Assembly: GCA_937923145.1 (NCBI GenBank)
Contig: CALAJT010000006.1
Location: 1-64,000, forward strand
Length of the DNA: 64,000 bases
Reading direction: 5' to 3'
Source: an uncultured Rubritalea sp.
Lineage (GTDB): Bacteria; Verrucomicrobiota; Verrucomicrobiia; Verrucomicrobiales; Akkermansiaceae
Position numbers and translations under genes: made by a program. Shown one piece after another: positions 1 through 64,000 of this stretch. The notes beneath the pieces are model-generated. The model made no database searches. It saw only the letters and a list, made by a program, of their open reading frames with translations, and was not told the origin of the DNA. The stretch's first letter is position 1; each line of letters starts with the position of its first letter.

Positions 1-45
1 TGATTGCTTACGAATCGAGAGTTTAGGGTGTTGAGTATCGATCAT
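1..45 (-). CDS. IS3 transposase OrfB (DDE integrase), first 15 codons only
   Basis: On the minus strand an ATG at 45..43 overlaps the OrfA stop codon as ATGA and opens a frame reading MIDTQHPKLSIRKQS to the window edge. This is a typical start of IS3-family OrfB, which carries the DDE catalytic core. No catalytic residue is inside the window. The ATGA overlap suggests translational coupling, or programmed frameshifting to an OrfAB fusion as known for this family. Whether the element is intact cannot be judged here. Confidence 0.7.
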   Translation of the reverse strand, partial: MIDTQHPKLSIRKQS

Positions 46-359
46 GGTCTTTCGGTGAGATCGATCCCCAACTGTTCGCACTTTTTTTCAAGAAACTCCT
101 TCTCAATGACGAGTTGACCTATTTTACGCTCTAAATGGCCACCTCTTTTTTCATAATGTCTGAGCTGTTTATCTGACGCATTCTTGCGCTCAAATATTTC
201 GCACATTCGTTCTTCAAGCTCTTTTTTCCAGGCGCTGACCTGAGTTGGAGCAATATCATTTTCTTGAGCTATTTGCTGGATAGTTTTCTCTCCTTTGAGA
301 GCTTCTGTAGCGACCCGAGCTTTGAACTCAGCTGTTAGATGTCTTCTTTTTCTTTTCAT
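42..359 (-). CDS. IS3 transposase OrfA (helix-turn-helix protein)
   Basis: This 105-residue basic protein has the IS3/IS911 OrfA architecture. An N-terminal helix-turn-helix of the HTH_Tnp_1 type covers about residues 8-45, with the pattern RHLTAEFKARVATEALKGEK followed by a QIAQENDI turn and a QVSAWKKE recognition helix. After it comes a charged region that looks like a leucine-zipper coiled coil (about 50-95). OrfA binds the element ends and works together with OrfB in transposition. Length matches the family. The gene is complete and shows no frameshift. Confidence 0.88.
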   Translation of the reverse strand: MKRKRRHLTAEFKARVATEALKGEKTIQQIAQENDIAPTQVSAWKKELEERMCEIFERKNASDKQLRHYEKRGGHLERKIGQLVIEKEFLEKKCEQLGIDLTERP

Positions 360-480
360 TTGTTTGGTCTATTTTCAGGTTATCCCCCCTGTTAGACCAG
401 CATATCCACTAACAATTCATTGGCTCCGTTTCGTGGGGCCACTTCAAAGCACTACTACTTCGTTAAGAGAGCGGTAATCC

Positions 481-504
481 AAGGCCTCCAATTTTGGTGG
501 CTTT
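481..504 (+). other. imperfect hairpin between the IS and prs
   Basis: The arms AAGGCCTCCAA and TTGGTGGCTTT pair with one wobble and one mismatch around a very short T loop, followed by a poor T-rich stretch. It could be a weak terminator left from whatever lay upstream before the IS inserted, or a leader structure of prs. There is no independent support. Confidence 0.25.
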
Positions 505-560
505 ATTGTTGTCAGGGGTGGAATACATGGCACACTCTGCTTAACAAGTTACCACATCTC

Positions 561-1490
561 ATGAAAATAATTTCAGGCACGGCTCACGTCCAACTAGCAA
601 AAGACATTGCTACTCACTTAGATACGAAACTAGCAAATGTCACAGTTGATTGTTTTCCTGATGGGGAAACTTATTGTCAAATCAATGAGAATGTTCGTGG
701 AGAGGATGTTTTTATCGTTCAGCCGACTTGCCCAGCGACTAATCATAACATCATGGAGTTGTTGATTATGGTAGATGCTGCTAAGCGTGCAAGTGCTGGA
801 AGTATTACAGCAGTAATGCCTTTCTATGGATACGCACGTCAGGATCGTAAGGACAAGCCGCGTGTGCCGATTACTGCTAAATTGGTCGCTAATCTCATTT
901 CAGCAGCTGGAGTAAATAGAGTAGTGACGATGGATCTGCACGCTGCTCAAATTCAAGGTTTTTTCGATATTCCGGTAGATCATCTCTACGCTCGTACTGT
1001 CTTTATTAAGCACCTCCGTGAGAACTGCGGCGTAGATGGAGATAACTTAGTAGTAGTATCACCAGATGTAGGGGGTGTGAAAAACGCTAGAGCATACTCA
1101 GACGCATTTGGTGCCGATCTTGCTATTGTAGCTAAGCACCGTGTTAGCGCTACTAAGGTTGAGGCTATGAATGTGATAGGTAATGTAGAGGGTCGAGACT
1201 GTTTTCTTATTGATGACATGACTGAGACAGGAGGTACACTTTGTGCAGCAGCTAAAATTTTGAAAAAAAGCGGAGCTAAACGAATTTTCGCAGGAGTATC
1301 CCATGCGGTGATCGAGGATCACGCGCGTAAAAGAATCTTAGAATCAGATATTGAAGAGCTGATCACTACGAACTCAGTACCGATGGCGACTGGTGATAAA
1401 ATCACTTCGCTATCAGTAGCTCCACTGTTCGGTGAGGCGATACGCCGCATCCACAATGGAGAAAGTGTGACTTCTTTATTTGACATTTAA
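561..1490 (+). CDS. prs: ribose-phosphate pyrophosphokinase (PRPP synthetase)
   Basis: The enzyme transfers pyrophosphate from ATP to ribose 5-phosphate to give PRPP, the precursor of purines, pyrimidines, histidine, tryptophan and NAD. I chose the ATG at 561 (309 residues, the usual length) because homologous sequence starts at MKIISGTAHVQLAKDIA; an upstream in-frame ATG at 420 would add 47 unrelated residues. Visible motifs are the catalytic flexible-loop region GYARQDRKDKPRVPITAK, the VVSPDVGGVKNA segment, and the PRPP-binding loop DDMTETGGTL near the C-terminus. The IS end lies about 160 bases upstream. Downstream genes rplY and pth follow on the same strand, a common bacterial neighbourhood. 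Confidence 0.97.
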   Translation: MKIISGTAHVQLAKDIATHLDTKLANVTVDCFPDGETYCQINENVRGEDVFIVQPTCPATNHNIMELLIMVDAAKRASAGSITAVMPFYGYARQDRKDKPRVPITAKLVANLISAAGVNRVVTMDLHAAQIQGFFDIPVDHLYARTVFIKHLRENCGVDGDNLVVVSPDVGGVKNARAYSDAFGADLAIVAKHRVSATKVEAMNVIGNVEGRDCFLIDDMTETGGTLCAAAKILKKSGAKRIFAGVSHAVIEDHARKRILESDIEELITTNSVPMATGDKITSLSVAPLFGEAIRRIHNGESVTSLFDI

Positions 1491-1502
1491 GTCTAAATCA
1501 CA

Positions 1503-1527
1503 TACGCAGTGCCACCCGGCCTGCGTA
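1503..1527 (+). other. 7-bp hairpin in the prs-rplY gap
   Basis: TACGCAG and CTGCGTA form a perfect stem around an 11-base C-rich loop. There is no T-tract, so it is not a normal intrinsic terminator. The 151-base gap holds no other clear signal. Confidence 0.2.
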
Positions 1528-1641
1528 AAGGCTAATCTCTCTACCACCAGCCATCTCTTTTCGTGGGAATCTCCGGGGACCACTAGAAACGTCAGATAAA
1601 GTAACTTCCGGCGATGTCTAACCACAAAAATAAATATTAAA

Positions 1642-2295
1642 ATGGCTATAATAGAAGCAACACTACGTCAGCGTACTGGTTCAGGCGCTATCAATGCAAT
1701 GCGTCGCGAGGGATTCGTTCCTTCTGTGATCTACGGTGCAACCGAAAACAAGAACATCAAAGTCCATCAGAAGACTTTTAGAGACTTACTAAACACTAAA
1801 CCATCATCTCAGGTCCTAATCGATCTCGACGTTGAAGGAGTAGGTGAGACACAAGTATTCATTCAGGACATTCAATTCGATGCTATCTCTGGTGCTATTC
1901 TCCATGCAGATTTCCTTGCCGTTACTGACAAGACTCTACTTACAGCAAAACTACCTATCAAGCTCCGCGGTGAGCCTGCAGGTGTGAAGGCTGGTGGACT
2001 CCTAGAGCAACTCGTGCACTCAACTAAGATCAAGGCTCTTCCAAAAGATCTTCCACTTCAAATCGAAGCAGACGTAACTCCACTCGAAATCGCTGACAAC
2101 CTTACCATAGGTGGTATCGCATTCCCAGAGGGTGTGACTCCAGTTCTTGACTCTCGCGTTCTCGTAGCTCTCGTAGCTAAGACACGTGCTGCAGTATCTG
2201 AAGGAACAGCTGAAAAAGCAGGAGAGCAAGATGCTCCTGAAGAAGGCGCTGAAGGCGATGCAACTGCTGAAGCTGGAACTGAAGAAGCCAAATAA
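1642..2295 (+). CDS. rplY: 50S ribosomal protein L25 / general stress protein Ctc
   Basis: This is the long Ctc/TL5 form of L25 (217 residues), which binds 5S rRNA in the large subunit. The N-terminal L25 domain (about 1-92) contains RQRTGSGAINAMRREGFVPS and the VIYG segment. The C-terminal TL5 beta domain (about 95-185) contains VKAGGLLEQLVHSTKIKALP. An acidic, Ala/Glu-rich tail follows. The ATG at 1642 has an A-rich upstream sequence and no Shine-Dalgarno. The order rplY-pth-rpsF is common in bacteria. Codon use here is noticeably different from weakly expressed neighbours, with frequent CTC and CTT leucine codons. Confidence 0.95.
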   Translation: MAIIEATLRQRTGSGAINAMRREGFVPSVIYGATENKNIKVHQKTFRDLLNTKPSSQVLIDLDVEGVGETQVFIQDIQFDAISGAILHADFLAVTDKTLLTAKLPIKLRGEPAGVKAGGLLEQLVHSTKIKALPKDLPLQIEADVTPLEIADNLTIGGIAFPEGVTPVLDSRVLVALVAKTRAAVSEGTAEKAGEQDAPEEGAEGDATAEAGTEEAK

Positions 2296-2352
2296 ATTTA
2301 ACATTGGGGAGTGGATCAAAAGTCTACTTCTCGCGTGAACGTGGCAATCAAG

Positions 2353-2913
2353 ATGATCATCGGACTGGGGAATCCTGGGAAGAAGTATGATCAAACCAGA
2401 CATAATGTTGGGTTTGTTGTATTAGATCGTCTTGCTAGCTCAGCTGGGGCAGAGTTTGCTAACCATCTCAGATGGAAAGCACACATCGCCAAGCATCCGC
2501 AAGCAATGCTCATGAAGCCTCAGACATTTATGAATGAGAGTGGAAGAGCAGCAGGTGCCGCACTCCGGTTTTACAAATGGAATCCAGAAGAAGTGCTAGT
2601 CATTTATGATGATGTCTCACTGCCTCTTGGCTCCCTTCGTTTTAGAATGAAGGGATCAGCAGGCGGACACAATGGGATGAAATCATTAATCCAGCATTTC
2701 GGAAGCGATGCCTTCCCACGACTCAAGCTAGGAATCGGTGCTCCCGATCCAGGTGCGATGGTGTGGCATGTCCTAGGTAAATTCGCCCCGGACGAACGAC
2801 CTGATCTAGAGAAGGCACTTGATAACGCTGTAAAAGCGGTGCAGAGTGCGCTCAGCGAAGGGGTCGAAGCAGCAGCTAACATTCACAATACCAATAAGAT
2901 AATCAACAAATAG
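2353..2913 (+). CDS. pth: peptidyl-tRNA hydrolase
   Basis: The protein releases peptides from prematurely dissociated peptidyl-tRNA so that the tRNA can be reused. I chose the ATG at 2353 (186 residues) because family members begin at IIGLGNPGKKYDQTRHNVGF; a GTG at 2311 would add 14 residues with no family match. Key residues are visible: Asn and catalytic His in the RHNVGF motif, Asn in MKPQTFMNESG, Asp in VIYDDVSLP, and the GSAGGHNGMKS loop. It lies 57 bases after rplY and 10 bases before rpsF, so it is probably cotranscribed with both. Confidence 0.96.
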   Translation: MIIGLGNPGKKYDQTRHNVGFVVLDRLASSAGAEFANHLRWKAHIAKHPQAMLMKPQTFMNESGRAAGAALRFYKWNPEEVLVIYDDVSLPLGSLRFRMKGSAGGHNGMKSLIQHFGSDAFPRLKLGIGAPDPGAMVWHVLGKFAPDERPDLEKALDNAVKAVQSALSEGVEAAANIHNTNKIINK

Positions 2914-2923
2914 AACAATTAAT

Positions 2924-3211
2924 ATGAGTAAAAAATATGAAGGTCTAGTCGTTCTCGACACAAAAGGCAACGAAACATCAATCGATGAGCTTATCAGCGA
3001 AGTCGGTCAACTAATCGAAGCAGAAGGCGCAACTCTTGACGAGGTGACTAACCTTGGACGTAAGAAGTTCGCATACAATGCGCGCCAAATCGAAGGCGGT
3101 CACTACGTTAGTTACATGTTCAATGCAGCTCCTGCAGCGATCTCTAGCATCAAGACTAGCCTCGACTTAAACGAGAGCATCTACATGCACCAATACAGAG
3201 TGCAGGGTTAA
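2924..3211 (+). CDS. rpsF: 30S ribosomal protein S6
   Basis: This 95-residue protein fits S6, which binds 16S rRNA with S18 in the small-subunit platform. The family pattern is clear: YEGLVVLDTKG at the start, then NLGRKKFAYNARQIEGGHYV, then a final strand ending NESIYMHQYRVQG. The usual partner gene rpsR is not next to it here; ssb follows after a 137-base gap containing a large hairpin. The start ATG has no Shine-Dalgarno. Confidence 0.95.
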   Translation: MSKKYEGLVVLDTKGNETSIDELISEVGQLIEAEGATLDEVTNLGRKKFAYNARQIEGGHYVSYMFNAAPAAISSIKTSLDLNESIYMHQYRVQG

Positions 3212-3270
3212 TTTTAAATTTGTTCCTAGTTTCAGTTCTGCTGAGTGCTAAGAATAAAAGAATTAAAAAC

Positions 3271-3333
3271 AAGGGTTTGCTGAGAAGTGCGTAAAAATGA
3301 ATTTTTTTCCATTGCGCCTCTCAGTAAACCCTT
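3271..3333 (+). other. long hairpin directly upstream of ssb
   Basis: The arm 3271-3290 (AAGGGTTTGCTGAGAAGTGC) pairs with 3314-3333 (GCGCCTCTCAGTAAACCCTT): 17 Watson-Crick pairs, two G-T wobbles and one mismatch. The loop can form a further short stem between AAAAAT and ATTTTT. The structure ends 15 bases before the ssb start codon. It could terminate the rpsF transcript, regulate ssb mRNA, or be a cruciform or protein-binding site. The stem is seen directly; the role is unknown. Confidence 0.7.
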
Positions 3334-3348
3334 TATCATTTCGCTATC

Positions 3349-3873
3349 ATGGCAAGTTATAATAAAGTAATGATCATGGGTAACATCACCCGTGATATCG
3401 AGCTCAGATACACACCGAAAGGCACCGCAGTCACAGACTTGGGACTCGCTTGTAATCGAGTCAGAATGGGAGATGACGGACAAAAAATCGAGGAAGTTAC
3501 CTACATCGATGTGACCATGTGGGGTAAGCAAGCAGAGCTAGTAAATCAATATTTAGCAAAAGGCAGCCCGATATTTATCGATGGCAGACTACAGACAGAT
3601 AGCTGGACAGATAAGGAGACTGGAAAGCAGCGCTCTAGGCTAAAAGTAGTGGGTGAATCAATGCAATTTATCGGAGGACCTTCAGGTGGAGGTGGAGGTG
3701 GTAACAGTAACGGAGGTCAACAACAACGTCCGCCGCAGCAGCAACAACCTCAACCGCAAGGTGGATCGCCAGCGCAGCCTCAACAACAGCAGGCTCCCAG
3801 CCAGCCACAAGGCGGCTCACCAGCTAGTAACATGCCTGACTTCGTAGACGAAGGCGACGATATTCCATTTTAG
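3349..3873 (+). CDS. ssb: single-stranded DNA-binding protein
   Basis: SSB coats single-stranded DNA in replication, repair and recombination. An N-terminal OB fold (about 1-110) starts SYNKVMIMGNITRDIELRY and includes the YIDVTMWGKQAELV segment. A flexible linker (about 112-160) is rich in Gly, then Gln and Pro. The tail ends DFVDEGDDIPF, the acidic tip that recruits partner proteins. At 174 residues it has typical length. The start ATG at 3349 has no Shine-Dalgarno and sits 15 bases after a large hairpin. A terminator follows at 3901-3935. Confidence 0.97.
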   Translation: MASYNKVMIMGNITRDIELRYTPKGTAVTDLGLACNRVRMGDDGQKIEEVTYIDVTMWGKQAELVNQYLAKGSPIFIDGRLQTDSWTDKETGKQRSRLKVVGESMQFIGGPSGGGGGGNSNGGQQQRPPQQQQPQPQGGSPAQPQQQQAPSQPQGGSPASNMPDFVDEGDDIPF

Positions 3874-3900
3874 AATTTCTGGTAGTATCTAATAATTTCA

Positions 3901-3935
3901 AAATGCTCCAAGGTTTATAACTTTGGAGTATTTTT
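3901..3935 (+). terminator. Rho-independent terminator after ssb
   Basis: CTCCAA and TTGGAG form the core stem, extended on both sides by A-T and G-T pairs, and are followed by TATTTTT. It lies 28 bases after the ssb stop codon. Confidence 0.7.
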
Positions 3936-3995
3936 ATGTTTAGTGTATGGATTAAGATGACAGTTGTTCAGCTCAAAACAACCTACATGCTAGGA

Positions 3996-4044
3996 CAATC
4001 GAGCAGGTCACGATCTCTCTAGAGAAACCACAACCTGCTCATTG
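3996..4044. repeat. inverted repeat between convergent genes
   Basis: CAAT-C-GAGCAGGT (3996-4008) pairs with ACCTGCTC-ATTG (4033-4044), giving 12 pairs with one bulged base. The 24-base loop contains the self-complementary TCTCTAGAGA. There is no T-tract on either strand. It lies between ssb and the SLBB gene. It could be a REP-like element or an mRNA 3'-end structure; no second copy was noticed in the window. Confidence 0.5.
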
Positions 4045-4077
4045 GTTACAACACTTATGCACTAAGATATAGATAGT

Positions 4078-4356
4078 CTAGCGATCTCCGAAGGCCCCAA
4101 CTTGTAGGACTTGGATGGTATCGTTGGGGGGTACTTTGTAACTTTGGTGATCTAGGAGCTTGGTATTAAGTTTGTATTTCTTTTTTTGACGAAAGAGGTA
4201 GACATACTTGCTGCCGAACCGGTCCTTATCTCCAGCTGCTTGTATCGCTTGGAGTATGGTCATGTTCTTCTTCCAGCGGACTTGTCCCGCACTCTTCACG
4301 TGGCCGCCTATGCTGATGGTAGGTTGAGCTGCATCGTCCTTACCATTTACTCTCAT
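4078..4356 (-). CDS. small SLBB-domain protein
   Basis: This 92-residue protein consists almost only of one SLBB (soluble-ligand-binding beta-grasp) domain: ISIGGHVKSAGQVRWKKNMT then ILQAIQAAGDKDRFGS and a final VPPNDTIQVLQVG strand. In polysaccharide-export proteins such domains follow a Poly_export domain and a signal peptide, both missing here. An in-frame stop lies seven codons upstream of the ATG, so a longer form is unlikely. The start overlaps the end of the upstream amidase gene by 17 bases, which suggests cotranscription and coupling. Function is unknown; ligand binding near the envelope is only a guess. Confidence 0.7.
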   Translation of the reverse strand: MRVNGKDDAAQPTISIGGHVKSAGQVRWKKNMTILQAIQAAGDKDRFGSKYVYLFRQKKKYKLNTKLLDHQSYKVPPNDTIQVLQVGAFGDR

Positions 4357-5656
4357 AGCTATCGTGTAGTAGCTCTAACGCATCTGAATCATAGACTATT
4401 TGCTCATCCTGTAATCCGTAGATCGCGATGCAGTCGAACTGTTCTCTGCCTATAGCTTGATTAATCAAATCCTCAGCAGAGAGGCATTTTCTGCCAGCTC
4501 TCTCGATCAGTTCGAACTTGATATCATCTGCAGCGTGGTATGAGCGGTAGACTAGCTCAGTGCAGGCTAGTCGGTCAGACTTGGTAAAGTCGAAAAGGAA
4601 GTCGTAGCGCTTTCCTACATGAGTTTTAGCCTTTTCTACCACTGCTTGGATTGCTTTTGAGCTAAGTCTAGGTCGCAATACCAAAAAGCTGTCAACAGAA
4701 AGAGTCTCCTCTAATTGGCGAAATTTGACTCCATCCTTTTTAGACTCTATGACTAGTAGATCATTTTCTCCACCTGCATAGAACGCAGCATGTGGCCAGA
4801 AGCCTGGCAGGAATAGGTTGCTCAGAGCGTCATCGTGACGAGTGATGAGAACGTCGCCAGGCTTTAGCTCTGATTTAATTTGCTGAATAATGTCGGGAGT
4901 GACGCGTTTTCTTGCGCTGAGAGAGCGCCATTCTTTTTTAAATGGCTGCTTCATCTCAGCAATAGCGCTTCCAGATATGCGGAAAAGGTGAAACATCGCC
5001 ATACGGTATCCTGACTTATGTCTACGGATCATATCGTAGAGCTGGAACTTAAATCTCTTTTTTATAAATAACCTTCTCTTTGCTTCCACGAATGGCTCTT
5101 CCTCTTCTAATAAGGAGATGAGTTCCTCATGTAAGTGACTTTGAGTACGTAGTGATTTGATGCTTTCTTTATTCAGCTCGTAAAATTTAGTGGCTTCGAG
5201 GAAGCGCCACATGCGTAGCGGAGAGGTGGAGCTTCTGTAGAGACGAGTCAGGCTTTTTCTTTTAATACCGAAGCGCTCTTCAGCTTCATCGAGTTTATTC
5301 CAGATCACCGGCATCGACTTAGCTATTTCAATGATGTAGCTAGCAGCTCTTATAAGAGCGCAGGCAGCGGTGTAGGCTATGCTGAAAGCTTCAGTACTAT
5401 CCTCCCAGCCTTTCTTTGGCTGTTTAAGAGTAGGTAGGGTATGAATGGTATCTAACAGTATCGCTCGAACTCTTAGGTAGTCTGCATAAACAATTCTTAG
5501 CCGATCATCTTCATCAGGAAGGTAATAGCCGCGAGCGCTTGCTAGCTCAGCCTCGTGTCGTATAAGTAGTAAGCTCTTTTGAGCAGGTAAAGCTTGGGCG
5601 GCAGAGACAACTTGCTCAAGAGTGTTAAGAAGAGCTGTCTGTTCATGTTGAGCCAT
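4340..5656 (-). CDS. YiiX/YebB-like permuted papain-fold amidase (C92-type)
   Basis: The C-terminal third (about residues 275-400) has the YiiX signature of NlpC/P60-related permuted papain enzymes: PGDVLITRHDDALSNLFLPG, then FWPHAAFYAGGEN with the catalytic His, and later DRLACTELVYRSY with the catalytic Cys. These enzymes are thought to cleave amide or acyl bonds in the envelope. The N-terminal about 270 residues are charged and helical, with no family I recognise. I chose the ATG at 5656 (438 residues); an upstream ATG at 5710 adds 18 unconvincing residues. No signal peptide is evident. The gene overlaps the small SLBB gene downstream, so the two probably act together. Confidence 0.78.
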   Translation of the reverse strand: MAQHEQTALLNTLEQVVSAAQALPAQKSLLLIRHEAELASARGYYLPDEDDRLRIVYADYLRVRAILLDTIHTLPTLKQPKKGWEDSTEAFSIAYTAACALIRAASYIIEIAKSMPVIWNKLDEAEERFGIKRKSLTRLYRSSTSPLRMWRFLEATKFYELNKESIKSLRTQSHLHEELISLLEEEEPFVEAKRRLFIKKRFKFQLYDMIRRHKSGYRMAMFHLFRISGSAIAEMKQPFKKEWRSLSARKRVTPDIIQQIKSELKPGDVLITRHDDALSNLFLPGFWPHAAFYAGGENDLLVIESKKDGVKFRQLEETLSVDSFLVLRPRLSSKAIQAVVEKAKTHVGKRYDFLFDFTKSDRLACTELVYRSYHAADDIKFELIERAGRKCLSAEDLINQAIGREQFDCIAIYGLQDEQIVYDSDALELLHDSYESKW

Positions 5657-5879
5657 ACTATAGTGAATCTTAGTGATACATTGGATAGTGTCAATTGACT
5701 TAATCCCCATAGTTTAGAGCTTTCTAACAAAAAGTAAGTATAGAGCTAGAAGGATATTTTGCCCTTGCGCTACTACTATTCGAACCGATACGCAAGCAAA
5801 AAAAGCTATATGGCTCTAAGAGATATTTATTTTATTTTGTCTTTACAAAAGGAACCGCATAGAGGAAAACATAGAAGCT

Positions 5880-6155
5880 ATGAATAAAGCAGAACTTGTA
5901 GAATCAGTACAGAAGGCTCTTGGTAAAGAGACAACAAAGCGTTTGGCAGAAGATGCAGTGAAAGCTGTTCTTGAGTCAATCGCTAAAGGAGTTAAAAAAG
6001 ACAAGAAAGTCCAGCTCATCGGGTTTGGTACTTTTGAGGTTAAGAAACGTGCCGCACGCATGGGTCGTAACCCTAAGACAGGTGAGTCAATGAAGATTAA
6101 AGCTTCAAAGTCAGTAGGCTTCAAGCCATCATCAGTTCTTAAGAAGTCACTTTAA
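5880..6155 (+). CDS. HU-family DNA-binding protein
   Basis: This 91-residue histone-like protein starts MNKAELVESVQKALG, has the HU core VQLIGFGTFEVKKRAARMGR, and the beta-arm DNA-binding tip RNPKTGESMKI with its conserved Asn-Pro, ending in SVGFKPSSVLKKSL. HU dimers bend and compact DNA. It is a single gene with its own upstream region (169 bases, divergent from the amidase gene) and a strong terminator downstream, so it is probably monocistronic. HU and IHF subunits are hard to tell apart by eye; HU fits better. Confidence 0.93.
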   Translation: MNKAELVESVQKALGKETTKRLAEDAVKAVLESIAKGVKKDKKVQLIGFGTFEVKKRAARMGRNPKTGESMKIKASKSVGFKPSSVLKKSL

Positions 6156-6186
6156 TTCTTCGTATTTACTATCCAAATTAATCATC

Positions 6187-6220
6187 AAAAGCCTCGCGTG
6201 GTATCATGCGAGGCTTTTTT
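6187..6220 (+). terminator. strong Rho-independent terminator after the HU gene
   Basis: AAGCCTCGC and GCGAGGCTT form a perfect 9-bp stem, extended by flanking A-T pairs, followed by a run of T. It lies 31 bases after the HU stop codon and could also work in the reverse direction for the convergent helicase gene. Confidence 0.9.
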
Positions 6221-6259
6221 ACGCCCTGTTCTATAACTACCTAGTTATTATATCTGATA

Positions 6260-9200
6260 CTAGCTATGGAGTAGCCCTGCTATTTCATCTTGGCTGAGTC
6301 CTTGCATCAGTGGTTCACTTTCGTCACCTAGTGCGGAGCTTATGAGACCTTGCTTAGAAGCTTGCAGTTTCAGGATCTTTTCTTCTACTGTGCCTCGGGT
6401 AACAAATTTATACACCGTGGTCGGTTTAGTCTGCCCGATTCGGTAAGCTCTGTCTGTCGCCTGCGCTTCTACAGCAGGATTCCACCATGGATCAAAATGA
6501 ATTACTGTATCTGCTGCGGTTAGGTTTAGACCGTATCCACCTGCTTTGAGGCTGATCAGAAAAACGTCAGGTCCACTAGGGGATTGAAATTTAGCGACCT
6601 CTCCAGTCCTGTCTTTAGTAGCGCCATCTAGATATGCATAGCTGATTTCAGCAGCTTCCAAGGCTGATTTTATCAATGCGAGCATGGAGGTGAACTGGCT
6701 GAAGAGTAGCACTCGGTGACCACCTTGCTTCGCCTCGATTAGCATTTCTAACAGACGCACCATTTTGGCAGAGGCTTCCTCTTGGGTGATCTTCATTTCC
6801 GGGTCTAGTAAGCGGAGGTCGCAAGATGCTTGGCGCAGTCTGAGCAATACTGTTAGAATTTGCATTCTAGCAGCACCATCTTCTAGCGCATCTACTTTTG
6901 CCGCTCCTTGCAGGAGTAGTTTTGCGTAGGTTTTCTTCTGGCTAGGGCTCGGGTCGCAGTAGATTGTCTGGTGGATTTTAGGCGGTAGGTCTTTTGCTAC
7001 AGTAGATTTAGTGCGCCTGAGCATGAAGGGTGCTATGCGCATTCTAAGCCTTTTCATCACTGCATTATCCGGAAGATTGCCACTCAGCGGCTTTTCGTAA
7101 AATTGCTGGAAGTCTTTCCTGCTACCTAAATAGCCAGGGAGTAGAAAGCGATAGAGTGACCATAGATCTCTTACCGCATTCTCCACGGGCGTTCCTGTCA
7201 GCGCGATACGGTGAGAGGCATCTAGTTTGCAGAGTGCCTTGGCTGACTGTGTATCTGGATTTCTGATGATTGAGGCTTCGTCGATAACTAGGGTTCCCCA
7301 TTTCTGTATACTGTAGAAATCAATGTCACGGGCTATTAGTGCGTAGCTAGTGATGATAATGTCAGCGGAATGTGCTACGGAGAAATAGTCTTTGCGCTTA
7401 TTACCATGGAGGATCAGGGTCTTCATTGCTGGGAAGAATTTTTTAGTCTCAGCTTCCCAGTTTCCTAGGAGGGATGTAGGGCAGACTACTAGAGAAGGGT
7501 GTTTTTTATCTTCTAACAGGTGTAGTAACGCCAATGTTTGTAGCGTTTTACCTAGTCCCATGTCGTCTGCCAATAGGGCAGCTTGATCATGCTTAGCACG
7601 GTGGTATAGCCATGCTATTCCTTCTTCTTGATAGGGTCGGAGTGTTGCTTGAATGGCTTCTGGTAATTTAGAAATTACAGTAGTGTCAGGCTGGTCTTCT
7701 TTAGGACCTGAGTAGTGCTCCCTCAATCTTCGGAGATAAGCTGCCTGACTTTTAGCGGCGATGTAGAGACCATTTTCTTGTCTGGGATTGGTGTCTCGCA
7801 GAACTGTTTCTACAGTGTCGGCATCGAAGTTAGAGATGATGACTTGCTTGCCGTTTTTAGAAGTGCCAGAGCGTTTTCCGGTCGCAAGCATTCTTTGAAT
7901 TACTTCTTTTGGAATGTCTTTGCCTTGATCGGTTTTGAACTGGACATCATAAGCTAGCCAGTCTTGTCCGCTGGAACTTACTTCCTTGAAATCAAAATCA
8001 GGAATGATGCGTACCATGTTGTTTTTAGCACTCTTAAGTGTGTTACTGGTGCAGATAGTCCATTGCTCATTGTTCTCTAGAGTAGGCATCGTAGAGGTTA
8101 GAAAATCAATGATTCCGTCTGAGTCGTTTAGTTGCCAGCCACCCTCAGAATCGATGATCTGAAAACCAGATTGAAGAAGTATTCCAGCAGCTTCATCCTC
8201 AGCTAGTCGATTTCTGTCTAGGAAGTGGTCTGGAATTTCGGGATGCGGGATGGGAAACTGTATTGAGTGGGTCTGGTTTAAGCCGATGATTAGGTATTGA
8301 TCATTCGAGTAGATGGCCTTCAGTCTTGCGCTCAGAAGTTTTGTCGAGCCATCGATAGTTAGCTCAAAGCGTGGTGTGTCTGATGAGATCGGAATGCTCT
8401 GTAGCTTGCTGTCATCATCCCAGATGATGTGATCTGCTACTAGTTCTCGGCTTTGGAGGAATTCCTTCACTGGCAGTGAAATCATCTGCATGGTTGCTAT
8501 GCGCTGCCAATATCGGGTTTTCCATAATCCAGTAGTGGGGTGAATGGCGAAGGTTTTTGATTCATCATCCCAAAGGAATAATAGTTCACCGAGGTGCCAA
8601 GCCTGACTCCCAAGTCTAAGATGCTCACTAAGTCCTATATTAATACGGCCATCATCATACTCAAGAGACATAGGTAATCGTGAGTTCTCTGGTGCAATTT
8701 GTAGTAAATTTTCACCTGAAAAGACTCTGTCGTGATCACGCAGGTGAATCAAGAAATCTACAGCCTGATCACCACGAAGCCCTATTAAGTTTGGTCGATC
8801 TTGTTGAGTAGAGGCGGTAATCCAGTCTGAGAGCTTTTGGTCGATCTCATTTGACTTGGATTCTGGAGCTGGGCTTAATTTTACTGAAAGCCCACCAAGT
8901 GTATTTGACTTTGAAAATAAAGATGCTGGAAAATTTGGAGGTAATTGAATGATAAGAGGTTCAGATAGAGAGTGCTGAGCTTTAGGAATGCTCTTGGTAG
9001 GGATCGTCGTATCGGCTAGAGAATCCTCAGATAGATGATGTAGCATCACTGCAACTGCATGCTCACAGATTTCACCAGTGCGTCGACATTGTAGACGAGG
9101 GCAGATAGTATCTATGTCGATTTCAGAATGGATTTTTACAGTCACACGAGTCGGCTTAGCTCCTGACTGAATAGCACCAGTAATGATGTTGTTTATTTTG

Positions 9201-9298
9201 GCTGACTCAAGCACGGCGCCTCGTGTGAGGATGTCTTTGCCTGCTTTGTTTGCCTTCCATCCCGCAACTTTAGCTATCCATTGTTTAGTGATTTCCAT
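6260..9298 (-). CDS. SNF2-family DNA helicase with SWIM-type zinc finger
   Basis: This 1012-residue protein begins with a SWIM-like zinc motif (C66, C71, C78, H80). A long middle region of unclear fold follows, then a SNF2 ATPase. The P-loop DDMGLGKTLQ lies near residue 580, with motif II VIDEAS near 672, so DEAS replaces the common DEAH. The GTPVEN motif and a C-terminal helicase lobe follow (LLFSQFTSMLALIKSAL near 865, then GLNLTAADTVIHFDPWWNPAVE and QATDRAYRIGQ). Such proteins remodel protein-DNA or RNA polymerase complexes, as RapA does. The gene is divergent from the kinase gene. No nuclease, methylase or other defence partner is adjacent, so a chromosomal housekeeping or repair role is more likely. 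Confidence 0.9.
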   Translation of the reverse strand: MEITKQWIAKVAGWKANKAGKDILTRGAVLESAKINNIITGAIQSGAKPTRVTVKIHSEIDIDTICPRLQCRRTGEICEHAVAVMLHHLSEDSLADTTIPTKSIPKAQHSLSEPLIIQLPPNFPASLFSKSNTLGGLSVKLSPAPESKSNEIDQKLSDWITASTQQDRPNLIGLRGDQAVDFLIHLRDHDRVFSGENLLQIAPENSRLPMSLEYDDGRINIGLSEHLRLGSQAWHLGELLFLWDDESKTFAIHPTTGLWKTRYWQRIATMQMISLPVKEFLQSRELVADHIIWDDDSKLQSIPISSDTPRFELTIDGSTKLLSARLKAIYSNDQYLIIGLNQTHSIQFPIPHPEIPDHFLDRNRLAEDEAAGILLQSGFQIIDSEGGWQLNDSDGIIDFLTSTMPTLENNEQWTICTSNTLKSAKNNMVRIIPDFDFKEVSSSGQDWLAYDVQFKTDQGKDIPKEVIQRMLATGKRSGTSKNGKQVIISNFDADTVETVLRDTNPRQENGLYIAAKSQAAYLRRLREHYSGPKEDQPDTTVISKLPEAIQATLRPYQEEGIAWLYHRAKHDQAALLADDMGLGKTLQTLALLHLLEDKKHPSLVVCPTSLLGNWEAETKKFFPAMKTLILHGNKRKDYFSVAHSADIIITSYALIARDIDFYSIQKWGTLVIDEASIIRNPDTQSAKALCKLDASHRIALTGTPVENAVRDLWSLYRFLLPGYLGSRKDFQQFYEKPLSGNLPDNAVMKRLRMRIAPFMLRRTKSTVAKDLPPKIHQTIYCDPSPSQKKTYAKLLLQGAAKVDALEDGAARMQILTVLLRLRQASCDLRLLDPEMKITQEEASAKMVRLLEMLIEAKQGGHRVLLFSQFTSMLALIKSALEAAEISYAYLDGATKDRTGEVAKFQSPSGPDVFLISLKAGGYGLNLTAADTVIHFDPWWNPAVEAQATDRAYRIGQTKPTTVYKFVTRGTVEEKILKLQASKQGLISSALGDESEPLMQGLSQDEIAGLLHS

Positions 9299-9425
9299 AG
9301 TAAGAATTCTGCGAAAGGCTAAGTCATGGAGTAACGTAAATAAACAAAAATTTTGTCAATAATCAGATTTACTTTGTTAGCGATTCAATGTTACTAAATC
9401 TCACAGTTCAAACCCACTTTTTATT

Positions 9426-12164
9426 ATGCCAGAAGATCACCCACAGCCAATTCCTTTTGAAGCTCCCACCCTAGAGGAGCTTGATGATTTAATGGAAGGA
9501 TATACATTTGAGTCCTTCATAGCTCAAGGAGGTATGGGTGCAGTTTATCTGGCAAGGCAAACTTCTCTGGATAGGCAAGTCGCCATAAAAGTCTTGCCTA
9601 GGGAGTTAGGGGACGATGCGGTATTCCGTGAGTCATTTAAGGCTGAGGCTAAGCACATGGCCAGATTGAATCACCCGAATCTGATAGGGATTTATGATTT
9701 TGGCGATATTGATGGGATGCTTTATATCATAATGGAATTTGTGAAGGGTAAGTCACTCTTTGACTCAGCGAATGGTAAAGCGATCATTCAGGAGACTGCA
9801 GCGGAGATAGTCAGAGATATCTGTTTAGGTCTAGAGGATGCGCACGAGGCAGGCATTCTTCACCGTGACATTAAGCCGAGTAATATACTTTTAGGAAAAA
9901 AAACGACTCCCAAGATAGGGGATTTTGGTCTAGCTAGACCTACTGGCGTGGCAGAAACGGGAGTAATCTATGGGACTCCTGGCTACGCTGCTCCTGAGGT
10001 TCTAAACTCGCCAAATGATGTGGATGCGAGAACAGATGTTTTTGCAGTAGGTATAATGTTTTATGAGTTACTTACAGGATCTATGCCTGAGACACCTTAC
10101 GTGTCAGCATGTGATCTAGTTGAGGTAGATGAGAGATTTGATGAAATTATAAGAAAGGCCATTCATCCAGTTCCATCTAACCGCTATGATAGTGCCGCAG
10201 ATTTAGCTGCTGCTATCACAGGAGTTCTTAAAGAAATAGAGATTGAATCCAGAGAACCAGTAAATCCTCTACTCAAGAATACGAGAAGAGTGAAAACTAA
10301 TTCTAAAGTCCTAGTGAGTTCAGCTGCAAGTCGGGGTGATTCTAAACTAGCACTGAACTCTGGCGCTAAAGGTGGAAAATTAGCTGCTACATCAGCGACT
10401 GCGTCTGGTTCGACTTCTATCGCTAGGCCCTCAACTGTAGCAGTGGCTCCGCCAGCAGGTAATGGTGCTAGAAATATAGTGATCATTCTGGTGCTTTTAG
10501 GCGCTGTTTATGGAGCTTTACAGTATAAGGATTGGAAGGAAAAAGATGTAGCAAGAATCAACAAAGAAGCTCAGGCTGAGAGCGATAAGCAACAAGCAAT
10601 TAAGGATAAACTTGCCAATGAACGTGCTGGAGAAAGTGAGAAAGCGGCAGAGACTCGACGTGAAAGACGTGAGCGCATTAGAAATAACTCTCCGAAAGTT
10701 ACTAATGCCCCTGACGCTATAGCGGGGGTAGGACCTGGTCATCCCGACTATCCGATGATACAATTGAAGAACGCTAAGATAGATTTAGCCACTGGTAATA
10801 GAGATAAAAATTCTTTCCCAGAGGGCACAGTGTTTCGTGATAACGAGCAGAGAGCTGTAATGTTCATTAATGAACCAATGACCTGGGATGAGGCTGACAA
10901 ATGGGCTAGTGAATACGGTGCTCAATTAGCAATCTGCAGCGGTAAGTCTGATGTATCAATATTCTCTAAAATGATCATTGATAATGAGGCTGCGTGGCTA
11001 GGTGGTGGTAATAATGGTAACAAAGGATGGGTTTGGGTAGACGGTAACGAGTGGAGAGAATTCGCCAGTCTACCGAACACCAAAAAAAGAGCCTTTGTTA
11101 CAGTCACTAGTTTTGGAAATCTCAATACTGAAAGCAAATATGATATAAAACTACCATTTTTTATAGAATGGAAAATGCATAAGAACGAAGACGGTAAAAT
11201 CAATCCAGGATCTCTTGCTAATCGTCTAGAGCGAACTAGTAAGGAAGTGGGGGGGCTTTCGATTAACCCTAAATTTCCCGCGGGCTCTATAAATTTAGGC
11301 TCTAGAACCTACTGTCCTGTCTTTAATGAAATGACCCATCTCCGTGCTAAGCAATTGGCGGAAAGGTCTGGTGGGCATTTGCTGGTGGTTTCAAATCGTG
11401 ATGAACTTATCTACCTAGAAGAATTTATAAGCCGCCTGCTCAAGCCTGGAACAAACTCTTGGATAGGGGGATCTCTAAAGAATGACCTCTGGCAGTGGGA
11501 CACAGGTGAAGAATGGTTAAAACTACCTTGGCAGAGAGGATATCCCAAGAAAGGTTCGAAGCTTCAATTTGTCACTGGTGATGAGATTAAATTAAAAGAT
11601 GCTGGGAGTAGTGATACCGCGCCGATGTTTATCATAGAGTGGAGCGCAGATAGGGATAAAGTGGCTAAAAGTAATGCTGGTAATGGTGGAGGTGATGACG
11701 GTAAGGGATTAAAAAAACTTAATACTTGGCATGCCGCTAAATTACAAAAAGTGATCCTCTCGGCAGAGAAGGAATTTAAATCTAATGTGAGGAAACTCAC
11801 TTTCGATCTGGAGTCTTACCTAAAAAGGTCACCTAAGAGTGAGAGAGAAGATCAAGAAGAAGCAGTTTATGAAATTCACGCTGAAGCCAATAATAAAGCT
11901 AGAATCCCAAGTGCTATCAGCGAGACGGGTCCTACTGAAGAAGTAAGAGAAATCACTGCGTATGGGGTAAATAAACAGATTACAATACAGAAAGATCTAG
12001 ACGAAGATATTGATAAGCTCCGCAAGCTCTATTTGAAGCATCTGGCTAAATTCAAAGTCGAAATGGCTGAGAAAGGTCAGAAAAGTGCTATCAATAGTAT
12101 TGAGGACTCAATGGAATCAGCAGGCAAGAATGCTGAGGATTATCGCGAGCATTTCGATCAATAA
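9426..12164 (+). CDS. membrane Ser/Thr protein kinase with two C-type-lectin-like domains
   Basis: The N-terminal kinase domain (about 28-275) has every catalytic motif: the Gly loop AQGGMGAVYLA, Lys55 in VAIK, HRDIKPSNIL near 146, DFGLA near 167 and GTPGYAAPEV. A Ser/Ala-rich linker leads to one membrane span (about 349-367), then a charged coiled coil and two C-type-lectin-like domains (about 465-580 and 622-735). These are marked by the pattern MTWDEADKWASEYGAQLAI ... WLGGG ... GWVWVDG and its repeat. A helical tail ends the protein. The design suggests an external sensor lectin linked to a cytoplasmic kinase. It is followed after 21 bases by an anchored nuclease gene, probably cotranscribed. 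The ligand is unknown. Confidence 0.88.
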   Translation: MPEDHPQPIPFEAPTLEELDDLMEGYTFESFIAQGGMGAVYLARQTSLDRQVAIKVLPRELGDDAVFRESFKAEAKHMARLNHPNLIGIYDFGDIDGMLYIIMEFVKGKSLFDSANGKAIIQETAAEIVRDICLGLEDAHEAGILHRDIKPSNILLGKKTTPKIGDFGLARPTGVAETGVIYGTPGYAAPEVLNSPNDVDARTDVFAVGIMFYELLTGSMPETPYVSACDLVEVDERFDEIIRKAIHPVPSNRYDSAADLAAAITGVLKEIEIESREPVNPLLKNTRRVKTNSKVLVSSAASRGDSKLALNSGAKGGKLAATSATASGSTSIARPSTVAVAPPAGNGARNIVIILVLLGAVYGALQYKDWKEKDVARINKEAQAESDKQQAIKDKLANERAGESEKAAETRRERRERIRNNSPKVTNAPDAIAGVGPGHPDYPMIQLKNAKIDLATGNRDKNSFPEGTVFRDNEQRAVMFINEPMTWDEADKWASEYGAQLAICSGKSDVSIFSKMIIDNEAAWLGGGNNGNKGWVWVDGNEWREFASLPNTKKRAFVTVTSFGNLNTESKYDIKLPFFIEWKMHKNEDGKINPGSLANRLERTSKEVGGLSINPKFPAGSINLGSRTYCPVFNEMTHLRAKQLAERSGGHLLVVSNRDELIYLEEFISRLLKPGTNSWIGGSLKNDLWQWDTGEEWLKLPWQRGYPKKGSKLQFVTGDEIKLKDAGSSDTAPMFIIEWSADRDKVAKSNAGNGGGDDGKGLKKLNTWHAAKLQKVILSAEKEFKSNVRKLTFDLESYLKRSPKSEREDQEEAVYEIHAEANNKARIPSAISETGPTEEVREITAYGVNKQITIQKDLDEDIDKLRKLYLKHLAKFKVEMAEKGQKSAINSIEDSMESAGKNAEDYREHFDQ

Positions 12165-12185
12165 TACGGAGGCAATTGTAGATTA

Positions 12186-12893
12186 ATGGCGAAGAAAAAA
12201 CAATCAACATGGGTGACCATCGTTCTAATCATTGTAGCTGTGGTCAGCTGGTATCTGAAAAAAAATCCAGGGACTCTTGATGGGATTACTGGTGCAGGTT
12301 CCACTGGTGAGAGTATCAGCGTAGATGCGTCAGGAAATATAGACTTTGATACCGTAGGTCTAACTGAAGCTAAGATTACTACTGGAGAGTTCACCTCTTT
12401 AGAAGGCTGTAAGCTTGCTGACCACCGTAACAATGACGGCGATAGTTTCTATGTTACTCATCCGAAAGGGAAAGATGAAGTGCGTCTCTATTTCGTGGAT
12501 ACTGCGGAAAGCAGGTTACATAAGTATAATGGCGAGAGAATTGCAGATCAGGGAGAATACTTCGGTGGGCTTTCTCAGAAGCAGACTACAGATATAGGAA
12601 TTGAAGGTAAGAAACTGACACTCGCACTGCTCGCTTCAAAACCATTCACCATGCTTACGAAATGGGAGATGGATCCATCTGGAAAACGTCCCCATGTCTA
12701 CGTGCTGGTCGAGAAAGATGGCAAGCAATATTACCTGCACGAAATACTGGCAAAATCTGGTTTAGTCAGAACTAGGACTAGGGGTGCAGCTCTGCCAGAT
12801 GGAAAAACATTTTTTAAGCAACGTGATAAAGTTAAAGCTCTGGAAGCAGAGGCGAAGAGAGAGAAGCGTGGAGCCTGGGGAGTAAAATCATAA
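12186..12893 (+). CDS. membrane-anchored staphylococcal-nuclease-like protein
   Basis: An N-terminal hydrophobic segment (about 9-25) anchors this 235-residue protein. The domain from about residue 75 has the SNase pattern: NDGDSFYV, then [11 protein letters not shown] (equivalents of catalytic Arg35, Asp40 and Glu43), the [13 protein letters not shown] segment carrying the second catalytic Arg or its neighbour, [10 protein letters not shown], and a final [10 protein letters not shown]. Staphylococcal nuclease cuts DNA and RNA with Ca2+. Activity outside the cytoplasm is likely from the anchor. It follows the kinase gene by 21 bases and precedes hisF by 7, so the three may form one transcript. 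A GGAGG lies upstream but 14 bases from the ATG. Confidence 0.82.
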
Positions 12894-12900
12894 ATTAATT

Positions 12901-13677
12901 ATGCTAGCAAAAAGAATCATACCTTGTCTCGATGTAACCAACGGTCGAGTAGTCAAGGGCACCAATTTCGTAGATCTAGTAGATGCTGGAGACCCAGTCG
13001 AAAGTGCCATTGCCTATAACGAACAGCAAGCCGATGAACTAGTATTCTTAGATATCACAGCTTCTAGTGATGGTCGTGAGACAATGGTGGATGTAGTGCG
13101 CCGAACTGCTGAGCATTGCTTCATACCACTTACAGTGGGAGGAGGTATTCGTACAGTGGAAGACATGCGCAGAATGCTACTAGCTGGTGCTGACAAGGTA
13201 GGGATGAATACCGCCGCAGTAGTGAATCCAAAGGTGATCGATGCAGGAGCCGCTGCCTTTGGCGACCAATGTATCGTAATCGCTATTGATGCTAAAAAAG
13301 AAGCTGACGGCAAGTGGGGGGTATATACTCATGGTGGTCGAAAGCCTGTAGGTCTAGATGCTGTAGAGTGGGCTCAAGAAGTTTATAATCGAGGAGCTGG
13401 GGAAATATTACTTACTAGTATGGACTCAGATGGAACCAAGGATGGATATGATATCGAACTCACCTCTGCAGTTAGTGAAGCGGTAGGAATACCGGTAATA
13501 GCTAGCGGTGGTGCTGGTAACCTACAGCATATGGTAGATGTTTTAGAGCAAGGCAAGGCTGATGCCGTTTTGGCTGCTAGCATATTTCATTTCGGTGAAT
13601 ACCTGGTGAAAGACGCTAAAGATTACTTTCAAGAGCATGGTATCCCTGTGCGCCCTGTGGTGAACGTGCCTAAATAG
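12901..13677 (+). CDS. hisF: imidazole glycerol phosphate synthase, cyclase subunit
   Basis: HisF joins PRFAR with ammonia delivered by HisH to give imidazole glycerol phosphate and AICAR in histidine synthesis. The 258-residue TIM barrel starts [20 protein letters not shown] with the catalytic Asp in CLDV. It has the second catalytic Asp in IAIDAKKE and the phosphate-binding loops TVGGGIRT and VIASGGAGN. No hisH or other his gene is in the window, so hisF is separated from its partners. It lies 7 bases after the nuclease gene. Confidence 0.97.
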
Positions 13678-13744
13678 TTTGAATAGCTAAAAAGTTTGAG
13701 ATTGCATGAATACTTAAAACTCAGCTAGCATTGATACAATTATC

Positions 13745-14860
13745 ATGTCAGGGCAATTAAAACAACTATATCACTGTGATCGGTGCGGACAAGTATTCCG
13801 CTCCAGTATTAAAGACATTTCAGAGCTAAAATGCACTGAGTGCGGAATATCACCAGTGCGCGATGGTTTCGCCCAGCTAGCGCAGATGCCCGTTCTGGAT
13901 CATTCATTACTGGATCAAAATCATGGAATAGCTGGTAAGGATGAGGCAGATTTTTTCTCTATGGAGAGAAAGAAGAAGCAAAAACGCGCGATTAATATGT
14001 ATATTAGTTGGTTTGCGTTATTGCTCACTGTGATGCTCATTGGTTACTTTGTGAAAAAAAGTCATGACGGCCGAGAAACTGAGCGTGATGCCATTAATAA
14101 AGAAAGCATCGAATACGAGAGACGCTCAGCAAAAGCTCTAATCGCTAGTCTCCGTGCGTTCCAAGATTTCTCTACTAGCAATGGAGAGAATGAGAAAGCG
14201 CAATATATCTATAATGGCACAGACTATCTAGTGCAAATAAGAAACTACTACGATGATCCGCTCAATAAAGAGGACTATAAAAATAAGAGAATCAAGGTTC
14301 TCCAAGCAAATCTAGTAGAAGAGCAAAATCAGCCTAACAGGATGGACGTATTGCTGAAAATAGACTATGAAGATCGCTATGATGAGGTCTTTGAAGCAGT
14401 GTTCTGGCAGCGGGATAGTAAATGGTATTTAGACTGGCCACAATTCACTAGAATAGGTGAGTTAAACTGGGCAAACTTTGTAAAAAATCCGCAAATTACG
14501 GGGGAATATCAATTTAGGTTATATGCTCGAAAGCGTAGAAATGAGTTTGCTGATGATAATGGATACACTGAATTAGTACTCTCAAAGGCAATAAATCTGA
14601 AAGATAAATCATCAGAGGACTCTACATCTAGTTTGGTGAAACGGGGGGCTGAGTTGGAAGCTGAGGTTCTTGAGTATATCGAGCAAGTATACAAAACTCA
14701 GCGATCTAAGGAAGAGGTATTAGGAATAATAGATACAGTTGGTCAAGCTCGTGTCAATGTCCGCGTAGCCCATGAGGAAGTAGATGGGGTAAAGGTGATT
14801 GTTCTTAAAGAATTAATCTCCAAGAATTGGTTCTCTGAACTTGATGAAGTAGAAGAGTAG
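13745..14860 (+). CDS. zinc-ribbon membrane protein of unknown function
   Basis: I do not recognise a named family for this 371-residue protein. It starts with a zinc ribbon (C11, C14, C30, C33), followed by a short linker and one membrane span (about 83-101). The remaining about 270 residues are predicted outside the cytoplasm. They include a charged helical stretch and a beta-rich region around FEAVFWQRDSKWYLDWPQFT, reminiscent of stress-response or assembly domains. The topology of zinc ribbon, one span and an exported domain suggests a sensor or envelope scaffold. It converges on aroE with a 6-base gap. Confidence 0.7.
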   Translation: MSGQLKQLYHCDRCGQVFRSSIKDISELKCTECGISPVRDGFAQLAQMPVLDHSLLDQNHGIAGKDEADFFSMERKKKQKRAINMYISWFALLLTVMLIGYFVKKSHDGRETERDAINKESIEYERRSAKALIASLRAFQDFSTSNGENEKAQYIYNGTDYLVQIRNYYDDPLNKEDYKNKRIKVLQANLVEEQNQPNRMDVLLKIDYEDRYDEVFEAVFWQRDSKWYLDWPQFTRIGELNWANFVKNPQITGEYQFRLYARKRRNEFADDNGYTELVLSKAINLKDKSSEDSTSSLVKRGAELEAEVLEYIEQVYKTQRSKEEVLGIIDTVGQARVNVRVAHEEVDGVKVIVLKELISKNWFSELDEVEE

Positions 14861-14866
14861 AAAATA

Positions 14867-15745
14867 CTACAAGATAGCAGCTTTCATAAGCTGAGTATCA
14901 GGTGTCTGAGCTGTCCATGTCTCAAAAGATAATGCACCCTGGTGGACGAGCATAGAAAGCCCGTTCGCAGTAGCAGCTCCAGCTTCACGAGCCACTTTTA
15001 GCAAGACTGTCTCACTTGGATTATAAATAGCATCGTATACTTTGTGCTTTTGCTTGAGAGCGTCTAGAGGGTAGGGTGGTCTGTCGTCAGGCTTCATACC
15101 TAGTGAAGTAGCATTGATTATTAGATCTAGGTCATCGGCTATGATCGCCAATGCAATATCTGCGTTGTTAATGCTGTAGCACGTAGTGGCTTCGTGGTGA
15201 GCGAGATCTGCAGAAAGTTGCTCCACCTTTTCGACTGTTCTGTTAGAGAGGTAGAGTTCAGAGCATCCGTCAACGGCTAGCTGAGTAGCAATCGCTTTTC
15301 CAGCGCCTCCACCGGCACCAAGTAATAATATACGAGAGCCTCTAACATTAAACCCGAGTTCTTCATGTAGAGCTTTCACTAGTCCAGGACCATCGGTACT
15401 ATCGCCATAGATTTTGCCGTCTTTGAAATGTATCGTGTTTGCCACACCAAGAGCCTTAGTAGAATCTGTAAGTTCGTCACATTGCTGCATAGCTTCTAAT
15501 TTATGAGGAATAGTGACATTACAGCCTAGAAATCCTTTCTCTTGCATTAGCTGAAACGCTTCTGCCACATTACCTGGCTCTACCTGTATACGCACATAAG
15601 TCATCTCTATTTTAAGTGCATCCAGAGCTGCTTGGTGCATCTGCGGTGATGCGGAATGGCTGATAGGATTACCTATCACTGCCAACTTCGTGTTCGCTGG
15701 CAGTTCATCATTCCTAAGATCATCTACTGTGTAAACGTGCTTCAT
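14867..15745 (-). CDS. aroE: shikimate dehydrogenase
   Basis: AroE reduces 3-dehydroshikimate to shikimate with NADPH in the aromatic amino acid pathway. I chose the ATG at 15745 (292 residues). It overlaps the gltX stop as ATGA, which points to translational coupling. Motifs are the substrate site NPISHSASPQMH, the catalytic Lys in GCNVTIPHKLEAM, the nucleotide-binding LLLGAGGGAGKAIA followed by SNRT, and NATSLGMKPDD. The C-terminal GLSMLVHQGALSFETWT is conserved. Length is normal. Confidence 0.95.
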   Translation of the reverse strand: MKHVYTVDDLRNDELPANTKLAVIGNPISHSASPQMHQAALDALKIEMTYVRIQVEPGNVAEAFQLMQEKGFLGCNVTIPHKLEAMQQCDELTDSTKALGVANTIHFKDGKIYGDSTDGPGLVKALHEELGFNVRGSRILLLGAGGGAGKAIATQLAVDGCSELYLSNRTVEKVEQLSADLAHHEATTCYSINNADIALAIIADDLDLIINATSLGMKPDDRPPYPLDALKQKHKVYDAIYNPSETVLLKVAREAGAATANGLSMLVHQGALSFETWTAQTPDTQLMKAAIL

Positions 15746-17076
15746 GATAATTCTATAATAGCTCTTTTCACTCTGCGGACACATTCATCCTGACCGAGTA
15801 TTTCTAAAATTTCACCTAAGTCAGGACCTCCACCCATGCCGCTGAGAGCAACGCGGGTCGGGAACATGAGTTGACCTGGCCTAGCTCCATTAGCCTTGGC
15901 TGTCTCACCGATACTCTCCTTAGCTTGTGACCAGTCACTGAGACCGGCGAAGGAATCTGCTAAACTCTCTAACAGACTAACGGCAGCATCATTTTTTTTC
16001 ACCTTGGCGACGATTTCTTCATCGAAGGCGTAGTCTGGATCTGTGAAGAAAGTAATCATCTGAGGCACTTCACCGAGTAATCTCACTTTCTCCTGTATAG
16101 ATGCAGCGATCCGCAGGTATTGTCCATCTGTCGTTAATCCAGCCTTCGCCACGAATGGCTTAGCTGCCTCTGCAAATGCTTCTGGGCTCAGAGCTAACAA
16201 ATGCTGTTGGTTTACCCAGCCACATTTATCAATATCGAACTTAGCGGGTGAGCGATTTACTGCATCCAGATCGAATGCTTTGATCAGCTCCTCCATACTG
16301 AAAATTTCTGCCTCATCTTTAGGTGACCAGCCTAGCAGAGCGATGAAGTTATTCACCGCCTCAGCATTATAACCAAGTTCTTGATAAGTTCCTAGCTCAG
16401 CTCCTTTATCACGCTTAGACATCTTAGATCCATCAGGATTTAAGATGAGCGGGATGTGTGCAAACTTAGGAGGATCTACCCCGAGTGCTGCGAAAAGTTG
16501 TAGATGCTTAGGCGTATTCATCAGATGGTCCTCACCACGGATAACATGTGTCATCTTCATTTCTATATCATCCACGACATTTACGAAATGAAACACAAAT
16601 GTCCCATCCGAGCGCTTCACCACCATGTCTGGATTGATCGACTCATCTGCATAATCAATCGTCACTTCTCCACAGACCAGATCATGCATAGTGATCGGCT
16701 TGCGCTCGAAGCGGAACCTCCATGCACCTTCGTCCTCATAGACACGATCTGCATCCACTAGCTTCTGAAACCATTTCTCATAGATATCCTGACGCTCTGA
16801 CTGACTGTATGGACCATAATCTCCGCCCTCATTCGGACCTTCATCGATATCCATTCCCAGCCATTTCATGCCATCGAAGATCGCAGCGCGAGCTTCTTCA
16901 GTATTTCTCTCCTGATCCGTATCCTCTACTCTCAGGACGAATGTTCCTCCATGTTTTTTAGCGAATAGCCAGTTAAATAAAGCCGTACGAGCACCTCCAA
17001 TATGGAGATATCCGGTGGGTGAGGGGGCAAATCGCGTGCGAACTGGCGTGTTTACCTGAGGATTAGATTGGTTCAT
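15742..17076 (-). CDS. gltX: glutamyl-tRNA synthetase
   Basis: The enzyme charges tRNA-Glu (possibly also tRNA-Gln). I chose the ATG at 17076 (444 residues), just before RTRFAPSPTGYLHIGGARTA, which holds the HIGH-type motif HIGG. The open frame continues upstream to 17502 but that part is unrelated and overlaps lptD. Further motifs are RVEDTDQERNT, WLGMDIDEGP, HVIRGEDHLMNTPKH, and the KMSKRDKG catalytic loop. Length is slightly short for a bacterial GluRS but complete. It is cotranscribed with aroE. Confidence 0.95.
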   Translation of the reverse strand: MNQSNPQVNTPVRTRFAPSPTGYLHIGGARTALFNWLFAKKHGGTFVLRVEDTDQERNTEEARAAIFDGMKWLGMDIDEGPNEGGDYGPYSQSERQDIYEKWFQKLVDADRVYEDEGAWRFRFERKPITMHDLVCGEVTIDYADESINPDMVVKRSDGTFVFHFVNVVDDIEMKMTHVIRGEDHLMNTPKHLQLFAALGVDPPKFAHIPLILNPDGSKMSKRDKGAELGTYQELGYNAEAVNNFIALLGWSPKDEAEIFSMEELIKAFDLDAVNRSPAKFDIDKCGWVNQQHLLALSPEAFAEAAKPFVAKAGLTTDGQYLRIAASIQEKVRLLGEVPQMITFFTDPDYAFDEEIVAKVKKNDAAVSLLESLADSFAGLSDWSQAKESIGETAKANGARPGQLMFPTRVALSGMGGGPDLGEILEILGQDECVRRVKRAIIELS

Positions 17077-17179
17077 ATCGAGGAGTGAAGCTTTTCCCGC
17101 CTGAAATGCAATGTGAAAGTTTGCCCTGATGGCTCTTTCACCTTTACTCGTAGCAGCTAAATCTTCATGTATATAGGCG

Positions 17180-19549
17180 ATGACATCAGTTTCTAAAATC
17201 AGCTGTTTTTTGATGTTAATAACGGCACTCACCCCCCTCCTCAGTCTAGCCCAGGAGTCGGATGATAACGTACGCCGTAGAAGAGCGCCACAGAGCCAAG
17301 CGAACTCCATGGATCTGAACTCCATGCAGGGGCAAATCACGAAGCTAAAGAATGTACGGATCAACTCCAATACCATCAACCTCATGCCAGATAGCAACCT
17401 GGTGAAATTTGATGGATTCGTAAAACTATTCGGAGATAATGGGACACAGATTTTCGCCGATAGGGCGGTAGCAAATATAAAGACAGAGGTGATCACTCTC
17501 ACAGGAAGAGTTCAGGTCTACCAAAGTTCACTGCTCTATTTCGGTGATAGTGTCGTCTACGACTATGGCAAAAATAAGCTCGATACCAGAGGCATGAAAG
17601 TCAGTGTGGACCCGTTCATCCTGGAGGCGGAGCAGATCACTACGACTCAATTCAAAGGAAAGCCCGTATACATAGGTAAGAATGCTGGCATCACCACTCA
17701 CGATGTAGAAGATCCGAACTTCTGGATGAGAGCCAACCAGATCACCATCTATCCAGACAACCGGGTCACATTCAAAAACCTCAAAGTCTATGCAGGTGGT
17801 GTACCCATACTCTGGCTGCCTTACCTATCCCAATCACTCGATAAAGAACTAGGCTACCATTTCGTCCCCGGTGGACGCTCTAACTGGGGTCCTTTCCTTT
17901 TAAACCGCTACGGCATGATGCTCGGGGGTGAGGAAAATGAACTCACTGGTGCAAAAGAAAATCAATGGCTACTCTCACAGTGGCATTTTGACATTCGAAG
18001 TGAGCGTGGAATAGGAAACGGACTAGACCTCCATGACACCCGGCTTCGTGATAACTCAAACTTAGGCTGGCTCAAACTATACTACACTAATGATTTAGAC
18101 CCATCACGACCTCGCTCTGGATTCAAAAGGGAATTCGTGAACGAAGACCGCTACCGAGCAGAGTTTAAATACCGCTTAAAAAACCGCAGTCTTGCTAGCA
18201 AGAATGGCTTCTACGCAGACGCTAACATCACCTGGCTCAGCGACCGTTTCTATCTAGAGGATTTCGAGCCCCGCACCTATAGTTTTAATCCTGAGCCAGA
18301 CAATACCGTAGGAGTGTTTCACCGCAGTGATAGTGCCTTGGCTGGTTTATACACCCGGTTGAAAATCAATGATTTTCATCAGACTGATAGCCGCCTGCCC
18401 GAGCTATTCTATGAGCGCGTTAGCCTGCCTATCAAGCGGACTAATGTTCAATATCAGAGTAGCTCCTCATTCGGTGTCTACCGCGAAGATCTAGCTGACT
18501 TTCGTAGGAGTGACCTCTATATAGAGCGGGCTTCTCTCTTAGCCGGCGATCCACGTATTGAAGAAATCGACTCCTTATTAGCGAAACGAGACTTTGTGAG
18601 ATTTCACACATACCACAAACTCTCTCAAGCCTTCACACCTGTAGATGGCGTCACTATCACCCCGAGAGCCGGATTTGGCTTCACGCGTTATTGGAATGAA
18701 GGGGCGTCAGATAATAGCTTCAGCAGAAAGCTATTTCACGTAGGAGTAGATACCTCATTTAAGTTCAGTAAAGTCTACAATTTCTCTAACAAAAAGTGGG
18801 GGCTAGACAGAATCAAACACGTCAGTGAACCATATGCTAACCTCTCATTTGTATCTACTAATGAACTAGACAGCTCCTTCTCAAAAATCGACCGCCTCAC
18901 ACCGACCACTCGCCCACGCTCTATCGATGTAGGCTCATTCAATGCTGTCGATGATCTTAACAACTGGTCGATAGCTCGAATTGGTGTGAGAAACCAACTC
19001 CTAACTCAAAGAGATGGTGGCTCACACCAGTGGCTCACCATGGACACTTATATCGATCATTTTATGCAAGATCCAGAACTTCAGCGAGATTTTAGTAACC
19101 TTTACAATGACATATACTGGCAACCGTTACCATGGATGGAAGTCAGCTTAGAAACTCAATTCCCTATCGTAGGCACAGGCTCAGGATTCACTGAGGTAGC
19201 TACTGGACTCCGCTTCATGCCGAGTGATAACTGGGAGCTTTCACTTAACTATCGCTTCCTAGATAATCATCCGACACTCGTGGATAGTAGCAGATTTGAC
19301 ATCAGAGCATACACGCGTATCAATGAAAAATGGGGACTCGATATTTACCAACAATTTGAGCTAGACGACAACACACTCGAACTCCAACAATACACAATCC
19401 ACCGTGACTTCGACAGCTGGATCACCTCACTCGGGCTACTCCGTAGAGACAACAGAACGCGAAAAGAATATAGCTTCTTACTAAGCTTCACGCTCAAAGA
19501 ATTCCCTTCTATAAACTTACCACTAACCATCGACCAAAAAGAAAACTAA
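17180..19549 (+). CDS. lptD: LptD/OstA-type LPS assembly outer-membrane protein
   Basis: This 789-residue protein has an N-terminal signal peptide (MTSVSKISCFLMLITALTPL, cut near LAQE). An OstA/LptA-like beta-jellyroll (about 50-190) follows, with the repeated pattern of KFDGFVKLFGDNGTQIFADR and ITLTGRVQVYQSSLLYFGDS. The long C-terminal region is rich in alternating aromatic and polar strands, typical of a beta-barrel (LptD domain). LptD inserts lipopolysaccharide into the outer leaflet together with LptE. Sequence is divergent from proteobacterial LptD, so the call rests on architecture. Its 5' end is divergent from gltX by 103 bases, and a nitroreductase gene follows after 2 bases. Confidence 0.82.
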   Translation: MTSVSKISCFLMLITALTPLLSLAQESDDNVRRRRAPQSQANSMDLNSMQGQITKLKNVRINSNTINLMPDSNLVKFDGFVKLFGDNGTQIFADRAVANIKTEVITLTGRVQVYQSSLLYFGDSVVYDYGKNKLDTRGMKVSVDPFILEAEQITTTQFKGKPVYIGKNAGITTHDVEDPNFWMRANQITIYPDNRVTFKNLKVYAGGVPILWLPYLSQSLDKELGYHFVPGGRSNWGPFLLNRYGMMLGGEENELTGAKENQWLLSQWHFDIRSERGIGNGLDLHDTRLRDNSNLGWLKLYYTNDLDPSRPRSGFKREFVNEDRYRAEFKYRLKNRSLASKNGFYADANITWLSDRFYLEDFEPRTYSFNPEPDNTVGVFHRSDSALAGLYTRLKINDFHQTDSRLPELFYERVSLPIKRTNVQYQSSSSFGVYREDLADFRRSDLYIERASLLAGDPRIEEIDSLLAKRDFVRFHTYHKLSQAFTPVDGVTITPRAGFGFTRYWNEGASDNSFSRKLFHVGVDTSFKFSKVYNFSNKKWGLDRIKHVSEPYANLSFVSTNELDSSFSKIDRLTPTTRPRSIDVGSFNAVDDLNNWSIARIGVRNQLLTQRDGGSHQWLTMDTYIDHFMQDPELQRDFSNLYNDIYWQPLPWMEVSLETQFPIVGTGSGFTEVATGLRFMPSDNWELSLNYRFLDNHPTLVDSSRFDIRAYTRINEKWGLDIYQQFELDDNTLELQQYTIHRDFDSWITSLGLLRRDNRTRKEYSFLLSFTLKEFPSINLPLTIDQKEN

Positions 19550-19551
19550 TC

Positions 19552-20190
19552 ATGAATGCCGACCAATGGATTGACAAACTAAAATGGAGATACGCCACTA
19601 AGCAATTTGACCCTACTCAGAAAATTGACTCTGAAACTTGGGGTAAGGTAGAAGAATCTCTCATACTAACGCCATCATCATTCGGGCTACAGCCTTGGAA
19701 ATTTATCGTCATCACAGATGATGCCGTGAAGCAATCTCTGCTTCCTCACTCATGGGGGCAGCCGCAAGTTACCGACTGCTCACACCTCGTAGTCCTAGCG
19801 GCACGCTCACCTATCACAGAGGCAGAAGTAACCGAATTTATCAATCTAACAGCCACTACACGCGGTGTCACACCTGAAGCTCTCGATGCCTATAAAGGGA
19901 TGATGCTAGGATTCCTCTCACACATGGACGATGATACCCGTACTGAATGGGCTAAGAATCAAGTATACATAGCACTAGGACAGCTAATGTCCACAGCCGC
20001 AGCCATCGGGCTAGATGCCTGCCCTATGGAAGGAATCGTCCCAGCTGAATACGACAAGATTCTCAACTTAGAAGAGCAAGGTTACACCACTGTTCTAGCT
20101 TGTCCTATGGGGTTTCGCTCAGCTCAGGATAAATATCCAGAGCTAGCTAAAGTTCGGTACACAGCAGATAAACTCATTCAGCATATCTAA
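19552..20190 (+). CDS. nitroreductase-family NAD(P)H oxidoreductase
   Basis: This 212-residue flavoprotein has the NfsB/YdgI pattern: WRYATKQFDPTQKI at the start, then LTPSSFGLQPWKFIVITDD (FMN-phosphate site), and AIGLDACPMEGI near residue 160. The C-terminal YTTVLACPMGFRS and DKYPELAKVRY fit the NfsB-like subgroup. Such enzymes reduce quinones and nitro compounds with FMN. The start lies 2 bases after the lptD stop codon, so the two genes are probably cotranscribed, though no functional link is obvious. Confidence 0.9.
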   Translation: MNADQWIDKLKWRYATKQFDPTQKIDSETWGKVEESLILTPSSFGLQPWKFIVITDDAVKQSLLPHSWGQPQVTDCSHLVVLAARSPITEAEVTEFINLTATTRGVTPEALDAYKGMMLGFLSHMDDDTRTEWAKNQVYIALGQLMSTAAAIGLDACPMEGIVPAEYDKILNLEEQGYTTVLACPMGFRSAQDKYPELAKVRYTADKLIQHI

Positions 20191-20201
20191 AAATTATCAT
20201 T

Positions 20202-20708
20202 ATGAAACGCGCTTTTTTCCTACTCTCTATCATCCTCACTAGCTTCTTCTTTAGCTCTTGTGGACCATCATACGATGGCTACATGACACGCTCCTACAAT
20301 ATCAGGGGGCAGCAGTATTACCCGATGAGTGTTGATGAAGCGCTAACCTATGATGAGACAGGCATCGCCTCTTGGTATAATGAATCCAGCTTCTTCGGAC
20401 TTAAAAGAGGCAATACCTCACTAGGTGAAAAAGTCATGCCGTGGGACATGATAGCCGCTCACAAGACCTTGCCGCTTCCATGCGTGGTAAAAGTCACCAA
20501 CCTAGAAAATGGTAAGTCAGTTAAACTCAGAATGAACGATCGCGGTCCATTCATCGATGGCAGAATTATCGACGTTAGCCCACGAGCTGCCAAGAAACTA
20601 GGTTTCAAAAAGCAAGGGCTCTCCACCACACGAGTTCAAGTCCTCAGTGTAGGCGACGGCAGCTACAAGCGTAAAGCTAAACGCAAGAAGCGCTTTTTCT
20701 TTTTCTAG
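20202..20708 (+). CDS. RlpA-like septal ring lipoprotein (double-psi beta-barrel)
   Basis: This 168-residue lipoprotein has a signal ending in the lipobox FSSC at about residue 20. The RlpA domain follows: TGIASWYNESSFFGLKRGNT, AAHKTLPLPCVVKVTN and LRMNDRGPFIDGRIIDVSPR, including the catalytic-type Asp in NDRGPF. The C-terminus is basic and lacks the SPOR domain of E. coli RlpA. Members of this family cleave naked glycan strands at the division site, or only bind peptidoglycan. It follows the nitroreductase by 11 bases. Confidence 0.88.
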   Translation: MKRAFFLLSIILTSFFFSSCGPSYDGYMTRSYNIRGQQYYPMSVDEALTYDETGIASWYNESSFFGLKRGNTSLGEKVMPWDMIAAHKTLPLPCVVKVTNLENGKSVKLRMNDRGPFIDGRIIDVSPRAAKKLGFKKQGLSTTRVQVLSVGDGSYKRKAKRKKRFFFF

Positions 20709-20718
20709 GAAATACAGT

Positions 20719-21036
20719 CTAAAAATACCTAGCACATTTACTCTTCAGAATTTTAACCAGTGCAGCTTCCATATAGGCGAAATCATCTGGAATATCTAGC
20801 ACTACCGCACGCTTACCTTTAAGATACTTGCCGTAGTTTTCACCCAGCTTACGCTTGTGCATTTTCTCCATGCAGAAAATAATGTCTGCAGCCTCTATCT
20901 GCTCAGCGCTCAGTCTGACCTCAGCTCTGCGATTGATACCTGCGCTATCGACCTCGATATTGGGGAGTTCGCCAAAGATGGTCTCAGCAGTGGGACTTCT
21001 GAGGCGATTCATGGAGCAGAGGAAGAGATAATTCAT
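20719..21036 (-). CDS. small low-molecular-weight phosphotyrosine phosphatase-like protein
   Basis: This 105-residue protein has the P-loop CSMNRLRS (Cys-x5-Arg-Ser) near the N-terminus and a candidate general-acid Asp in DIPDDFAYM. The middle IEAADIIFCMEKMHKRKL matches the family pattern for these short forms. Members act as protein tyrosine phosphatases or on other phosphomonoesters. It converges on rlpA with a 10-base gap and is divergent from pyk. The natural substrate is unknown; the Ser/Thr kinase in this window is not an obvious partner. Confidence 0.82.
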   Translation of the reverse strand: MNYLFLCSMNRLRSPTAETIFGELPNIEVDSAGINRRAEVRLSAEQIEAADIIFCMEKMHKRKLGENYGKYLKGKRAVVLDIPDDFAYMEAALVKILKSKCARYF

Positions 21037-21119
21037 CGGAATTCTAGGGTTAGGTGTGATTGGATTGATTGTCTTGTTCGTGCTGTCAGTTTGATAAGCT
21101 GAAAAATGATTAAAGCAAT

Positions 21120-21131
21120 GTCTTGCAAGAC
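21120..21131. promoter_or_regulatory. perfect 12-bp palindrome upstream of pyk
   Basis: GTCTTGCAAGAC is fully self-complementary and lies about 60-70 bases before the pyk start, within the gap shared with the divergent phosphatase gene. It could be an operator for a dimeric regulator. No second copy was seen, so this is only a candidate. Confidence 0.3.
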
Positions 21132-21190
21132 TTATATATTTTATTACGATGCCCCAAGATTTTGTATATCAGAATTCAACACAAATTATT

Positions 21191-22591
21191 ATGTTTCGTA
21201 AAACAAGTATTATCATCACACTCGGACCAGCGTCTGATTCTCCAGAGCGCCTAGGGCAGCTCATCGACGCAGGCGTCAATGTATTCAGACTCAACATGAG
21301 TCATGCACAGCACGACTGGTGCCGCCAAGTTGTTCATCACATCCGTGAAATAGCTAAAGAGAAAGCTAAGCACGTAGCAGTGCTATTCGACCTTCAAGGA
21401 CCTTCTATAAGAACAGGTGACCTCGATAAGCCATTTGAGCTTAAAATCGGTGATCGTTTCGAGATCCGTAAGCGCTCTGAAGAGCCTACTATTCCATTCT
21501 CTACTACCGTGAACTACGAAGGTATGATGGATGACGTCAAGGCTGGGGCCACTCTTGTAGTGGACAACGGCACGATGCTCATGAAAATCGAGGAGAAGAA
21601 TGAGAACAACCTCATCTGTGAAGTTCTTACAGCAGGTAAAGTAGGCAACCGCCGTCACATCAACCTTCCTGGAACTCGCCTTAACCTTCCAGCTCTCACA
21701 GCAAAGGATCACGAAGATCTAGCAGTAGCTGTAGAATGTAAGTCAGACTTTATCGCTGGATCATTCGTTCGTGACGCAGCTCACGTAGAAGAGCTCCGCT
21801 CCGAGATGGTGAAGCTAGGTGGTAAATCACAAATAATTTCTAAAGTGGAAGATCAAGAAGCGATCAAGAATATCGATGACATCATCGTCGCTTCTGATGT
21901 TATCATGATAGCTCGTGGTGATCTCGGGATCGAGGTGCACGTCGAGGAACTTCCTATTATCCAGAGACAAATCGTTAAGCGTTGTCACGTGCTTGGTCGC
22001 CGAGTCATCGTGGCTACTCACATGTTGGAGTCGATGATCACGAACCCTACGCCTACACGTGCGGAGGTGACTGACGTTTCTACAGCTGTGTATGAAGAAG
22101 CTGACGCTATCATGCTTTCAGGTGAAACTTCTGTAGGTGAGCACCCTATCCGATGTGTAGAAACTCTAGACCGTATCGCTAAGCGTATGGAGCGTGCAGG
22201 TTCTATCGGTAATGGTAAACTAGCTGTTCTAGAATCAGACAAGCAAAAGGTGGTGCATGCAGCACTAGTCTTAGCTGACGCGATTCCAGATTCTGAGCTA
22301 GTCGTATTCACCCGTAGAGGTGATATGGCTGTAAAGGCAGCGATGCTGAGACCAGAAGCTAACATTCACGCATTTGCATCTACTCCTGAAGTTTGCCGCC
22401 AGCTAGCTCTAGCTCGTGGTATTCGCGCTAATACAATTCCATTTTACGATGACCCACTGCACACTATCGACCATGCAGTAGAGTATATGAAAGACAACGG
22501 AATGGTAGAGCCAGGTAAAGCACTTATCGTTGTCTCTGACACACTACGAAAGCAAAAGATGGTGGATTCGATCCTGCTCATCTATGCGTAA
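21191..22591 (+). CDS. pyk: pyruvate kinase
   Basis: The enzyme converts phosphoenolpyruvate and ADP to pyruvate and ATP. I prefer the ATG at 21191 (466 residues), just before FRKTSIIITLGPASDSPERL; an ATG at 21149 would add 14 residues. Motifs are VNVFRLNMSHA, LFDLQGPSIRTG, the catalytic-Lys region IISKVEDQEAI, the metal site MIARGDLGIEV, and the PK signature HMLESMITNPTPTRAEVTDV followed by DAIMLSGETSVG. The C-terminal allosteric-type domain is present. The 3' end overlaps the DUF1853 gene by 8 bases. Confidence 0.96.
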   Translation: MFRKTSIIITLGPASDSPERLGQLIDAGVNVFRLNMSHAQHDWCRQVVHHIREIAKEKAKHVAVLFDLQGPSIRTGDLDKPFELKIGDRFEIRKRSEEPTIPFSTTVNYEGMMDDVKAGATLVVDNGTMLMKIEEKNENNLICEVLTAGKVGNRRHINLPGTRLNLPALTAKDHEDLAVAVECKSDFIAGSFVRDAAHVEELRSEMVKLGGKSQIISKVEDQEAIKNIDDIIVASDVIMIARGDLGIEVHVEELPIIQRQIVKRCHVLGRRVIVATHMLESMITNPTPTRAEVTDVSTAVYEEADAIMLSGETSVGEHPIRCVETLDRIAKRMERAGSIGNGKLAVLESDKQKVVHAALVLADAIPDSELVVFTRRGDMAVKAAMLRPEANIHAFASTPEVCRQLALARGIRANTIPFYDDPLHTIDHAVEYMKDNGMVEPGKALIVVSDTLRKQKMVDSILLIYA

Positions 22592-23468
22592 GCTCAGAGA
22601 GTTAGAGGTAGCGCATCCAATACATACACAGGTTCTCTTAGAGAGCCTGTTATTAGCCCCTTTATTGGTGGGAGACCTTAATTCAGGGTCTTCCACCTTT
22701 TTTGATCGTAGACTACTAGGCTCTATAGCCCATAAAGGTGATAGTCTAGAGCTTAACTATCGCCAAAAACTAGGGCATCTTTACGAAGATGCACTCAGCT
22801 ATCTATTAGAAAATGCAGATGGCGATATCCCGATTGATGTCCTTGGCACAGGTGTGCAGATTTTTAATGAGAATAAGATCACCCAAGGAGAATTAGATTA
22901 CTTACTAAAGGTCGGTGAGAAGATAATTCATCTAGAACTAGCAGTAAAATTCTACCTTATCTATGAGCAAGATGGGCAGATCAAATTCCCAGGTCCTGAC
23001 CCGCGTGATGACTGGGATAGTAAGCTCAGTAGATTAGAATCTCACCAACTAAAAATGGCATCATCCGAGCACGGCAGAAAATTTCTGCGAGAAATGCATG
23101 GAGTTGATGAGGTTGAGGTCCAGCACCTCATCTATGGAAAGATTTTTGATCATTTATCAGAGATAGAAACTAGAGAAATTAAAGTGCTCCCTCGTGCTGT
23201 ATCTGATCAAATACAGACTTACCCTTGGATCTATATTTCACAGTGGAATGATTACCTAGATTGTGATGAAGCCCGTTTTATCCCCAAGCATCTCTGGCTT
23301 GTTACAAATGCTCAATTCAGCAAAGATTCACTAGAAACGCTTTCAATGGTGAAGAAAAATGAATACTTGATATCTATAGCAGAGTATAACTGTTGCCTAA
23401 TGATCTGGTCGCAAAAATATGAGAGTTCCATATTCTTAGTCCCAGATCATTGGCCAGAGATTCTGTAG
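22584..23468 (+). CDS. DUF1853-family protein (possible PD-(D/E)XK fold)
   Basis: This 294-residue protein matches DUF1853 by the pattern of a GELDYLL strand, HLELAVKFYLIY, and GPDPRDDWDSKLSRLESHQL. The Asp in GELD and the Glu/Lys in HLELAVKF are arranged as in the PD-(D/E)XK nuclease fold, so a nuclease-like core is plausible, although function in the family is unknown. I chose the ATG at 22584, which overlaps the pyk stop by 8 bases and implies coupling. It converges on the CAP-domain gene with a 13-base gap. Confidence 0.75.
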   Translation: MRKLRELEVAHPIHTQVLLESLLLAPLLVGDLNSGSSTFFDRRLLGSIAHKGDSLELNYRQKLGHLYEDALSYLLENADGDIPIDVLGTGVQIFNENKITQGELDYLLKVGEKIIHLELAVKFYLIYEQDGQIKFPGPDPRDDWDSKLSRLESHQLKMASSEHGRKFLREMHGVDEVEVQHLIYGKIFDHLSEIETREIKVLPRAVSDQIQTYPWIYISQWNDYLDCDEARFIPKHLWLVTNAQFSKDSLETLSMVKKNEYLISIAEYNCCLMIWSQKYESSIFLVPDHWPEIL

Positions 23469-23481
23469 AATGATAGTCAGC

Positions 23482-24105
23482 CTACTTGGCAAAGACCTGT
23501 GTGGCGTAGATAGTGCCATCAGTAGGATTTACTAGAATATCAATCCCTGTGTGCGTAAAGTCGCCAAGAATATTAGCAGCATGACCAGGGGAGTTAATCC
23601 AGCCATTCACAAATGCAGGGACTACTTGGGCAGTAGCATAGTTTCTTATACCAGCAACGTTCTCACCAAATCTAGTGTAGCCAAGTGCAAATGTCTGGTT
23701 ACCTCTATTCTGGAAGTTATTATGATTAATTTGGATTGGGTCTGCATTATTAGGAGCACTATCTCTCATAGCGATGTTGTGAGCTGCAGCTATAGCGTCT
23801 AAATTATTGTCACGAATGAGTGGAGACAGCCCGTCATTACTATTTCTCTCTGTATTAACACCTGTGGTCACTTCGTTAATAAATGTGGCTTGGTTAGCTA
23901 CGTTGGCCGCTGAGTTATCGTTCCCTCCATTATTTGCGGAAGCTGATGTGTTAGTCGGATCTGCTGGAGGAGTGACAATGACATTAGAGCCTGTTACATT
24001 ATCACCGTCACCGTCACTGCTGTCGCAGCTAGTAAAAGCAAATAGTAAACCGAGATTGATCCCTAAATAAATAGGTGAAAGTAGGAGTTTATTTGTGTTT
24101 TTCAT
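23482..24105 (-). CDS. CAP/SCP-domain lipoprotein (YkwD-like)
   Basis: I chose the ATG at 24105 (207 residues) because it begins a lipoprotein signal (MKNTNKLLLSPIYLGINL, lipobox FTSC). After it comes a low-complexity Asp/Asn/Ser-rich stretch and then a CAP domain (about 75-205). The CAP motifs are the first His in AIAAAHNIAMRD, NHNNFQNR, FGENVAGI and the NSPGHAANILG signature. Bacterial CAP proteins are exported and of unsettled biochemical role. The predicted product is anchored to the envelope facing the periplasm or surface. Confidence 0.87.
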   Translation of the reverse strand: MKNTNKLLLSPIYLGINLGLLFAFTSCDSSDGDGDNVTGSNVIVTPPADPTNTSASANNGGNDNSAANVANQATFINEVTTGVNTERNSNDGLSPLIRDNNLDAIAAAHNIAMRDSAPNNADPIQINHNNFQNRGNQTFALGYTRFGENVAGIRNYATAQVVPAFVNGWINSPGHAANILGDFTHTGIDILVNPTDGTIYATQVFAK

Positions 24106-24166
24106 AATTGTAGCTACAATAGGCAATAGACTAAGCTATGTCAAATAACACCTGAAATCCAATCCA

Positions 24167-24874
24167 TTGCGACTCGATAAATACATCTCCCAGCATCTAA
24201 AATGTGGTAGTAAGTCCGCACGAATGCTCATCGCTCAGGGTAAAGTGTGTATAGAGGGTGTTGTAGTTAGGGATAACCTTCAGGAGGTCACAGAGCTTTC
24301 TGACGTAATATGTGATGGTAAGGCTATCAATACTCATAAAGCGTATTACATCATGCTCAATAAACCACGAGGCTACGTGAGCGCCACTGTAGATGATGAG
24401 CATCAGACAGTTGTCGACTTAATCTCAGAACCTTTCGCTGAGCAGCTTCACATCGCGGGTAGATTAGATAAAGAATCTACCGGACTATTGATACTAACTA
24501 ACGATGGGATTTGGTCGAAGTTAGTGACAGAGCCTATCATGGAAATTCCCAAGCGCTACTTAGTGACCACAGAGAAGGTCATCATACCAGAAATTAGAGC
24601 CCGATTTGCGGAAGGATTTTATTTTGCCTACGAAGACATCACTACGCTCCCTTCAGAGCTAGAAATAATATCTGAATACTCTGCCACAGTAACTATTTAT
24701 GAAGGTAAATACCATCAGATTAAGCGGATGTTCCATGCAGTAGGAAATAGAATAACTAGCTTACACAGGCTAAGTGTCGGCTGCTTAGAGCTGGATGAAT
24801 CACTAGATGAGGGGTCATACAGATCTCTAACAGACGTAGAAATAACGGCAACAAAAAGCCTATGCTCAGAATGA
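24167..24874 (+). CDS. rsuA: ribosomal small-subunit pseudouridine synthase (RsuA-type)
   Basis: The 235-residue protein has an N-terminal S4 RNA-binding domain (MRLDKYISQHLKCGSKSARM ... GKVCIEG) and an RsuA catalytic domain. The signature GRLDKESTGLLILTNDG contains the catalytic Asp, and YEGKYHQIKRMFHAVGNRI is the conserved C-terminal motif. RsuA makes pseudouridine 516 in 16S rRNA. The start appears to be TTG at 24167, as no ATG fits before the S4 domain. An inverted repeat spanning the stop codon may be a terminator, mainly for the opposite strand. Confidence 0.9.
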   Translation: MRLDKYISQHLKCGSKSARMLIAQGKVCIEGVVVRDNLQEVTELSDVICDGKAINTHKAYYIMLNKPRGYVSATVDDEHQTVVDLISEPFAEQLHIAGRLDKESTGLLILTNDGIWSKLVTEPIMEIPKRYLVTTEKVIIPEIRARFAEGFYFAYEDITTLPSELEIISEYSATVTIYEGKYHQIKRMFHAVGNRITSLHRLSVGCLELDESLDEGSYRSLTDVEITATKSLCSE

Positions 24875-24884
24875 ACATAGGCTT
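24850..24884 (-). terminator. terminator for the M42 peptidase gene, inside the end of rsuA
   Basis: AAGCCTATG and CATAGGCTT form a 9-bp stem around 24856-24884. On the minus strand the stem is followed by TTTTTG, so it should end transcription of the peptidase gene that stops at 24928. The rsuA stop codon (24872-24874) lies within the structure. On the plus strand only a short AT-rich stretch follows, so plus-strand termination would be weaker. Confidence 0.7.
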
Positions 24885-24927
24885 AAAAATTATTAACTCT
24901 ATAGCTATTAATTCTATAGGGTATTAA

Positions 24928-26154
24928 CTATAGTTTAGTGACGTTATCGAGTCTCGGATGATTATCTTTAAGGTCATTGATTTTGATCCCCTTATTTTTA
25001 TTCATCGTATCCATCGCACGGAAGGTAGCTTCCATTCCCCCTATAGCAGCTAGAACATCTTTGGTGTGACCAGTTTCTGAAATAGTGTGCATATTTCTGA
25101 TAGGAAAGCCGATCGATGTAACAGCACTATCAAATCCTGATAGAGCTGCGGCCATAGCGTCAGTGCCCGTATCTCTGCCAGAGAAGTCCATTTGGTAAGG
25201 AATGTCATCAGCCTGACAGGATTCTTCGATGAGAGTGTTTATATATTCGCTAGTGACAGCTCCCTTGGTAATAGAGAATCCCTTGCCCATCGTAAGTGCG
25301 TTCATCTTCTGCGCTCCTAGATTTGGAGCGGCATCGTAGTCGTGATTTACATCTGCGCCGATAAGGATGTCTGGCTTCATTTCACCTGCTATAGCCATTG
25401 CTCCACGGCGTCCTATTTCCTCGTGCGTAGCGATTGTATAAAGAATACGGATATTCTTCAGCGGTTTCTTCGCAAAGATTCGCGCTAACTCAGCTACTAT
25501 AAAACAGCCTAAGCCGTTATCAAGGTATGCTCCATAGAATGTATTATCAGTGAATCCCTTTCTTATAGGACGATCTAGAATGATCGGGTCACCAGCACGG
25601 ATGCCTAGCATCTCGATTTTATCCTTACATTTTTCACCATGCATCTGGAGTTCTAGATAGAGTTGGGTAGGCTTGATTCCTTTGTCGCCAGTGCGCTGTG
25701 CAGGCTCTGAGAAATGAATAGCTCCAAGTGCCTCAATAGTTCCCCCTTCGATAAGTCTATAATCACCTGGCTTTTTAGGATCTTGAGAGAAAAGTTTCAC
25801 CTCGTGACCTATTAGAGTGCAAGGTAGGAAAGAATCACTATTGACCCAGATTTTACCATCAGAGCCAATACTGCGCACCTGAAGGCGGATCTTATCTGCA
25901 TGTCCTATGATCATCACAGAAGTGCGCTCTTCATCACCGGGATGAGAATCAAGCACGATCCCTGCGTTGCCCTTGAACTGATGCACAGCCCATGACTTAG
26001 GTTTAATCTCCTCGAAAAATGGTTTAATAACGCCATAGGACATAGCGGCTTCAAGACCGATCGGGCTAGGAGCTGCTAGGATTTCTCTCATCCATTCAAA
26101 TTGTTTTGCTGGCATGGCTTTATCCCATGCTGGTTTTGCTTTCTTAGTTGGCAT
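24928..26154 (-). CDS. M42-family metallo-aminopeptidase
   Basis: This 408-residue protein fits the M42 glutamyl aminopeptidase/TET family. Metal ligands and catalytic residues are visible: the His-Asp in GHADKI, the Asp in LDNGLGCFIVAEL, the Glu pair in THEEIGRRGA, the Asp in IGADVNHDY, and the late His in RNMHTISETG. M42 enzymes form cytosolic dodecamers that degrade peptides. It is slightly longer than the usual 340-360 residues, with a basic N-terminal extension. It is divergent from pdxH. Confidence 0.88.
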   Translation of the reverse strand: MPTKKAKPAWDKAMPAKQFEWMREILAAPSPIGLEAAMSYGVIKPFFEEIKPKSWAVHQFKGNAGIVLDSHPGDEERTSVMIIGHADKIRLQVRSIGSDGKIWVNSDSFLPCTLIGHEVKLFSQDPKKPGDYRLIEGGTIEALGAIHFSEPAQRTGDKGIKPTQLYLELQMHGEKCKDKIEMLGIRAGDPIILDRPIRKGFTDNTFYGAYLDNGLGCFIVAELARIFAKKPLKNIRILYTIATHEEIGRRGAMAIAGEMKPDILIGADVNHDYDAAPNLGAQKMNALTMGKGFSITKGAVTSEYINTLIEESCQADDIPYQMDFSGRDTGTDAMAAALSGFDSAVTSIGFPIRNMHTISETGHTKDVLAAIGGMEATFRAMDTMNKNKGIKINDLKDNHPRLDNVTKL

Positions 26155-26245
26155 AATAGTAAAATTGTTTACCTAGAGAGGTTGAAGGATGCATTTTTTG
26201 AGACAAGAGAAATAACATTTATTTAGCTAAAATGCATCTAGCGTG

Positions 26246-26273
26246 TTGACCGATTTAAGATATGCCTTAAATA
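26246..26273 (+). promoter_or_regulatory. sigma-70-type promoter of pdxH
   Basis: TTGACC (26246-26251) and TAAATA (26268-26273) are separated by 16 bases. The expected transcription start, about 7 bases later, falls at or next to the pdxH ATG at 26281, so the mRNA would be leaderless or nearly so. Confidence 0.6.
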
Positions 26274-26280
26274 TTTAATC

Positions 26281-26937
26281 ATGAACAAACCGACTCCTAG
26301 TTTAGCAGACCTCAGAGAAAATTACACCATGGCAGGATTAGATGTGATCGATGTTCATCCTGATCCCATCACTCAATTTCAAAACTGGATGGATCTAGCT
26401 ATCAGCTCTGACATAGTAGAGCCAAATGCGATGACCTTGGCGACCGCTGATAAGAATGGAATTCCATCATCAAGAATTGTTCTTCTAAAGCATTACGATG
26501 AGAAGGGATTCTGTTTCTTCACTAACTACACATCTCGGAAGGGGCAAGACATCGCACAGAACCCACATGCGGCGATAGTGCTTCACTGGAAAGAGCTAGA
26601 GCGCCAGATCTGTATCCGTGGAAAAGTAGAAAAAGTGTCCCGCGAAGAGTCGGAAAACTATTTCCACATGCGCCCCCACAAATCTCAGATCGGAGCGGTA
26701 GCATCAGAGCAAAGCCATCCTATTGAAAACAGAAGAGCACTCGAAGATAGAGAGCAAGAGCTGTTAGAGAAATACCCAGAAGGGACAACAGTGCCACTAC
26801 CTGATTTCTGGGGAGGCTTCCGCATCATCCCCGAGTATATCGAATTCTGGCAGGGACGCCCTAGCAGACTCCATGATCGTATCGTTTATACATTAAATAA
26901 AAATGGTGACTGGGAGCTCAATCGTCTATGCCCTTAA
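26281..26937 (+). CDS. pdxH: pyridoxamine 5'-phosphate oxidase
   Basis: PdxH oxidises pyridoxine or pyridoxamine 5'-phosphate to pyridoxal 5'-phosphate with FMN and oxygen. The 218-residue protein has PNAMTLATADKNGIPSSRIV, LLKHYDEKGFCFFTNYTSRK, QICIRGKVEKVSREESENYF, and the C-terminal signature FWQGRPSRLHDRIVY ending in RLCP. Length matches the family. A candidate promoter stands just before the ATG. A lipocalin gene follows after a promoter-bearing gap. Confidence 0.96.
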   Translation: MNKPTPSLADLRENYTMAGLDVIDVHPDPITQFQNWMDLAISSDIVEPNAMTLATADKNGIPSSRIVLLKHYDEKGFCFFTNYTSRKGQDIAQNPHAAIVLHWKELERQICIRGKVEKVSREESENYFHMRPHKSQIGAVASEQSHPIENRRALEDREQELLEKYPEGTTVPLPDFWGGFRIIPEYIEFWQGRPSRLHDRIVYTLNKNGDWELNRLCP

Positions 26938-26966
26938 ATATCCCATACAACTCCCTAAGCTCATTA

Positions 26967-26995
26967 TTGGACAAAATAGAATGTGGTATTAAACT
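26967..26995 (+). promoter_or_regulatory. sigma-70-type promoter of the lipocalin gene
   Basis: TTGGAC (26967-26972) and TAAACT (26990-26995) are 17 bases apart, about 20 bases before the ATG at 27016. The pattern TGCATCC-N16-CGTT found elsewhere in this locus is not present here. Confidence 0.5.
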
Positions 26996-27015
26996 ATAAC
27001 TCTATCACAAATAAA

Positions 27016-27576
27016 ATGAAATTTATGAAAAGACATTGGATCAAGTTAGTTGTAGTTGCAGGCATAGCTGCATTTGGGTTTACAGGATTAAATAGCTGCA
27101 CATCAGTTCCAGAGGGAATTAAACCAGTCACTGGATTTAACCAGCAAAAGTATCTTGGTAAGTGGTACGAGATAGCCCGTTTAGACCACAGATTCGAAAG
27201 AGGTCTGAGTAATGTTAGCGCTGAATACTCTGTCAAAGATGGTGGTGGTATTAAAGTTCTAAACCGTGGTTATGAAGATGAAAAGGGAGAATGGAGTGAA
27301 GCGGAAGGCAAAGCATATTTCGTTGATTCACCTGACAAGGCGCATCTCAAAGTATCCTTCTTCGGACCATTCTACGGCTCCTACGTAGTATTCGAACTAG
27401 ATGGAGACTACCAATACTCCTACGTCACAGGAAACTCCCGAGACTACCTCTGGTTCCTCTCGCGCACGCCGACTATCACTGCAGAGCAGAAGCAAGCATT
27501 CCTGAAAAAGACAAAGGACCTCGGCTTTGATACCGACGCCCTTATATTTGTAGATCAGGAAAAGAATGTGAAGTAA
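27016..27576 (+). CDS. bacterial lipocalin (Blc-like outer-membrane lipoprotein)
   Basis: I chose the ATG at 27016 (186 residues). The lipoprotein signal ends at LNSC. The lipocalin signature follows: YLGKWYEIARLDHRFERG, then the strands EGKAYFVDSPDKAHLKVSF and YVTGNSRDYLWFLSRTPTI. Blc-type lipocalins bind lysophospholipids and fatty acids and help maintain membrane lipids. Lipocalins are common members of ECF/ChrR-type photooxidative-stress loci, and this one lies at the edge of such a locus, convergent with the last gene of the lipid operon. Confidence 0.9.
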   Translation: MKFMKRHWIKLVVVAGIAAFGFTGLNSCTSVPEGIKPVTGFNQQKYLGKWYEIARLDHRFERGLSNVSAEYSVKDGGGIKVLNRGYEDEKGEWSEAEGKAYFVDSPDKAHLKVSFFGPFYGSYVVFELDGDYQYSYVTGNSRDYLWFLSRTPTITAEQKQAFLKKTKDLGFDTDALIFVDQEKNVK

Positions 27577-27698
27577 GTTCTTTTTAGCTCATGCCTGCGG
27601 CGTTAGACAGGATTATAAAGAATTTCACTTGGGTTGTAATTCTGTTAATTCTGAAAAATTTTGATAATTCTGTCTAAAGTATAGTCAGTGTAGACTCC

Positions 27699-28748
27699 TT
27701 ACTTCTTATTCTTAAATCTATAGTGAGAAACAAACCATTCCTCACCTTCTCTGAATCCCCATAGCTCGGCGCATGCCATGTAGAAGCAGCGCCAGTAGAC
27801 CCACCATTTTACAGACTGGTGCTTTCCGTAGGTTTCTTCGATGAGTGGATAGAGAGTTTCTTTGTTGGCATCCATGCGGTCTAACCATGCATTACTCGTG
27901 CGTTCATAATGGCTGCCGTTTACTTGCCAGTGGTCATCGATAGCTAGGTGGTCTTGGAAGTAGAGTAGCAGGTCATCGCTCGGCATTTGTCCGCCGGTGA
28001 AGAAATATTTACTCATCCAGTCGTCATCGCTCTCAATCTCGTAGTGATAGGAAGTATCCTTGTGGGTGAAAATGTGGACGAAGAGTGTGCCGTCTGGCTT
28101 CAGCCAGTTACTCACACGCTCTAACAGAAGTTGATAGTTCTTCATGTGCTCGAACATTTCTACAGAGACAACACGGTCAAATACGCTTTCACCTACGCCT
28201 TCGAAATCAATCATGTTGACTGTCTTAATAGTGACGTTATTTAGTCCGCGATCTTCTAGCTGAGAATTGATAAATTCTCTCTGAGTATTAGAGTTCGAAA
28301 TAGCGGTGATCTCTGAGTTCGGATAGTGCTTCGCCATCCAGAGTGTGAGAGATCCCCAGCCGCAACCGAGTTCCAAAATACGGTCGCCATCTTTGAGGGC
28401 TGCACGTTCACAAGTGAGCTTAAGCATACGAGCTTCTGTGACTTCGATATCATCGCTAGTCTCACCATCTTTCCAGTAACCTGAACTATATTTTAAATGT
28501 GGTCCTAGGCAACCTTGGAAGAATTTAGTTGGCAATTCGTAGTGCTGTTCATTCGCTTCATCAGTAGCTATAGCGAGTGGGCTATTTTTTAGATCTTCTA
28601 CATGCTTCATGAGTCCAGCTTGTCTGTCTTCGCAGTGGTCTGGGCGGACTTTTTCGAGTGTTTTAAGCAGTCGCTTACGGATTCCGTAGCGGATGAGTTT
28701 ATCGGGGATACGGTCGTTTTCTAGCCAGTCGTTAATGTCTAATTTCAT
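27699..28748 (-). CDS. CFA-type SAM-dependent methyltransferase (second copy in operon)
   Basis: This 349-residue protein is a divergent cyclopropane-fatty-acid-synthase relative. The SAM-binding motif is ILELGCGWGSLTLWMAKHYP. The VVSVEMFEHMKNY segment resembles the active-site Glu region, and YSSGYWKDGETSDDIEVTE is the substrate-cap motif before it. The C-terminus, with SVKWWVYWRCFYMACAELWG, is aromatic-rich. It lacks the long N-terminal domain of the first copy. Relatives methylate a double bond or a neighbouring carbon of membrane acyl chains. It is the last gene of the eight-gene operon and overlaps the DUF1295 gene by 4 bases (ATGA). The product could be cyclopropane, methyl-branched or furan acyl chains; which one cannot be told. 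Confidence 0.82.
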   Translation of the reverse strand: MKLDINDWLENDRIPDKLIRYGIRKRLLKTLEKVRPDHCEDRQAGLMKHVEDLKNSPLAIATDEANEQHYELPTKFFQGCLGPHLKYSSGYWKDGETSDDIEVTEARMLKLTCERAALKDGDRILELGCGWGSLTLWMAKHYPNSEITAISNSNTQREFINSQLEDRGLNNVTIKTVNMIDFEGVGESVFDRVVSVEMFEHMKNYQLLLERVSNWLKPDGTLFVHIFTHKDTSYHYEIESDDDWMSKYFFTGGQMPSDDLLLYFQDHLAIDDHWQVNGSHYERTSNAWLDRMDANKETLYPLIEETYGKHQSVKWWVYWRCFYMACAELWGFREGEEWFVSHYRFKNKK

Positions 28749-29533
28749 GATGATTTTTTAGGTTGTTTTTTGAACCAGGGCACGAAGGCGCTAGTGGTTT
28801 GTTGATATTTACGGTAGGCATCGCCCTTGCTTTTGAGCGATGATTTTTCGGCAGGGGGAATGCCGGAGACTTTGGTGAGAAGGATGATCATTAGGATGGG
28901 AGCGTGCATAGTGTAGACGCCTCCAGAAGATCCACAGGCGAATAGATAGATTCCAACCCAAATAACTGCTTCAAAGAAGTAGTTAGGGTGGCGGCTATAA
29001 TTCCATAATCCGACTTCGCAGATCTCCTTATTGGTATTCATTTTCTTAAATTTATTCAACTGGCTATCGGAAATACTTTCACCAATTAGACCAATTATAA
29101 AGACGCCCAATCCGATGAATTCTATAATAGATAATGCTGATCCATTTTTGGCTGAGTAGTAGAAGGGGAGTGAGAGCAGGAATACCAGAGTGGCATTAAT
29201 GAGGAATACGGCGAGGAAATTACGGTCTGCTTTCTCTGGTCCCCAATGATCACGAAGGCTCTTGTAACGCGGGTCTTCATCTGGGTGGTGAGAGTAGATG
29301 CGCTTAGCAAGATGAAGCCCAAGCCTCAGCGACCAGACTAATGCCATAGAGAGTAGTAGCCCTTTCCTAAGTAGAACAGCATCAAAGGTAATAAGGTAGA
29401 TAACAACAGGCACAGGCAAAGAGAGGGCCCACATTGCATCTACGATACTGACGTTTTTTATCTTTACAGAAATGAGCCAACCTACCATGAATATGACCGC
29501 TAAAATTATAGCTACAGTAATTAATAAGTTCAT
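28745..29533 (-). CDS. DUF1295 membrane protein (steroid 5-alpha-reductase-like)
   Basis: This 262-residue integral membrane protein has about six or seven spans and the DUF1295 signature: SLRLGLHLAKRIYSHHPDED, KEICEVGLWNYSRHPNYFFE and a late SGIPPAEKSSL. The conserved His, Asn and Tyr match the reductase/isoprenylcysteine-methyltransferase superfamily. Its partner genes are membrane-lipid enzymes, so reduction or methylation of a lipid is plausible. It overlaps both neighbours by 4 bases. It is one of the few genes here with a good Shine-Dalgarno (AAGGAG, 8 bases before the ATG), but that sequence is also coding in the gene upstream. Confidence 0.85.
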   Translation of the reverse strand: MNLLITVAIILAVIFMVGWLISVKIKNVSIVDAMWALSLPVPVVIYLITFDAVLLRKGLLLSMALVWSLRLGLHLAKRIYSHHPDEDPRYKSLRDHWGPEKADRNFLAVFLINATLVFLLSLPFYYSAKNGSALSIIEFIGLGVFIIGLIGESISDSQLNKFKKMNTNKEICEVGLWNYSRHPNYFFEAVIWVGIYLFACGSSGGVYTMHAPILMIILLTKVSGIPPAEKSSLKSKGDAYRKYQQTTSAFVPWFKKQPKKSS

Positions 29534-30072
29534 GCTGACTGCTCCTTAGTTAGATTTTTTCTAGCCTGATATTTTTTTAGAATACGTAAAAATATGAAGT
29601 AAAATAAGACAGCAAACCAAGGTGTAATGAGTGCCCAAGCTTCGATTCCATAGAGTGCAGTCATCCCAAAGTCTTTTGCAAATTGAGTCGGATCTGCTTT
29701 AAATTTACTAAGTAGTTCAGGAATACTAAAAGGGATGTTTTCTACACCATTCAGGTTTTCACCGGTTCGGATAAACACGAGAATAAGTCCGACATGAAGG
29801 GCGTAGAAAAGCGATTTGAATAAGATTAAAAATGGTATGTTTAGCTTTAAAATATAGCCGACAATCACACTCAGAATATTAGTCGTCCCTAGCACGGGAA
29901 AGGCAGAGATGACAGGTGCGACTGCCATCGTGAGTGCTACTTTCTCCACGGATGTTCCTTTAGTCAGCTGCTTCTTTATAGGTTTAACTACCAGCCGATT
30001 CCATATTCTACGGAATCTACTAGGAGATTTATTTTCTGTGAGATCTTGTGACAAGGCTATCGTAGGAGACAC
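29530..30072 (-). CDS. DUF2062 membrane protein
   Basis: This 180-residue membrane protein has a basic N-terminus (RRIWNRLVVKPIKKQLTK) and about three hydrophobic segments. The pattern VAPVISAFPVLGTTNILSVI followed by YILKLNIPFLILFKSLFYAL fits DUF2062. Function is unknown in the family; members often neighbour lipid or glycan genes. It lies 5 bases after the first CFA-type gene and overlaps DUF1295 by 4 bases. Confidence 0.75.
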   Translation of the reverse strand: MSPTIALSQDLTENKSPSRFRRIWNRLVVKPIKKQLTKGTSVEKVALTMAVAPVISAFPVLGTTNILSVIVGYILKLNIPFLILFKSLFYALHVGLILVFIRTGENLNGVENIPFSIPELLSKFKADPTQFAKDFGMTALYGIEAWALITPWFAVLFYFIFLRILKKYQARKNLTKEQSA

Positions 30073-30077
30073 TGTTT

Positions 30078-31340
30078 TTAGCGTGCAGGCACGAGTTTTT
30101 CGTTATTAGGCTTTGTATAGATAGCTTGTACTACGCTGATGTTTCTGGTAGCAAAGCCTGCTTCACAATACTTGAGATAGTAATTCCATTTACGGATGAA
30201 TGTCTCACTGAAGCCCTGTTTTCTTACAGTAGGGAGTTGCTCATTGAAGCGATCATACCATTCTGATAGTGTGCGAGCATAGTCTAGTCCCATATCGTCT
30301 ACTTGGAATGTGGTGAGTTCACCAGTCTGCTTCATCACCTGATTAAGTCGACCCAGAGAGATGAGGAGTGAGCCTGGGAAAATGTGTCTTTGGATAAAGT
30401 CTACACCTCGTTTTAGCTGGTCATAGCGGCAATCAGGAACGGTAATCATCTGTAGTCCTAGGGCACCTTCAGGTTTGAGTAGCTCATTACATTTCTTGAA
30501 ATATCCTGGTAAAAATTTATCACCAACAGCCTCTAACATTTCTATAGAAACGATGTGGTCAAACTTACCCTCAATCTCACGGTAGTCTTGTAACACGAGA
30601 TTTACCTTATCGCTGAGACTTGCATCTTTCACACGTTGGACTGCGTAGTTGAGTTGCTCTTGAGAAATAGTTACACCCTTGATGCTGACGCCGTAGTTTT
30701 TAGCAGCATGGCAGGCGAATCCTCCCCAGCCACAGCCGATTTCTAGAACTTCATCGCCCTCTTTGAGTTGGAGTTTACGGCAGAGTGCGTCGTATTTTTC
30801 AAATTGAGATTCTTCCAGAGTACAGTCTTCCGAAGTGAAGATGCCGCTAGAATAAGTCATGGATGGATCGAGGAATAACTTATAGAATTCGTTACCTAAG
30901 TCGTAGTGCTCAGAGATGTTTTTCTTGCTAGTACGGATCGTGTTTGCACGTGCGGCATGGAAAAGTTTGTTGAGGAACTTAAGCTTGTTCACTGCCTTCA
31001 GTTTACCAGATGAAGCTTTAGCACCCATCTTGATATTCATGTTACGGACAAACCATGTGATGACTGCTTTGATGTCTGGTGTGTCCCAGATTTTTTCCAT
31101 GTAGGCTTCTCCCATTCCTACATTTCCATAAGCGACACAGCGTCGGAAAAATTCCTTGTCGTCATTCAGCTGGATCTCGGCTTCTACAGCATGACCTGCT
31201 TCTCCATATTGCTGAGATGTGCCATCGCTATAGCGTAGCACTAAACCGCCCTGAGGCATAGAGGTGAAGAGTTTTTGAATGATTTTTTGTTGCCATCCGT
31301 AGTTGGTTTTTAAGGGGGAGTCTAGTGTGGTAGAGGACAT
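30078..31340 (-). CDS. cyclopropane-fatty-acyl-phospholipid synthase family methyltransferase
   Basis: This 420-residue protein has the full CFA-synthase layout: an N-terminal domain (about 1-120, with LVLRYSDGTSQQYGEAGH), the cap motif YDLGNEFYKLFLDPSMTYSS, the SAM motif VLEIGCGWGGFACHAAKNYG, and the catalytic SIEMLEAVGDKFLP. It also has GVDFIQRHIFPGS. It uses SAM to add a methylene or methyl group to unsaturated acyl chains in membrane phospholipids. In the operon it follows the desaturase, FAD oxidoreductase and DUF1365 genes, with 1 base between it and DUF1365. Related genes in Rhodobacter sphaeroides belong to the RpoE-ChrR singlet-oxygen response. Confidence 0.9.
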   Translation of the reverse strand: MSSTTLDSPLKTNYGWQQKIIQKLFTSMPQGGLVLRYSDGTSQQYGEAGHAVEAEIQLNDDKEFFRRCVAYGNVGMGEAYMEKIWDTPDIKAVITWFVRNMNIKMGAKASSGKLKAVNKLKFLNKLFHAARANTIRTSKKNISEHYDLGNEFYKLFLDPSMTYSSGIFTSEDCTLEESQFEKYDALCRKLQLKEGDEVLEIGCGWGGFACHAAKNYGVSIKGVTISQEQLNYAVQRVKDASLSDKVNLVLQDYREIEGKFDHIVSIEMLEAVGDKFLPGYFKKCNELLKPEGALGLQMITVPDCRYDQLKRGVDFIQRHIFPGSLLISLGRLNQVMKQTGELTTFQVDDMGLDYARTLSEWYDRFNEQLPTVRKQGFSETFIRKWNYYLKYCEAGFATRNISVVQAIYTKPNNEKLVPAR

Positions 31341-31341
31341 A

Positions 31342-32130
31342 TTATTTTTCTGTTAGAGAGTGATGAGGTCGGATTACCTGAGTTTGTTGGTGCGCAGTTT
31401 TGCGCTTATTTGAAATAGGAAATTTGCGTATCCACATGAGCAATGCATGCCAATGGATCAGGAATATAATACGCATTGTGAGTAATGGATAGCGGAAAAG
31501 ATACCAGACTAGTCTGGAGGTAGTGATCGGCTTCTGGTGTCCACGAATAGTGCTCACAAGGACGATGCCTTCGTCGTCGAGATCATTGATATTGACCGAC
31601 CACTTTTCATTACGCGTACCTATCTGGAAATCGAATTGATCGTCGATTTTTGAAAAGGGAGAAACGTAGAAATCTTTAGCAGTTTCACGTCTGAACCAAT
31701 CGCGTTTATCTTTGGTGTCTATCAGGAACATTTTCTTTTCAAGGAAAGTGTTTCCTACTTCCGCTACTGTTGCTAGGGCAGTGCCATTTTCATCTTCTAG
31801 GTAGTAAAAAGAAACGGGGTTAAACTGATAACCGAAGATTCTAGGGAAGGTCTGCAAGATGTAGCGAGAGACTTTACTGGTGTCGAAATCCTGCTCTTCT
31901 AGAAATGCAATGAGCTTCTTTTTAATCGATGTGTAGCCCTGACCTAGATAGTCCTCGTCCTTTATCGCGTAGAGGTTCAAGCTGTTTCTGCTGAATAGCC
32001 AATGCTTGTCTGCCAACTCATCTAGCTCATCTAAATCGAGCGATAACATGAAGACAGAATAAGAGAACTGACGCTTTACAGGCTTCAGTCTCTTATGATA
32101 AATCTTGCATTGGTAGAGAGACGAATTCAT
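31342..32130 (-). CDS. DUF1365-family protein
   Basis: This 262-residue protein has the DUF1365 pattern: LYQCKIYHKRLKPVKRQFSY at the start, SYSVFMLSLDLDELDELADK, RIFGYQFNPVSFYYLEDENG, and KDFYVSPFSKIDDQFDF. Members almost always sit between an FAD oxidoreductase and a CFA-type methyltransferase, as here. The biochemical role is unproven; acyl-chain or lipid handling is inferred from context. It overlaps the oxidoreductase gene by 4 bases and is followed after 1 base by the methyltransferase gene. Confidence 0.88.
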   Translation of the reverse strand: MNSSLYQCKIYHKRLKPVKRQFSYSVFMLSLDLDELDELADKHWLFSRNSLNLYAIKDEDYLGQGYTSIKKKLIAFLEEQDFDTSKVSRYILQTFPRIFGYQFNPVSFYYLEDENGTALATVAEVGNTFLEKKMFLIDTKDKRDWFRRETAKDFYVSPFSKIDDQFDFQIGTRNEKWSVNINDLDDEGIVLVSTIRGHQKPITTSRLVWYLFRYPLLTMRIIFLIHWHALLMWIRKFPISNKRKTAHQQTQVIRPHHSLTEK

Positions 32131-33422
32131 TTCCAGACATCTCTTCCTAGTAGAGTTTCGCAGAGGTTGACTGCTGAGAGTAGACCATCTTCATGGAAGC
32201 CATAGCGTTGCCAAGCTCCACAGTAAAAGGTGTTGGTTTTCTGCTGTCCTAGTGCATGCAGAGCGGGGATTTTCTTCTGCGCTTCGATAGCTGCTAGATC
32301 GAAGAGTGGGTGTTGGTAATCAATGGTTCTGAGGACATTTTTAGGAGTCGTTTCAGGATTGATCGAGACAAAGTAGTTTTCATTTTTCGAAACGCCTTGG
32401 AGTGAATTCATCCAATAAACTGTCGAGCTAGTGAGTCCTGATCCTGACTCGGTGATACGATAGTTCCATGATGCCCAGCAGGGCTTGTTCTTCGGCATCA
32501 CACTAGTGTCGGTGTGCATGACTGCTAGGTTTAGCTGATATTGGAAAGCGGAGAGAATTTCGATTTCAGAGTCGGTAGGGTCAGAAAGTAGCTTTAGCGA
32601 ATCATCTCCATGGGTAGCCAAAATTACTTGATCATAGACCGCAGAACCATTCTTGCTGATCACTCTAACAGATCCATTTTCTCTGACGATGGAAGTCACT
32701 GGATTATTGATCTGAATACGGTCTTTAAATGGCTGAATGACCTTAGCTACGTAGTTTTTAGCTCCACCGCACACAGTGCGCCATTGCTTACGTTTATCTA
32801 CAGCTAGGAAGCCATGATTTTTCCAAAATCGCATGAGAGTGATTGCAGGAAATTTCTCGATCTTCTCAGGTGGGCTAGACCATACCGCAGATGCCATTGG
32901 CACGAGATACCAGCGGAGAAAATTTTCACCATAGCCACGATGCTCGACATATTCTCTGAGTGTCATGTGATGTAGAGATTCATTTTCTATATCCTCAAGA
33001 GCATCTGAATTGAAGCTCTTGATTTTAAAGAGCATTTTCCAGAATTTGAGGTTGAAAATATTCTTACGCTGACCGAAAATCTCATTAAGTTTACCGCCAT
33101 TAAATTCTAACCCATCAGGGAAATGGTTGACACTGAAAGACATGCTAGTCTCTTTAGTCTCCACTCCGAGTTCTTTAAAAAGTCGTGTAAGGTGAGGATA
33201 AGTGTCCTCATTATAAACCATGAATCCCGTATCGATTGGGATGTCTTTATCACCTTCTTTAACAGTGACTGTGTTGGTGTGTCCACCTATGTAGTCGTTC
33301 GCTTCATAAAGTGTTAGATCTGCTTCATCTTTAAGAAAGTGAGCACAGCCTAAGCCAGAAATTCCTAAACCGATGATAGCGATAGAGGGTTTTTTATCTG
33401 TGGATGTCGTTGAAGATTTCAT
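32127..33422 (-). CDS. FAD-dependent amine-oxidase-type oxidoreductase
   Basis: This 431-residue flavoprotein opens with the FAD-binding motif IAIIGLGISGLGCAHFL and LYEANDYIGGHTNTV, then PIDTGFMVYNEDTYP. The late FYCGAWQRYGFHEDGLLSAV closes the FAD site. It belongs to the group found with DUF1365 and CFA-type genes in photooxidative-stress loci. In Rhodobacter sphaeroides, as I recall, a related desaturase/oxidase acts on methylated acyl chains on the way to furan fatty acids; whether this protein does so is inference. It lies 7 bases after the desaturase gene. Confidence 0.88.
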   Translation of the reverse strand: MKSSTTSTDKKPSIAIIGLGISGLGCAHFLKDEADLTLYEANDYIGGHTNTVTVKEGDKDIPIDTGFMVYNEDTYPHLTRLFKELGVETKETSMSFSVNHFPDGLEFNGGKLNEIFGQRKNIFNLKFWKMLFKIKSFNSDALEDIENESLHHMTLREYVEHRGYGENFLRWYLVPMASAVWSSPPEKIEKFPAITLMRFWKNHGFLAVDKRKQWRTVCGGAKNYVAKVIQPFKDRIQINNPVTSIVRENGSVRVISKNGSAVYDQVILATHGDDSLKLLSDPTDSEIEILSAFQYQLNLAVMHTDTSVMPKNKPCWASWNYRITESGSGLTSSTVYWMNSLQGVSKNENYFVSINPETTPKNVLRTIDYQHPLFDLAAIEAQKKIPALHALGQQKTNTFYCGAWQRYGFHEDGLLSAVNLCETLLGRDVWK

Positions 33423-33429
33423 CAGAGAA

Positions 33430-34377
33430 TTAATGTTTATGATCTTCTAACAGTTCTTTAGGAACTCTCTTAAGATCCTTAATGAGACCGATCATTGACA
33501 TGAATTTTAAGCCGTAATAAGTAATATCTATCTCCCACCAGCGGAAACCTTGACGTGTGCTATGCGGATAACGGTGGTGGTTATTATGCCAGCCTTCACC
33601 TAGAGTAATAAATGCGAGGATTAAGCTGTTTTTAGAGTCATCCTTAGTTTTAAAACGCTGCTTTCCCCATACATGTGCCATCGAATTAATCATTAACGTG
33701 CCATGAAGTAAGAACACAGTGCTGACAAAAAACGTCCAGACGAAGAATTGCCCTGCGGTGACTCCTAATGTAGGGTAAACAGTTTCTAAAAAGTAACCAA
33801 TTCCATACACCACGATACCATAGATCACTGGCACTAGTTGATCGAAGCGGTTGAGAAAGACGAGTTCAGGAAATTTGGAGAGGTCCTTAATACGTTTGTA
33901 ATCAGTAGGGAAATTACGTTTACAAGTAATCCAACCGATGTGTGACCACCAGAAACCTTGAACTCCTGGTGAGTGAAGATCTTCTTCAGTGTCTGAGTGC
34001 TGGTGATGGTGGCGGTGATTTGCTGCCCACCACAGTGCGCCGCGTTGCATCGAAGTATTTCCCCACACTGCTATGATGAACTGCATCACGCGTCCTGTCT
34101 TGAAAGTGCGGTGAGAGAAGTAGCGATGGTAGAATCCAGTGATGGCGAACATTCTCACAATGTAGAGAATGACGGCAGCGATTACTGCTGTGGGACTCCA
34201 CCCTACCCAGATGAGTAAAATGAGCCCTGCGTGGAGGATAATGAACGGAATACAGCGTTCCCAATCTACTTTCGCCTCAAGCTCTTTTGGGTTCTTGATT
34301 GTATTATAATCAGAATCCAACCAGTGCTTGAACATATCGGCAACTCTAGAAGATGTAGATGTTTTATGGGAGTTCAT
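33430..34377 (-). CDS. membrane fatty-acid desaturase (acyl-CoA delta-9 type)
   Basis: This 315-residue membrane protein has the three histidine boxes of di-iron desaturases: HRYFSH (HxxxxH), HRHHHQHSDTEEDLHSP (HxxHH type), and HNNHHRYPHSTRQG. Hydrophobic segments around residues 50-90 and 190-230 fit four spans. The family inserts a cis double bond, usually at delta-9, with oxygen and an electron donor. Placed in front of two CFA-type methyltransferases, it probably supplies their unsaturated substrate. It lies 17 bases after the NTF2-like gene in the operon. Confidence 0.9.
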   Translation of the reverse strand: MNSHKTSTSSRVADMFKHWLDSDYNTIKNPKELEAKVDWERCIPFIILHAGLILLIWVGWSPTAVIAAVILYIVRMFAITGFYHRYFSHRTFKTGRVMQFIIAVWGNTSMQRGALWWAANHRHHHQHSDTEEDLHSPGVQGFWWSHIGWITCKRNFPTDYKRIKDLSKFPELVFLNRFDQLVPVIYGIVVYGIGYFLETVYPTLGVTAGQFFVWTFFVSTVFLLHGTLMINSMAHVWGKQRFKTKDDSKNSLILAFITLGEGWHNNHHRYPHSTRQGFRWWEIDITYYGLKFMSMIGLIKDLKRVPKELLEDHKH

Positions 34378-34394
34378 ATAGGTTAAAATTGTTA

Positions 34395-35030
34395 TTAGAG
34401 GCGTTTTTTAATCATACGAATACCACCACCTATAATTGGTACATGTTCGAACATGCCGCTGACTGAATCCCAATAATCTTGATGTAACACTGCTTTACCT
34501 TGCTGGTCAAATACTACGTAAGTAATGCCAATTGATTCTATTTCTTTGCCACTAGCAAGCTTAGGTGCTGAGAATTTCATCGTCCAGCGGATGTAGTGAC
34601 CTTGATCTGTGGATGCGATATCTTCGATCTCCACTGAGTAAGTATTCATCGTCTCCGAGGTTTTCAGGAAATGTTCCTTTATTTCCTCTCGGTTGTGGAG
34701 AGATTTAAGTGTATCATTGAGGTAAGCATCTTTGGAATACACATTTGCAACTTCCTTTTCGATATACTCTGCTGATCCTATACCCTGTAAAAATTCAGTG
34801 AATCGATCAAGCGCTGCTTTGGTTTCGGCTTCAGATAGGTTGACTGACTTAGTCTGGGCTAGTTTCTCTGATTTAACTTTGTGAAATGTCTGTGATTGTT
34901 GGTTCATCGTTGTGTTTTGGCTACATCCAGTAATACAAAAGATGCCGATGCATAGGCTGAAACCTATCCATCCCACCCAAGGGAATACTGATTTAAATAT
35001 TGATCGTTTCTTCTGAGGTCGCTCACTCAT
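34395..35030 (-). CDS. NTF2-like (SnoaL-type) lipoprotein, first gene of the lipid operon
   Basis: This 211-residue protein has a hydrophobic N-terminal segment (about 16-35) with a possible lipobox ITGC. The C-terminal part (about 70-200) fits an NTF2-like fold: ALDRFTEFLQGIGSAEYIEK, EIKEHFLKTSETM, GHYIRWTMKFSAP and a late QGKAVLHQDYWDSVSGMFEH. Proteins of this type are regular members of ECF/ChrR loci; their role is unknown and may be binding of a hydrophobic ligand. Its ATG lies 11 bases after the CGTT of a candidate ECF promoter, so the operon mRNA may be leaderless. Confidence 0.82.
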   Translation of the reverse strand: MSERPQKKRSIFKSVFPWVGWIGFSLCIGIFCITGCSQNTTMNQQSQTFHKVKSEKLAQTKSVNLSEAETKAALDRFTEFLQGIGSAEYIEKEVANVYSKDAYLNDTLKSLHNREEIKEHFLKTSETMNTYSVEIEDIASTDQGHYIRWTMKFSAPKLASGKEIESIGITYVVFDQQGKAVLHQDYWDSVSGMFEHVPIIGGGIRMIKKRL

Positions 35031-35040
35031 ATATTTAATG

Positions 35041-35067
35041 AACGCTATTAGATTGGAAATGGATGCA
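35041..35067 (-). promoter_or_regulatory. candidate ECF-sigma promoter of the eight-gene lipid operon
   Basis: On the minus strand TGCATCC (35067..35061) and CGTT (35044..35041) are exactly 16 bases apart. The identical pair with identical spacing stands before the ECF sigma gene at 38860-38886. The expected start of transcription is next to the ATG at 35030. The match is seen in the sequence; recognition by the local sigma factor is inferred. Confidence 0.65.
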
Positions 35068-35132
35068 ACTATTTATCTTCAGAGCATAGAATATAATTTT
35101 TCAATAGTTTCTGAAAAAATAGTCATTTCTAT

Positions 35133-35161
35133 TTGATGGAGATTAATAGCTAGTCTATACT
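35133..35161 (+). promoter_or_regulatory. sigma-70-type promoter of the SDR gene
   Basis: TTGATG (35133-35138) and TATACT (35156-35161) are 17 bases apart. The predicted transcription start falls at or next to the ATG at 35168, giving a leaderless mRNA. This side of the divergent gap therefore looks housekeeping-driven, while the opposite side carries the ECF-type pattern. Confidence 0.6.
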
Positions 35162-35167
35162 TCGCAA

Positions 35168-35878
35168 ATGAAAAGCAAAAATATTCTCATCGTAGGTGGA
35201 AACAGTGGCATAGGGGCAGTTCTGGTAGAAAAATTTGTAGCAAACGGTGACTCAGTTCATTTAGCGCTTAGGCAGCCATCAGCAGTAGCTCAGCCAGTTG
35301 CAAGCATCCAAGAATATGATGCTCTTCATAAAAATGAATCTCAGCTCCAGATGCCCGAGAGTCTAGACGCTTTGATATATTGCCCAGGTTCTATTCAGCT
35401 CAAACCTTTCCATCGCACAGACGATACTCAGATGCTAAACGATATGGAAGTTAATGCTTTTGGAGCTGCTCGTATGATACAGGCTGCATTACCAGCACTT
35501 AAAAAATCTACTCTAGCAGGTGGTGCCTCGGTAGTCCTATTTTCCTCAGTTGCTGCTCAAACCGGTTTGGCATTTCATTCATCTATCAGTATGGCAAAGG
35601 CTGCTGTGGAAGGTCTCACGCTCAGTCTAGCCAGCGAATTAGCGCCTAATAATATAAGGGTAAATACTATCGCTCCATCACTCACCGACACTCCGCTAGC
35701 ATCCATGTTATTAAACTCAGATGCTAAACGTGAAGCCGCTGGTAGTAGGCACCCTCTTAAGCGAGTCGGCACAGCAAATGGAGTCGCAGGTATGGTAAAC
35801 TATCTCATCAGTGAAGATGCGGCATTCGTGACAGGGCAGATAATGAAGCTAGATGGCGGACTAAGTTCACTCCGATAA
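35168..35878 (+). CDS. short-chain dehydrogenase/reductase family protein lacking the catalytic Tyr
   Basis: This 236-residue Rossmann protein opens ILIVGGNSGIGAVLVEKF, the SDR nucleotide motif. It has VVLFSSVAAQTG with the catalytic Ser, and a C-terminal GQIMKLDGGLSSLR. At the YxxxK position the sequence reads HSSISMAKAAVEGL, so the Lys is kept but Tyr is replaced by Ile (codon ATC). It may bind NAD(P) without classic reductase chemistry, or use another acid. Members of this type recur in photooxidative-stress loci. It directly abuts the next gene (stop 35876-35878, next ATG 35879). Confidence 0.85.
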   Translation: MKSKNILIVGGNSGIGAVLVEKFVANGDSVHLALRQPSAVAQPVASIQEYDALHKNESQLQMPESLDALIYCPGSIQLKPFHRTDDTQMLNDMEVNAFGAARMIQAALPALKKSTLAGGASVVLFSSVAAQTGLAFHSSISMAKAAVEGLTLSLASELAPNNIRVNTIAPSLTDTPLASMLLNSDAKREAAGSRHPLKRVGTANGVAGMVNYLISEDAAFVTGQIMKLDGGLSSLR

Positions 35879-37354
35879 ATGATGTTAGAAAATACATCTA
35901 AAACTGTATTAGTTACAGGAGCTAATGGCTATATAGGAATGCGCTTGCTACGCACTCTTGCGGAAAATGGGCATCATGTCATAGCGGTGGTACGAAATAA
36001 GAATCGTCTCAGGGAGGCATTAGTAGAGTCACTCGGTGATCAACTTACCATTATAGAAGCGGACTTAAATGACGAAGAACTACCTGAAATAAAACTTAAT
36101 GTAGACGCCGCCTACTACCTGCTCCACTCCATGACATCAGAGGGAGACTTCATGGAAAAAGAAGCTCAATGTGCTAACAATTTCGTGGAATGGGTGAAAG
36201 GCACAGGATGTAGACAAATCGTCTACCTTGGAGCCCTAATGCCTGAAAATGTTGAGGGTGATGACCTCTCAAAACACCTTAAGTCCCGAGAGATAGTACA
36301 TGAAATCTTAGAAGCATCTGAGATGCCTCTCACTACACTACGCGCTTCTATTATTGTAGGCAGCGGCAGTGCTAGCTTTGAGATGATTCGTGATTTGGTA
36401 GAGAAATTACCTATATTGATTACCCCTAAATGGGTCAATACAATGTGTCAGCCGATAGCGATTCGTAATATGATTCACTATTTAGTGGAGGTAATTCAAA
36501 ATGAAGCATGTCTAGGACAAGATTACGATGTGGGGGGGCCTGAGCAACTAACCTACCGCGATATGCTCCTACGTTATGCGAAAATTCGTAAGCTTAAGAG
36601 ACTGATCATTCCCGTGCCGTTTTTTAGCCCTAAACTATCTTCCCATTGGCTTCAGCTTCTTACCGCAACTAACTATTACCTAGCTAGAAACCTAGTAGAC
36701 AGCCTAAGTATGAAGACTGTCTGTAGTGACAATGAGATCACTAAAGTCATTCCTCAAACTCTACTTACTTACGATGAAGCTATCGAGAAGGCATTCTCTA
36801 AAATAGCCCAAAATTTAGTGCCGTCCACATGGTATGGTTCACTAGTGAGCGGCTCTCTAACCCATAAACAGCTACTCAATGTAGAAGTGCCTACTCATGG
36901 AGTATATGTGGACGAGCGTTCAAGAGAACTTGGCGTAAGCAAGGAAGAATGTATCGACGCCATCTGGAGTCTTGGCGGTAAATCAGGCTGGCCGTCAATG
37001 CACTGGGCTTGGATGATTCGTGGTATGCTGGACAAGATGTTGGGAGGCATAGGGATGCGCAGAGGCAGGCGACACCCTACGGATTTGAGCAACGGAGATG
37101 CACTAGATTTCTGGAGAGTCATCATGGCTGACCGTGAGCAGGGGAGGCTTATCCTCTATGCAGAAATGAAACTCCCAGGAGAAGCTTGGCTGGAATATTC
37201 TATAGAAGAAAATGAACTGCATCAGAAAGCAACATTTCGCCCTACGGGATTAATGGGAAGGCTCTACTGGATCAGCGTTTATCCGCTCCATCTCATCATA
37301 TTCCCGCAGATGAACAAACGTCTAGCCAATGGCTGGAAAGATAGAAAATCATAA
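35879..37354 (+). CDS. NmrA/epimerase-type Rossmann protein with DUF2867 domain
   Basis: This 491-residue protein has an N-terminal NAD(P)-binding domain (VLVTGANGYIGMRLLRTLAE, later AYYLLHSMTSEGDFMEKEAQ). The C-terminal region (about 330-490) fits DUF2867, with SLGGKSGWPSMHWAWMIRGM and a final RPTGLMGRLYWISVYPLHLI. This fusion is common in marine bacteria; its substrate is unknown, though membrane lipid or isoprenoid conversion has been suggested by context only. It abuts the SDR gene and overlaps the photolyase start by one base (TAATG). Confidence 0.85.
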   Translation: MMLENTSKTVLVTGANGYIGMRLLRTLAENGHHVIAVVRNKNRLREALVESLGDQLTIIEADLNDEELPEIKLNVDAAYYLLHSMTSEGDFMEKEAQCANNFVEWVKGTGCRQIVYLGALMPENVEGDDLSKHLKSREIVHEILEASEMPLTTLRASIIVGSGSASFEMIRDLVEKLPILITPKWVNTMCQPIAIRNMIHYLVEVIQNEACLGQDYDVGGPEQLTYRDMLLRYAKIRKLKRLIIPVPFFSPKLSSHWLQLLTATNYYLARNLVDSLSMKTVCSDNEITKVIPQTLLTYDEAIEKAFSKIAQNLVPSTWYGSLVSGSLTHKQLLNVEVPTHGVYVDERSRELGVSKEECIDAIWSLGGKSGWPSMHWAWMIRGMLDKMLGGIGMRRGRRHPTDLSNGDALDFWRVIMADREQGRLILYAEMKLPGEAWLEYSIEENELHQKATFRPTGLMGRLYWISVYPLHLIIFPQMNKRLANGWKDRKS

Positions 37355-38832
37355 TGAAGCTAGGACTAATTTACCCACACCAACTTTTCGAAAAGCATCC
37401 GGTGATAGAGCAAAGCGATGAGCAGTATCTTGTCGCAGACTCTATCATCATAGGAGGAGATGAAGAATGGCCACTGAAACCTCACGCTCAGAAACTTCTG
37501 CTGCACATCGCATCCATGCGAGCTTATGCAGAGCGGTTTTCGCTTAAATTGGTGATGTCTCTAGATGAGATTAAGCTAGAGAAATATTCTGAGACCGTAG
37601 TCTGTAGACTATTCGATGATATTTTAGAAAGGCGATTACGAGCGAAGTTTGAGACATTTACAGAACTAGAATCACCCGGATTCGTAACGCCTAAAGAATG
37701 GGGAGAGAGCTTTTTTAATACGGATAAGAAGCCATTCATGAAGACCTTCTACGAAGCCCAGCGAAAGCGCATGGACATCCTAATAGATCCTAATGGAGAT
37801 CCCACTGGCGGACGCTGGAGCTATGATGATGAAAATAGGAAGAAGTTCCCATTAAAAGAAACACCACCTGAAGAGCCAGATTTTAAAGCTACTAAAAAAG
37901 AGCAAGATTATATCACTGAGGCAAAGAAAGAGATTAAAAAAATGAAACTGGAGACGGTCGGGGATGATAAAAAATTCCGCTATCCTATTACTCATAAAGC
38001 CGCTAGAAAATGGTTAGAGGATTTTCTTCTCACTAGGTTTGATCGCTTCGGGACTTATGAAGATGCGATTTCCCACCGCAGTAAGTTTCTCTACCATTCA
38101 GTGCTCACTCCAATGTTAAACGCAGGGCTTTTAACTCCACTAGAGATTGTAGACAGAGCATTAGAAGTAGCAGAAGAAAGAGACATTGAGATTAATAACC
38201 TGGAAGGGTTCATAAGGCAGATTATCGGCTGGAGGGAGTTCATGAGTATCATGTATCTGAAACATGGGCGCTATCTGAGAACGCAGAACTTCTGGGAGTT
38301 TAAGGACTCGATGCCCAATTCTATTTACAAGCTAAAGACAGGAATTCCACCTGTAGATGACGTTCTAGAAAAAGTGAATCAAGAAGGTTATGGACACCAT
38401 ATCGAGCGCCTTATGATCATGGGGAACTTCTTCATGCTGTTACGTATCAAGCCAGACGATGTATTCCAATGGTTCTCCGAATTCTTCGTAGATGCCTACG
38501 ACTGGGTGATGGTGCCAAATGTTTACGGCATGAGCCAGTTCAGCGATGGAGGACTCATGGTGACAAAACCCTATATCAGCGGATCGAACTACATCCGCAA
38601 GATGTCTGACTACAAAGCGGGTGATTGGTGCGATGTCTGGGATGCTCTCTTTTGGAGTTTTATCGATGACCATAGAGATTATTTCTCCAAACAATATAGA
38701 ATGAAAATGATGGTGAGCCATTTAGTAAAAATGGGAGGTGAAAAGCTAGCTCAGCATCATAATGTGGCAGCGGATTATAGAAAGAAGCTTCAAGATGGTG
38801 GGTTTCTGGGAGATGATTTAGAACTGCTATAA
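37354..38832 (+). CDS. prokaryotic photolyase/cryptochrome-like protein without Fe-S cysteines
   Basis: This 492-residue protein fits the photolyase-related family of PhrB/CryB (FeS-BCP): LGLIYPHQLFEKHP at the start, then KWLEDFLLTRFDRFGTYEDA, LYHSVLTPMLNAGLLTP, IGWREFMSIMYLKHG and YDWVMVPNVYGMSQFSDGG. FeS-BCP relatives hold a [4Fe-4S] cluster with four Cys, three of them in a loop after KPYISG-type sequence. Here that loop reads KMSDYKAGDWCDVWDALFW, and the whole protein has only two Cys, so the cluster cannot form in the usual way. It should bind FAD and repair (6-4) or other UV photoproducts. Cotranscribed with the two Rossmann genes, it ends 28 bases before the ECF promoter. Confidence 0.9.
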   Translation: MKLGLIYPHQLFEKHPVIEQSDEQYLVADSIIIGGDEEWPLKPHAQKLLLHIASMRAYAERFSLKLVMSLDEIKLEKYSETVVCRLFDDILERRLRAKFETFTELESPGFVTPKEWGESFFNTDKKPFMKTFYEAQRKRMDILIDPNGDPTGGRWSYDDENRKKFPLKETPPEEPDFKATKKEQDYITEAKKEIKKMKLETVGDDKKFRYPITHKAARKWLEDFLLTRFDRFGTYEDAISHRSKFLYHSVLTPMLNAGLLTPLEIVDRALEVAEERDIEINNLEGFIRQIIGWREFMSIMYLKHGRYLRTQNFWEFKDSMPNSIYKLKTGIPPVDDVLEKVNQEGYGHHIERLMIMGNFFMLLRIKPDDVFQWFSEFFVDAYDWVMVPNVYGMSQFSDGGLMVTKPYISGSNYIRKMSDYKAGDWCDVWDALFWSFIDDHRDYFSKQYRMKMMVSHLVKMGGEKLAQHHNVAADYRKKLQDGGFLGDDLELL

Positions 38833-38859
38833 ATATTTTTTAAGAAAAGAAACAGCCAG

Positions 38860-38886
38860 TGCATCCAAAACGAAATCTTTTTCGTT
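38860..38886 (+). promoter_or_regulatory. candidate ECF-sigma promoter of the sigma gene (autoregulatory)
   Basis: TGCATCC (38860-38866) and CGTT (38883-38886) are 16 bases apart, the same as before the lipid operon at 35067..35041. The spacer and CGTT lie inside a perfect inverted repeat. Autoregulation by the ECF factor is the natural reading and is usual for this sigma group. Confidence 0.65.
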
Positions 38887-38888
38887 TT
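38867..38888. promoter_or_regulatory. perfect 9-bp inverted repeat inside the ECF promoter
   Basis: AAAACGAAA and TTTCGTTTT flank a 4-base TCTT loop and cover the spacer and the CGTT element. It could be an operator for a second regulator or a weak terminator for the photolyase transcript. It is absent from the lipid-operon promoter. Confidence 0.5.
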
Positions 38889-38967
38889 AAGATTGATGAC
38901 ACAAGCATTAACACCTTCTATCTTCATAAAGCTTTTCATAGAAAACCTTTGTTTAGAAAGTAAGCTC

Positions 38968-39534
38968 ATGGAAGAAGAGAATAATAAAACTACTGAAATT
39001 GATGATTCAGCTGCTGTAGCAAAGTTGCTAGGGCGTGTTGCTAATCATGATAAGTCAGCGTTTAGTGAATTGTATAAGACTCACTCAGGTATGCTCATGT
39101 CCGTGATTCAGGCGGTGTTAAAAGACATTGCTGAATCTGAGGACATTCTTCAGGATTCGTTCATCACGATTTGGAATAAAGCTGAAATGTATCAATCGCA
39201 TCTTGGAAATCCTACAAGTTGGATGATAACGATTGCTAAAAATAAAGCCTATGACCGTTACCGTAAATTGGTGCGCAAGACCGAGGGCATGAAAGTGCTC
39301 AAAGAAAATATGGTCAAACCGACTACTGTACTACCTCCCAAGCTAGACAACGAAAAGTTAGCTCAAGGATTTAATGATCTTAATACAGATCAGAAGGAAG
39401 CTATAGAGCTTGTTTTCTATCAGGGATACACTCAGCAAGAAGCTGCGGAGAAGCTAGACGCTCCGCTGGGAACAGTGAAGGCAAGAATCCGTAGAGGGTT
39501 GCTCAAACTTAAACAAATAATTTCTAACAATTAA
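38968..39534 (+). CDS. ECF sigma factor of the RpoE-ChrR (ECF11/12-like) type
   Basis: This sigma-70-family factor has region 2 (FSELYKTHSGMLMSVIQAVL ... SEDILQDSFITIWNKAE ... PTSWMITIAKNKAYDRYRKL) and region 4 (QKEAIELVFYQGYTQQEAAE ... LGTVKARIRRGLLKLKQ), with no other domains. I prefer the ATG at 38968 (188 residues). A TTG/ATG start at 38893-38896 would add a hydrophobic stretch unlike sigma factors, but would sit right at the predicted transcription start, so a leaderless longer form cannot be excluded. A ChrR-like gene follows after 13 bases. It probably drives its own operon and the eight-gene lipid operon in response to photooxidative stress. Confidence 0.9.
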   Translation: MEEENNKTTEIDDSAAVAKLLGRVANHDKSAFSELYKTHSGMLMSVIQAVLKDIAESEDILQDSFITIWNKAEMYQSHLGNPTSWMITIAKNKAYDRYRKLVRKTEGMKVLKENMVKPTTVLPPKLDNEKLAQGFNDLNTDQKEAIELVFYQGYTQQEAAEKLDAPLGTVKARIRRGLLKLKQIISNN

Positions 39535-39547
39535 CGACATCTATATT

Positions 39548-40186
39548 ATGGAAAAAGATCAAATACAAGATATGGCAGTCGAATATGCTACTGAGGGACT
39601 CAGTGCTGAACACAAGGTAGTATACGACATGTGGGTCATTTCAGCCAGTGATGCTGATAAGCAAGTTTTTTCAGATATGATAGATACCTGTGCCGAACTT
39701 TCGATTCAAGGCTTAGCTGATACAGCGGTCTCTGGTCACGTGAAAGAGAAGATTTTAAAGAGTGTAGAAACGCTGGGAACTACTGCACCTATCGTAAGAA
39801 TGATTCCTAAAGAAGATCAGGAATGGATCAACCTACCTATCAGAGGAGCGAAGATGAGTGAACTCTCAGCTCGGAAAGAAGACGGTTTTGCAATGACCAT
39901 GATCGAAATCACTGCCGGTTCAGAATTTCCCGAGCATGATCACCACGGTGTAGAAATGGCTTATATTTTAGAGGGCGATCTCGAAGCTGACGGAGTGATT
40001 TTACATGCAGGAGACTTCCTGCGTGCAGATGCAGGCTCTCACCACGGTAAACATTTTTCACCTAATGGCTGCCGTGCACTTATCGTCACTGCAAATGAGA
40101 ATTATCATCACAAGACGGTGAAAGCTCTAGACTCAGTCCAGAAAGTTTACCGTAAAGTGAAGAATGTTTTCGCTAAATCATCTTAA
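39548..40186 (+). CDS. ChrR-like cupin anti-sigma factor without the zinc anti-sigma motif
   Basis: This 212-residue protein follows the sigma gene as ChrR follows rpoE. The C-terminal cupin (about 82-190) keeps ligands in exactly the ChrR spacing: H130, H132, E136 and H166, equivalent to H141, H143, E147 and H177 of Rhodobacter sphaeroides ChrR as I recall them. The N-terminal anti-sigma domain (about 1-75) aligns at YATEGLS with ChrR YAAGTLS, but the HxxxCxxC zinc motif is replaced (DMWVISASDAD). Only two Cys remain, C48 and C175. It should hold the sigma factor until singlet oxygen or a related signal acts on the cupin. How it folds without zinc is an open question. Confidence 0.87.
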   Translation: MEKDQIQDMAVEYATEGLSAEHKVVYDMWVISASDADKQVFSDMIDTCAELSIQGLADTAVSGHVKEKILKSVETLGTTAPIVRMIPKEDQEWINLPIRGAKMSELSARKEDGFAMTMIEITAGSEFPEHDHHGVEMAYILEGDLEADGVILHAGDFLRADAGSHHGKHFSPNGCRALIVTANENYHHKTVKALDSVQKVYRKVKNVFAKSS

Positions 40187-40231
40187 AAACTACTTTTTTC
40201 TCGAACTCTCCCAACCCACCTGGCCGTAAGC

Positions 40232-41098
40232 ATGAGTTGTAAAAAAGTAATTTATAAAGGAAGCATTTGTGCTCTCATTTTTTCTGCTGGTATAGTTTCT
40301 AACAGCTGCAGTCCGGCTAGTAATACTGCCGCCGCTGAAAAGCAGATTAAAGTAGGATACAAGAGCTCTAAGGATATTGTGTTTACTCCCGAAGCCTGGC
40401 CAGAAGATGTAAAAGGAGATCTATACCAGCCAAGAATAGTGGGGAAATCTCCCGTTGTTTTATTAGTACACGGTGGCGGATGGGCTGAGAATGATAACCG
40501 TTACCAGATGACTGGGATAGCTAAAACCTTAGCCAAAAGAGGCTACACGGTCTTCAATGTAACCTACAGATTAGCACCCCAATATAATTTTCCTGCACCA
40601 GTCGATGACCTATACCAAGCTATCAAATATCTGAAGAAAAATGAGCAAGTGCTGAATATAGATATGAATCGCCTAGGGGTCTTCGGCTACTCAGCTGGAG
40701 GACATCTCGCTGAATTAGTAGCTATGCGAGATATGCCTAATGGTGTGAAAATCAAAGCTGTCGTCGCTGGAGGAACACCACACTTTATGAGAGTCGACCC
40801 AGACTTCCACATGGTGAAAGCTCTCATCGGAAAATCATTCGATGAAGATCCAACACCTTATTACAAAGCGACCCCAGTAGATCAAGTGACGTCAAATTTC
40901 CCCCCAGTCTTTATCTACCACGGAGCTGAAGACCAACTCGTCCCTACTCTGCATGTGCACAAGTGGGTCAAGCGTCTAGAAGAGCTTAATGTGGAGTATG
41001 AACTCTACTGGGTGAAAGGTAGAGGTCACATTGGCACTTTCCTATTGCCAAGCCAGTCTATCAATAAGTCGATAGAGTTTTTCGATAAAAAGCTTTAG
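40232..41098 (+). CDS. alpha/beta-hydrolase lipoprotein (esterase/lipase-like)
   Basis: This 288-residue protein has a lipoprotein-type signal (lipobox SNSC near residue 26) and an esterase domain: oxyanion motif LLVHGGGWAEND, nucleophile elbow GVFGYSAGGH with catalytic Ser, Asp in YHGAEDQLVP, and His in GRGHIGTF. The family cleaves small ester substrates such as acyl esters. It starts 45 bases after the ChrR-like gene without a terminator between, so it may be part of the sigma operon and act on damaged or modified lipids, which is inference. Confidence 0.88.
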   Translation: MSCKKVIYKGSICALIFSAGIVSNSCSPASNTAAAEKQIKVGYKSSKDIVFTPEAWPEDVKGDLYQPRIVGKSPVVLLVHGGGWAENDNRYQMTGIAKTLAKRGYTVFNVTYRLAPQYNFPAPVDDLYQAIKYLKKNEQVLNIDMNRLGVFGYSAGGHLAELVAMRDMPNGVKIKAVVAGGTPHFMRVDPDFHMVKALIGKSFDEDPTPYYKATPVDQVTSNFPPVFIYHGAEDQLVPTLHVHKWVKRLEELNVEYELYWVKGRGHIGTFLLPSQSINKSIEFFDKKL

Positions 41099-41459
41099 AG
41101 TCTCCCCTTGATCGTCGCTTACTTTTGGAAGTAGTAGAGAAATAATATTTATCTTAATTCTCTGAATCATTAGAATATGAGACTATTTCCCAATTATTCT
41201 TGAGGTCTTGTTCTAACGTGCTTATCTACAAGGTGAAAAGGTGGAAATGCTTTAGTGTAGATCACAGATTTTGGCTTAAGCTTACTACGTCAATTTGTAA
41301 GTATGCGAATAGTAGGAACACGTTTTTAAAAGCAAATAACATCTATACTTTTGTTTGGAACTACTTAGAATTAAGCTTGTGTTATCTTAGTATTGTAGCT
41401 AAAAAGACTGTCCGCTAAGTGGGAATATTCAACTTAGCTATATATTCAAAACGTGACCC
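41099..41459. other. 361-base gap with no supported gene
   Basis: No RNA gene, terminator or conserved coding region is apparent. A 72-codon frame at 41200-41418 has unusual composition (many Cys, Trp, Lys, Tyr) and no family match, so I do not call it. A weak TTGTGT-N17-TAAAAA pair before ptsN may be its promoter. Confidence 0.5.
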
Positions 41460-41957
41460 ATGAAACTAGCTAGTTTACTAACAGAGCAGCAAATCATCCT
41501 TAATATGAAGGCTGATGAGCACTGGGCTGCGATTGTTGAACTTGTAGAAAGTCTCGATAAACAAGGGCTGCTGGTAGGTGAAGAGAAAGATGCAGTTCTT
41601 ATAGCCCTTCAGAAAAGAGAGGATCAGACTAGTACTGGAATCGGCTCTGGCGTAGCAATTCCTCACGCATTTTCAGATAAGATTGAGAATGTAGTCGCTA
41701 TGTTTGGACGTTCTGAAGAAGGCATCGAATTTGAAGCATTAGATAATGCACCTGTTAAATTCATTTTGCTCTTCATAGTGCCTAAAAAAGACTATCATCT
41801 GCACCTTCAGACACTGGCAGCTATTGCTAAAATGTTTAATAATTGCGAGATTAGAAAACAACTAGAGCAAGCTACTTCGGCTGCCAAGGTTCTAGAAATC
41901 CTAGACTCTAATCCATCTAGACCACAAGGTGGGCGGGTGACTCAGAGGCTATACTAA
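41460..41957 (+). CDS. PTS EIIA domain protein (PtsN-type)
   Basis: This 165-residue protein is a single EIIA domain of the fructose/nitrogen type: the phosphorylated His is in TGIGSGVAIPHAFSDKI, followed by VAMFGRSEEGIEFEALD and VKFILLFIVPKKDYHLHLQT. Single EIIA-Ntr proteins regulate potassium and nitrogen metabolism rather than carry sugar. No other PTS component is in the window. Notably, a KefC-type antiporter lies two genes away; EIIA-Ntr is known to affect K+ transport in other bacteria, so a link is possible but unproven. Confidence 0.88.
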   Translation: MKLASLLTEQQIILNMKADEHWAAIVELVESLDKQGLLVGEEKDAVLIALQKREDQTSTGIGSGVAIPHAFSDKIENVVAMFGRSEEGIEFEALDNAPVKFILLFIVPKKDYHLHLQTLAAIAKMFNNCEIRKQLEQATSAAKVLEILDSNPSRPQGGRVTQRLY

Positions 41958-42032
41958 AAGTAATAAGCTTCTTATTTATCAGATCTACTTTGATCAACTC
42001 TAATACTTCTCTGTACCCCAATATAAAATTTC

Positions 42033-43796
42033 ATGACTCTCCAAGCTAAGCTCCAATCTAAAATCGTTAGTGCGTTTCAATCACTAGGTCTCGAACTACC
42101 TGAAGGATTTAACCCAGAAGTAGCGATCTCTACGGACGTCCGCCATGGTGACTATCAAGCAAATGCAGCCATGGCACTAGCCAAGCGCATGAGAATGAAC
42201 CCACGTGAACTGGCTACCCAGGTAGTCGATGCTCTCCATAGTGAAGGTGTAGATGAGCTAGCGACACTGGAAATAGCTGGGCCTGGATTTATCAACTTCC
42301 GTATCCTCAAGTCTGCTTGGTCAGAGAAAGTAGAAAGCCTCCTCAGAGATGAGCGTCATGGTGTGCTGGCTGCTGATTCTCCAGAGAATATAGTCGTAGA
42401 TTTTTCCGCTCCGAATGTGGCTAAGCCGATGCACGTAGGACACATTCGGTCTACGATCATTGGTGACTCACTATCGCGAATTTCTAGATTCTTAGGGCAC
42501 AATGTTATTACTGATAATCATATAGGTGACTGGGGCACTCAGTTCGGTATGGTCATCTACGGTTGGAAAAACCTTATCAATAAAGATGCTCTAAAAGCAG
42601 ATCCTCTGCAAGAACTACTCCGCATCTATCGTGAGGTTAATAAACTCTGCAAAGTAGATGAAACCATACTTGAAACTTGTAAAGGTGAGCTCGTAAAACT
42701 TCAGCAAGGTGACGCCACCAATCTGGAAATCTGGAACGAGTGCGTAGACGTGTCTAAATTAGGTCTCAATGCAATCTACGACCGTCTTGATGTAAGTTTC
42801 GATCACTGGCTCGGCGAAAGCTTTTACAACGGTCAGCTAGCTCCTTTAACAGCAACTCTTGAAGCTACTGGTGACGCCAGTCTAAGCGATGGCGCACTCT
42901 GCGTATTTTCTAATAACGAGCTCCCTCCTAAGCAAGACCCGTTTAAAGAAAAGCGTGATGGTGAGTGGTCGGATCTTCCGATGATTGTTCGTAAAGCTGA
43001 TGGCGCATCGAACTACGCTACTACAGACATTGCCACGGTAGACTATCGTCTTAATGAATGGAATGCAGATAAGATCTGGTATGTGGTAGACGCCCGTCAG
43101 GCGCTACACTTCCGCCAGTTATTTGATATATCTCAACGTCGTGGCTGTAAGGCTGAACTCACACACGTGACCTTCGGAACTATCTTAGGTAAAGACGGAA
43201 AGCCTCTGAAGACACGTGATGGCGACCTGCCTCAGCTCGCGAATGTGCTTAACGATGCAGTTGAGCAATCTAGAAAAGTCATTGAAGAAAAAAGTTCAGA
43301 TCTTCCAGCTGATGAAAAGGAACAACTAGCGGAGGCTATCGGTGTAGGCTCAGTGAAATTCACCGAACTATCGCATAACCGCAACTCCGACTACGTCTTT
43401 GATCTAGAGAAGATGGTAGCCCTCCAGGGTGACACTGCGCCATATTTACAATACAGTAATGTTCGCTGTAAATCCATCTTCAGAAAGCTAGAAGAAACAG
43501 TAGATTTCTCTTCTATCAAACCAGAGATAGAAGAAGAAGGGGAGATCAACCTCAGTCGCATGCTCTCACGCTACGGAGAAATCTTACCAAATGTGCTAGA
43601 TGATCTTCGCCCTAACATCTTAGCTAACTACCTCATCGAACTAGCCCGAAGCTTCCATAGCTTTTTCGAAGCCTGCCCAGTGATCCAGAGCCAAGGTAAT
43701 ACTCGTCTCACGCGCCTGGCTCTCTGCGAACTCACCAGCAGAATACTCTCACACGGTCTCAGTCTCTTAGGTATTAAAACACCTAACAGAATGTAA
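42033..43796 (+). CDS. argS: arginyl-tRNA synthetase
   Basis: The 587-residue class I synthetase has the N-terminal tRNA-binding Add-1 domain (about 1-115), the HIGH-type motif in FSAPNVAKPMHVGHIRSTII, and VDFSAPN just before it. It also has NHIGDWGTQFGM, YATTDIATVDYR, and the KMSKS-equivalent GKDGKPLKTRDGD, as usual in many ArgRS. The C-terminal DALR domain contains LQYSNVRCKSIFRK. It converges on the antiporter gene with an 11-base gap. Confidence 0.96.
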   Translation: MTLQAKLQSKIVSAFQSLGLELPEGFNPEVAISTDVRHGDYQANAAMALAKRMRMNPRELATQVVDALHSEGVDELATLEIAGPGFINFRILKSAWSEKVESLLRDERHGVLAADSPENIVVDFSAPNVAKPMHVGHIRSTIIGDSLSRISRFLGHNVITDNHIGDWGTQFGMVIYGWKNLINKDALKADPLQELLRIYREVNKLCKVDETILETCKGELVKLQQGDATNLEIWNECVDVSKLGLNAIYDRLDVSFDHWLGESFYNGQLAPLTATLEATGDASLSDGALCVFSNNELPPKQDPFKEKRDGEWSDLPMIVRKADGASNYATTDIATVDYRLNEWNADKIWYVVDARQALHFRQLFDISQRRGCKAELTHVTFGTILGKDGKPLKTRDGDLPQLANVLNDAVEQSRKVIEEKSSDLPADEKEQLAEAIGVGSVKFTELSHNRNSDYVFDLEKMVALQGDTAPYLQYSNVRCKSIFRKLEETVDFSSIKPEIEEEGEINLSRMLSRYGEILPNVLDDLRPNILANYLIELARSFHSFFEACPVIQSQGNTRLTRLALCELTSRILSHGLSLLGIKTPNRM

Positions 43797-43807
43797 TAGA
43801 CTTGAGA

Positions 43808-45520
43808 CTAGATCCAGCTCTCGTCAAATTCAGTAGAGTAGCATTTCATCACCGACTTGATCATCGCTCTACCACTCTGCTCTTCATCAAGAAGAATATG
43901 GTTTATGCCTGCTTTTTCGTAGGCGTGTAGGTCAGCCTTAAATTTACATCTGGCATACATTAGGATATCAGGTTTCTTCTCTCTAGCTAGACCAGCAGCT
44001 GCTACTGCTAGATCTTTATCTGGGAATGTCAGAGCGATCCCACGCGCCTTTTTAATAGCAACTAGATCGAGAGATTCAGGATCTTTTGCATCACCGAAAA
44101 GCGCCATGTGACCAGTAGCGATAAGATGCTTCACTGTCTTCGGGTTTAGCTCCAAGATGACGACTGGGATATGGTGAGCCTCTAGATTGTGGTGCAGATT
44201 TTGTCCCACAGGACCATAGCCACAGATGATCACATGTTCCTCTAAGTGGCTGATCTGATCTTGGATAGAGAGCGAGCGTTCATGGGCAGATTTAATCTCA
44301 TGTTTACGGTGTCTCACTCTATCGGAAAATGGAAGCATGAGCTTCATGAGGCTAGGTACAACACTCATACTGAGCGCAGTACTGGCTAGGATGATTTGCT
44401 CCCAGTTGTTAGTGAAAAACTCAAAGTCCATTGCGCGGTTTAGAATGACAATAGAGAACTCACCTGTGCTACATAGTGCTGCACTCACGATCATTGCGCG
44501 TCCAGTCTGGAGACCTGCTAGTCTGGCTGAAAAAATAACTACCAAGCCTTTAAGTAGAATCAAGCCCAGTGAAATAATCGATATAATCAGCCAGTTATCC
44601 ATCACGACACTGAGGTCTATCAATAGACCCACAGAGACGAAGAAGATGGTAAGGAATAGGTCCTTAAATGGGAGGACATCAGACAACACACGGTGAGAAT
44701 AAATAGACTCACTCACTACCACACCAGCAGCAAAAGCACCTAATGCGGGACTTAGACCGAGCACTCCACTCACCATAGCCACTGCAGCACACAGTCCTAT
44801 GACAGTTACAGTAAACAGCTCTCTACTATTAGTCTGTGCCACAGCATCAAGTATCTGCGGAAGACCGTATTTACTAATAACCAACATTCCAACAGTGAAT
44901 GAAATTCCTTTGAACAATGCTCCTGTTAGACTCACACTATCACCACCCGAACTACTAGTTATAGCAGGGACTAGAATCATAAATAAAATTGCCGCAAGAT
45001 CCTGAAAAATAGCTATCCCCAGAGTTGTTTTACCCTGTGGACTTTCTGGCAAACCTAGATCCTGAAAGGTCTTCAAGCTTACCGCGGTAGAGGAAAGACT
45101 CACCATGAACCCTAGGATAAGCGACATTTCCCAACTAAGATTAAATGCTAGTCCGAGTAACACAGTCACCAAGAGACAAAGTATCACCTGCACACCTCCA
45201 CCCATAAGAAACGCTCGCTTCAGAGCCTTAAGTTCACCAATAGAAAATTCAATACCAATCGTGAATAGTAGTAAGACGATACCTACCTCAGACAAGGAAT
45301 GAACTAGACCTACATCAGCAACTCCAGCCCACTCCAGCGCACCACTATTAGAGAGAATTAGTCCGCATAAAAAATATCCTACGAGTAACGACTGCCTAAA
45401 ACGACTAAACAGCAAAGACACCACCACTACCGAACTGAGTACTAGGGTAAGAAGTGTGAAAAACGGAGGTACTGCAACTCCAGCGGCAAGAGTATGAAGA
45501 AGATTCTCGAAATAAGTCAT
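43808..45520 (-). CDS. CPA2-family cation:proton antiporter with TrkA-N domain (KefC/YbaL-like)
   Basis: About 12-13 membrane spans (residues 15-395) form the Na+/H+-exchanger fold with motifs LLLFTIGIEFSIGELKALKR and FQDLAAILFMILVPAI (the QD pair typical of CPA2). A cytoplasmic Rossmann TrkA-N domain follows: HVIICGYGPVGQNLHHNLEA. The C-terminal TrkA-C part is missing. I chose the ATG at 45520 (570 residues); one 4 codons upstream is possible. Substrate is likely K+ or Na+ against protons. It stands alone, with the GH20 gene upstream on the same strand but 290 bases away. Confidence 0.9.
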   Translation of the reverse strand: MTYFENLLHTLAAGVAVPPFFTLLTLVLSSVVVVSLLFSRFRQSLLVGYFLCGLILSNSGALEWAGVADVGLVHSLSEVGIVLLLFTIGIEFSIGELKALKRAFLMGGGVQVILCLLVTVLLGLAFNLSWEMSLILGFMVSLSSTAVSLKTFQDLGLPESPQGKTTLGIAIFQDLAAILFMILVPAITSSSGGDSVSLTGALFKGISFTVGMLVISKYGLPQILDAVAQTNSRELFTVTVIGLCAAVAMVSGVLGLSPALGAFAAGVVVSESIYSHRVLSDVLPFKDLFLTIFFVSVGLLIDLSVVMDNWLIISIISLGLILLKGLVVIFSARLAGLQTGRAMIVSAALCSTGEFSIVILNRAMDFEFFTNNWEQIILASTALSMSVVPSLMKLMLPFSDRVRHRKHEIKSAHERSLSIQDQISHLEEHVIICGYGPVGQNLHHNLEAHHIPVVILELNPKTVKHLIATGHMALFGDAKDPESLDLVAIKKARGIALTFPDKDLAVAAAGLAREKKPDILMYARCKFKADLHAYEKAGINHILLDEEQSGRAMIKSVMKCYSTEFDESWI

Positions 45521-45806
45521 GTGGATGAACAATACTTAATCGGTTTTAATAAGAAGATCAAGAAAGCAACTCTCCAAATATTGTCTCATAGGAACTCAGT
45601 GTTTTGATTAAATTGATGTATTAGAAATTCTAATGATCTGCTCATGGCTTCTCATAGATAAATAGGAATGTTAAATACACTAACAGCTTTATCTGTTAGG
45701 AAAGGAACTGATGTGTCCATGAGTCCCATATAAATTACTAGAATTACCACGATATTTGGTTTCTGCCGCGATGAATATCTAAGCTCTTTAACCTGCCAGA
45801 TATTAA

Positions 45807-48326
45807 TTAAGGATTAATCAACGGGTCGCGAATGATTACCCACCCTTCTTGGTCAGCAGTAGCGGTGACTCGGAGTGCTTTTATTTTTTGAGGTTTACCG
45901 AATATTATCACTCCTTCACCTTGAGTGATGGGGACTCCAGATAGCCATGTAGTGCCATCAGTTGAGTATTCTAATGTACCAGTTTTTAAAATGTCATCAT
46001 CAGAGCCTGGTTTGCCAGTAGGTAGGATGATTTTATTTGTGTTAAAGGCTGTGGTGAATCTCAGTGTCCAAGTATCACCTTTAAAGATCTTACGGTTCGA
46101 GTGGAAATAAGTCTCGGGCATGTAATCTGATAGATTACCAGTGTTTCTATTCATATAGTGAGTGACATTAGTTAGCACTGAGAATGGAGGCTCTTGATAC
46201 TCTGATTTATCAAACATGACGTTTCCCTGTGAGTCATTTCCATTGATGCCGCTGACTACTATATTTACCTTATATTTTAAATTTGGATTAGTGCCGAGTA
46301 GGTTGAACTTTAGCCTAGTGATTTGATTTTCAAAGAGGAGATTGTTAGAGAAGGGCTTTGCAAAATATTTAAAGCTTCCTTGTGAAATATAGGCTGAGTG
46401 GATCTTCAGATTATGAGCTCCTTTTATCCGCTGGAGATCTGCGAACCATATACCATCAGAATCTATCGTTACAGGATAGCTGAGTAAGGTTGGCTTTAGG
46501 GTTGAAATATTGGCTTCTGTCCATTCTCCCAAGGGTAGTCGAATCGCACCACCTTCTATTTTCGAGAGCCTACCGTTATTAGTGAGCGTTCTAAATTTTA
46601 GAGTCTTTAGCTGCTCTACAGAAAAAGTTTCTCCTCTGTAAATGGTCGACTCAGTAGTGGGTTCTGATCCATCAATAGTATAAACCGTAGTGCTTACAGA
46701 GTATGCCGGCTGGATAGAGATACCTCCACGATTTAGCACTCCCATGGGAGGCTTAACTCTGTATTTCACATCTAAGGTGTCTAGGTAGGATAGATGGAGA
46801 CCTAGGCGTTGGTAGAAGTCTGACCAGAGACGCTGATTTTGATCTGTCCAGCCTACCTCTGCTGTGGCGCTAGCTCTCGGCCAGAATTTATAATCTGCCT
46901 CATCAGGAGTGATTACATATTCAGTCCAGAGATTGCATTGCACACCTTTGATAAATTTCTGCTGTGAGCTAGTAAGCTTTCCAGTCATGAGGGGGTCCCA
47001 GTTATAAGCTCTCTCCGTGTCTAAAACTCCTGACGTCAAAGGGCCAGTCTCACTGTGACCGGGGTATAGCTTATCAAGATAGCAATGTCGGGCTGGAGCC
47101 ATTACCGTAGGGTGTCCTTTTCTGGCAGCATCTAGACCAGTTTCTACAGAGTTCCGTGCCATGATAGCGGTATTTTTAGAAAGTCTACCACCACGCATGA
47201 TTTCATTCCAGCCCATCATCTCTTTGCCGTGTTTTTTGATAATACCTTCGAGGCTGAGATTGAAATACACCTGTAGGTCAGAGACGTTTTTCATCCCTTT
47301 TTTCTGCATGAATGCTCTATGCTCAGGAGATTTTTTCCATATATTATGGTCTATCTCATGACCTCCAATATGGATATATTGATTGGGGAAAAGTGATGCT
47401 ACTTCTTCGATTATTTTATCGAGCATGAGGTAGTTTTCCTCACGCACTACAGAGATTACATTTTTTACAACTTCTTTGCCCTCATCAGAAGTCAGTCTCA
47501 CATCAGGATATGCTGTGCAGAGTGCTAAACTATGACCGGGAAGATTTATTTCAGGGATAATTGTGATGTGTCTTTCCGCTGCATAAGCCACGATTTCTTT
47601 AATATCTTCTTGTGTGTAGAAGCCTCCATATTTTGGATTGTCTTGGTCTTTTACTATTTGATCGCGTTCTGGAGTTCGCATCTCAGTATCTTCACCATGC
47701 CAGGCTCCAACAGTAGTGAGTTTAGGGTAGCTTTTGATTTGGATTCTCCAGCCTTCATCGTCTGTTAGATGCCAGTGAAACACATTCATCTTGTGAGCAG
47801 CCATTGTATCTAACAGATGCTTCACGTAATCTTTACCATAGAAGTGACGAGCCTCATCTAGCATAAGTCCACGCGATGCAAAACGTGGTGAATCTTTTAT
47901 GATGCAGCTATCAATACTCCAATTAGTTGCATTAGACCTAATCATCTGTAGTAGAGTCTGAGTAGCATAGAATGCACCGATTTCACTGTTACTAGTGACA
48001 GTGATTCGACCTCCGTTAACATTGATAGTGTAAGATTGGTCGTTGGCAACATCTCCTGTTTTTTTGAATACAAGGTTAGGTGAATCTGCTCCTATTACTG
48101 ATGGAATATTGAACTGTCGATTTAGGGACTTGCTGAAGATACGTGTAAATGCTTCTGAGAAAGCTGGGTCACTCTGAATCTGTAGCGAATCAAAAACTAC
48201 AGCTGGAGTATTCATACTACTGTAGTTGTTCGTCTTCGGGATTAAAGGGGGCTGTGAAGGCGGAGCTGGAAATGCTGTAGCAGTACTAATTAATAAAGTC
48301 AGAGTTAGGGCGCAGATAGATTTCAT
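45807..48326 (-). CDS. family 20 beta-N-acetylhexosaminidase with altered catalytic pair
   Basis: This 839-residue exported protein has a signal peptide (MKSICALTLTLLISTATA), an N-terminal GH20b-like domain (about 30-150), and a GH20 barrel starting SRGLMLDEARHFYGKDYVKH, then HWHLTDDEGWRIQIK. A chitobiase-C-type sheet (VYTIDGSEPTTES) and a C-terminal beta domain (about 690-839) resembling F5/8 type C complete it. In GH20 the catalytic pair is Asp-Glu in HIGGDE; here the motif reads HIGGHE, with His323 (codon CAT) before Glu324. It probably binds or cuts GlcNAc or GalNAc glycans such as chitin or mucin, but with changed activity. Confidence 0.9.
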   Translation of the reverse strand: MKSICALTLTLLISTATAFPAPPSQPPLIPKTNNYSSMNTPAVVFDSLQIQSDPAFSEAFTRIFSKSLNRQFNIPSVIGADSPNLVFKKTGDVANDQSYTINVNGGRITVTSNSEIGAFYATQTLLQMIRSNATNWSIDSCIIKDSPRFASRGLMLDEARHFYGKDYVKHLLDTMAAHKMNVFHWHLTDDEGWRIQIKSYPKLTTVGAWHGEDTEMRTPERDQIVKDQDNPKYGGFYTQEDIKEIVAYAAERHITIIPEINLPGHSLALCTAYPDVRLTSDEGKEVVKNVISVVREENYLMLDKIIEEVASLFPNQYIHIGGHEIDHNIWKKSPEHRAFMQKKGMKNVSDLQVYFNLSLEGIIKKHGKEMMGWNEIMRGGRLSKNTAIMARNSVETGLDAARKGHPTVMAPARHCYLDKLYPGHSETGPLTSGVLDTERAYNWDPLMTGKLTSSQQKFIKGVQCNLWTEYVITPDEADYKFWPRASATAEVGWTDQNQRLWSDFYQRLGLHLSYLDTLDVKYRVKPPMGVLNRGGISIQPAYSVSTTVYTIDGSEPTTESTIYRGETFSVEQLKTLKFRTLTNNGRLSKIEGGAIRLPLGEWTEANISTLKPTLLSYPVTIDSDGIWFADLQRIKGAHNLKIHSAYISQGSFKYFAKPFSNNLLFENQITRLKFNLLGTNPNLKYKVNIVVSGINGNDSQGNVMFDKSEYQEPPFSVLTNVTHYMNRNTGNLSDYMPETYFHSNRKIFKGDTWTLRFTTAFNTNKIILPTGKPGSDDDILKTGTLEYSTDGTTWLSGVPITQGEGVIIFGKPQKIKALRVTATADQEGWVIIRDPLINP

Positions 48327-48495
48327 AAAAGTAGATGAGATAGAATAGTACTTATGATCATCTTCTACGAGAATGGGGTCAAGAGGAAAAGAATCAGCCG
48401 GATATTAAATCATGCTTCTATGTGGTGTATGAGCATCTATTTCTAGATCCTATCTTTCTACTGGCGAAAGCAGAATTAGCCATTAGCGTGTGGCT

Positions 48496-49518
48496 ATGGA
48501 AAAAAGAAGATTAGGTAAAAGTGGTATGGTGGTGAGCGTGATAGGGCTTGGGACGATGACCTTCGGCACTCAAGCAGATAAGGAAGAAAGCTACAAAATC
48601 ATGGATGCCGCAGTAGAAGGTGGGATAGATTTCTTTGACGCTGCAGAGCTCTATCCTATACCAGCAAGTAAGGAACTAGCTGGTCTAACAGAAGAGTGGA
48701 TAGGTAGCTGGATACGTGATCAGGGGATTAAGCGTGAGTCCCTCATACTAGCCAGTAAAGTAGCTGGACCTGCACACGGATGGTTTAATCCTCCTGTTAG
48801 ATCTGACAAGTCAGCGGTAGATGGATTCACTATCCGCCGAGCACTTGAGGGGAGTCTGAAGCGCATGAAGACTGACTACATAGACCTCTATCAAGTTCAT
48901 TGGCCAGATAGCGGGATGCGTGCGTTGGATGCTATTGAAACACTAGATAATCTCGTCCGTGAAGGCAAAATCCGTGCTTATGGAGTATCTAATGAAACAT
49001 GCTACGGTCTCATGAAGTGGCTCTCAGCGGCGGATGCAGAGGGATTAAAAAGAGCGGATACCATTCAGAATAATTTCTCAGTAAACAACCGCCGATTCGA
49101 AGATGAACTAGGTGCTTGTTGTCTAGGCGAAGGCGTTAGTTCGCTGCCTTATTCACCTCTTGGTGGCGGAGTTCTGGCTGGTAAATACGGCAAAGGCGCT
49201 ACACCTAAAGGAGCTAGATTTTCAGAGTATTTAAAGGGTAATGAGCGGCAACTTCTGATGGCATCAAGATTCGTCAATGAGAATACTCTCGCTAACACCG
49301 AAGCTATTCACACTATTGCTGAGCGCGAGGGGATAGACCCAGTTACCTTTGCTATCGCATGGAGTAAGCAGCATGAATTCGTAGCTTCCACACTGATAGG
49401 AGTCAGTAAACTGGATCAATTAGCTGCTCACATTGCCGCTGCGGAAGTGACCATCAGCTCTGAGGTGATGAAGGAAATCGATGAGCTAAATAAATTAAAT
49501 CTTTATCCTATGGGTTAG
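48496..49518 (+). CDS. aldo/keto reductase (Tas-like)
   Basis: This 340-residue TIM-barrel NADPH oxidoreductase matches E. coli Tas by DAAELYPIPASKELAGLTEE and LILASKVAGPAHG. Catalytic Asp and Tyr are in FFDAAELY, Lys in ASKVAG, and His in YQVHWPD. The NADPH site GVSKLDQLAAHIAAAE is near the end. I chose the ATG at 48496; a GTG 2 codons earlier is possible. The role of Tas-type reductases is poorly defined (carbonyl detoxification). It is divergent from the GH20 gene, and the channel gene follows after 53 bases. Confidence 0.92.
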   Translation: MEKRRLGKSGMVVSVIGLGTMTFGTQADKEESYKIMDAAVEGGIDFFDAAELYPIPASKELAGLTEEWIGSWIRDQGIKRESLILASKVAGPAHGWFNPPVRSDKSAVDGFTIRRALEGSLKRMKTDYIDLYQVHWPDSGMRALDAIETLDNLVREGKIRAYGVSNETCYGLMKWLSAADAEGLKRADTIQNNFSVNNRRFEDELGACCLGEGVSSLPYSPLGGGVLAGKYGKGATPKGARFSEYLKGNERQLLMASRFVNENTLANTEAIHTIAEREGIDPVTFAIAWSKQHEFVASTLIGVSKLDQLAAHIAAAEVTISSEVMKEIDELNKLNLYPMG

Positions 49519-49571
49519 TGATCTCTAAAGAGAGTATTTTAAATCTTACGGAAGTGTGCTAGTGGTGAGGC

Positions 49572-50654
49572 ATGTTAAGGATGATTAGATGTGTATTACA
49601 GGGCTTTTTAATGAGTGTATTTATGATCAGCACATTAGCTGCTCAGGAAAACGATAAGTTGAAGGTCGGTGTGAGCGGGAGTAAGCCGTTTGTGGTTCAA
49701 GAGGGCGAGAGTGTCAGTGGGCTATCAGTAGATATCTGGGAAAAGATGGCTCTCAAGACTGGAGAAGGATTTGAGTATAAGCAGATATCTAGTGTGAAGG
49801 ATGGCCTAGCGCAGCTTGCCACTGGTGAGGTAGATGTTCTTGTAGGACCTATTAGTATCACAGCAGATAGGCAGCAAAAATTTGAGTTCACACAGCCGTA
49901 TTTTAATTCGAGTCTAGGTATTGTTTCTAAAGATGTAGGTCCAACGATCTGGGATAGGGTGAAGCCTTTTTTCAGTAAGACATTTTTTGTCGCTATTGGA
50001 GCCTTCATGATCATACTTGGAATAGTAGGTTTCCTAGTCTGGGTGGTAGAGCGTAAGACCTCAGATGGACCATTTAGCGAAGGTCCAGTCAAAGGCTTGG
50101 GGAATGGAATTTGGCTTGCACTCGTGACGATGACTACCGTGGGCTATGGTGATTTAGCTCCTCGTACGGTCATGGGTAGAATCGTATTAGGAGGATGGAT
50201 GGTGGTGGCATTAGTGTCAGCTACTTCTCTGTTAGCTGGTCTAGCTGGGACGATTGCAATGTCCTCTGGAAATGGCGTTAAAATAGAAGTTGCTGGGGAT
50301 CTAGATGGCGAACGTGTAGCTGTAGTTAGAGACAGTCCCAGTGTGGAATTTGTCAGTAGGCATGAAGGTCAAAAGGTTTATACAGAAAGTTTAGATGCAT
50401 CGATGAATCTGTTAAAAAATGATGAAGTCAGTGCAGTGGTATTTGATCGTCCCCAGATGCGTTATTATTTAGAAAAAAACCCTATTGAGGGAGCGAATGT
50501 TTCTTTAAAAAAATACCGTCCTCAAGGATATGGCTTCGTCTTCAAAAAGGGAGATTCTAGGGCGGATAAGTATAATCTCATACTTCTAACTCTCCAAGAA
50601 GAAGGCGCTCTTAGTGAGGTAGAAGATGACTGGCTTCCCAAAGTTACCGAGTAG
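49572..50654 (+). CDS. GluR0-like ligand-gated potassium channel (ionotropic glutamate receptor type)
   Basis: This 360-residue protein combines a split periplasmic-binding-protein domain with a K+ channel pore, as in the bacterial receptor GluR0. The order is: signal peptide (1-24); S1 lobe (about 30-125) with TADRQQKFEFTQPYF, carrying the amino-acid-binding Arg100; TM1 (about 137-159); pore loop with the selectivity filter TVGYGD (189-194); TM2 (about 203-225); and the S2 lobe (about 238-355). A tetramer in the inner membrane should open on binding an amino acid or similar ligand in the periplasm. The ligand cannot be read from the sequence. It is not an ABC-transporter binding protein: it has its own pore and no transporter genes nearby. 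Confidence 0.9.
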   Translation: MLRMIRCVLQGFLMSVFMISTLAAQENDKLKVGVSGSKPFVVQEGESVSGLSVDIWEKMALKTGEGFEYKQISSVKDGLAQLATGEVDVLVGPISITADRQQKFEFTQPYFNSSLGIVSKDVGPTIWDRVKPFFSKTFFVAIGAFMIILGIVGFLVWVVERKTSDGPFSEGPVKGLGNGIWLALVTMTTVGYGDLAPRTVMGRIVLGGWMVVALVSATSLLAGLAGTIAMSSGNGVKIEVAGDLDGERVAVVRDSPSVEFVSRHEGQKVYTESLDASMNLLKNDEVSAVVFDRPQMRYYLEKNPIEGANVSLKKYRPQGYGFVFKKGDSRADKYNLILLTLQEEGALSEVEDDWLPKVTE

Positions 50655-50760
50655 AGAAAAATAAATCATTTTTTTACTCTAACAATATGAATTGAAATCC
50701 ACTTGACCTTCCTAAAAGCGGGCTCATATTATGAAAAATAATCTATTAACACATAATATC

Positions 50761-51261
50761 ATGATCCATCCAAAACTAGCAGACGCACTCAACGCCCAAA
50801 TCGCACAGGAACTCACCGCTTCATATAGCTATCTGGGAATGTCCACATACTTTGACGAACAAAGTCTAGATGGATTTGCTAGCTGGATGCTGAATCAGCA
50901 TAATGAAGAACAGGAGCATGCTATGAAATTGCTTACTTATCTACAAGACCGTGGCGGTAGTGTTTCACTAGCTGCGATTCCTAGCCCTAGAGTTACTTTT
51001 TCAACGCCTCTAGAAGTTTTCAAGATCTCTCTAGAGATGGAGTGTGAGAATACCAAATCAATCAATGAACTCTATGAACTAGCGCTCAAATTAAACGACC
51101 ACGCTACCAAGAGTCACCTCCAGTGGTTTCTTGATGAGCAAGTGGAAGAAGAAAAAAGCATGGAAGACGTGATCGCTCTGTTAGAGCGTATAGGTGATGA
51201 CACTGCTGGGCTTCTCTACATGGACGATAAGTTAGGTCAGCGTAAGGCTGAGGAAGAGTAG
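50761..51261 (+). CDS. ferritin (FtnA-type)
   Basis: This 166-residue ferritin keeps the di-iron ferroxidase residues: Glu in IAQELTASYSYLGMS, the EEQEHA motif, Glu in EMECENTKSI and the DEQVEEEKS segment. Twenty-four subunits store iron as ferric oxide and lower Fenton chemistry. I chose the ATG at 50761, just before the conserved IHPKLADALNAQIAQ; an ATG at 50731 adds 10 residues. It converges on the DUF2017-like gene. Confidence 0.92.
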   Translation: MIHPKLADALNAQIAQELTASYSYLGMSTYFDEQSLDGFASWMLNQHNEEQEHAMKLLTYLQDRGGSVSLAAIPSPRVTFSTPLEVFKISLEMECENTKSINELYELALKLNDHATKSHLQWFLDEQVEEEKSMEDVIALLERIGDDTAGLLYMDDKLGQRKAEEE

Positions 51262-51290
51262 TTAGTTGTGCCTTTGGCAGAGTTATGCTC

Positions 51291-51764
51291 CTAAATGACA
51301 AACTCTAACAGTAACGTCTGGATAGAGGTATAAAAGTGATTACGTATGACTGCGGCTCGGACATCTGAGTCGAGGTCATCAAGATCTTCTTCTGTCGTTA
51401 TATCATCCACTTTACTGAGATCGTGTTGATGCTCCAGAGAGAGGCGTGCTTGGTTGACGGTGCCATACCATGTCATAGCATCTTCTTTACTTATAAATAT
51501 AGATCCAGCGTGATCTTCATCCCTTGGAGCTGCAGATATAGCACGTGATACGAATGTGATCTGGTCGTTGAATTGAGTGACAATGTCTGGGACTACAAAT
51601 TCTTTCCAATCATCATTCTGCACCATCCTAGAAGAAATCTGATCGTAGAGCGGGGGACCAGGAAGGTTAGTTGCATCAGCACAGATGAGCTCCAGAATCA
51701 TCCAGTCTGTTAATGAGTCAGCATCGATCCGGAGACCGCCGTCTAGTGTGGGTGCCATTGTCAT
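51291..51764 (-). CDS. DUF2017-like protein downstream of clpS
   Basis: This 157-residue acidic protein directly follows clpS (6-base gap). The second half contains NQARLSLEHQHDLSKVDDI and the acidic DDLDSDVRAAVIRNHFYTSI segment, resembling DUF2017 (the AosR group), which also follows clpS in actinobacteria. The family assignment is from pattern and context and is moderate. In actinobacteria a relative acts in redox-dependent regulation; no such role is shown here. Confidence 0.6.
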   Translation of the reverse strand: MTMAPTLDGGLRIDADSLTDWMILELICADATNLPGPPLYDQISSRMVQNDDWKEFVVPDIVTQFNDQITFVSRAISAAPRDEDHAGSIFISKEDAMTWYGTVNQARLSLEHQHDLSKVDDITTEEDLDDLDSDVRAAVIRNHFYTSIQTLLLEFVI

Positions 51765-51770
51765 GATTAT

Positions 51771-52043
51771 TTAATCCTCTTTTTCCATCGAGGCATTTAA
51801 CTGATACGAGTGGAGTTGCTGAACATAAAATTCAGCTTTTTCTTTTTCGCCAGACCATACGAGTGAACGTCCTTTTTGGTGGACTTGCATCATGAGCGCG
51901 GTAGCTTTTTCGTCAGAGTAGCCGAATACCTTTTTAAAAATAGTAGTCACGTATTGCATCAGATTCACAGGGTCATCATAGACGATGACTGTCCAAGGCA
52001 TCGCTAGTTGTGTGTTCTTTTTGGTTTGTGTCTCTGTTGCCAT
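51771..52043 (-). CDS. clpS: ClpS-type adaptor of the Clp protease
   Basis: I chose the ATG at 52043 (90 residues). The ClpS core reads PWTVIVYDDPVNLMQYVTTI, with FKKVFGYSDEKATALMMQVH then GRSLVWSGEKEKAEFYVQQL. This is the DDPVNLM variant seen in actinobacteria and some cyanobacteria rather than the DDYTPMEF of proteobacteria. ClpS delivers N-end-rule substrates to ClpA or ClpC. It lies 28 bases after the OppF-type gene and 6 before the DUF2017-like gene. Confidence 0.92.
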   Translation of the reverse strand: MATETQTKKNTQLAMPWTVIVYDDPVNLMQYVTTIFKKVFGYSDEKATALMMQVHQKGRSLVWSGEKEKAEFYVQQLHSYQLNASMEKED

Positions 52044-52071
52044 AGGGTGAAGAGTTGGGGATAGTAATATT

Positions 52072-52866
52072 CTAGAGCATCGTTGGGATAGCATCTAGCA
52101 GTTTTTTCGTGTAGGCATGCTCAGGCTGATTGAACACACGCTCACCATCACCATATTCTACGATTTTTCCTTTATACATGACGGCGATATTATCTGCTAA
52201 ATAGCGCACTACTGAGAGGTCGTGCGAAATGAAGATCATCGTGAGATCGAGTTCATCTCTTAGCTTGAGAAGTAAGTTTAGAATCTGAGATTGGATCGAT
52301 ACGTCGAGAGCAGATACTGGCTCGTCTGCAATGATAAGCTTCGGTTCCGGAGCCAGAGCTCTGGCAATTGCAATACGCTGTCTCTGACCACCTGAAAACT
52401 CATGTGGATACTTCTTCATGAAGGATGGATTCAGACCGACTCGCTCCATCAGAGCGACTACAGCCTCCATCAGATCACTCCTATTCTTAGCTAGCTGAGG
52501 ATTGCGCTGAGTAAGGGCTTCAGAGAGAGTAGAGTAGATGGTCATGCGTGGATTTAGCGATGCATAGGGATCTTGGAAGATCATCTGAAAATCTAGCCTA
52601 CGTTTACGGACTTCACCACTACTTAGTTTACTCAGATTCTCGCCTTCTAATATGATATCTCCAGAGGTGGAAGGGATCAACTGCATGATAGTGCGGGAGA
52701 GTGTGGACTTGCCACAACCTGACTCACCAACGAGCCCTAGAATCTCACCTTTTTTTATCGATAGCGTGATTCCGTCTACTGCCTTTACGGAGTCCACTTG
52801 CTTTTGGATCAAGAGACCCTCTTTGATAGGGAAATGAGTTTTTACGTCTTGGAGATCTAGGAACAT
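52072..52866 (-). CDS. OppF/DppF-type ABC transporter ATP-binding protein (orphan)
   Basis: This 264-residue ATPase has the Walker A GLVGESGCGKSTLSR, the signature FSGGQRQRIAIARAL, Walker B LIIADEPVSALD, and the switch His in FISHDLSVVRYL, all as in oligopeptide/dipeptide importers. It is shorter than OppF (about 300-330), lacking most of the C-terminal extension. No binding protein, permease or OppD is near, so it must work with components encoded elsewhere or have a different partner. It starts 22 bases after proS. Confidence 0.9.
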   Translation of the reverse strand: MFLDLQDVKTHFPIKEGLLIQKQVDSVKAVDGITLSIKKGEILGLVGESGCGKSTLSRTIMQLIPSTSGDIILEGENLSKLSSGEVRKRRLDFQMIFQDPYASLNPRMTIYSTLSEALTQRNPQLAKNRSDLMEAVVALMERVGLNPSFMKKYPHEFSGGQRQRIAIARALAPEPKLIIADEPVSALDVSIQSQILNLLLKLRDELDLTMIFISHDLSVVRYLADNIAVMYKGKIVEYGDGERVFNQPEHAYTKKLLDAIPTML

Positions 52867-52888
52867 AGGATTAGTAGAAATAAGTTAT

Positions 52889-54409
52889 TTAGTAACTACG
52901 TGCCCAGATAGCTCTGGCTTTCGTTGGGGTTCCAGTGAGTAAACAGGGAGCTTCTTCGCCATCTTGTTGGTCAATTGGGAAGCAGCGGATTGATATCTTG
53001 TGCTTCTTGCTGAGTTCCTCTTCTTGCTCATTAGAGCCTGCCCATGCAGTGGTGAGCCAGCCTGGTTGGTCGTTCTCCGTCCAGTGCTTTTCAAAAGCTC
53101 CTAAGTTGCCACAATCTGCGATATTTTCGTCTCTGAAATCGATCGCTCTTTGGAGCAGAGTATTTTGAATCTCTTGGAGGATTTCGGTGCAGTCTTGGAG
53201 GAAGCTCTCCTTGTCCATGAAGTGCTTTTCAAAGGCGTCTTCATCTCTGCGCTGGAGGCAGACTTTGCGGTTCTCTAGATCACGTGGACCGATTTCGATT
53301 CTTATCGGAGCGCCCTTCTTTACCCATTCCCATTTCTTAGCTCCGCCACCGAGATCGCGTTTATCTACATGGACGCGGAGAGGCTCACCGTGGAAATCTT
53401 TGTGGCGGAGAGTTGTCGCCAGCGCTTCACAGGCATCAATTATCGCATCACGAGTGTCATCCTTAGGAGTCACAGGTATGATGATGACTTGCTGTGATGC
53501 GACACGTGGTGGACAGATGAGCCCATCATCATCAGAGTGTGCCATGATTAATGTTCCAATGAGACGTGTGGATACACCCCAAGATGTTGTCCATGCTAGT
53601 TGCTGAGAATTATCTCTGCCTGTAAATGAAATGTCTTGTGCCTTAGAGAAATTTTGTCCTAAAAAATGCGAAGTTCCAGCTTGGATCGCCTTTTTATCCT
53701 GCACCATAGCCTCTACTGTTAGAGTCATGTCAGCACCAGGGAATCGCTCCACCTCAGACTTCTCACCTGGGATTACTGGGATAGCCATGTGGTTTGTAAT
53801 AAAGTCAGTGTAGATACCGTGCATCAAGCGGGTTTCCTCTATAGCTTCTTCCTTCGTTTCATGTGCAGTGTGTCCTTCCTGCCATAGGAATTCTGCAGTA
53901 CGTAGGAATAAACGTGTGCGCATTTCCCAGCGCATTACATTTGCCCACTGATTAATAAGTAGTGGAAGATCACGGTAAGAAGTAGTCCAGCGGGAGAATG
54001 CAGCTCCGATGATAGTTTCAGATGTAGGGCGGATCACGTAAGGTTCTGTTAATTTTCCGCTAGGGACCATCTTAGTAGAGCCATCTTCCTGCTTCTGTGC
54101 TTCAAGTCTGTGATGAGTGACGACCGCGCATTCTGTAGCAAATCCCTCTGCATGCTCCGCTTCCTTTTCCAGATAAGCGAGTGGAATTAGTAGTGGGAAG
54201 TAGGCGTTCTGGTGGCCTGTTCTCTTGAAATATTTATCGAGCTGATGCTGAATATTTTCCCACAATGCATAACCCCACGGCTTGATCACCATGCAGCCTC
54301 GCGTCTCTGAGTTCTCAGCCATATCAGCGGCTTTGATCACTTGTTGATACCATTCAGGGAAGTCTTCGGATCTTGTTGGTGAGATCGCATTCTTTGGTTG
54401 CTTTGCCAT
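52889..54409 (-). CDS. proS: prolyl-tRNA synthetase, archaeal/eukaryotic-type
   Basis: This 506-residue class II synthetase belongs to the type without an editing insertion: GCMVIKPWGYALWENIQ, PYVIRPTSETIIGAAFSRW, the motif-2 stretch WEMRTRLFLRTAEFLWQEGH, then WGVSTRLIGTLIMAHSDDDG (motif 3). The C-terminal zinc-binding-like domain is present and ends CLLTGTPTKARAIWARSY, with a terminal Tyr as in archaeal ProRS. Some bacteria use this form instead of the bacterial type. It is followed by the orphan ATPase gene on the same strand. Confidence 0.94.
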   Translation of the reverse strand: MAKQPKNAISPTRSEDFPEWYQQVIKAADMAENSETRGCMVIKPWGYALWENIQHQLDKYFKRTGHQNAYFPLLIPLAYLEKEAEHAEGFATECAVVTHHRLEAQKQEDGSTKMVPSGKLTEPYVIRPTSETIIGAAFSRWTTSYRDLPLLINQWANVMRWEMRTRLFLRTAEFLWQEGHTAHETKEEAIEETRLMHGIYTDFITNHMAIPVIPGEKSEVERFPGADMTLTVEAMVQDKKAIQAGTSHFLGQNFSKAQDISFTGRDNSQQLAWTTSWGVSTRLIGTLIMAHSDDDGLICPPRVASQQVIIIPVTPKDDTRDAIIDACEALATTLRHKDFHGEPLRVHVDKRDLGGGAKKWEWVKKGAPIRIEIGPRDLENRKVCLQRRDEDAFEKHFMDKESFLQDCTEILQEIQNTLLQRAIDFRDENIADCGNLGAFEKHWTENDQPGWLTTAWAGSNEQEEELSKKHKISIRCFPIDQQDGEEAPCLLTGTPTKARAIWARSY

Positions 54410-54687
54410 AGCGTGAGTGAAGAGATAAATCTCGAATCTGAAAAGCGTAAAGTGAGCTTAATCGCAATGTTCATACAATGAACCGAAGTATATCAAATGT
54501 TTTGCAAATGTTATTGCTTACAGTAAATGATCATAACTATCTCGGTAATCTACTTATCTATAGACGATCTAGGGCTCTAAGCGGACGTATTCAGATCTAA
54601 ATAAATCAAGTGAATGGTAATTTAATACGTTTTATCTCGCCAAACCTTGGTGGGGTACTCTAATTTTTTAGATAAATATTATCTATT

Positions 54688-55323
54688 ATGAAACAGACTC
54701 ATCTTATTAAACGTATATTGGCAGTTTCACTCGGCATCATTTTTATGCAGAGCGGTCTGAGCGCACAGGCATATAAAATCGAACTCGATAAGCCTGAGAT
54801 TGAGAAGCTGCCTTCACCAGACCTTGGCGGGAGTATCGGGAATAAGTCATTCAAGCCTAAAGACTGGATGGAAATAGAAGTTAAGTTTAAAGTCATCGTC
54901 CCGCCTAAAGATGCGGACAAGATTAAGTTCGTAGATAAAGTTACTGTGAAATGGTACGTTGCAACTAAAACTCCAGATGGAGGAAGACAGTTGATCCTCC
55001 TGGAAAAGGAAGTAAATCACGTTAATGTTCCAGTTGGTGAAGACGTCTTCACATCCATCTACCTCTCGCCATCAGCGATCATGCGGTTGACAGGTAGTGA
55101 CAGAGTTTCTAAAGGCGATGTAGAAAACGTAGGTGGAGAAATCCGCGTCAACGGCAGCGAAGCCTATGGCAAATCAGGCTTTTTTACTATGAAAAGTAAG
55201 CCAATGTGGTGGAACAGCGGTAAACTTTCACGTTACGATAAGATCCCTGTTCGTAATAAAAACGAAACTCCTTTTAAAAATCTCTGGTATGATCGATATG
55301 CCGAAATCGAAGTAGAAAAATAG
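54688..55323 (+). CDS. exported beta-sandwich protein, first gene of the pilus-like operon (Amuc_1102-like by position)
   Basis: This 211-residue protein has a signal peptide (about 1-26, cut near SAQAYK) and a beta-rich mature part with no family I can name from motifs alone. Its size and place directly before a PilM-like gene match Amuc_1102 of Akkermansia muciniphila as I recall it, so it is probably a pilus-assembly or surface component. It starts 104 bases before the PilM gene. The 278-base gap upstream shows no strong terminator or RNA gene. Confidence 0.7.
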   Translation: MKQTHLIKRILAVSLGIIFMQSGLSAQAYKIELDKPEIEKLPSPDLGGSIGNKSFKPKDWMEIEVKFKVIVPPKDADKIKFVDKVTVKWYVATKTPDGGRQLILLEKEVNHVNVPVGEDVFTSIYLSPSAIMRLTGSDRVSKGDVENVGGEIRVNGSEAYGKSGFFTMKSKPMWWNSGKLSRYDKIPVRNKNETPFKNLWYDRYAEIEVEK

Positions 55324-55427
55324 TAAATACCTTATTCTGTAAAAACGTCCTCCATGCTTTTAGAGATATACCTATAAATCTCTACATTATTTTAATTCAT
55401 TTAAACATTCACTAAACTATTAATTAT

Positions 55428-57260
55428 ATGGCTGACCCAAAGTCTATCATAGCACTCAACATTGGCTCACAGCGTCTCACTATCGCAGAGCTAGGCACCA
55501 CTAATAATGGTGGTCTAGTTCTCAAGAAGTATGACTCTACAAATATCCTAGCAGATCCATCTCAGGAGATGACCAGGTTACCTCAGATCCGTGTGGCAAT
55601 TAACGAACTCGTCACTAGACTTGGTGTTTCTAAAGATAGAGTAAATTACGCTATCTCTGGTCAGTCAGTCTTCACCAGATTCGTTCAGCTACCAGCTCTA
55701 GATGACGACGACATCGAGCAGCTCGTCACATTCGAAGCTCAGCAACACGTTCCTTTTCCTATCAACGAAGTCGTTTGGGACTGGCAGTTACTCAGCTCAG
55801 TAGGCGGACAGCATGAAGTAGTGTTAGTCGCGATCAAAGCAGACGCTCTAGATGATCTCAATGACTGTGTAGTCGATGCAGGTCTAATTACTAACGAAGT
55901 TGATGCGTCTCCAATGGCACTAGCCAACGCATTTCTATATAACTACAGCGACCTTGAAGAGTCTGCTCTTCTGATCGATATCGGAGCTCGTACTAGTAAC
56001 CTCATCTATAAAGATGGAGCTAAAATCTTCACAAGAACAATAGCCATCGGTGGTGCTACAGTTACTGCTGCGATTGCTAAAGAATACGGAGTGCCATTTA
56101 TTGAAGCTGAATCTCAGAAAGTAAGTAATGGACTTGTTTCACTCGACACACGACACACCTCTGGACTTGATGAACTCACAGCAGCCCTTGGAACATGTAT
56201 CAGAACGGCACTCAACAGAATGCCTGCTGAGATAGCTAGAACTACTAATTTTTTCCGCAGTCAGCATGAAGGCTCCGCTCCTAAGCGCGTTCTTCTAGCT
56301 GGTGCAGGCGCTAATATGCCGATGATCGCTGACTTCTTCCAAGAGAAGCTCCGAATCCCTGCAGAATTCTTTAACCCATTGAGAAAAGTATCTGTCGGCA
56401 AAGGGGTCGATGTGGATAAGGTATCAGTAGAAGCTCACCTGCTCGGTGAAATCATCGGACTAGGTCTTCGCCAAGTCGGCAAGACTAAGCTAGATATCGA
56501 CCTCGTTCCAGAAGTAGTCGAAGAACAACGTGCAGATGCCAAGCGCCGTCCGAAAGTAGTAGCTGCTGCAGCTATAGCTATTGTGACATGTGCCGCATAC
56601 GCATTCACTGGCTTTACCGCCAAGAGTGCCGTCATTAAAGAAGAAAAAGCAGCTCAGACTGCACTCAATGGAGTGAAGCAATATTCAGTCCCTATGGACA
56701 AGCAGAAAAAGAATGCTGAAACTGTAGGAGCTATCGTAAGTCTCTATGGAGAGGCTGTCCAGGGCAGAACAGTCTGGCTGGAAATCATGAATGATGTGAA
56801 TACTCACTTTACAACACCTGAAATGTGGATTGTAGACTTTGAGCCTCTTGTGAACTTCGACCCTCTTGAAGATAAGCAAAACCCTTATATAGATAATGAC
56901 TACATGGGTAAGGAATACGGCAAAGGGGCCCTATCTAAGCTAAACCTAGAGCCTAAAACACTGGCCAATGGGCAAAAAAATAGAAATTATGTGCCATCAG
57001 CAATTAACGCGATTCGCATCAAAGGCTTCCGCCGCAGTGCTAGTAACCAAATCGTGATTGATCGTTTATCACACATTCTCAAGGAGTCTAACTACTTCAC
57101 CTTGGCAAAGCCTCTAGTAGGCAAGAAAAAGAATAGTGATGATGACGTCTTCAGAATTGGCGAACTTATCATCGAAAGCGAAACAGCAATGGCTGAGGGC
57201 AAAGTAGCCGCTCCATTCACTATCATTTTACCACTAACTAATCCTATAACTGTCGAATAA
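55428..57260 (+). CDS. PilM-PilN-type fusion, type IV pilus inner-membrane assembly (Amuc_1101-like)
   Basis: The N-terminal about 350 residues form an actin/FtsA-like PilM domain: IALNIGSQRLTIAELG, then YAISGQSVFTRFVQLP, TFEAQQHVPFPINEVVWDWQ, SALLIDIGARTSNLIYKDG and RVLLAGAGANMPMIADFF. One membrane span follows (about 380-398, VVAAAAIAIVTCAAYAF), then a periplasmic domain (about 400-610) like PilN. In other bacteria PilM and PilN are separate; here they are joined. The fused protein would dock the cytoplasmic motor to the periplasmic alignment complex. A 5-base gap leads to the next gene. Confidence 0.85.
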   Translation: MADPKSIIALNIGSQRLTIAELGTTNNGGLVLKKYDSTNILADPSQEMTRLPQIRVAINELVTRLGVSKDRVNYAISGQSVFTRFVQLPALDDDDIEQLVTFEAQQHVPFPINEVVWDWQLLSSVGGQHEVVLVAIKADALDDLNDCVVDAGLITNEVDASPMALANAFLYNYSDLEESALLIDIGARTSNLIYKDGAKIFTRTIAIGGATVTAAIAKEYGVPFIEAESQKVSNGLVSLDTRHTSGLDELTAALGTCIRTALNRMPAEIARTTNFFRSQHEGSAPKRVLLAGAGANMPMIADFFQEKLRIPAEFFNPLRKVSVGKGVDVDKVSVEAHLLGEIIGLGLRQVGKTKLDIDLVPEVVEEQRADAKRRPKVVAAAAIAIVTCAAYAFTGFTAKSAVIKEEKAAQTALNGVKQYSVPMDKQKKNAETVGAIVSLYGEAVQGRTVWLEIMNDVNTHFTTPEMWIVDFEPLVNFDPLEDKQNPYIDNDYMGKEYGKGALSKLNLEPKTLANGQKNRNYVPSAINAIRIKGFRRSASNQIVIDRLSHILKESNYFTLAKPLVGKKKNSDDDVFRIGELIIESETAMAEGKVAAPFTIILPLTNPITVE

Positions 57261-57265
57261 AGATC

Positions 57266-58303
57266 ATGAGCTGGATTCAAGAAAATAAATTTACCGCCGG
57301 AGTACTCGGTGCCGCAGTAGTCGTATCAGGAGTTCTATTCTACCTAGGATATAGCGCTAGATCAGAAGCAGAGCAAATCAGAGAGGCATCAAATACCGCT
57401 GTCGCGAAGACAAATGCCCTCAAGCGTAATCAGCCGTTCCCATCTGCTGAGAATCAACAACTAGTAATCACGAAAGTGGCTAACTTTACGCAAGAAGCAC
57501 TGGGCTTCCAGGCAAGCCTGCTAGCATTCCGCCCAGAGGAATTACCTAACTTATCTGAGAGCGCCTTTGGAACAAAAGTCAGTGAGCACAGAGAGCTTCT
57601 ATCTAGATACTACAGAGAAAAAGGCGTAGCATTACGTGAAGGAGGTAAAGGCGTAGCATTCGGGCTCGAAGATTACGCTGGAGGTAAACTACCTAGGGGT
57701 GAAGCCACAAGAGTTCTAAACTACGAGCGTAAGGCTCTGGAGTGGATGTTCAAAAAACTAGCTGATGCAGGACCAGATAGCCTTGACAATGTTTACCGGA
57801 CTCAAGTTTTAGAAGAAAAAGCCGCTGCTCCAACTAAAGGTAGAAGTAGAAAGAAGAGCCGCAAATCTAACCGATCTGCCAAGGTGGAATCAGTCTATCG
57901 AGCAATGCCTATCGAGGTGACATTTACAGGCACCGAGAAAGCACTCAAAGAATTTCTTAAAGAACTGAGTAATGCTGAAGAGTATTTCTTCATCACCCGT
58001 TCAGTAAAAATACGTAACTTAGAAGTTGAATCACCTGACCTCAATGAAGGTGAATTCAAAGCCGCTCCAGCAGCAATTAATGGATTCGGTGGTGAAGGTT
58101 TCGAAGTCCTGCAAGAAACTGGTAAGCCGATACTCAAGCAGGTGACAGGCACAGAGAAAATCAAAGTACACCTTAAGCTAGACCTAGCACTATTTAAAGA
58201 AGCCAATGAAGTTACTTTCCCTGGCGCTGATAAACTTAAAAAGAAAGCATCTAAAGAAGTGGTGCCAGCTACTCCCGCAGCACCAGCTGAACCTGTAAAA
58301 TAA
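57266..58303 (+). CDS. PilO-like single-pass membrane protein (Amuc_1100-like by position)
   Basis: This 345-residue protein has one N-terminal membrane span (about 10-28) followed by a helical coiled-coil stretch (SARSEAEQIREASNTAVAKT) and an alpha/beta domain (about 205-300, with IEVTFTGTEKALKEFLKELS and FFITRSVKIRNLEVESPD) resembling PilO. A basic Ser/Lys/Arg-rich linker sits near 190-200. Amuc_1100 of Akkermansia muciniphila, known for host immune effects, has this position and topology (317 residues). A direct sequence comparison was not possible here. It is probably part of the pilus alignment complex. Confidence 0.78.
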   Translation: MSWIQENKFTAGVLGAAVVVSGVLFYLGYSARSEAEQIREASNTAVAKTNALKRNQPFPSAENQQLVITKVANFTQEALGFQASLLAFRPEELPNLSESAFGTKVSEHRELLSRYYREKGVALREGGKGVAFGLEDYAGGKLPRGEATRVLNYERKALEWMFKKLADAGPDSLDNVYRTQVLEEKAAAPTKGRSRKKSRKSNRSAKVESVYRAMPIEVTFTGTEKALKEFLKELSNAEEYFFITRSVKIRNLEVESPDLNEGEFKAAPAAINGFGGEGFEVLQETGKPILKQVTGTEKIKVHLKLDLALFKEANEVTFPGADKLKKKASKEVVPATPAAPAEPVK

Positions 58304-58326
58304 CAACACTCTAAACAAACGATACT

Positions 58327-59397
58327 ATGTCTTGGTTAAAAGAAAATTATGAAAAAGCTGCGCTTGGTGGTGCAGCAGTGATCGCACTAGGTGTTGGCTC
58401 TCTGATCCTCACTAGCGATGCAGGTGAAGTCAAAGATGAGCAAAATCCTACTCGTGTTAATACATTCGAAGTCCCTGAAAAGTCTATCTTGGACGAAAAT
58501 GTGACTGCTCTGGATAAGACAGGCGTAGTCCAATTTCAGCAGCATCTAGAAACAGATGTGAACAGCTTCATCGCTTACCCTATCTATGGAGTGAAAGGCA
58601 CAGCGGGGCTTGTAGAGCTAGACCCAGACACATTGTTCGAAGGTATCAAGCTCTCATGGTGGAAAAGCTTTGAGATGGATGACTACCAGTTCGATGGAGC
58701 TGCGATGAAGGATAATGACTCAGACGGCTTCACTAACAAGGAAGAGCACGATGCAGAGACAAGCCCAGTAGATGCTAAGAACCATCCAGATTTAATTAAG
58801 AAGTTACAGCTTGTTGACTCCAAAAAGACTCAATACCGAATTCAATGGTCCAGAGTTGATGATAACCGCGCAAACATGACATTTACACTCAAGAGGACAT
58901 CATTCGATATCTGCGGAGTGGGAGATACGTTCCCTACTAATGGGCAACCAAAAGAATTTCTCAATCGTTTTAAATTAAAATCTAAAGGAAAAGGTCCAAA
59001 CCCAACTACTAATTCTGAGGAAGAATTCTATGAGATAGAGGACACTAAGAAACCTGGTGTTATTCATAAAATGTGGAGATCTGACGGACCTAGACGTTTT
59101 CTCGACTGGACAGCTCAGTTCAAGCTAAATACTCCAGACGGAGGTGAAGCCTTTGAAGTTCCAGAAGGTGGAGAATTCTCACTCCCTTATAAAGAAGGAG
59201 GCAAGGGCTATAAATTCAAACTTGATAACAAGCGTGACACAAAGCAGAAAAAGATAGAGAGACTAGATATCGAAGGTGCAGACGGAGTCGTTCCTTTGGG
59301 ATTAGCACCGATAGTGCCTGAGGAGAAAGAAGCTCCAGCTCCTGCTGCACCCGCTGTACCTGAAGCAGCAGCATCAGAAACTAAGGTTATATTCTAA
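58327..59397 (+). CDS. single-pass periplasmic protein with a TSP3-like calcium motif (Amuc_1099-like by position)
   Basis: This 356-residue protein has an N-terminal membrane span (about 10-28), then a periplasmic part. Near residue 130-150 is a thrombospondin type-3-like calcium-binding motif (DNDSDGFTNKEEHDAETSPV). The C-terminal half is beta-rich and ends in a Pro/Ala-rich tail. Its place between the PilO-like and secretin genes suggests a PilP-like link to the secretin. No family name is evident from the sequence alone. Confidence 0.72.
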   Translation: MSWLKENYEKAALGGAAVIALGVGSLILTSDAGEVKDEQNPTRVNTFEVPEKSILDENVTALDKTGVVQFQQHLETDVNSFIAYPIYGVKGTAGLVELDPDTLFEGIKLSWWKSFEMDDYQFDGAAMKDNDSDGFTNKEEHDAETSPVDAKNHPDLIKKLQLVDSKKTQYRIQWSRVDDNRANMTFTLKRTSFDICGVGDTFPTNGQPKEFLNRFKLKSKGKGPNPTTNSEEEFYEIEDTKKPGVIHKMWRSDGPRRFLDWTAQFKLNTPDGGEAFEVPEGGEFSLPYKEGGKGYKFKLDNKRDTKQKKIERLDIEGADGVVPLGLAPIVPEEKEAPAPAAPAVPEAAASETKVIF

Positions 59398-59525
59398 TAA
59401 TCTAACAAATTCTAACAAAAGTGGGCTGATCTACGCTGTTTATGCCCGATTATTTCAATTATTTTACAAAAAACAAAAAATAAACTTCACAACCCTACCA
59501 TAAATAGAAGAAAGTAAACTCAATC

Positions 59526-62129
59526 ATGGAAAATACACCTACGCACCGATCCAGTAAAAAAGCTGCCGCTCTCATGGCAGTAGCTGTTGTCATGCCGCTA
59601 GGCCTAAGTACTATAGCGAATGCACAGGGAAGCCTCGTGCAGCAAGAAATCGCAAGACGTACAGCAGCAGTAGCAGACGCAGACACAGCAATCATAGCAG
59701 GCAGAGCAGCCTACACTAAAAAGAATTATGAGGAAGCAGTTTCTCAATATCGTAAAGCAATCAATCTTTTGCCTCAAGGTCCTATCGCAGCAGATAGAAG
59801 ACAGTCCTACATGGGGCATCTTGTAGACGGCTCCATAGCACTTTCTACACAATACCGTAGAACAGGAAGGTATGACGAAGCGAGAGAGCTTCTTAATAGC
59901 ATCATCGCTAAAGATCCTGGTAATGTCCTCGCGATCAAGCAGCTAGAATACCTTGATGATCCTATCAGAACCAGCCCAACACTTACTTACGAGCACGTTC
60001 AGAACGTCGAGAAAGTAAGAAAGCTACTTTACCGTGGTGAGAGCTACTATAATCAAGCTCAGTTTGATAATGCAATGAGCGAGTATAAAGAGATACTTCG
60101 TGTAGACCCATACAATAAGGCAGCACGTCGTGGTATGGAGAAAGTAAACGCAGCTAAAAGTGACTATTACCGTGCGGCATATGACCAAACTAGAGCGCAA
60201 ATGCTCATGGAGGTCGACGCAGCATGGGAGACATCTATTCCTCCGACACTTCGCGTTACTGATAACGGGAATAATGTAGATCTTCTAGAAACTGAAAATC
60301 CAGCACTTTACTTAAGACGTAAACTTCAGAGAATACAGCTAGAAACTGTTGAGTTTACAGCAGATACAACTGTGAGGCAGGCGATTAACTTCCTCCGTCT
60401 CCGTGCTCGTGAGCTAGATGTTGATGAATTAGACGCAACCAAAAGAGGCCTTAACTTCGTATTCCGTGATAGAGGTGTAAAAGGTGCTCAAGGTGGTCTT
60501 GATGGTCTCGACGACGAACAAGATGCAGGTGCAGGATTTGGCGATTCAGACAAGATTGAGAACATCAAACTAGGTGAACTCAACCTTCGTAACGTCCCAC
60601 TTGAGGAAGCTCTTAAACAAATTTGCCAGAAGACTGGCCTTCGTTACAAAGTAGAGAACTACTCAGTAGTGCTACTCAGAGCGACAGATGTAGATGATTC
60701 TGAGATGTACACTCGCACATTCCGTGTTCCACCAGATTTCAAGAACCTCATCAAAGATGAAGGTGGCGCTGGTGGTGGCGGAGGTGGAGACCCATTCGAC
60801 GAAGGTGGTGGTGGAGCTGTTGCAGAAAAGAGCATACAAGAGCTACTATCCAAGTCAGGCATTCCATTCCCTGAAGGTTCATCAGCAATCTTCAGTAGAG
60901 CGCGTTCTGTTCTTACAGTGCGTAATACAGCTAACAATTTAGACATCATTGAAAACTTGGTAGAGAACCTTAAGGGTCTCAAGCCTAAGCAGATCAAGAT
61001 GATGACCAAGTTTGTGGAAATTAAGCAAGAGAACACTGATGAACTCGGCTTTGACTGGATCATCTCACCATTCGGTCTTACTGGTAACTCAATGTTCCTA
61101 GGTGGTGGCACCATTGGTAATGGTACTCCTCGTGTATCAAGCGATTTTGGTAATTCTCCAGGAGGAGTAGCGATCGCAGGTCTTCCTAATATTGCTAACC
61201 AGAACGTTTCTAACATTGCTACTGGAAGCTTAAGAAGTGGTGACACTGCTATCACTCGTGACAGCATAGATGCATTTCTAAATAATCCTAACAGAACTGC
61301 TCAAAATAGCAGTGTTTCTCCAGGTATACTCTCTCTTACTGGTCTGTTCTCAGATGGTCAGGTGCAGATGATTATGCGTGGACTAGCTCAGAAAAAAGGT
61401 TCTGATGTTATGACTGCTCCGAGCATCGTTTCTCGCTCAGGTGAGAAAGCGACTATTGAGATCATCCGTGAATTTATTTACCCAACTGAATACGAGCCAC
61501 CAGAACTTCCTAACGCAGTTCAGGTAGGTGGAGGAAATAATGATGATGGTGGCGGTCAGGGTGCTAATGTCTTCCCTGTTACTCCAGCTACTCCAACAGC
61601 ATTCGAGACACGTAACACAGGTGTAACTTTAGAAGTTGAGCCTACTCTTGGTGATGATGGCTATACCATCGATCTTCGTTTCGCTCCAGAGATTGTCGAG
61701 TTCGAAGGATTTATAAACTACGGATCACCGATTCAGACACCAGCTACTGATGCTCTTGGTAACCCTATCATTGTTACGATTACAGAGAACAGAATCGAAA
61801 TGCCAGTATTCTCCACACGTCGTGTGAATACCGCACTCACTATCTATGACGGTCACACAGTGGCAGTAGGTGGACTCATGAGGGAAGATGTTCAGAATGT
61901 AGAAGATAAAGTTCCAATACTCGGTGACCTACCACTTGTAGGACGCTTGTTCCAGTCTAAGTCTGAGAACCACATTAAGAGTAATCTTATCATCTTTGTA
62001 ACAGCTCACATCATCGATGCGACAGGACAACGCGTTCAGCAGAGCAGCGTTATCTCGGATGATGGCGGTGGCGGTGGCGGTGGTGCAGAAGGAGGCACAG
62101 GTGCACTCCTTCCTACTATCGGCAACTAA
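59526..62129 (+). CDS. secretin of a type IV pilus/type II secretion-like system (Amuc_1098-like)
   Basis: This 867-residue outer-membrane secretin has a signal region (about 25-38, cut near ANAQG), TPR-like repeats (about 55-230, e.g. KKNYEEAVSQYRKAINLLPQ and GESYYNQAQFDNAMSEYKEI) and an N-domain (LGELNLRNVPLEEALKQICQ). A Gly-rich linker (about 410-430) precedes the secretin core with MTAPSIVSRSGEKATIEII, TGVTLEVEPTLGDDGY, the conserved VAVGGLMREDVQNVEDKVPI and GDLPLVGRLFQSK. The C-terminus is Gly-rich. It forms the gated outer-membrane ring. A strong terminator follows at 62156, ending the operon. No pilin, motor ATPase or PilC is in the window. Confidence 0.9.
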   Translation: MENTPTHRSSKKAAALMAVAVVMPLGLSTIANAQGSLVQQEIARRTAAVADADTAIIAGRAAYTKKNYEEAVSQYRKAINLLPQGPIAADRRQSYMGHLVDGSIALSTQYRRTGRYDEARELLNSIIAKDPGNVLAIKQLEYLDDPIRTSPTLTYEHVQNVEKVRKLLYRGESYYNQAQFDNAMSEYKEILRVDPYNKAARRGMEKVNAAKSDYYRAAYDQTRAQMLMEVDAAWETSIPPTLRVTDNGNNVDLLETENPALYLRRKLQRIQLETVEFTADTTVRQAINFLRLRARELDVDELDATKRGLNFVFRDRGVKGAQGGLDGLDDEQDAGAGFGDSDKIENIKLGELNLRNVPLEEALKQICQKTGLRYKVENYSVVLLRATDVDDSEMYTRTFRVPPDFKNLIKDEGGAGGGGGGDPFDEGGGGAVAEKSIQELLSKSGIPFPEGSSAIFSRARSVLTVRNTANNLDIIENLVENLKGLKPKQIKMMTKFVEIKQENTDELGFDWIISPFGLTGNSMFLGGGTIGNGTPRVSSDFGNSPGGVAIAGLPNIANQNVSNIATGSLRSGDTAITRDSIDAFLNNPNRTAQNSSVSPGILSLTGLFSDGQVQMIMRGLAQKKGSDVMTAPSIVSRSGEKATIEIIREFIYPTEYEPPELPNAVQVGGGNNDDGGGQGANVFPVTPATPTAFETRNTGVTLEVEPTLGDDGYTIDLRFAPEIVEFEGFINYGSPIQTPATDALGNPIIVTITENRIEMPVFSTRRVNTALTIYDGHTVAVGGLMREDVQNVEDKVPILGDLPLVGRLFQSKSENHIKSNLIIFVTAHIIDATGQRVQQSSVISDDGGGGGGGAEGGTGALLPTIGN

Positions 62130-62155
62130 TTACTAGCTGACAAAATACACTTTGC

Positions 62156-62190
62156 AAAGCGGGATCGATTCACTTCGATTCCGCTTTTTT
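62156..62190 (+). terminator. strong terminator of the pilus-like operon
   Basis: AAAGCGGGATCGA and TCGATTCCGCTTT form a 13-bp stem with one G-T pair around a 6-base loop, followed by TTT. It lies 26 bases after the secretin stop codon. Confidence 0.9.
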
Positions 62191-62239
62191 GTCTAAAATT
62201 AATGCGTGTGTTCTTCCAGATAGTTAGTTAAAAATAGGA

Positions 62240-62860
62240 ATGAAATCATTCGGTCTAACAGGTGGCATAGCTACCGGTAAGTCAACAGTAGCAAAAATGA
62301 TGAAGCAAGCTGATTCTAAGCTAGTGCTTTTCGATGCTGATGAATGTGTTCGTAGTTTGTATCAAAATGAAAAAGTGCTCTCAGAGGTCGCCAACCTGTT
62401 TGGGTTTGAATCATTAAATTCAGATGGAGGGTTAGATCGTAAATTCATGAGAGAGGTCGTTTTTTCTGATGAGATGATGAAGGAGAGATTACAAGATCTC
62501 ATTCATCCGATGGTGAGAAAAGAATGTCTTGCAATGCTAGCACACGCCAAGCATAGTCGGAACGCAACATTGTTCATTGCTGATATTCCGCTTTTGTTTG
62601 AAGGAGGATTTGATTTCGGTCAGTCAGCGAATCTGGTGGTTGCTGTATCGCGCAAGACGCAGGTAGAGCGGCTAAAAGTGAGGAGCGGATTCAGTGATGC
62701 TACGGTTCTCGCCATTCTTGCGGCACAACTCCCCATCTCTAATAAGCAGAAATGTGCCGATATCGTGCTATGGAACGAAGGTCCCAGATCTGTGTTAGAG
62801 TCACAAGTAAAACGATTCATAAACCAGCATAAAAAATTTAAAAAGACACATACACGATGA
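62240..62860 (+). CDS. coaE: dephospho-CoA kinase
   Basis: CoaE phosphorylates dephospho-CoA in the last step of coenzyme A synthesis. The 206-residue P-loop kinase opens SFGLTGGIATGKSTVAKMM, followed by FDADECVRSLYQ, and has LFIADIPLLFEGGFDFG and the lid segment VSRKTQVERLKVRSGFSD. Length is normal. The stop codon overlaps the rho start (ATGA), so the two are translationally coupled. Confidence 0.93.
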   Translation: MKSFGLTGGIATGKSTVAKMMKQADSKLVLFDADECVRSLYQNEKVLSEVANLFGFESLNSDGGLDRKFMREVVFSDEMMKERLQDLIHPMVRKECLAMLAHAKHSRNATLFIADIPLLFEGGFDFGQSANLVVAVSRKTQVERLKVRSGFSDATVLAILAAQLPISNKQKCADIVLWNEGPRSVLESQVKRFINQHKKFKKTHTR

Positions 62861-64000
62861 GTGAAGAACAAAACGCAGAGATCACAAAACCAGAAGTAGC
62901 TGAAGCTCCAAAGGTAGACGCTCCAAAGGTAGAAGCTATCTCAGAGCCCAAAGTAGTCGAGGAAGCTAAAGCTCCAGTTCAGGAAAATCTAGAACTGGAA
63001 TCTAACTTCAAACCTGAGTCTAAGCCTGAGGCTAAATCTGACCTTGTAATGAAGCAGTCTGAAAAAGGCGAATCGATTACTGAAAAAAAAGAAGATAAGC
63101 CGAAAGAAGAGCCGAAAATTGAGGAGCCTGTATATGATGTTCCTGATAAGATAATCGTCAATGAATTCCGCGATAAGCCATTGGCCGAACTACATGCAAT
63201 ATTAGACGAGCTTCCTATTAAGCCACACACCATGGCGATGAAAAGTCAGCTGGTTTTCGATATCCTATCATTTTATGGAAAACATGGGACTGAGCTAGAG
63301 GGCTATGGTTTCATGGAGCAGGCTAAAGATAACTATGCAATGTTACGTTGTCCAAAGCGCTCATTCAAAACATCGCCAGACGATCTTTACATCAGTGGTA
63401 AACTTATTAAAGAGCTCGGCTTAGCTGTAGGTCAAAACGTCCGAGTAAAGATGCGTCCACCTCGTGGCAGGGATAAATACCTCTCTGCTTTAGAGGTAAT
63501 CAGTGTAGAAGATATCCCAATAGCGGACTATAAAAAACCATTAGATTTCGATAAACTCACCGCACTGATTCCAGAAGATAGACTTATTCTTGAAAATGGA
63601 GCAGAGGGTGGACTCGCTGTTAGGGTAGTTGATCTCGTCGCGCCTCTAGGTAAAGGTGCACGTGGTTTAATTGTGGCTCCACCACGAGGAGGTAAGACAA
63701 TTCTGCTAAAGAGTATTGCTCAATCAATCCGAGCAAATCATAAAGAGGTGGAGCTAATAGTTTTGCTGCTTGATGAGCGTCCTGAAGAAGTAACTGACTT
63801 TGAAGAGACGGTAGATGCTGAGATCTTCAGCTCCACATTTGATGAGTCATCACGCAGGCATGCTCAAGTTTCTGATTTAGTTTTAGAGCGCGCTAAGCGT
63901 CTCGTTGAGCTAGGTAAGGACGTGGTGCTTCTGTTAGATTCGCTCACTCGACTTGCGCGTGGTCATAATAACGCTCAGCACGGTGGTGCTATAGGCTCAG
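62857..64000 (+). CDS. rho: transcription termination factor Rho, 5' part
   Basis: The frame runs from the ATG at 62857, overlapping the coaE stop, to the window end (381 codons). After a charged, Lys/Glu/Pro-rich extension of about 100 residues comes the Rho N-terminal region (AELHAILDELPIKPHTMAMK), then the RNA-binding cold-shock-like part (EGYGFMEQAKDNYAMLRCPK, DLYISGKLIKELGL), and the RecA-like core with the P-loop RGLIVAPPRGGKTILLKS and LLDERPEEVTDF. The C-terminal half is beyond the window. The long N-terminal extension is a feature of several Rho proteins in this group of bacteria. Confidence 0.95.
   Translation, partial: MSEEQNAEITKPEVAEAPKVDAPKVEAISEPKVVEEAKAPVQENLELESNFKPESKPEAKSDLVMKQSEKGESITEKKEDKPKEEPKIEEPVYDVPDKIIVNEFRDKPLAELHAILDELPIKPHTMAMKSQLVFDILSFYGKHGTELEGYGFMEQAKDNYAMLRCPKRSFKTSPDDLYISGKLIKELGLAVGQNVRVKMRPPRGRDKYLSALEVISVEDIPIADYKKPLDFDKLTALIPEDRLILENGAEGGLAVRVVDLVAPLGKGARGLIVAPPRGGKTILLKSIAQSIRANHKEVELIVLLLDERPEEVTDFEETVDAEIFSSTFDESSRRHAQVSDLVLERAKRLVELGKDVVLLLDSLTRLARGHNNAQHGGAIGS

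Follow-up and report, generated by a model that had tools for sequence, protein, structure and literature searches.

The synthesis of furan fatty acids (FuFA) by bacteria has been worked out in two alphaproteobacteria, R. sphaeroides and R. palustris, where the functions of UfaM, UfaD and UfaO are proven, and homologues elsewhere have been predicted (Lemke 2020, PMC7380195). The passages of that study on the pathway describe UfaD as inactive on unbranched 18:1 and UfaO as required for the furan, place the genes of R. palustris in a D-O-M neighbourhood (RPA2571-2570-2569), and report, for R. sphaeroides, the control by a stress sigma factor; a photolyase-family gene nearby is a further feature shared with the present locus. 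A LitR cluster of Pseudomonas unites phrB, an SDR, a FAD oxidoreductase and ufaM, and blue light induces two of these, phrB and ufaM, although LitR regulators, and not a sigma/anti-sigma pair, are in control according to the relevant passages (PMC9758184). In Chlamydomonas, the SAK1-dependent genes induced by singlet oxygen include CFA1, CFA2/CPLD27 (named coclaurine N-methyltransferase in another table), DUF1365, DUF1295, DUF2177 and fasciclin, a likeness to the present locus that is one of domain names alone, not of sequences, in an alga with no operon (passages of PMC4067076).

The window analysed here is a stretch of 64,000 nucleotides from an uncultured Rubritalea sp. (contig CALAJT010000006.1, positions 1 to 64,000). 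A first-pass annotation, made from the sequence alone, had recognized a verrucomicrobial-type genome, which is supported by genes of the Amuc_1098 and Amuc_1101 families in the window, above NCBI's cut-offs, whose names presumably derive from Akkermansia. All the genes it named lie where it had called them, and Pfam confirms their domains, which are lipocalin, CMAS, DUF1295, DUF2062, CMAS, DUF1365, Amino_oxidase, FA_desaturase and SnoaL/NTF2-like on the lipid side, and SDR, NmrA+DUF2867, DPRP photolyase-related, ECF sigma, ChrR-type cupin and BD-FAE esterase on the other. The tight operon of eight genes on the minus strand is likewise borne out, with intergenic gaps of 17, 7, -4, 1, 5, -4 and -4 bases:

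34395..35030, minus strand: NTF2/SnoaL-like protein, operon gene 1, first after the promoter-like site (Pfam SnoaL_2)
33430..34377, minus strand: fatty acid desaturase (PF00487)
32127..33422, minus strand: ufaD-like FAD-dependent methyl-fatty-acyl desaturase (homology to L. azotoformans UfaD)
31342..32130, minus strand: ufaO-like DUF1365 putative furan-forming oxygenase (PF07103 and homology)
30078..31340, minus strand: ufaM-like SAM-dependent unsaturated fatty acyl methylase (homology to L. azotoformans UfaM)
29530..30072, minus strand: DUF2062 membrane protein (PF09835, just above cut-off)
28745..29533, minus strand: DUF1295 membrane protein, steroid-5-alpha-reductase-related (PF06966 and PF02544)
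27699..28748, minus strand: second SAM methyltransferase, coclaurine-N-methyltransferase-like branch (PDB match, co-occurrence)

Because relatives of all three proven enzymes adjoin one another, this operon is predicted, by homology, to make furan fatty acids. The references were proteins of L. azotoformans, whose UfaM is a close relative of the assayed R. sphaeroides protein and not itself assayed. Against the photolyase-linked UfaM of that species, the UfaM homologue has 42% identity across 387 aa (3e-102); the UfaD homologue has 38% across 429 aa (2e-105) against the rpoE-adjacent gene, and the UfaO homologue 32% across 229 aa (3e-35) against the DUF1365 gene adjoining ufaD. The identity of UfaO is modest, falling to 23% with the UfaO of an Acinetobacter cassette, and was counted against the FuFA explanation.

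It is improbable that these genes form an ordinary operon for cyclopropane or methyl-branched fatty acids, in which CFA-type enzymes would make such chains and DUF1295, itself reductase-related, would turn a methylene or methyl-alkene intermediate into a saturated methyl branch. UfaM does belong to the CMAS family, its best PDB matches are cyclopropane synthases, and so is its best NCBIfam model, 112 bits under the cut-off of that model; but UfaD and UfaO homologues adjoin UfaM in 20 of 20 relatives' loci, and the described inactivity of UfaD on unbranched 18:1 and the need of UfaO for the furan speak against such an operon. A cyclopropane synthase is not known to need either UfaD or UfaO. Returning to the FuFA reading, the proposal of the first-pass annotation that the operon remodels acyl chains survives as acyl-chain modification linked to a stress sigma factor, with the predicted product changed from a generic CFA-type one to FuFA. 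In the open-licence literature, the combination of furan fatty acid and Verrucomicrobi brought up no lipid analysis of an organism of this kind, only papers on diet, gut or animal microbiota, judged by title.

A UfaO match was present in 33 other relatives, and gene order was compared in 20 of them, some of whose loci are interrupted by contig ends. The order ufaD-ufaO-ufaM is kept in all 20, followed downstream by DUF1295 and then the methylase in 19, while a desaturase lies upstream of ufaD in 19 and an NTF2-like gene upstream in 12; given this conservation, the arrangement is not due to chance. The NTF2/SnoaL-like protein has, by eye, an N-terminal anchor or lipobox. The desaturase, 49% identical to that of the Acinetobacter cassette, could provide UfaM with its cis-unsaturated chain, a supply of substrate that the first-pass annotation had suggested; the genome has three FA_desaturase genes, two of them outside the operon, and therefore this copy is not the sole possible source of substrate.

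Compared with R. sphaeroides and R. palustris, this locus differs in its phylum, in its sigma and anti-sigma, and in the single eight-gene operon that also holds the desaturase, DUF1295, the coclaurine-methyltransferase-like methylase, DUF2062 and the NTF2-like gene. A similar layout is found on plasmid pYH12207-1 of Acinetobacter piscicola (NZ_CP048660), where lipocalin, desaturase, UfaD, UfaO, UfaM, DUF1295 and methylase follow in the same order, with a photolyase and an NTF2-like gene nearby, but with no sigma/anti-sigma or DUF2062 annotated in the stretch and a histidine kinase following. The cassette of Caballeronia sp. NK8 shares the sigma (34% identical to that of the window), anti-sigma, DUF1295, methylase, lipocalin, UfaD, UfaO and UfaM, although its anti-sigma has RskA_C and no cupin, and no desaturase is annotated in the stretch. 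The plasmid cassette of Mesorhizobium terrae holds sigma, ChrR, alpha/beta hydrolase, DUF1295, methylase, UfaD, UfaO, UfaM, lipocalin and fasciclin, but in a divergent layout and with the zinc motif HxxxCxxC in its anti-sigma.

The last methyltransferase had been listed as a second CFA enzyme, but it belongs to another, coclaurine-N-methyltransferase-like branch (best PDB match coclaurine N-methyltransferase, 6e-78). Judged from this branch, from co-occurrence and from its 27% identity to UfaM, rather than from the FufM sequence itself, it is probably a FufM-type furan methylase; the R. palustris FufM (RPA0924) is 26% identical to UfaM (passages of PMC7380195). Among 194 genomes of the phylum, DUF1365 accompanies 43 of the 44 carriers of DUF1295 and all 38 carriers of the last methylase, associations whose Fisher p-values overstate the significance because related genomes are counted as independent. 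The co-occurrence holds also on contigs other than that of ufaD/ufaO (for example, G416 and G449), and in G010 a DUF1295-methylase pair sits elsewhere behind a strict promoter-like site of its own. In Alphaproteobacteria, a search at E below 1e-30 detects a methylase of the last type in 8 of 190 genomes, including G186 with a doubtful 31% match. Six of the other seven have DUF1365, compared with 93 of all 190 (p 0.06, kinship ignored); the methylase is missing from most genomes of that class that carry DUF1365, and the link there is weak.

The promoter-like sites and the co-occurrence in the phylum support the inclusion of DUF1295 in the operon by the first-pass annotation, and it is proposed here as a new component of the furan-lipid pathway; it matches PDB steroid 5-alpha-reductases weakly at the profile level and would probably reduce a C=C bond in one of the pathway's products. 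For DUF1295 together with DUF1365, singlet oxygen or cyclopropane fatty acid, the open-licence literature, a scope outside which most subscription papers lie, yielded the Chlamydomonas paper alone; its passages name the gene but draw no tie to furan lipids (PMC4067076). According to a later review, the search for a lipid change of this kind in Chlamydomonas is under way (passages of PMC8491031). It is an unlikely alternative that DUF1295, DUF2062 and the last methyltransferase simply lie beside the furan genes and play no part in the pathway: expression of FufM from R. palustris by itself yielded the dimethyl product in R. sphaeroides, and synthesis did not require three genes of the RSP1087-1091 operon (passages of PMC7380195), but the co-occurrence in the phylum, also across separate contigs, the promoter-like site of the pair in G010 and the recurrence of DUF1295 and the methylase in three proteobacterial classes argue against it. 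The case for DUF2062, detected in 15 of 20 loci, is weaker.

The control of the operon was approached through the following elements:

35040..35067, minus strand: FuFA operon promoter-like site TGCATCC-N16-CGTTC (motif search)
38860..38887, plus strand: sigma-gene promoter-like site TGCATCC-N16-CGTTT (motif search)
38896..39534, plus strand: ECF sigma factor (Pfam)
39548..40186, plus strand: anti-sigma, a part without zinc motif and a ChrR-type cupin (Cupin_7)
40232..41098, plus strand: esterase lipoprotein (BD-FAE)

The strict motif common to the sigma gene and the operon, TGCATCY-N16-CGTTY, has two matches in the window against 0.03 expected, and three in the whole 2.7 Mb genome (one for the reversed control), the third lying inside an ORF; across the genus it also matches 15 sites inside ORFs. 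A looser form, GCATCY-N16-CGTT, precedes the operon in all eight cassette-bearing genomes of the genus, four of which depart from the strict motif and four keep it, and precedes the sigma gene in 6/6 (strict in 5/6). In alphaproteobacterial ufaD-rpoE intergenic regions, TGATCC-N13..18-TAR points towards rpoE in 47 of 71 and has no match in 24, and the listed sites read TGATCC-N16-CGTA; compared with this sigma-E promoter, TGCATCY-N16-CGTT has an equal layout with one base more and one changed. The sigma factor likely controls the FuFA operon, with the shared sites as its candidate promoters. The expected conservation of the gene set near the sigma gene was seen, within the genus, in part: sigma and anti-sigma lie within about 5 kb of the operon in four of the eight genomes (window, G002, G003, G010) and on another contig in two (G004, G006), while no anti-sigma was found in two incomplete ones (G001 at 58%, G009 at 83%). 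No sigma was detected in the non-genus cassette regions among the fetched relatives' loci.

The sigma gene may start at ATG 38896, 9 bases beyond its promoter-like site, or at 38968, and the upstream in-frame ATG is also present in L307, L313 and L322. Its product is nearer to SigK (75 bits) than to sigma-E (61 bits) in the PDB, and its best NCBIfam model is SigK (138 bits, cut-off 226). The anti-sigma matches Cupin_7 at 1.4e-16 and keeps H-x-H-x3-E, the H-x-H and following E by pattern, the spacing and the late His by eye in the alignment. HxxxCxxC, counted crudely in 67 of 80 alphaproteobacterial ChrR proteins, is absent from the window protein, from five others of the genus and from the other aligned homologues (17 loci including the window copy L273), among which L288 is a short, uninformative cupin piece and L283, L285 and L286 have an HCxxC of other spacing; the ligands H6, H31, C35 and C38 of the zinc anti-sigma domain are thus lacking in the window anti-sigma. 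The ChrR model TIGR02451 reaches 43 bits, on the cupin part only (cut-off 124.5). In a scan of eight N-terminal pieces, RskA_N gave 26.5 bits in L280, 21.9 in L282 (cut-off 27) and E 0.3 in L279, with no match for the window anti-sigma or two others of the genus; RskA_C is absent from the window protein, the cupin standing in its place. The ECF-ChrR pair of the first-pass annotation therefore stands as an ECF sigma with a ChrR cupin; a canonical ECF11-ChrR pair is ruled out because the zinc-binding residues are missing and the sigma is nearest SigK. As R. sphaeroides ChrR needs these ligands to inhibit, the same signal cannot be assumed. The esterase is probably co-transcribed with both genes; it also follows chrR in L035, L291 and L292, and an alpha/beta hydrolase (27%) follows ChrR in Mesorhizobium.

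Two neighbours and one further element complete the region:

35098..35117, no strand: inverted repeat TTTTCA-N8-TGAAAA, candidate operator before the photolyase operon (conserved arms)
35168..38832, plus strand: SDR - NmrA/DUF2867 - photolyase-family operon (Pfam)
26983..27576, plus strand: lipocalin lipoprotein, convergent neighbour (PF08212)

The photolyase had been counted within the sigma-controlled locus, which is not supported: no sigma-type site was found upstream of its operon, which has a different upstream element, the inverted repeat, whose arms are exact in the window, L033 and L036, with a related repeat by eye in L035, and the operon is apparently under other control. The photolyase-family protein does not fit the FeS-BCP (6-4) type, as it has only two cysteines (Cys84 and Cys426) and not the four of the cluster; relative to the Acinetobacter homologue, in which the cluster is held by the cysteines compared, the loop with Cys438 and Cys441 is missing, another residue stands at Cys350 and Cys454 aligns near Cys426. 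The membership of the lipocalin is uncertain, since it has no promoter-like site and was not detected beside the cassette in the seven other loci of the genus, although distant cassettes repeatedly include a lipocalin.

Homologous systems suggest singlet oxygen as the signal. There is some chance, smaller than that of the photo-oxidative reading but to be taken seriously, that the FuFA operon is real and its sigma answers mainly another stress, such as organic peroxide, metal or general envelope damage, with light incidental; the anti-sigma unlike ChrR and the photolyase operon free of a sigma-type site would fit this, as would the response of R. sphaeroides sigma-E to tert-butyl hydroperoxide (passages of PMC6852236). 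Against it stand the algal gene set of the same domain names, induced by singlet oxygen, and a fasciclin gene behind a strict site in one genome only (G004), fasciclin being listed in an RpoE regulon table (PMC7074977) and induced in Chlamydomonas (passages of PMC4067076).

Drawn from gene homology, gene order, co-occurrence and shared promoter-like sites, the explanation of a sigma-controlled FuFA operon is, as a whole, quite probable, and its chemistry, the reading of the sites, the signal, the release of the anti-sigma and the role of DUF1295 are given as predictions. The ECF sigma would be held by the cupin-bearing anti-sigma until the latter is inactivated under photo-oxidative stress, by singlet oxygen or by lipid hydroperoxides, and the freed sigma would transcribe its own operon and the FuFA operon from the TGCATCY-N16-CGTTY promoters. 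On a phospholipid acyl chain, the desaturase would supply a cis double bond, UfaM would methylate it, UfaD would add a second double bond and UfaO would insert an O2-derived oxygen, closing the furan ring, to which the last methyltransferase would probably add a second methyl in a FufM-like manner, with DUF1295 as a further enzyme, probably reducing a C=C bond of a pathway product. The furan chain would scavenge singlet oxygen, perhaps with a feedback on the release of sigma such as has been reported for R. sphaeroides.

Singlet oxygen opens furan to an ene-dione. A doubtful extension, which we regard as decidedly unlikely, is that DUF1295, as a relative of the enone-reducing steroid 5-alpha-reductases, might reduce this ene-dione to a 1,4-dione that re-closes to furan (Paal-Knorr), possibly helped by the NTF2/SnoaL-like protein, turning the furan lipid into a reusable singlet-oxygen trap. 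If true, the operon would be an NADPH-paid membrane redox cycle, kept from bacteria to algae, and not a one-shot scavenger.

Finally, for the FuFA operon itself, the full predicted gene set is now seen as one conserved operon in another phylum, where DUF1295 and a second methylase regularly accompany it and where promoter-like sites point to a likely control by sigma. The uncharacterised DUF1295 family, which singlet oxygen also induces in an alga, becomes a concrete candidate enzyme with a defined assay.

The gene list and intergenic gaps reported for this locus by the first-pass annotation proved correct when gene calls and domains were re-examined, and the arrangement is given below, together with a conserved inverted repeat and two members of a pilus cluster elsewhere in the window.

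35030-27699, minus strand: operon of eight genes, namely NTF2-like, desaturase, FAD oxidoreductase (UfaD), DUF1365 (UfaO), CMAS methylase (UfaM), DUF2062, DUF1295 and a CMAS-like methyltransferase
35098-35117: inverted repeat, TTTTCA-N8-TGAAAA, conserved upstream of the SDR-NmrA-photolyase operon
35168-38832, plus strand: SDR, NmrA/DUF2867 and photolyase-family genes
38896-41098, plus strand: ECF sigma gene, ChrR-type cupin anti-sigma gene and esterase
55428-57260: Amuc_1101 family, above the NCBI cut-off
59526-62129: Amuc_1098 family, above the NCBI cut-off

The last two belong to an Akkermansia-type pilus cluster (54688-62860), and an SNF2-type helicase gene lies divergent to that of a large Ser/Thr protein kinase at 6260-12164. 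The only two CMAS genes of the genome to which the window belongs (92% complete) are those of the operon, and the same genome has three FA_desaturase genes, so that the idea of the operon desaturase as the sole source of unsaturation is unsupported.

The combined action of UfaM, a CFA-type methylase, UfaD, an FAD desaturase, and UfaO, a DUF1365 protein, is described as acting on the chains of phospholipids to give monomethyl furan fatty acids, with FufM contributing the second methyl (PMC7380195, Lemke 2020). When the R. sphaeroides sigma-E sequence was used as the query for named reference loci, the best was Luteovulum azotoformans, in which the UfaD and UfaO genes are divergent from rpoE, an arrangement resembling that of RSP_1090/91 upstream of rpoE-chrR (PMC7074977), and the UfaM gene adjoins a photolyase elsewhere in the genome. 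The window proteins matched those of L. azotoformans at 38% over 429 aa for UfaD (2e-105), 32% over 229 aa for UfaO (3e-35) and 42% over 387 aa for UfaM (3e-102). Cyclopropane synthesis, as the main product, was set aside because UfaM has UfaD and UfaO as neighbours in all 20 loci examined.

UfaO was present in 34 of the 98 relatives searched, the window genome included, and in seven of the 11 other members of the genus, and the gene order was kept in 20 regions taken from the 33 other UfaO-positive genomes. In the phylum sample of 194 genomes, DUF1365 was found in 46 (19 families), and the last methyltransferase of the operon (hereafter, the methylase) in 39 (15 families), or 38 (14 families) when leaving out G412, a genome in which the match is the UfaM gene itself; DUF1295 was spread over 18 families, and strong matches to it (E <1e-40) were retained in 44 of the 51 genomes matched, the other seven being weak partial matches. 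DUF1365 accompanied the methylase in 38/38 genomes (Fisher test, p 8e-33) and strong DUF1295 in 43/44 (p 3e-38), or 42/43 without G412, where the DUF1295 frame is broken, although these p-values are inflated by the kinship of the genomes. Eight genomes had DUF1365 without the methylase, and three had it without strong DUF1295.

In the Alphaproteobacteria, the association of the methylase with DUF1365 is weak: the methylase was matched (E <1e-30) in eight of 190 genomes, one of them weakly, and DUF1365 was present in six of the seven others versus 93/190 overall (p 0.06), with the majority of the DUF1365 genomes lacking the methylase. The same companion genes also occur on named plasmid records of Acinetobacter, Caballeronia, Rhizobium and Mesorhizobium, with no full UfaM gene annotated within the stretch shown of the Rhizobium record. 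For example, an Acinetobacter piscicola plasmid typed as mobilizable (NZ_CP048660, locus L269) carries the entire furan cassette and a photolyase, and the methylase is found on plasmids in other Acinetobacter species. In L269, a chalcone-isomerase-like gene adjoins the NTF2-like gene.

The best PDB matches of the methylase were coclaurine N-methyltransferases (6e-78), far above the cyclopropane synthases (6e-35), and its identity to UfaM is 27%, while 26% is given for FufM against UfaM (PMC7380195). For AT4G33110, a plant relative of FufM, 37.9% is reported (PMC10940516). The methylase of the operon is probably of the FufM type.

DUF1295 has a Pfam link to the steroid 5-alpha-reductases (4.5e-10), and within its C-terminal half a 43-row profile gave partial matches to PDB entries 7c83 and 7bw1, with E-values near 1e-4. 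An isoprenylcysteine methyltransferase and the chain labelled AtTam46 matched comparably there, so a shared fold is supported, rather than a shared reaction. DUF1295 may be a reductase acting on a furan-lipid product, and in the boldest form of this idea, which we consider improbable, it would regenerate spent furan lipid by reducing the ene-dione to a 1,4-dione, which can reclose.

On the regulatory side, the top score of the sigma factor was SigK in both the PDB and NCBIfam searches, and its identity is higher to a Caballeronia sigma factor (34%) than to the R. sphaeroides-type sigma-E (28%). The anti-sigma retains the cupin metal ligands, but by eye none of the six aligned genus proteins has the zinc residues of the ChrR anti-sigma domain; HxxxCxxC is also absent from the homologues outside the genus, three of which have HCxxC. 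A canonical ECF11-ChrR pair was rejected, as the zinc motif is absent and scores fall below the family cut-off. Two homologues came near the RskA_N cut-off, the window's protein being without a match, and the anti-sigma is read as a putative hybrid, in which an RskA-like, zinc-free sigma-binding part would be fused to a ChrR sensor. The R. sphaeroides ChrR requires zinc for sigma inhibition, whereas the RseA anti-sigma domain is described as keeping its fold without it (PMC6852236), which makes it plausible that the window's anti-sigma inhibits its sigma factor.

A promoter-like site, GCATCY-N16-CGTT, lies upstream of the operon in all eight cassette-bearing genus genomes and upstream of the sigma gene in all six where it was found, the strict form, TGCATCY-N16-CGTTY, accounting for four and five of these, respectively. 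With a spacer of 15 to 17, the looser pattern gave 32 matches in the scanned loci, 15 before the operon or sigma gene (one, the sigma gene of L296, outside the genus) and 17 elsewhere. Outside the genus, sites also occur near the cassette in loci L045 and L050. In L050 (genome G084), near 13037, a looser site stands shortly upstream of a lipocalin-like match preceding the cassette's desaturase.

The strict form has two matches in the window, at 35040-35067 before the operon and 38860-38887 before the sigma gene, against 0.03 expected, a guide only, given that the motif was derived from those same sequences, and three in the window genome versus one in the reversed control, the third within a 463-aa ORF. 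An alignment of 15 sites nevertheless showed nine invariant positions and a largely free spacer. In 12 genus genomes there were 28 strict sites versus 11 in the reversed control, with nine before the sigma gene or operon, 15 within ORFs of >120 aa, and four at other intergenic positions.

G010: before a DUF1295-methylase pair
G010 (L326, C58): 109 bases upstream of an RpoD-like sigma gene (by eye)
G004 (L306, C20): 64 bases upstream of a fasciclin gene
G004: before a PEP-CTERM-like protein (by eye)

The G010 pair (62% and 83%) is on a contig apart from the cassette, with 39 kb of contig upstream, and retains its site away from the operon; a second copy beside the cassette is possible, as that contig stops some 315 bases beyond DUF2062. 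The site before the RpoD-like sigma gene, in this one genome, is reminiscent of the RpoE-RpoHII cascade. Strict matches in the UfaO-negative genus members (one in G005, none in G007, two in G008, one in G011) are all within ORFs. In alphaproteobacterial ufaD-rpoE intergenics, TGATCC-N13..18-TAR points towards rpoE in 47 of 71 and towards ufaD in 17, and the printed examples, TGATCC-N16-CGTA, have the same layout as the genus sites. We infer that the sigma factor reads sites of the TGCATCY-N16-CGTTY type. A single regulon covering the whole locus is unsupported, as the site is absent before the photolyase operon and the lipocalin.

The photolyase itself (37354-38832) is of the FeS-BCP/(6-4) family (PDB 9hnk, 4dja). 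It has only two cysteines, 84 and 426, and its relatives at loci L035 and L036, like the partial sequence at L033, have one (430) beyond residue 340, so the iron-sulphur cluster seems to have been lost.

In comparison systems, the R. sphaeroides furan genes and rpoE-chrR are described as responding to singlet oxygen and feeding back on ChrR loss (PMC6852236), and light induces ufaM and phrB in Pseudomonas, under LitR (PMC9758184). The SAK1-dependent singlet-oxygen genes listed for Chlamydomonas include CFA1, CFA2/CPLD27, DUF1365, DUF1295, DUF2177 and fasciclin (PMC4067076), the correspondence being one of domain names only. Fasciclin also appears in the R. sphaeroides list, as RSP_1409 among the RpoE regulon genes tabulated in PMC7074977, and another fasciclin gene is near the Mesorhizobium cassette.

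Finally, in a phylum for which a search of the open-licence literature yielded no report of a furan fatty acid pathway, the locus is, by homology, a known pathway in an extended, conserved gene set, with a promoter-like link to a sigma gene.
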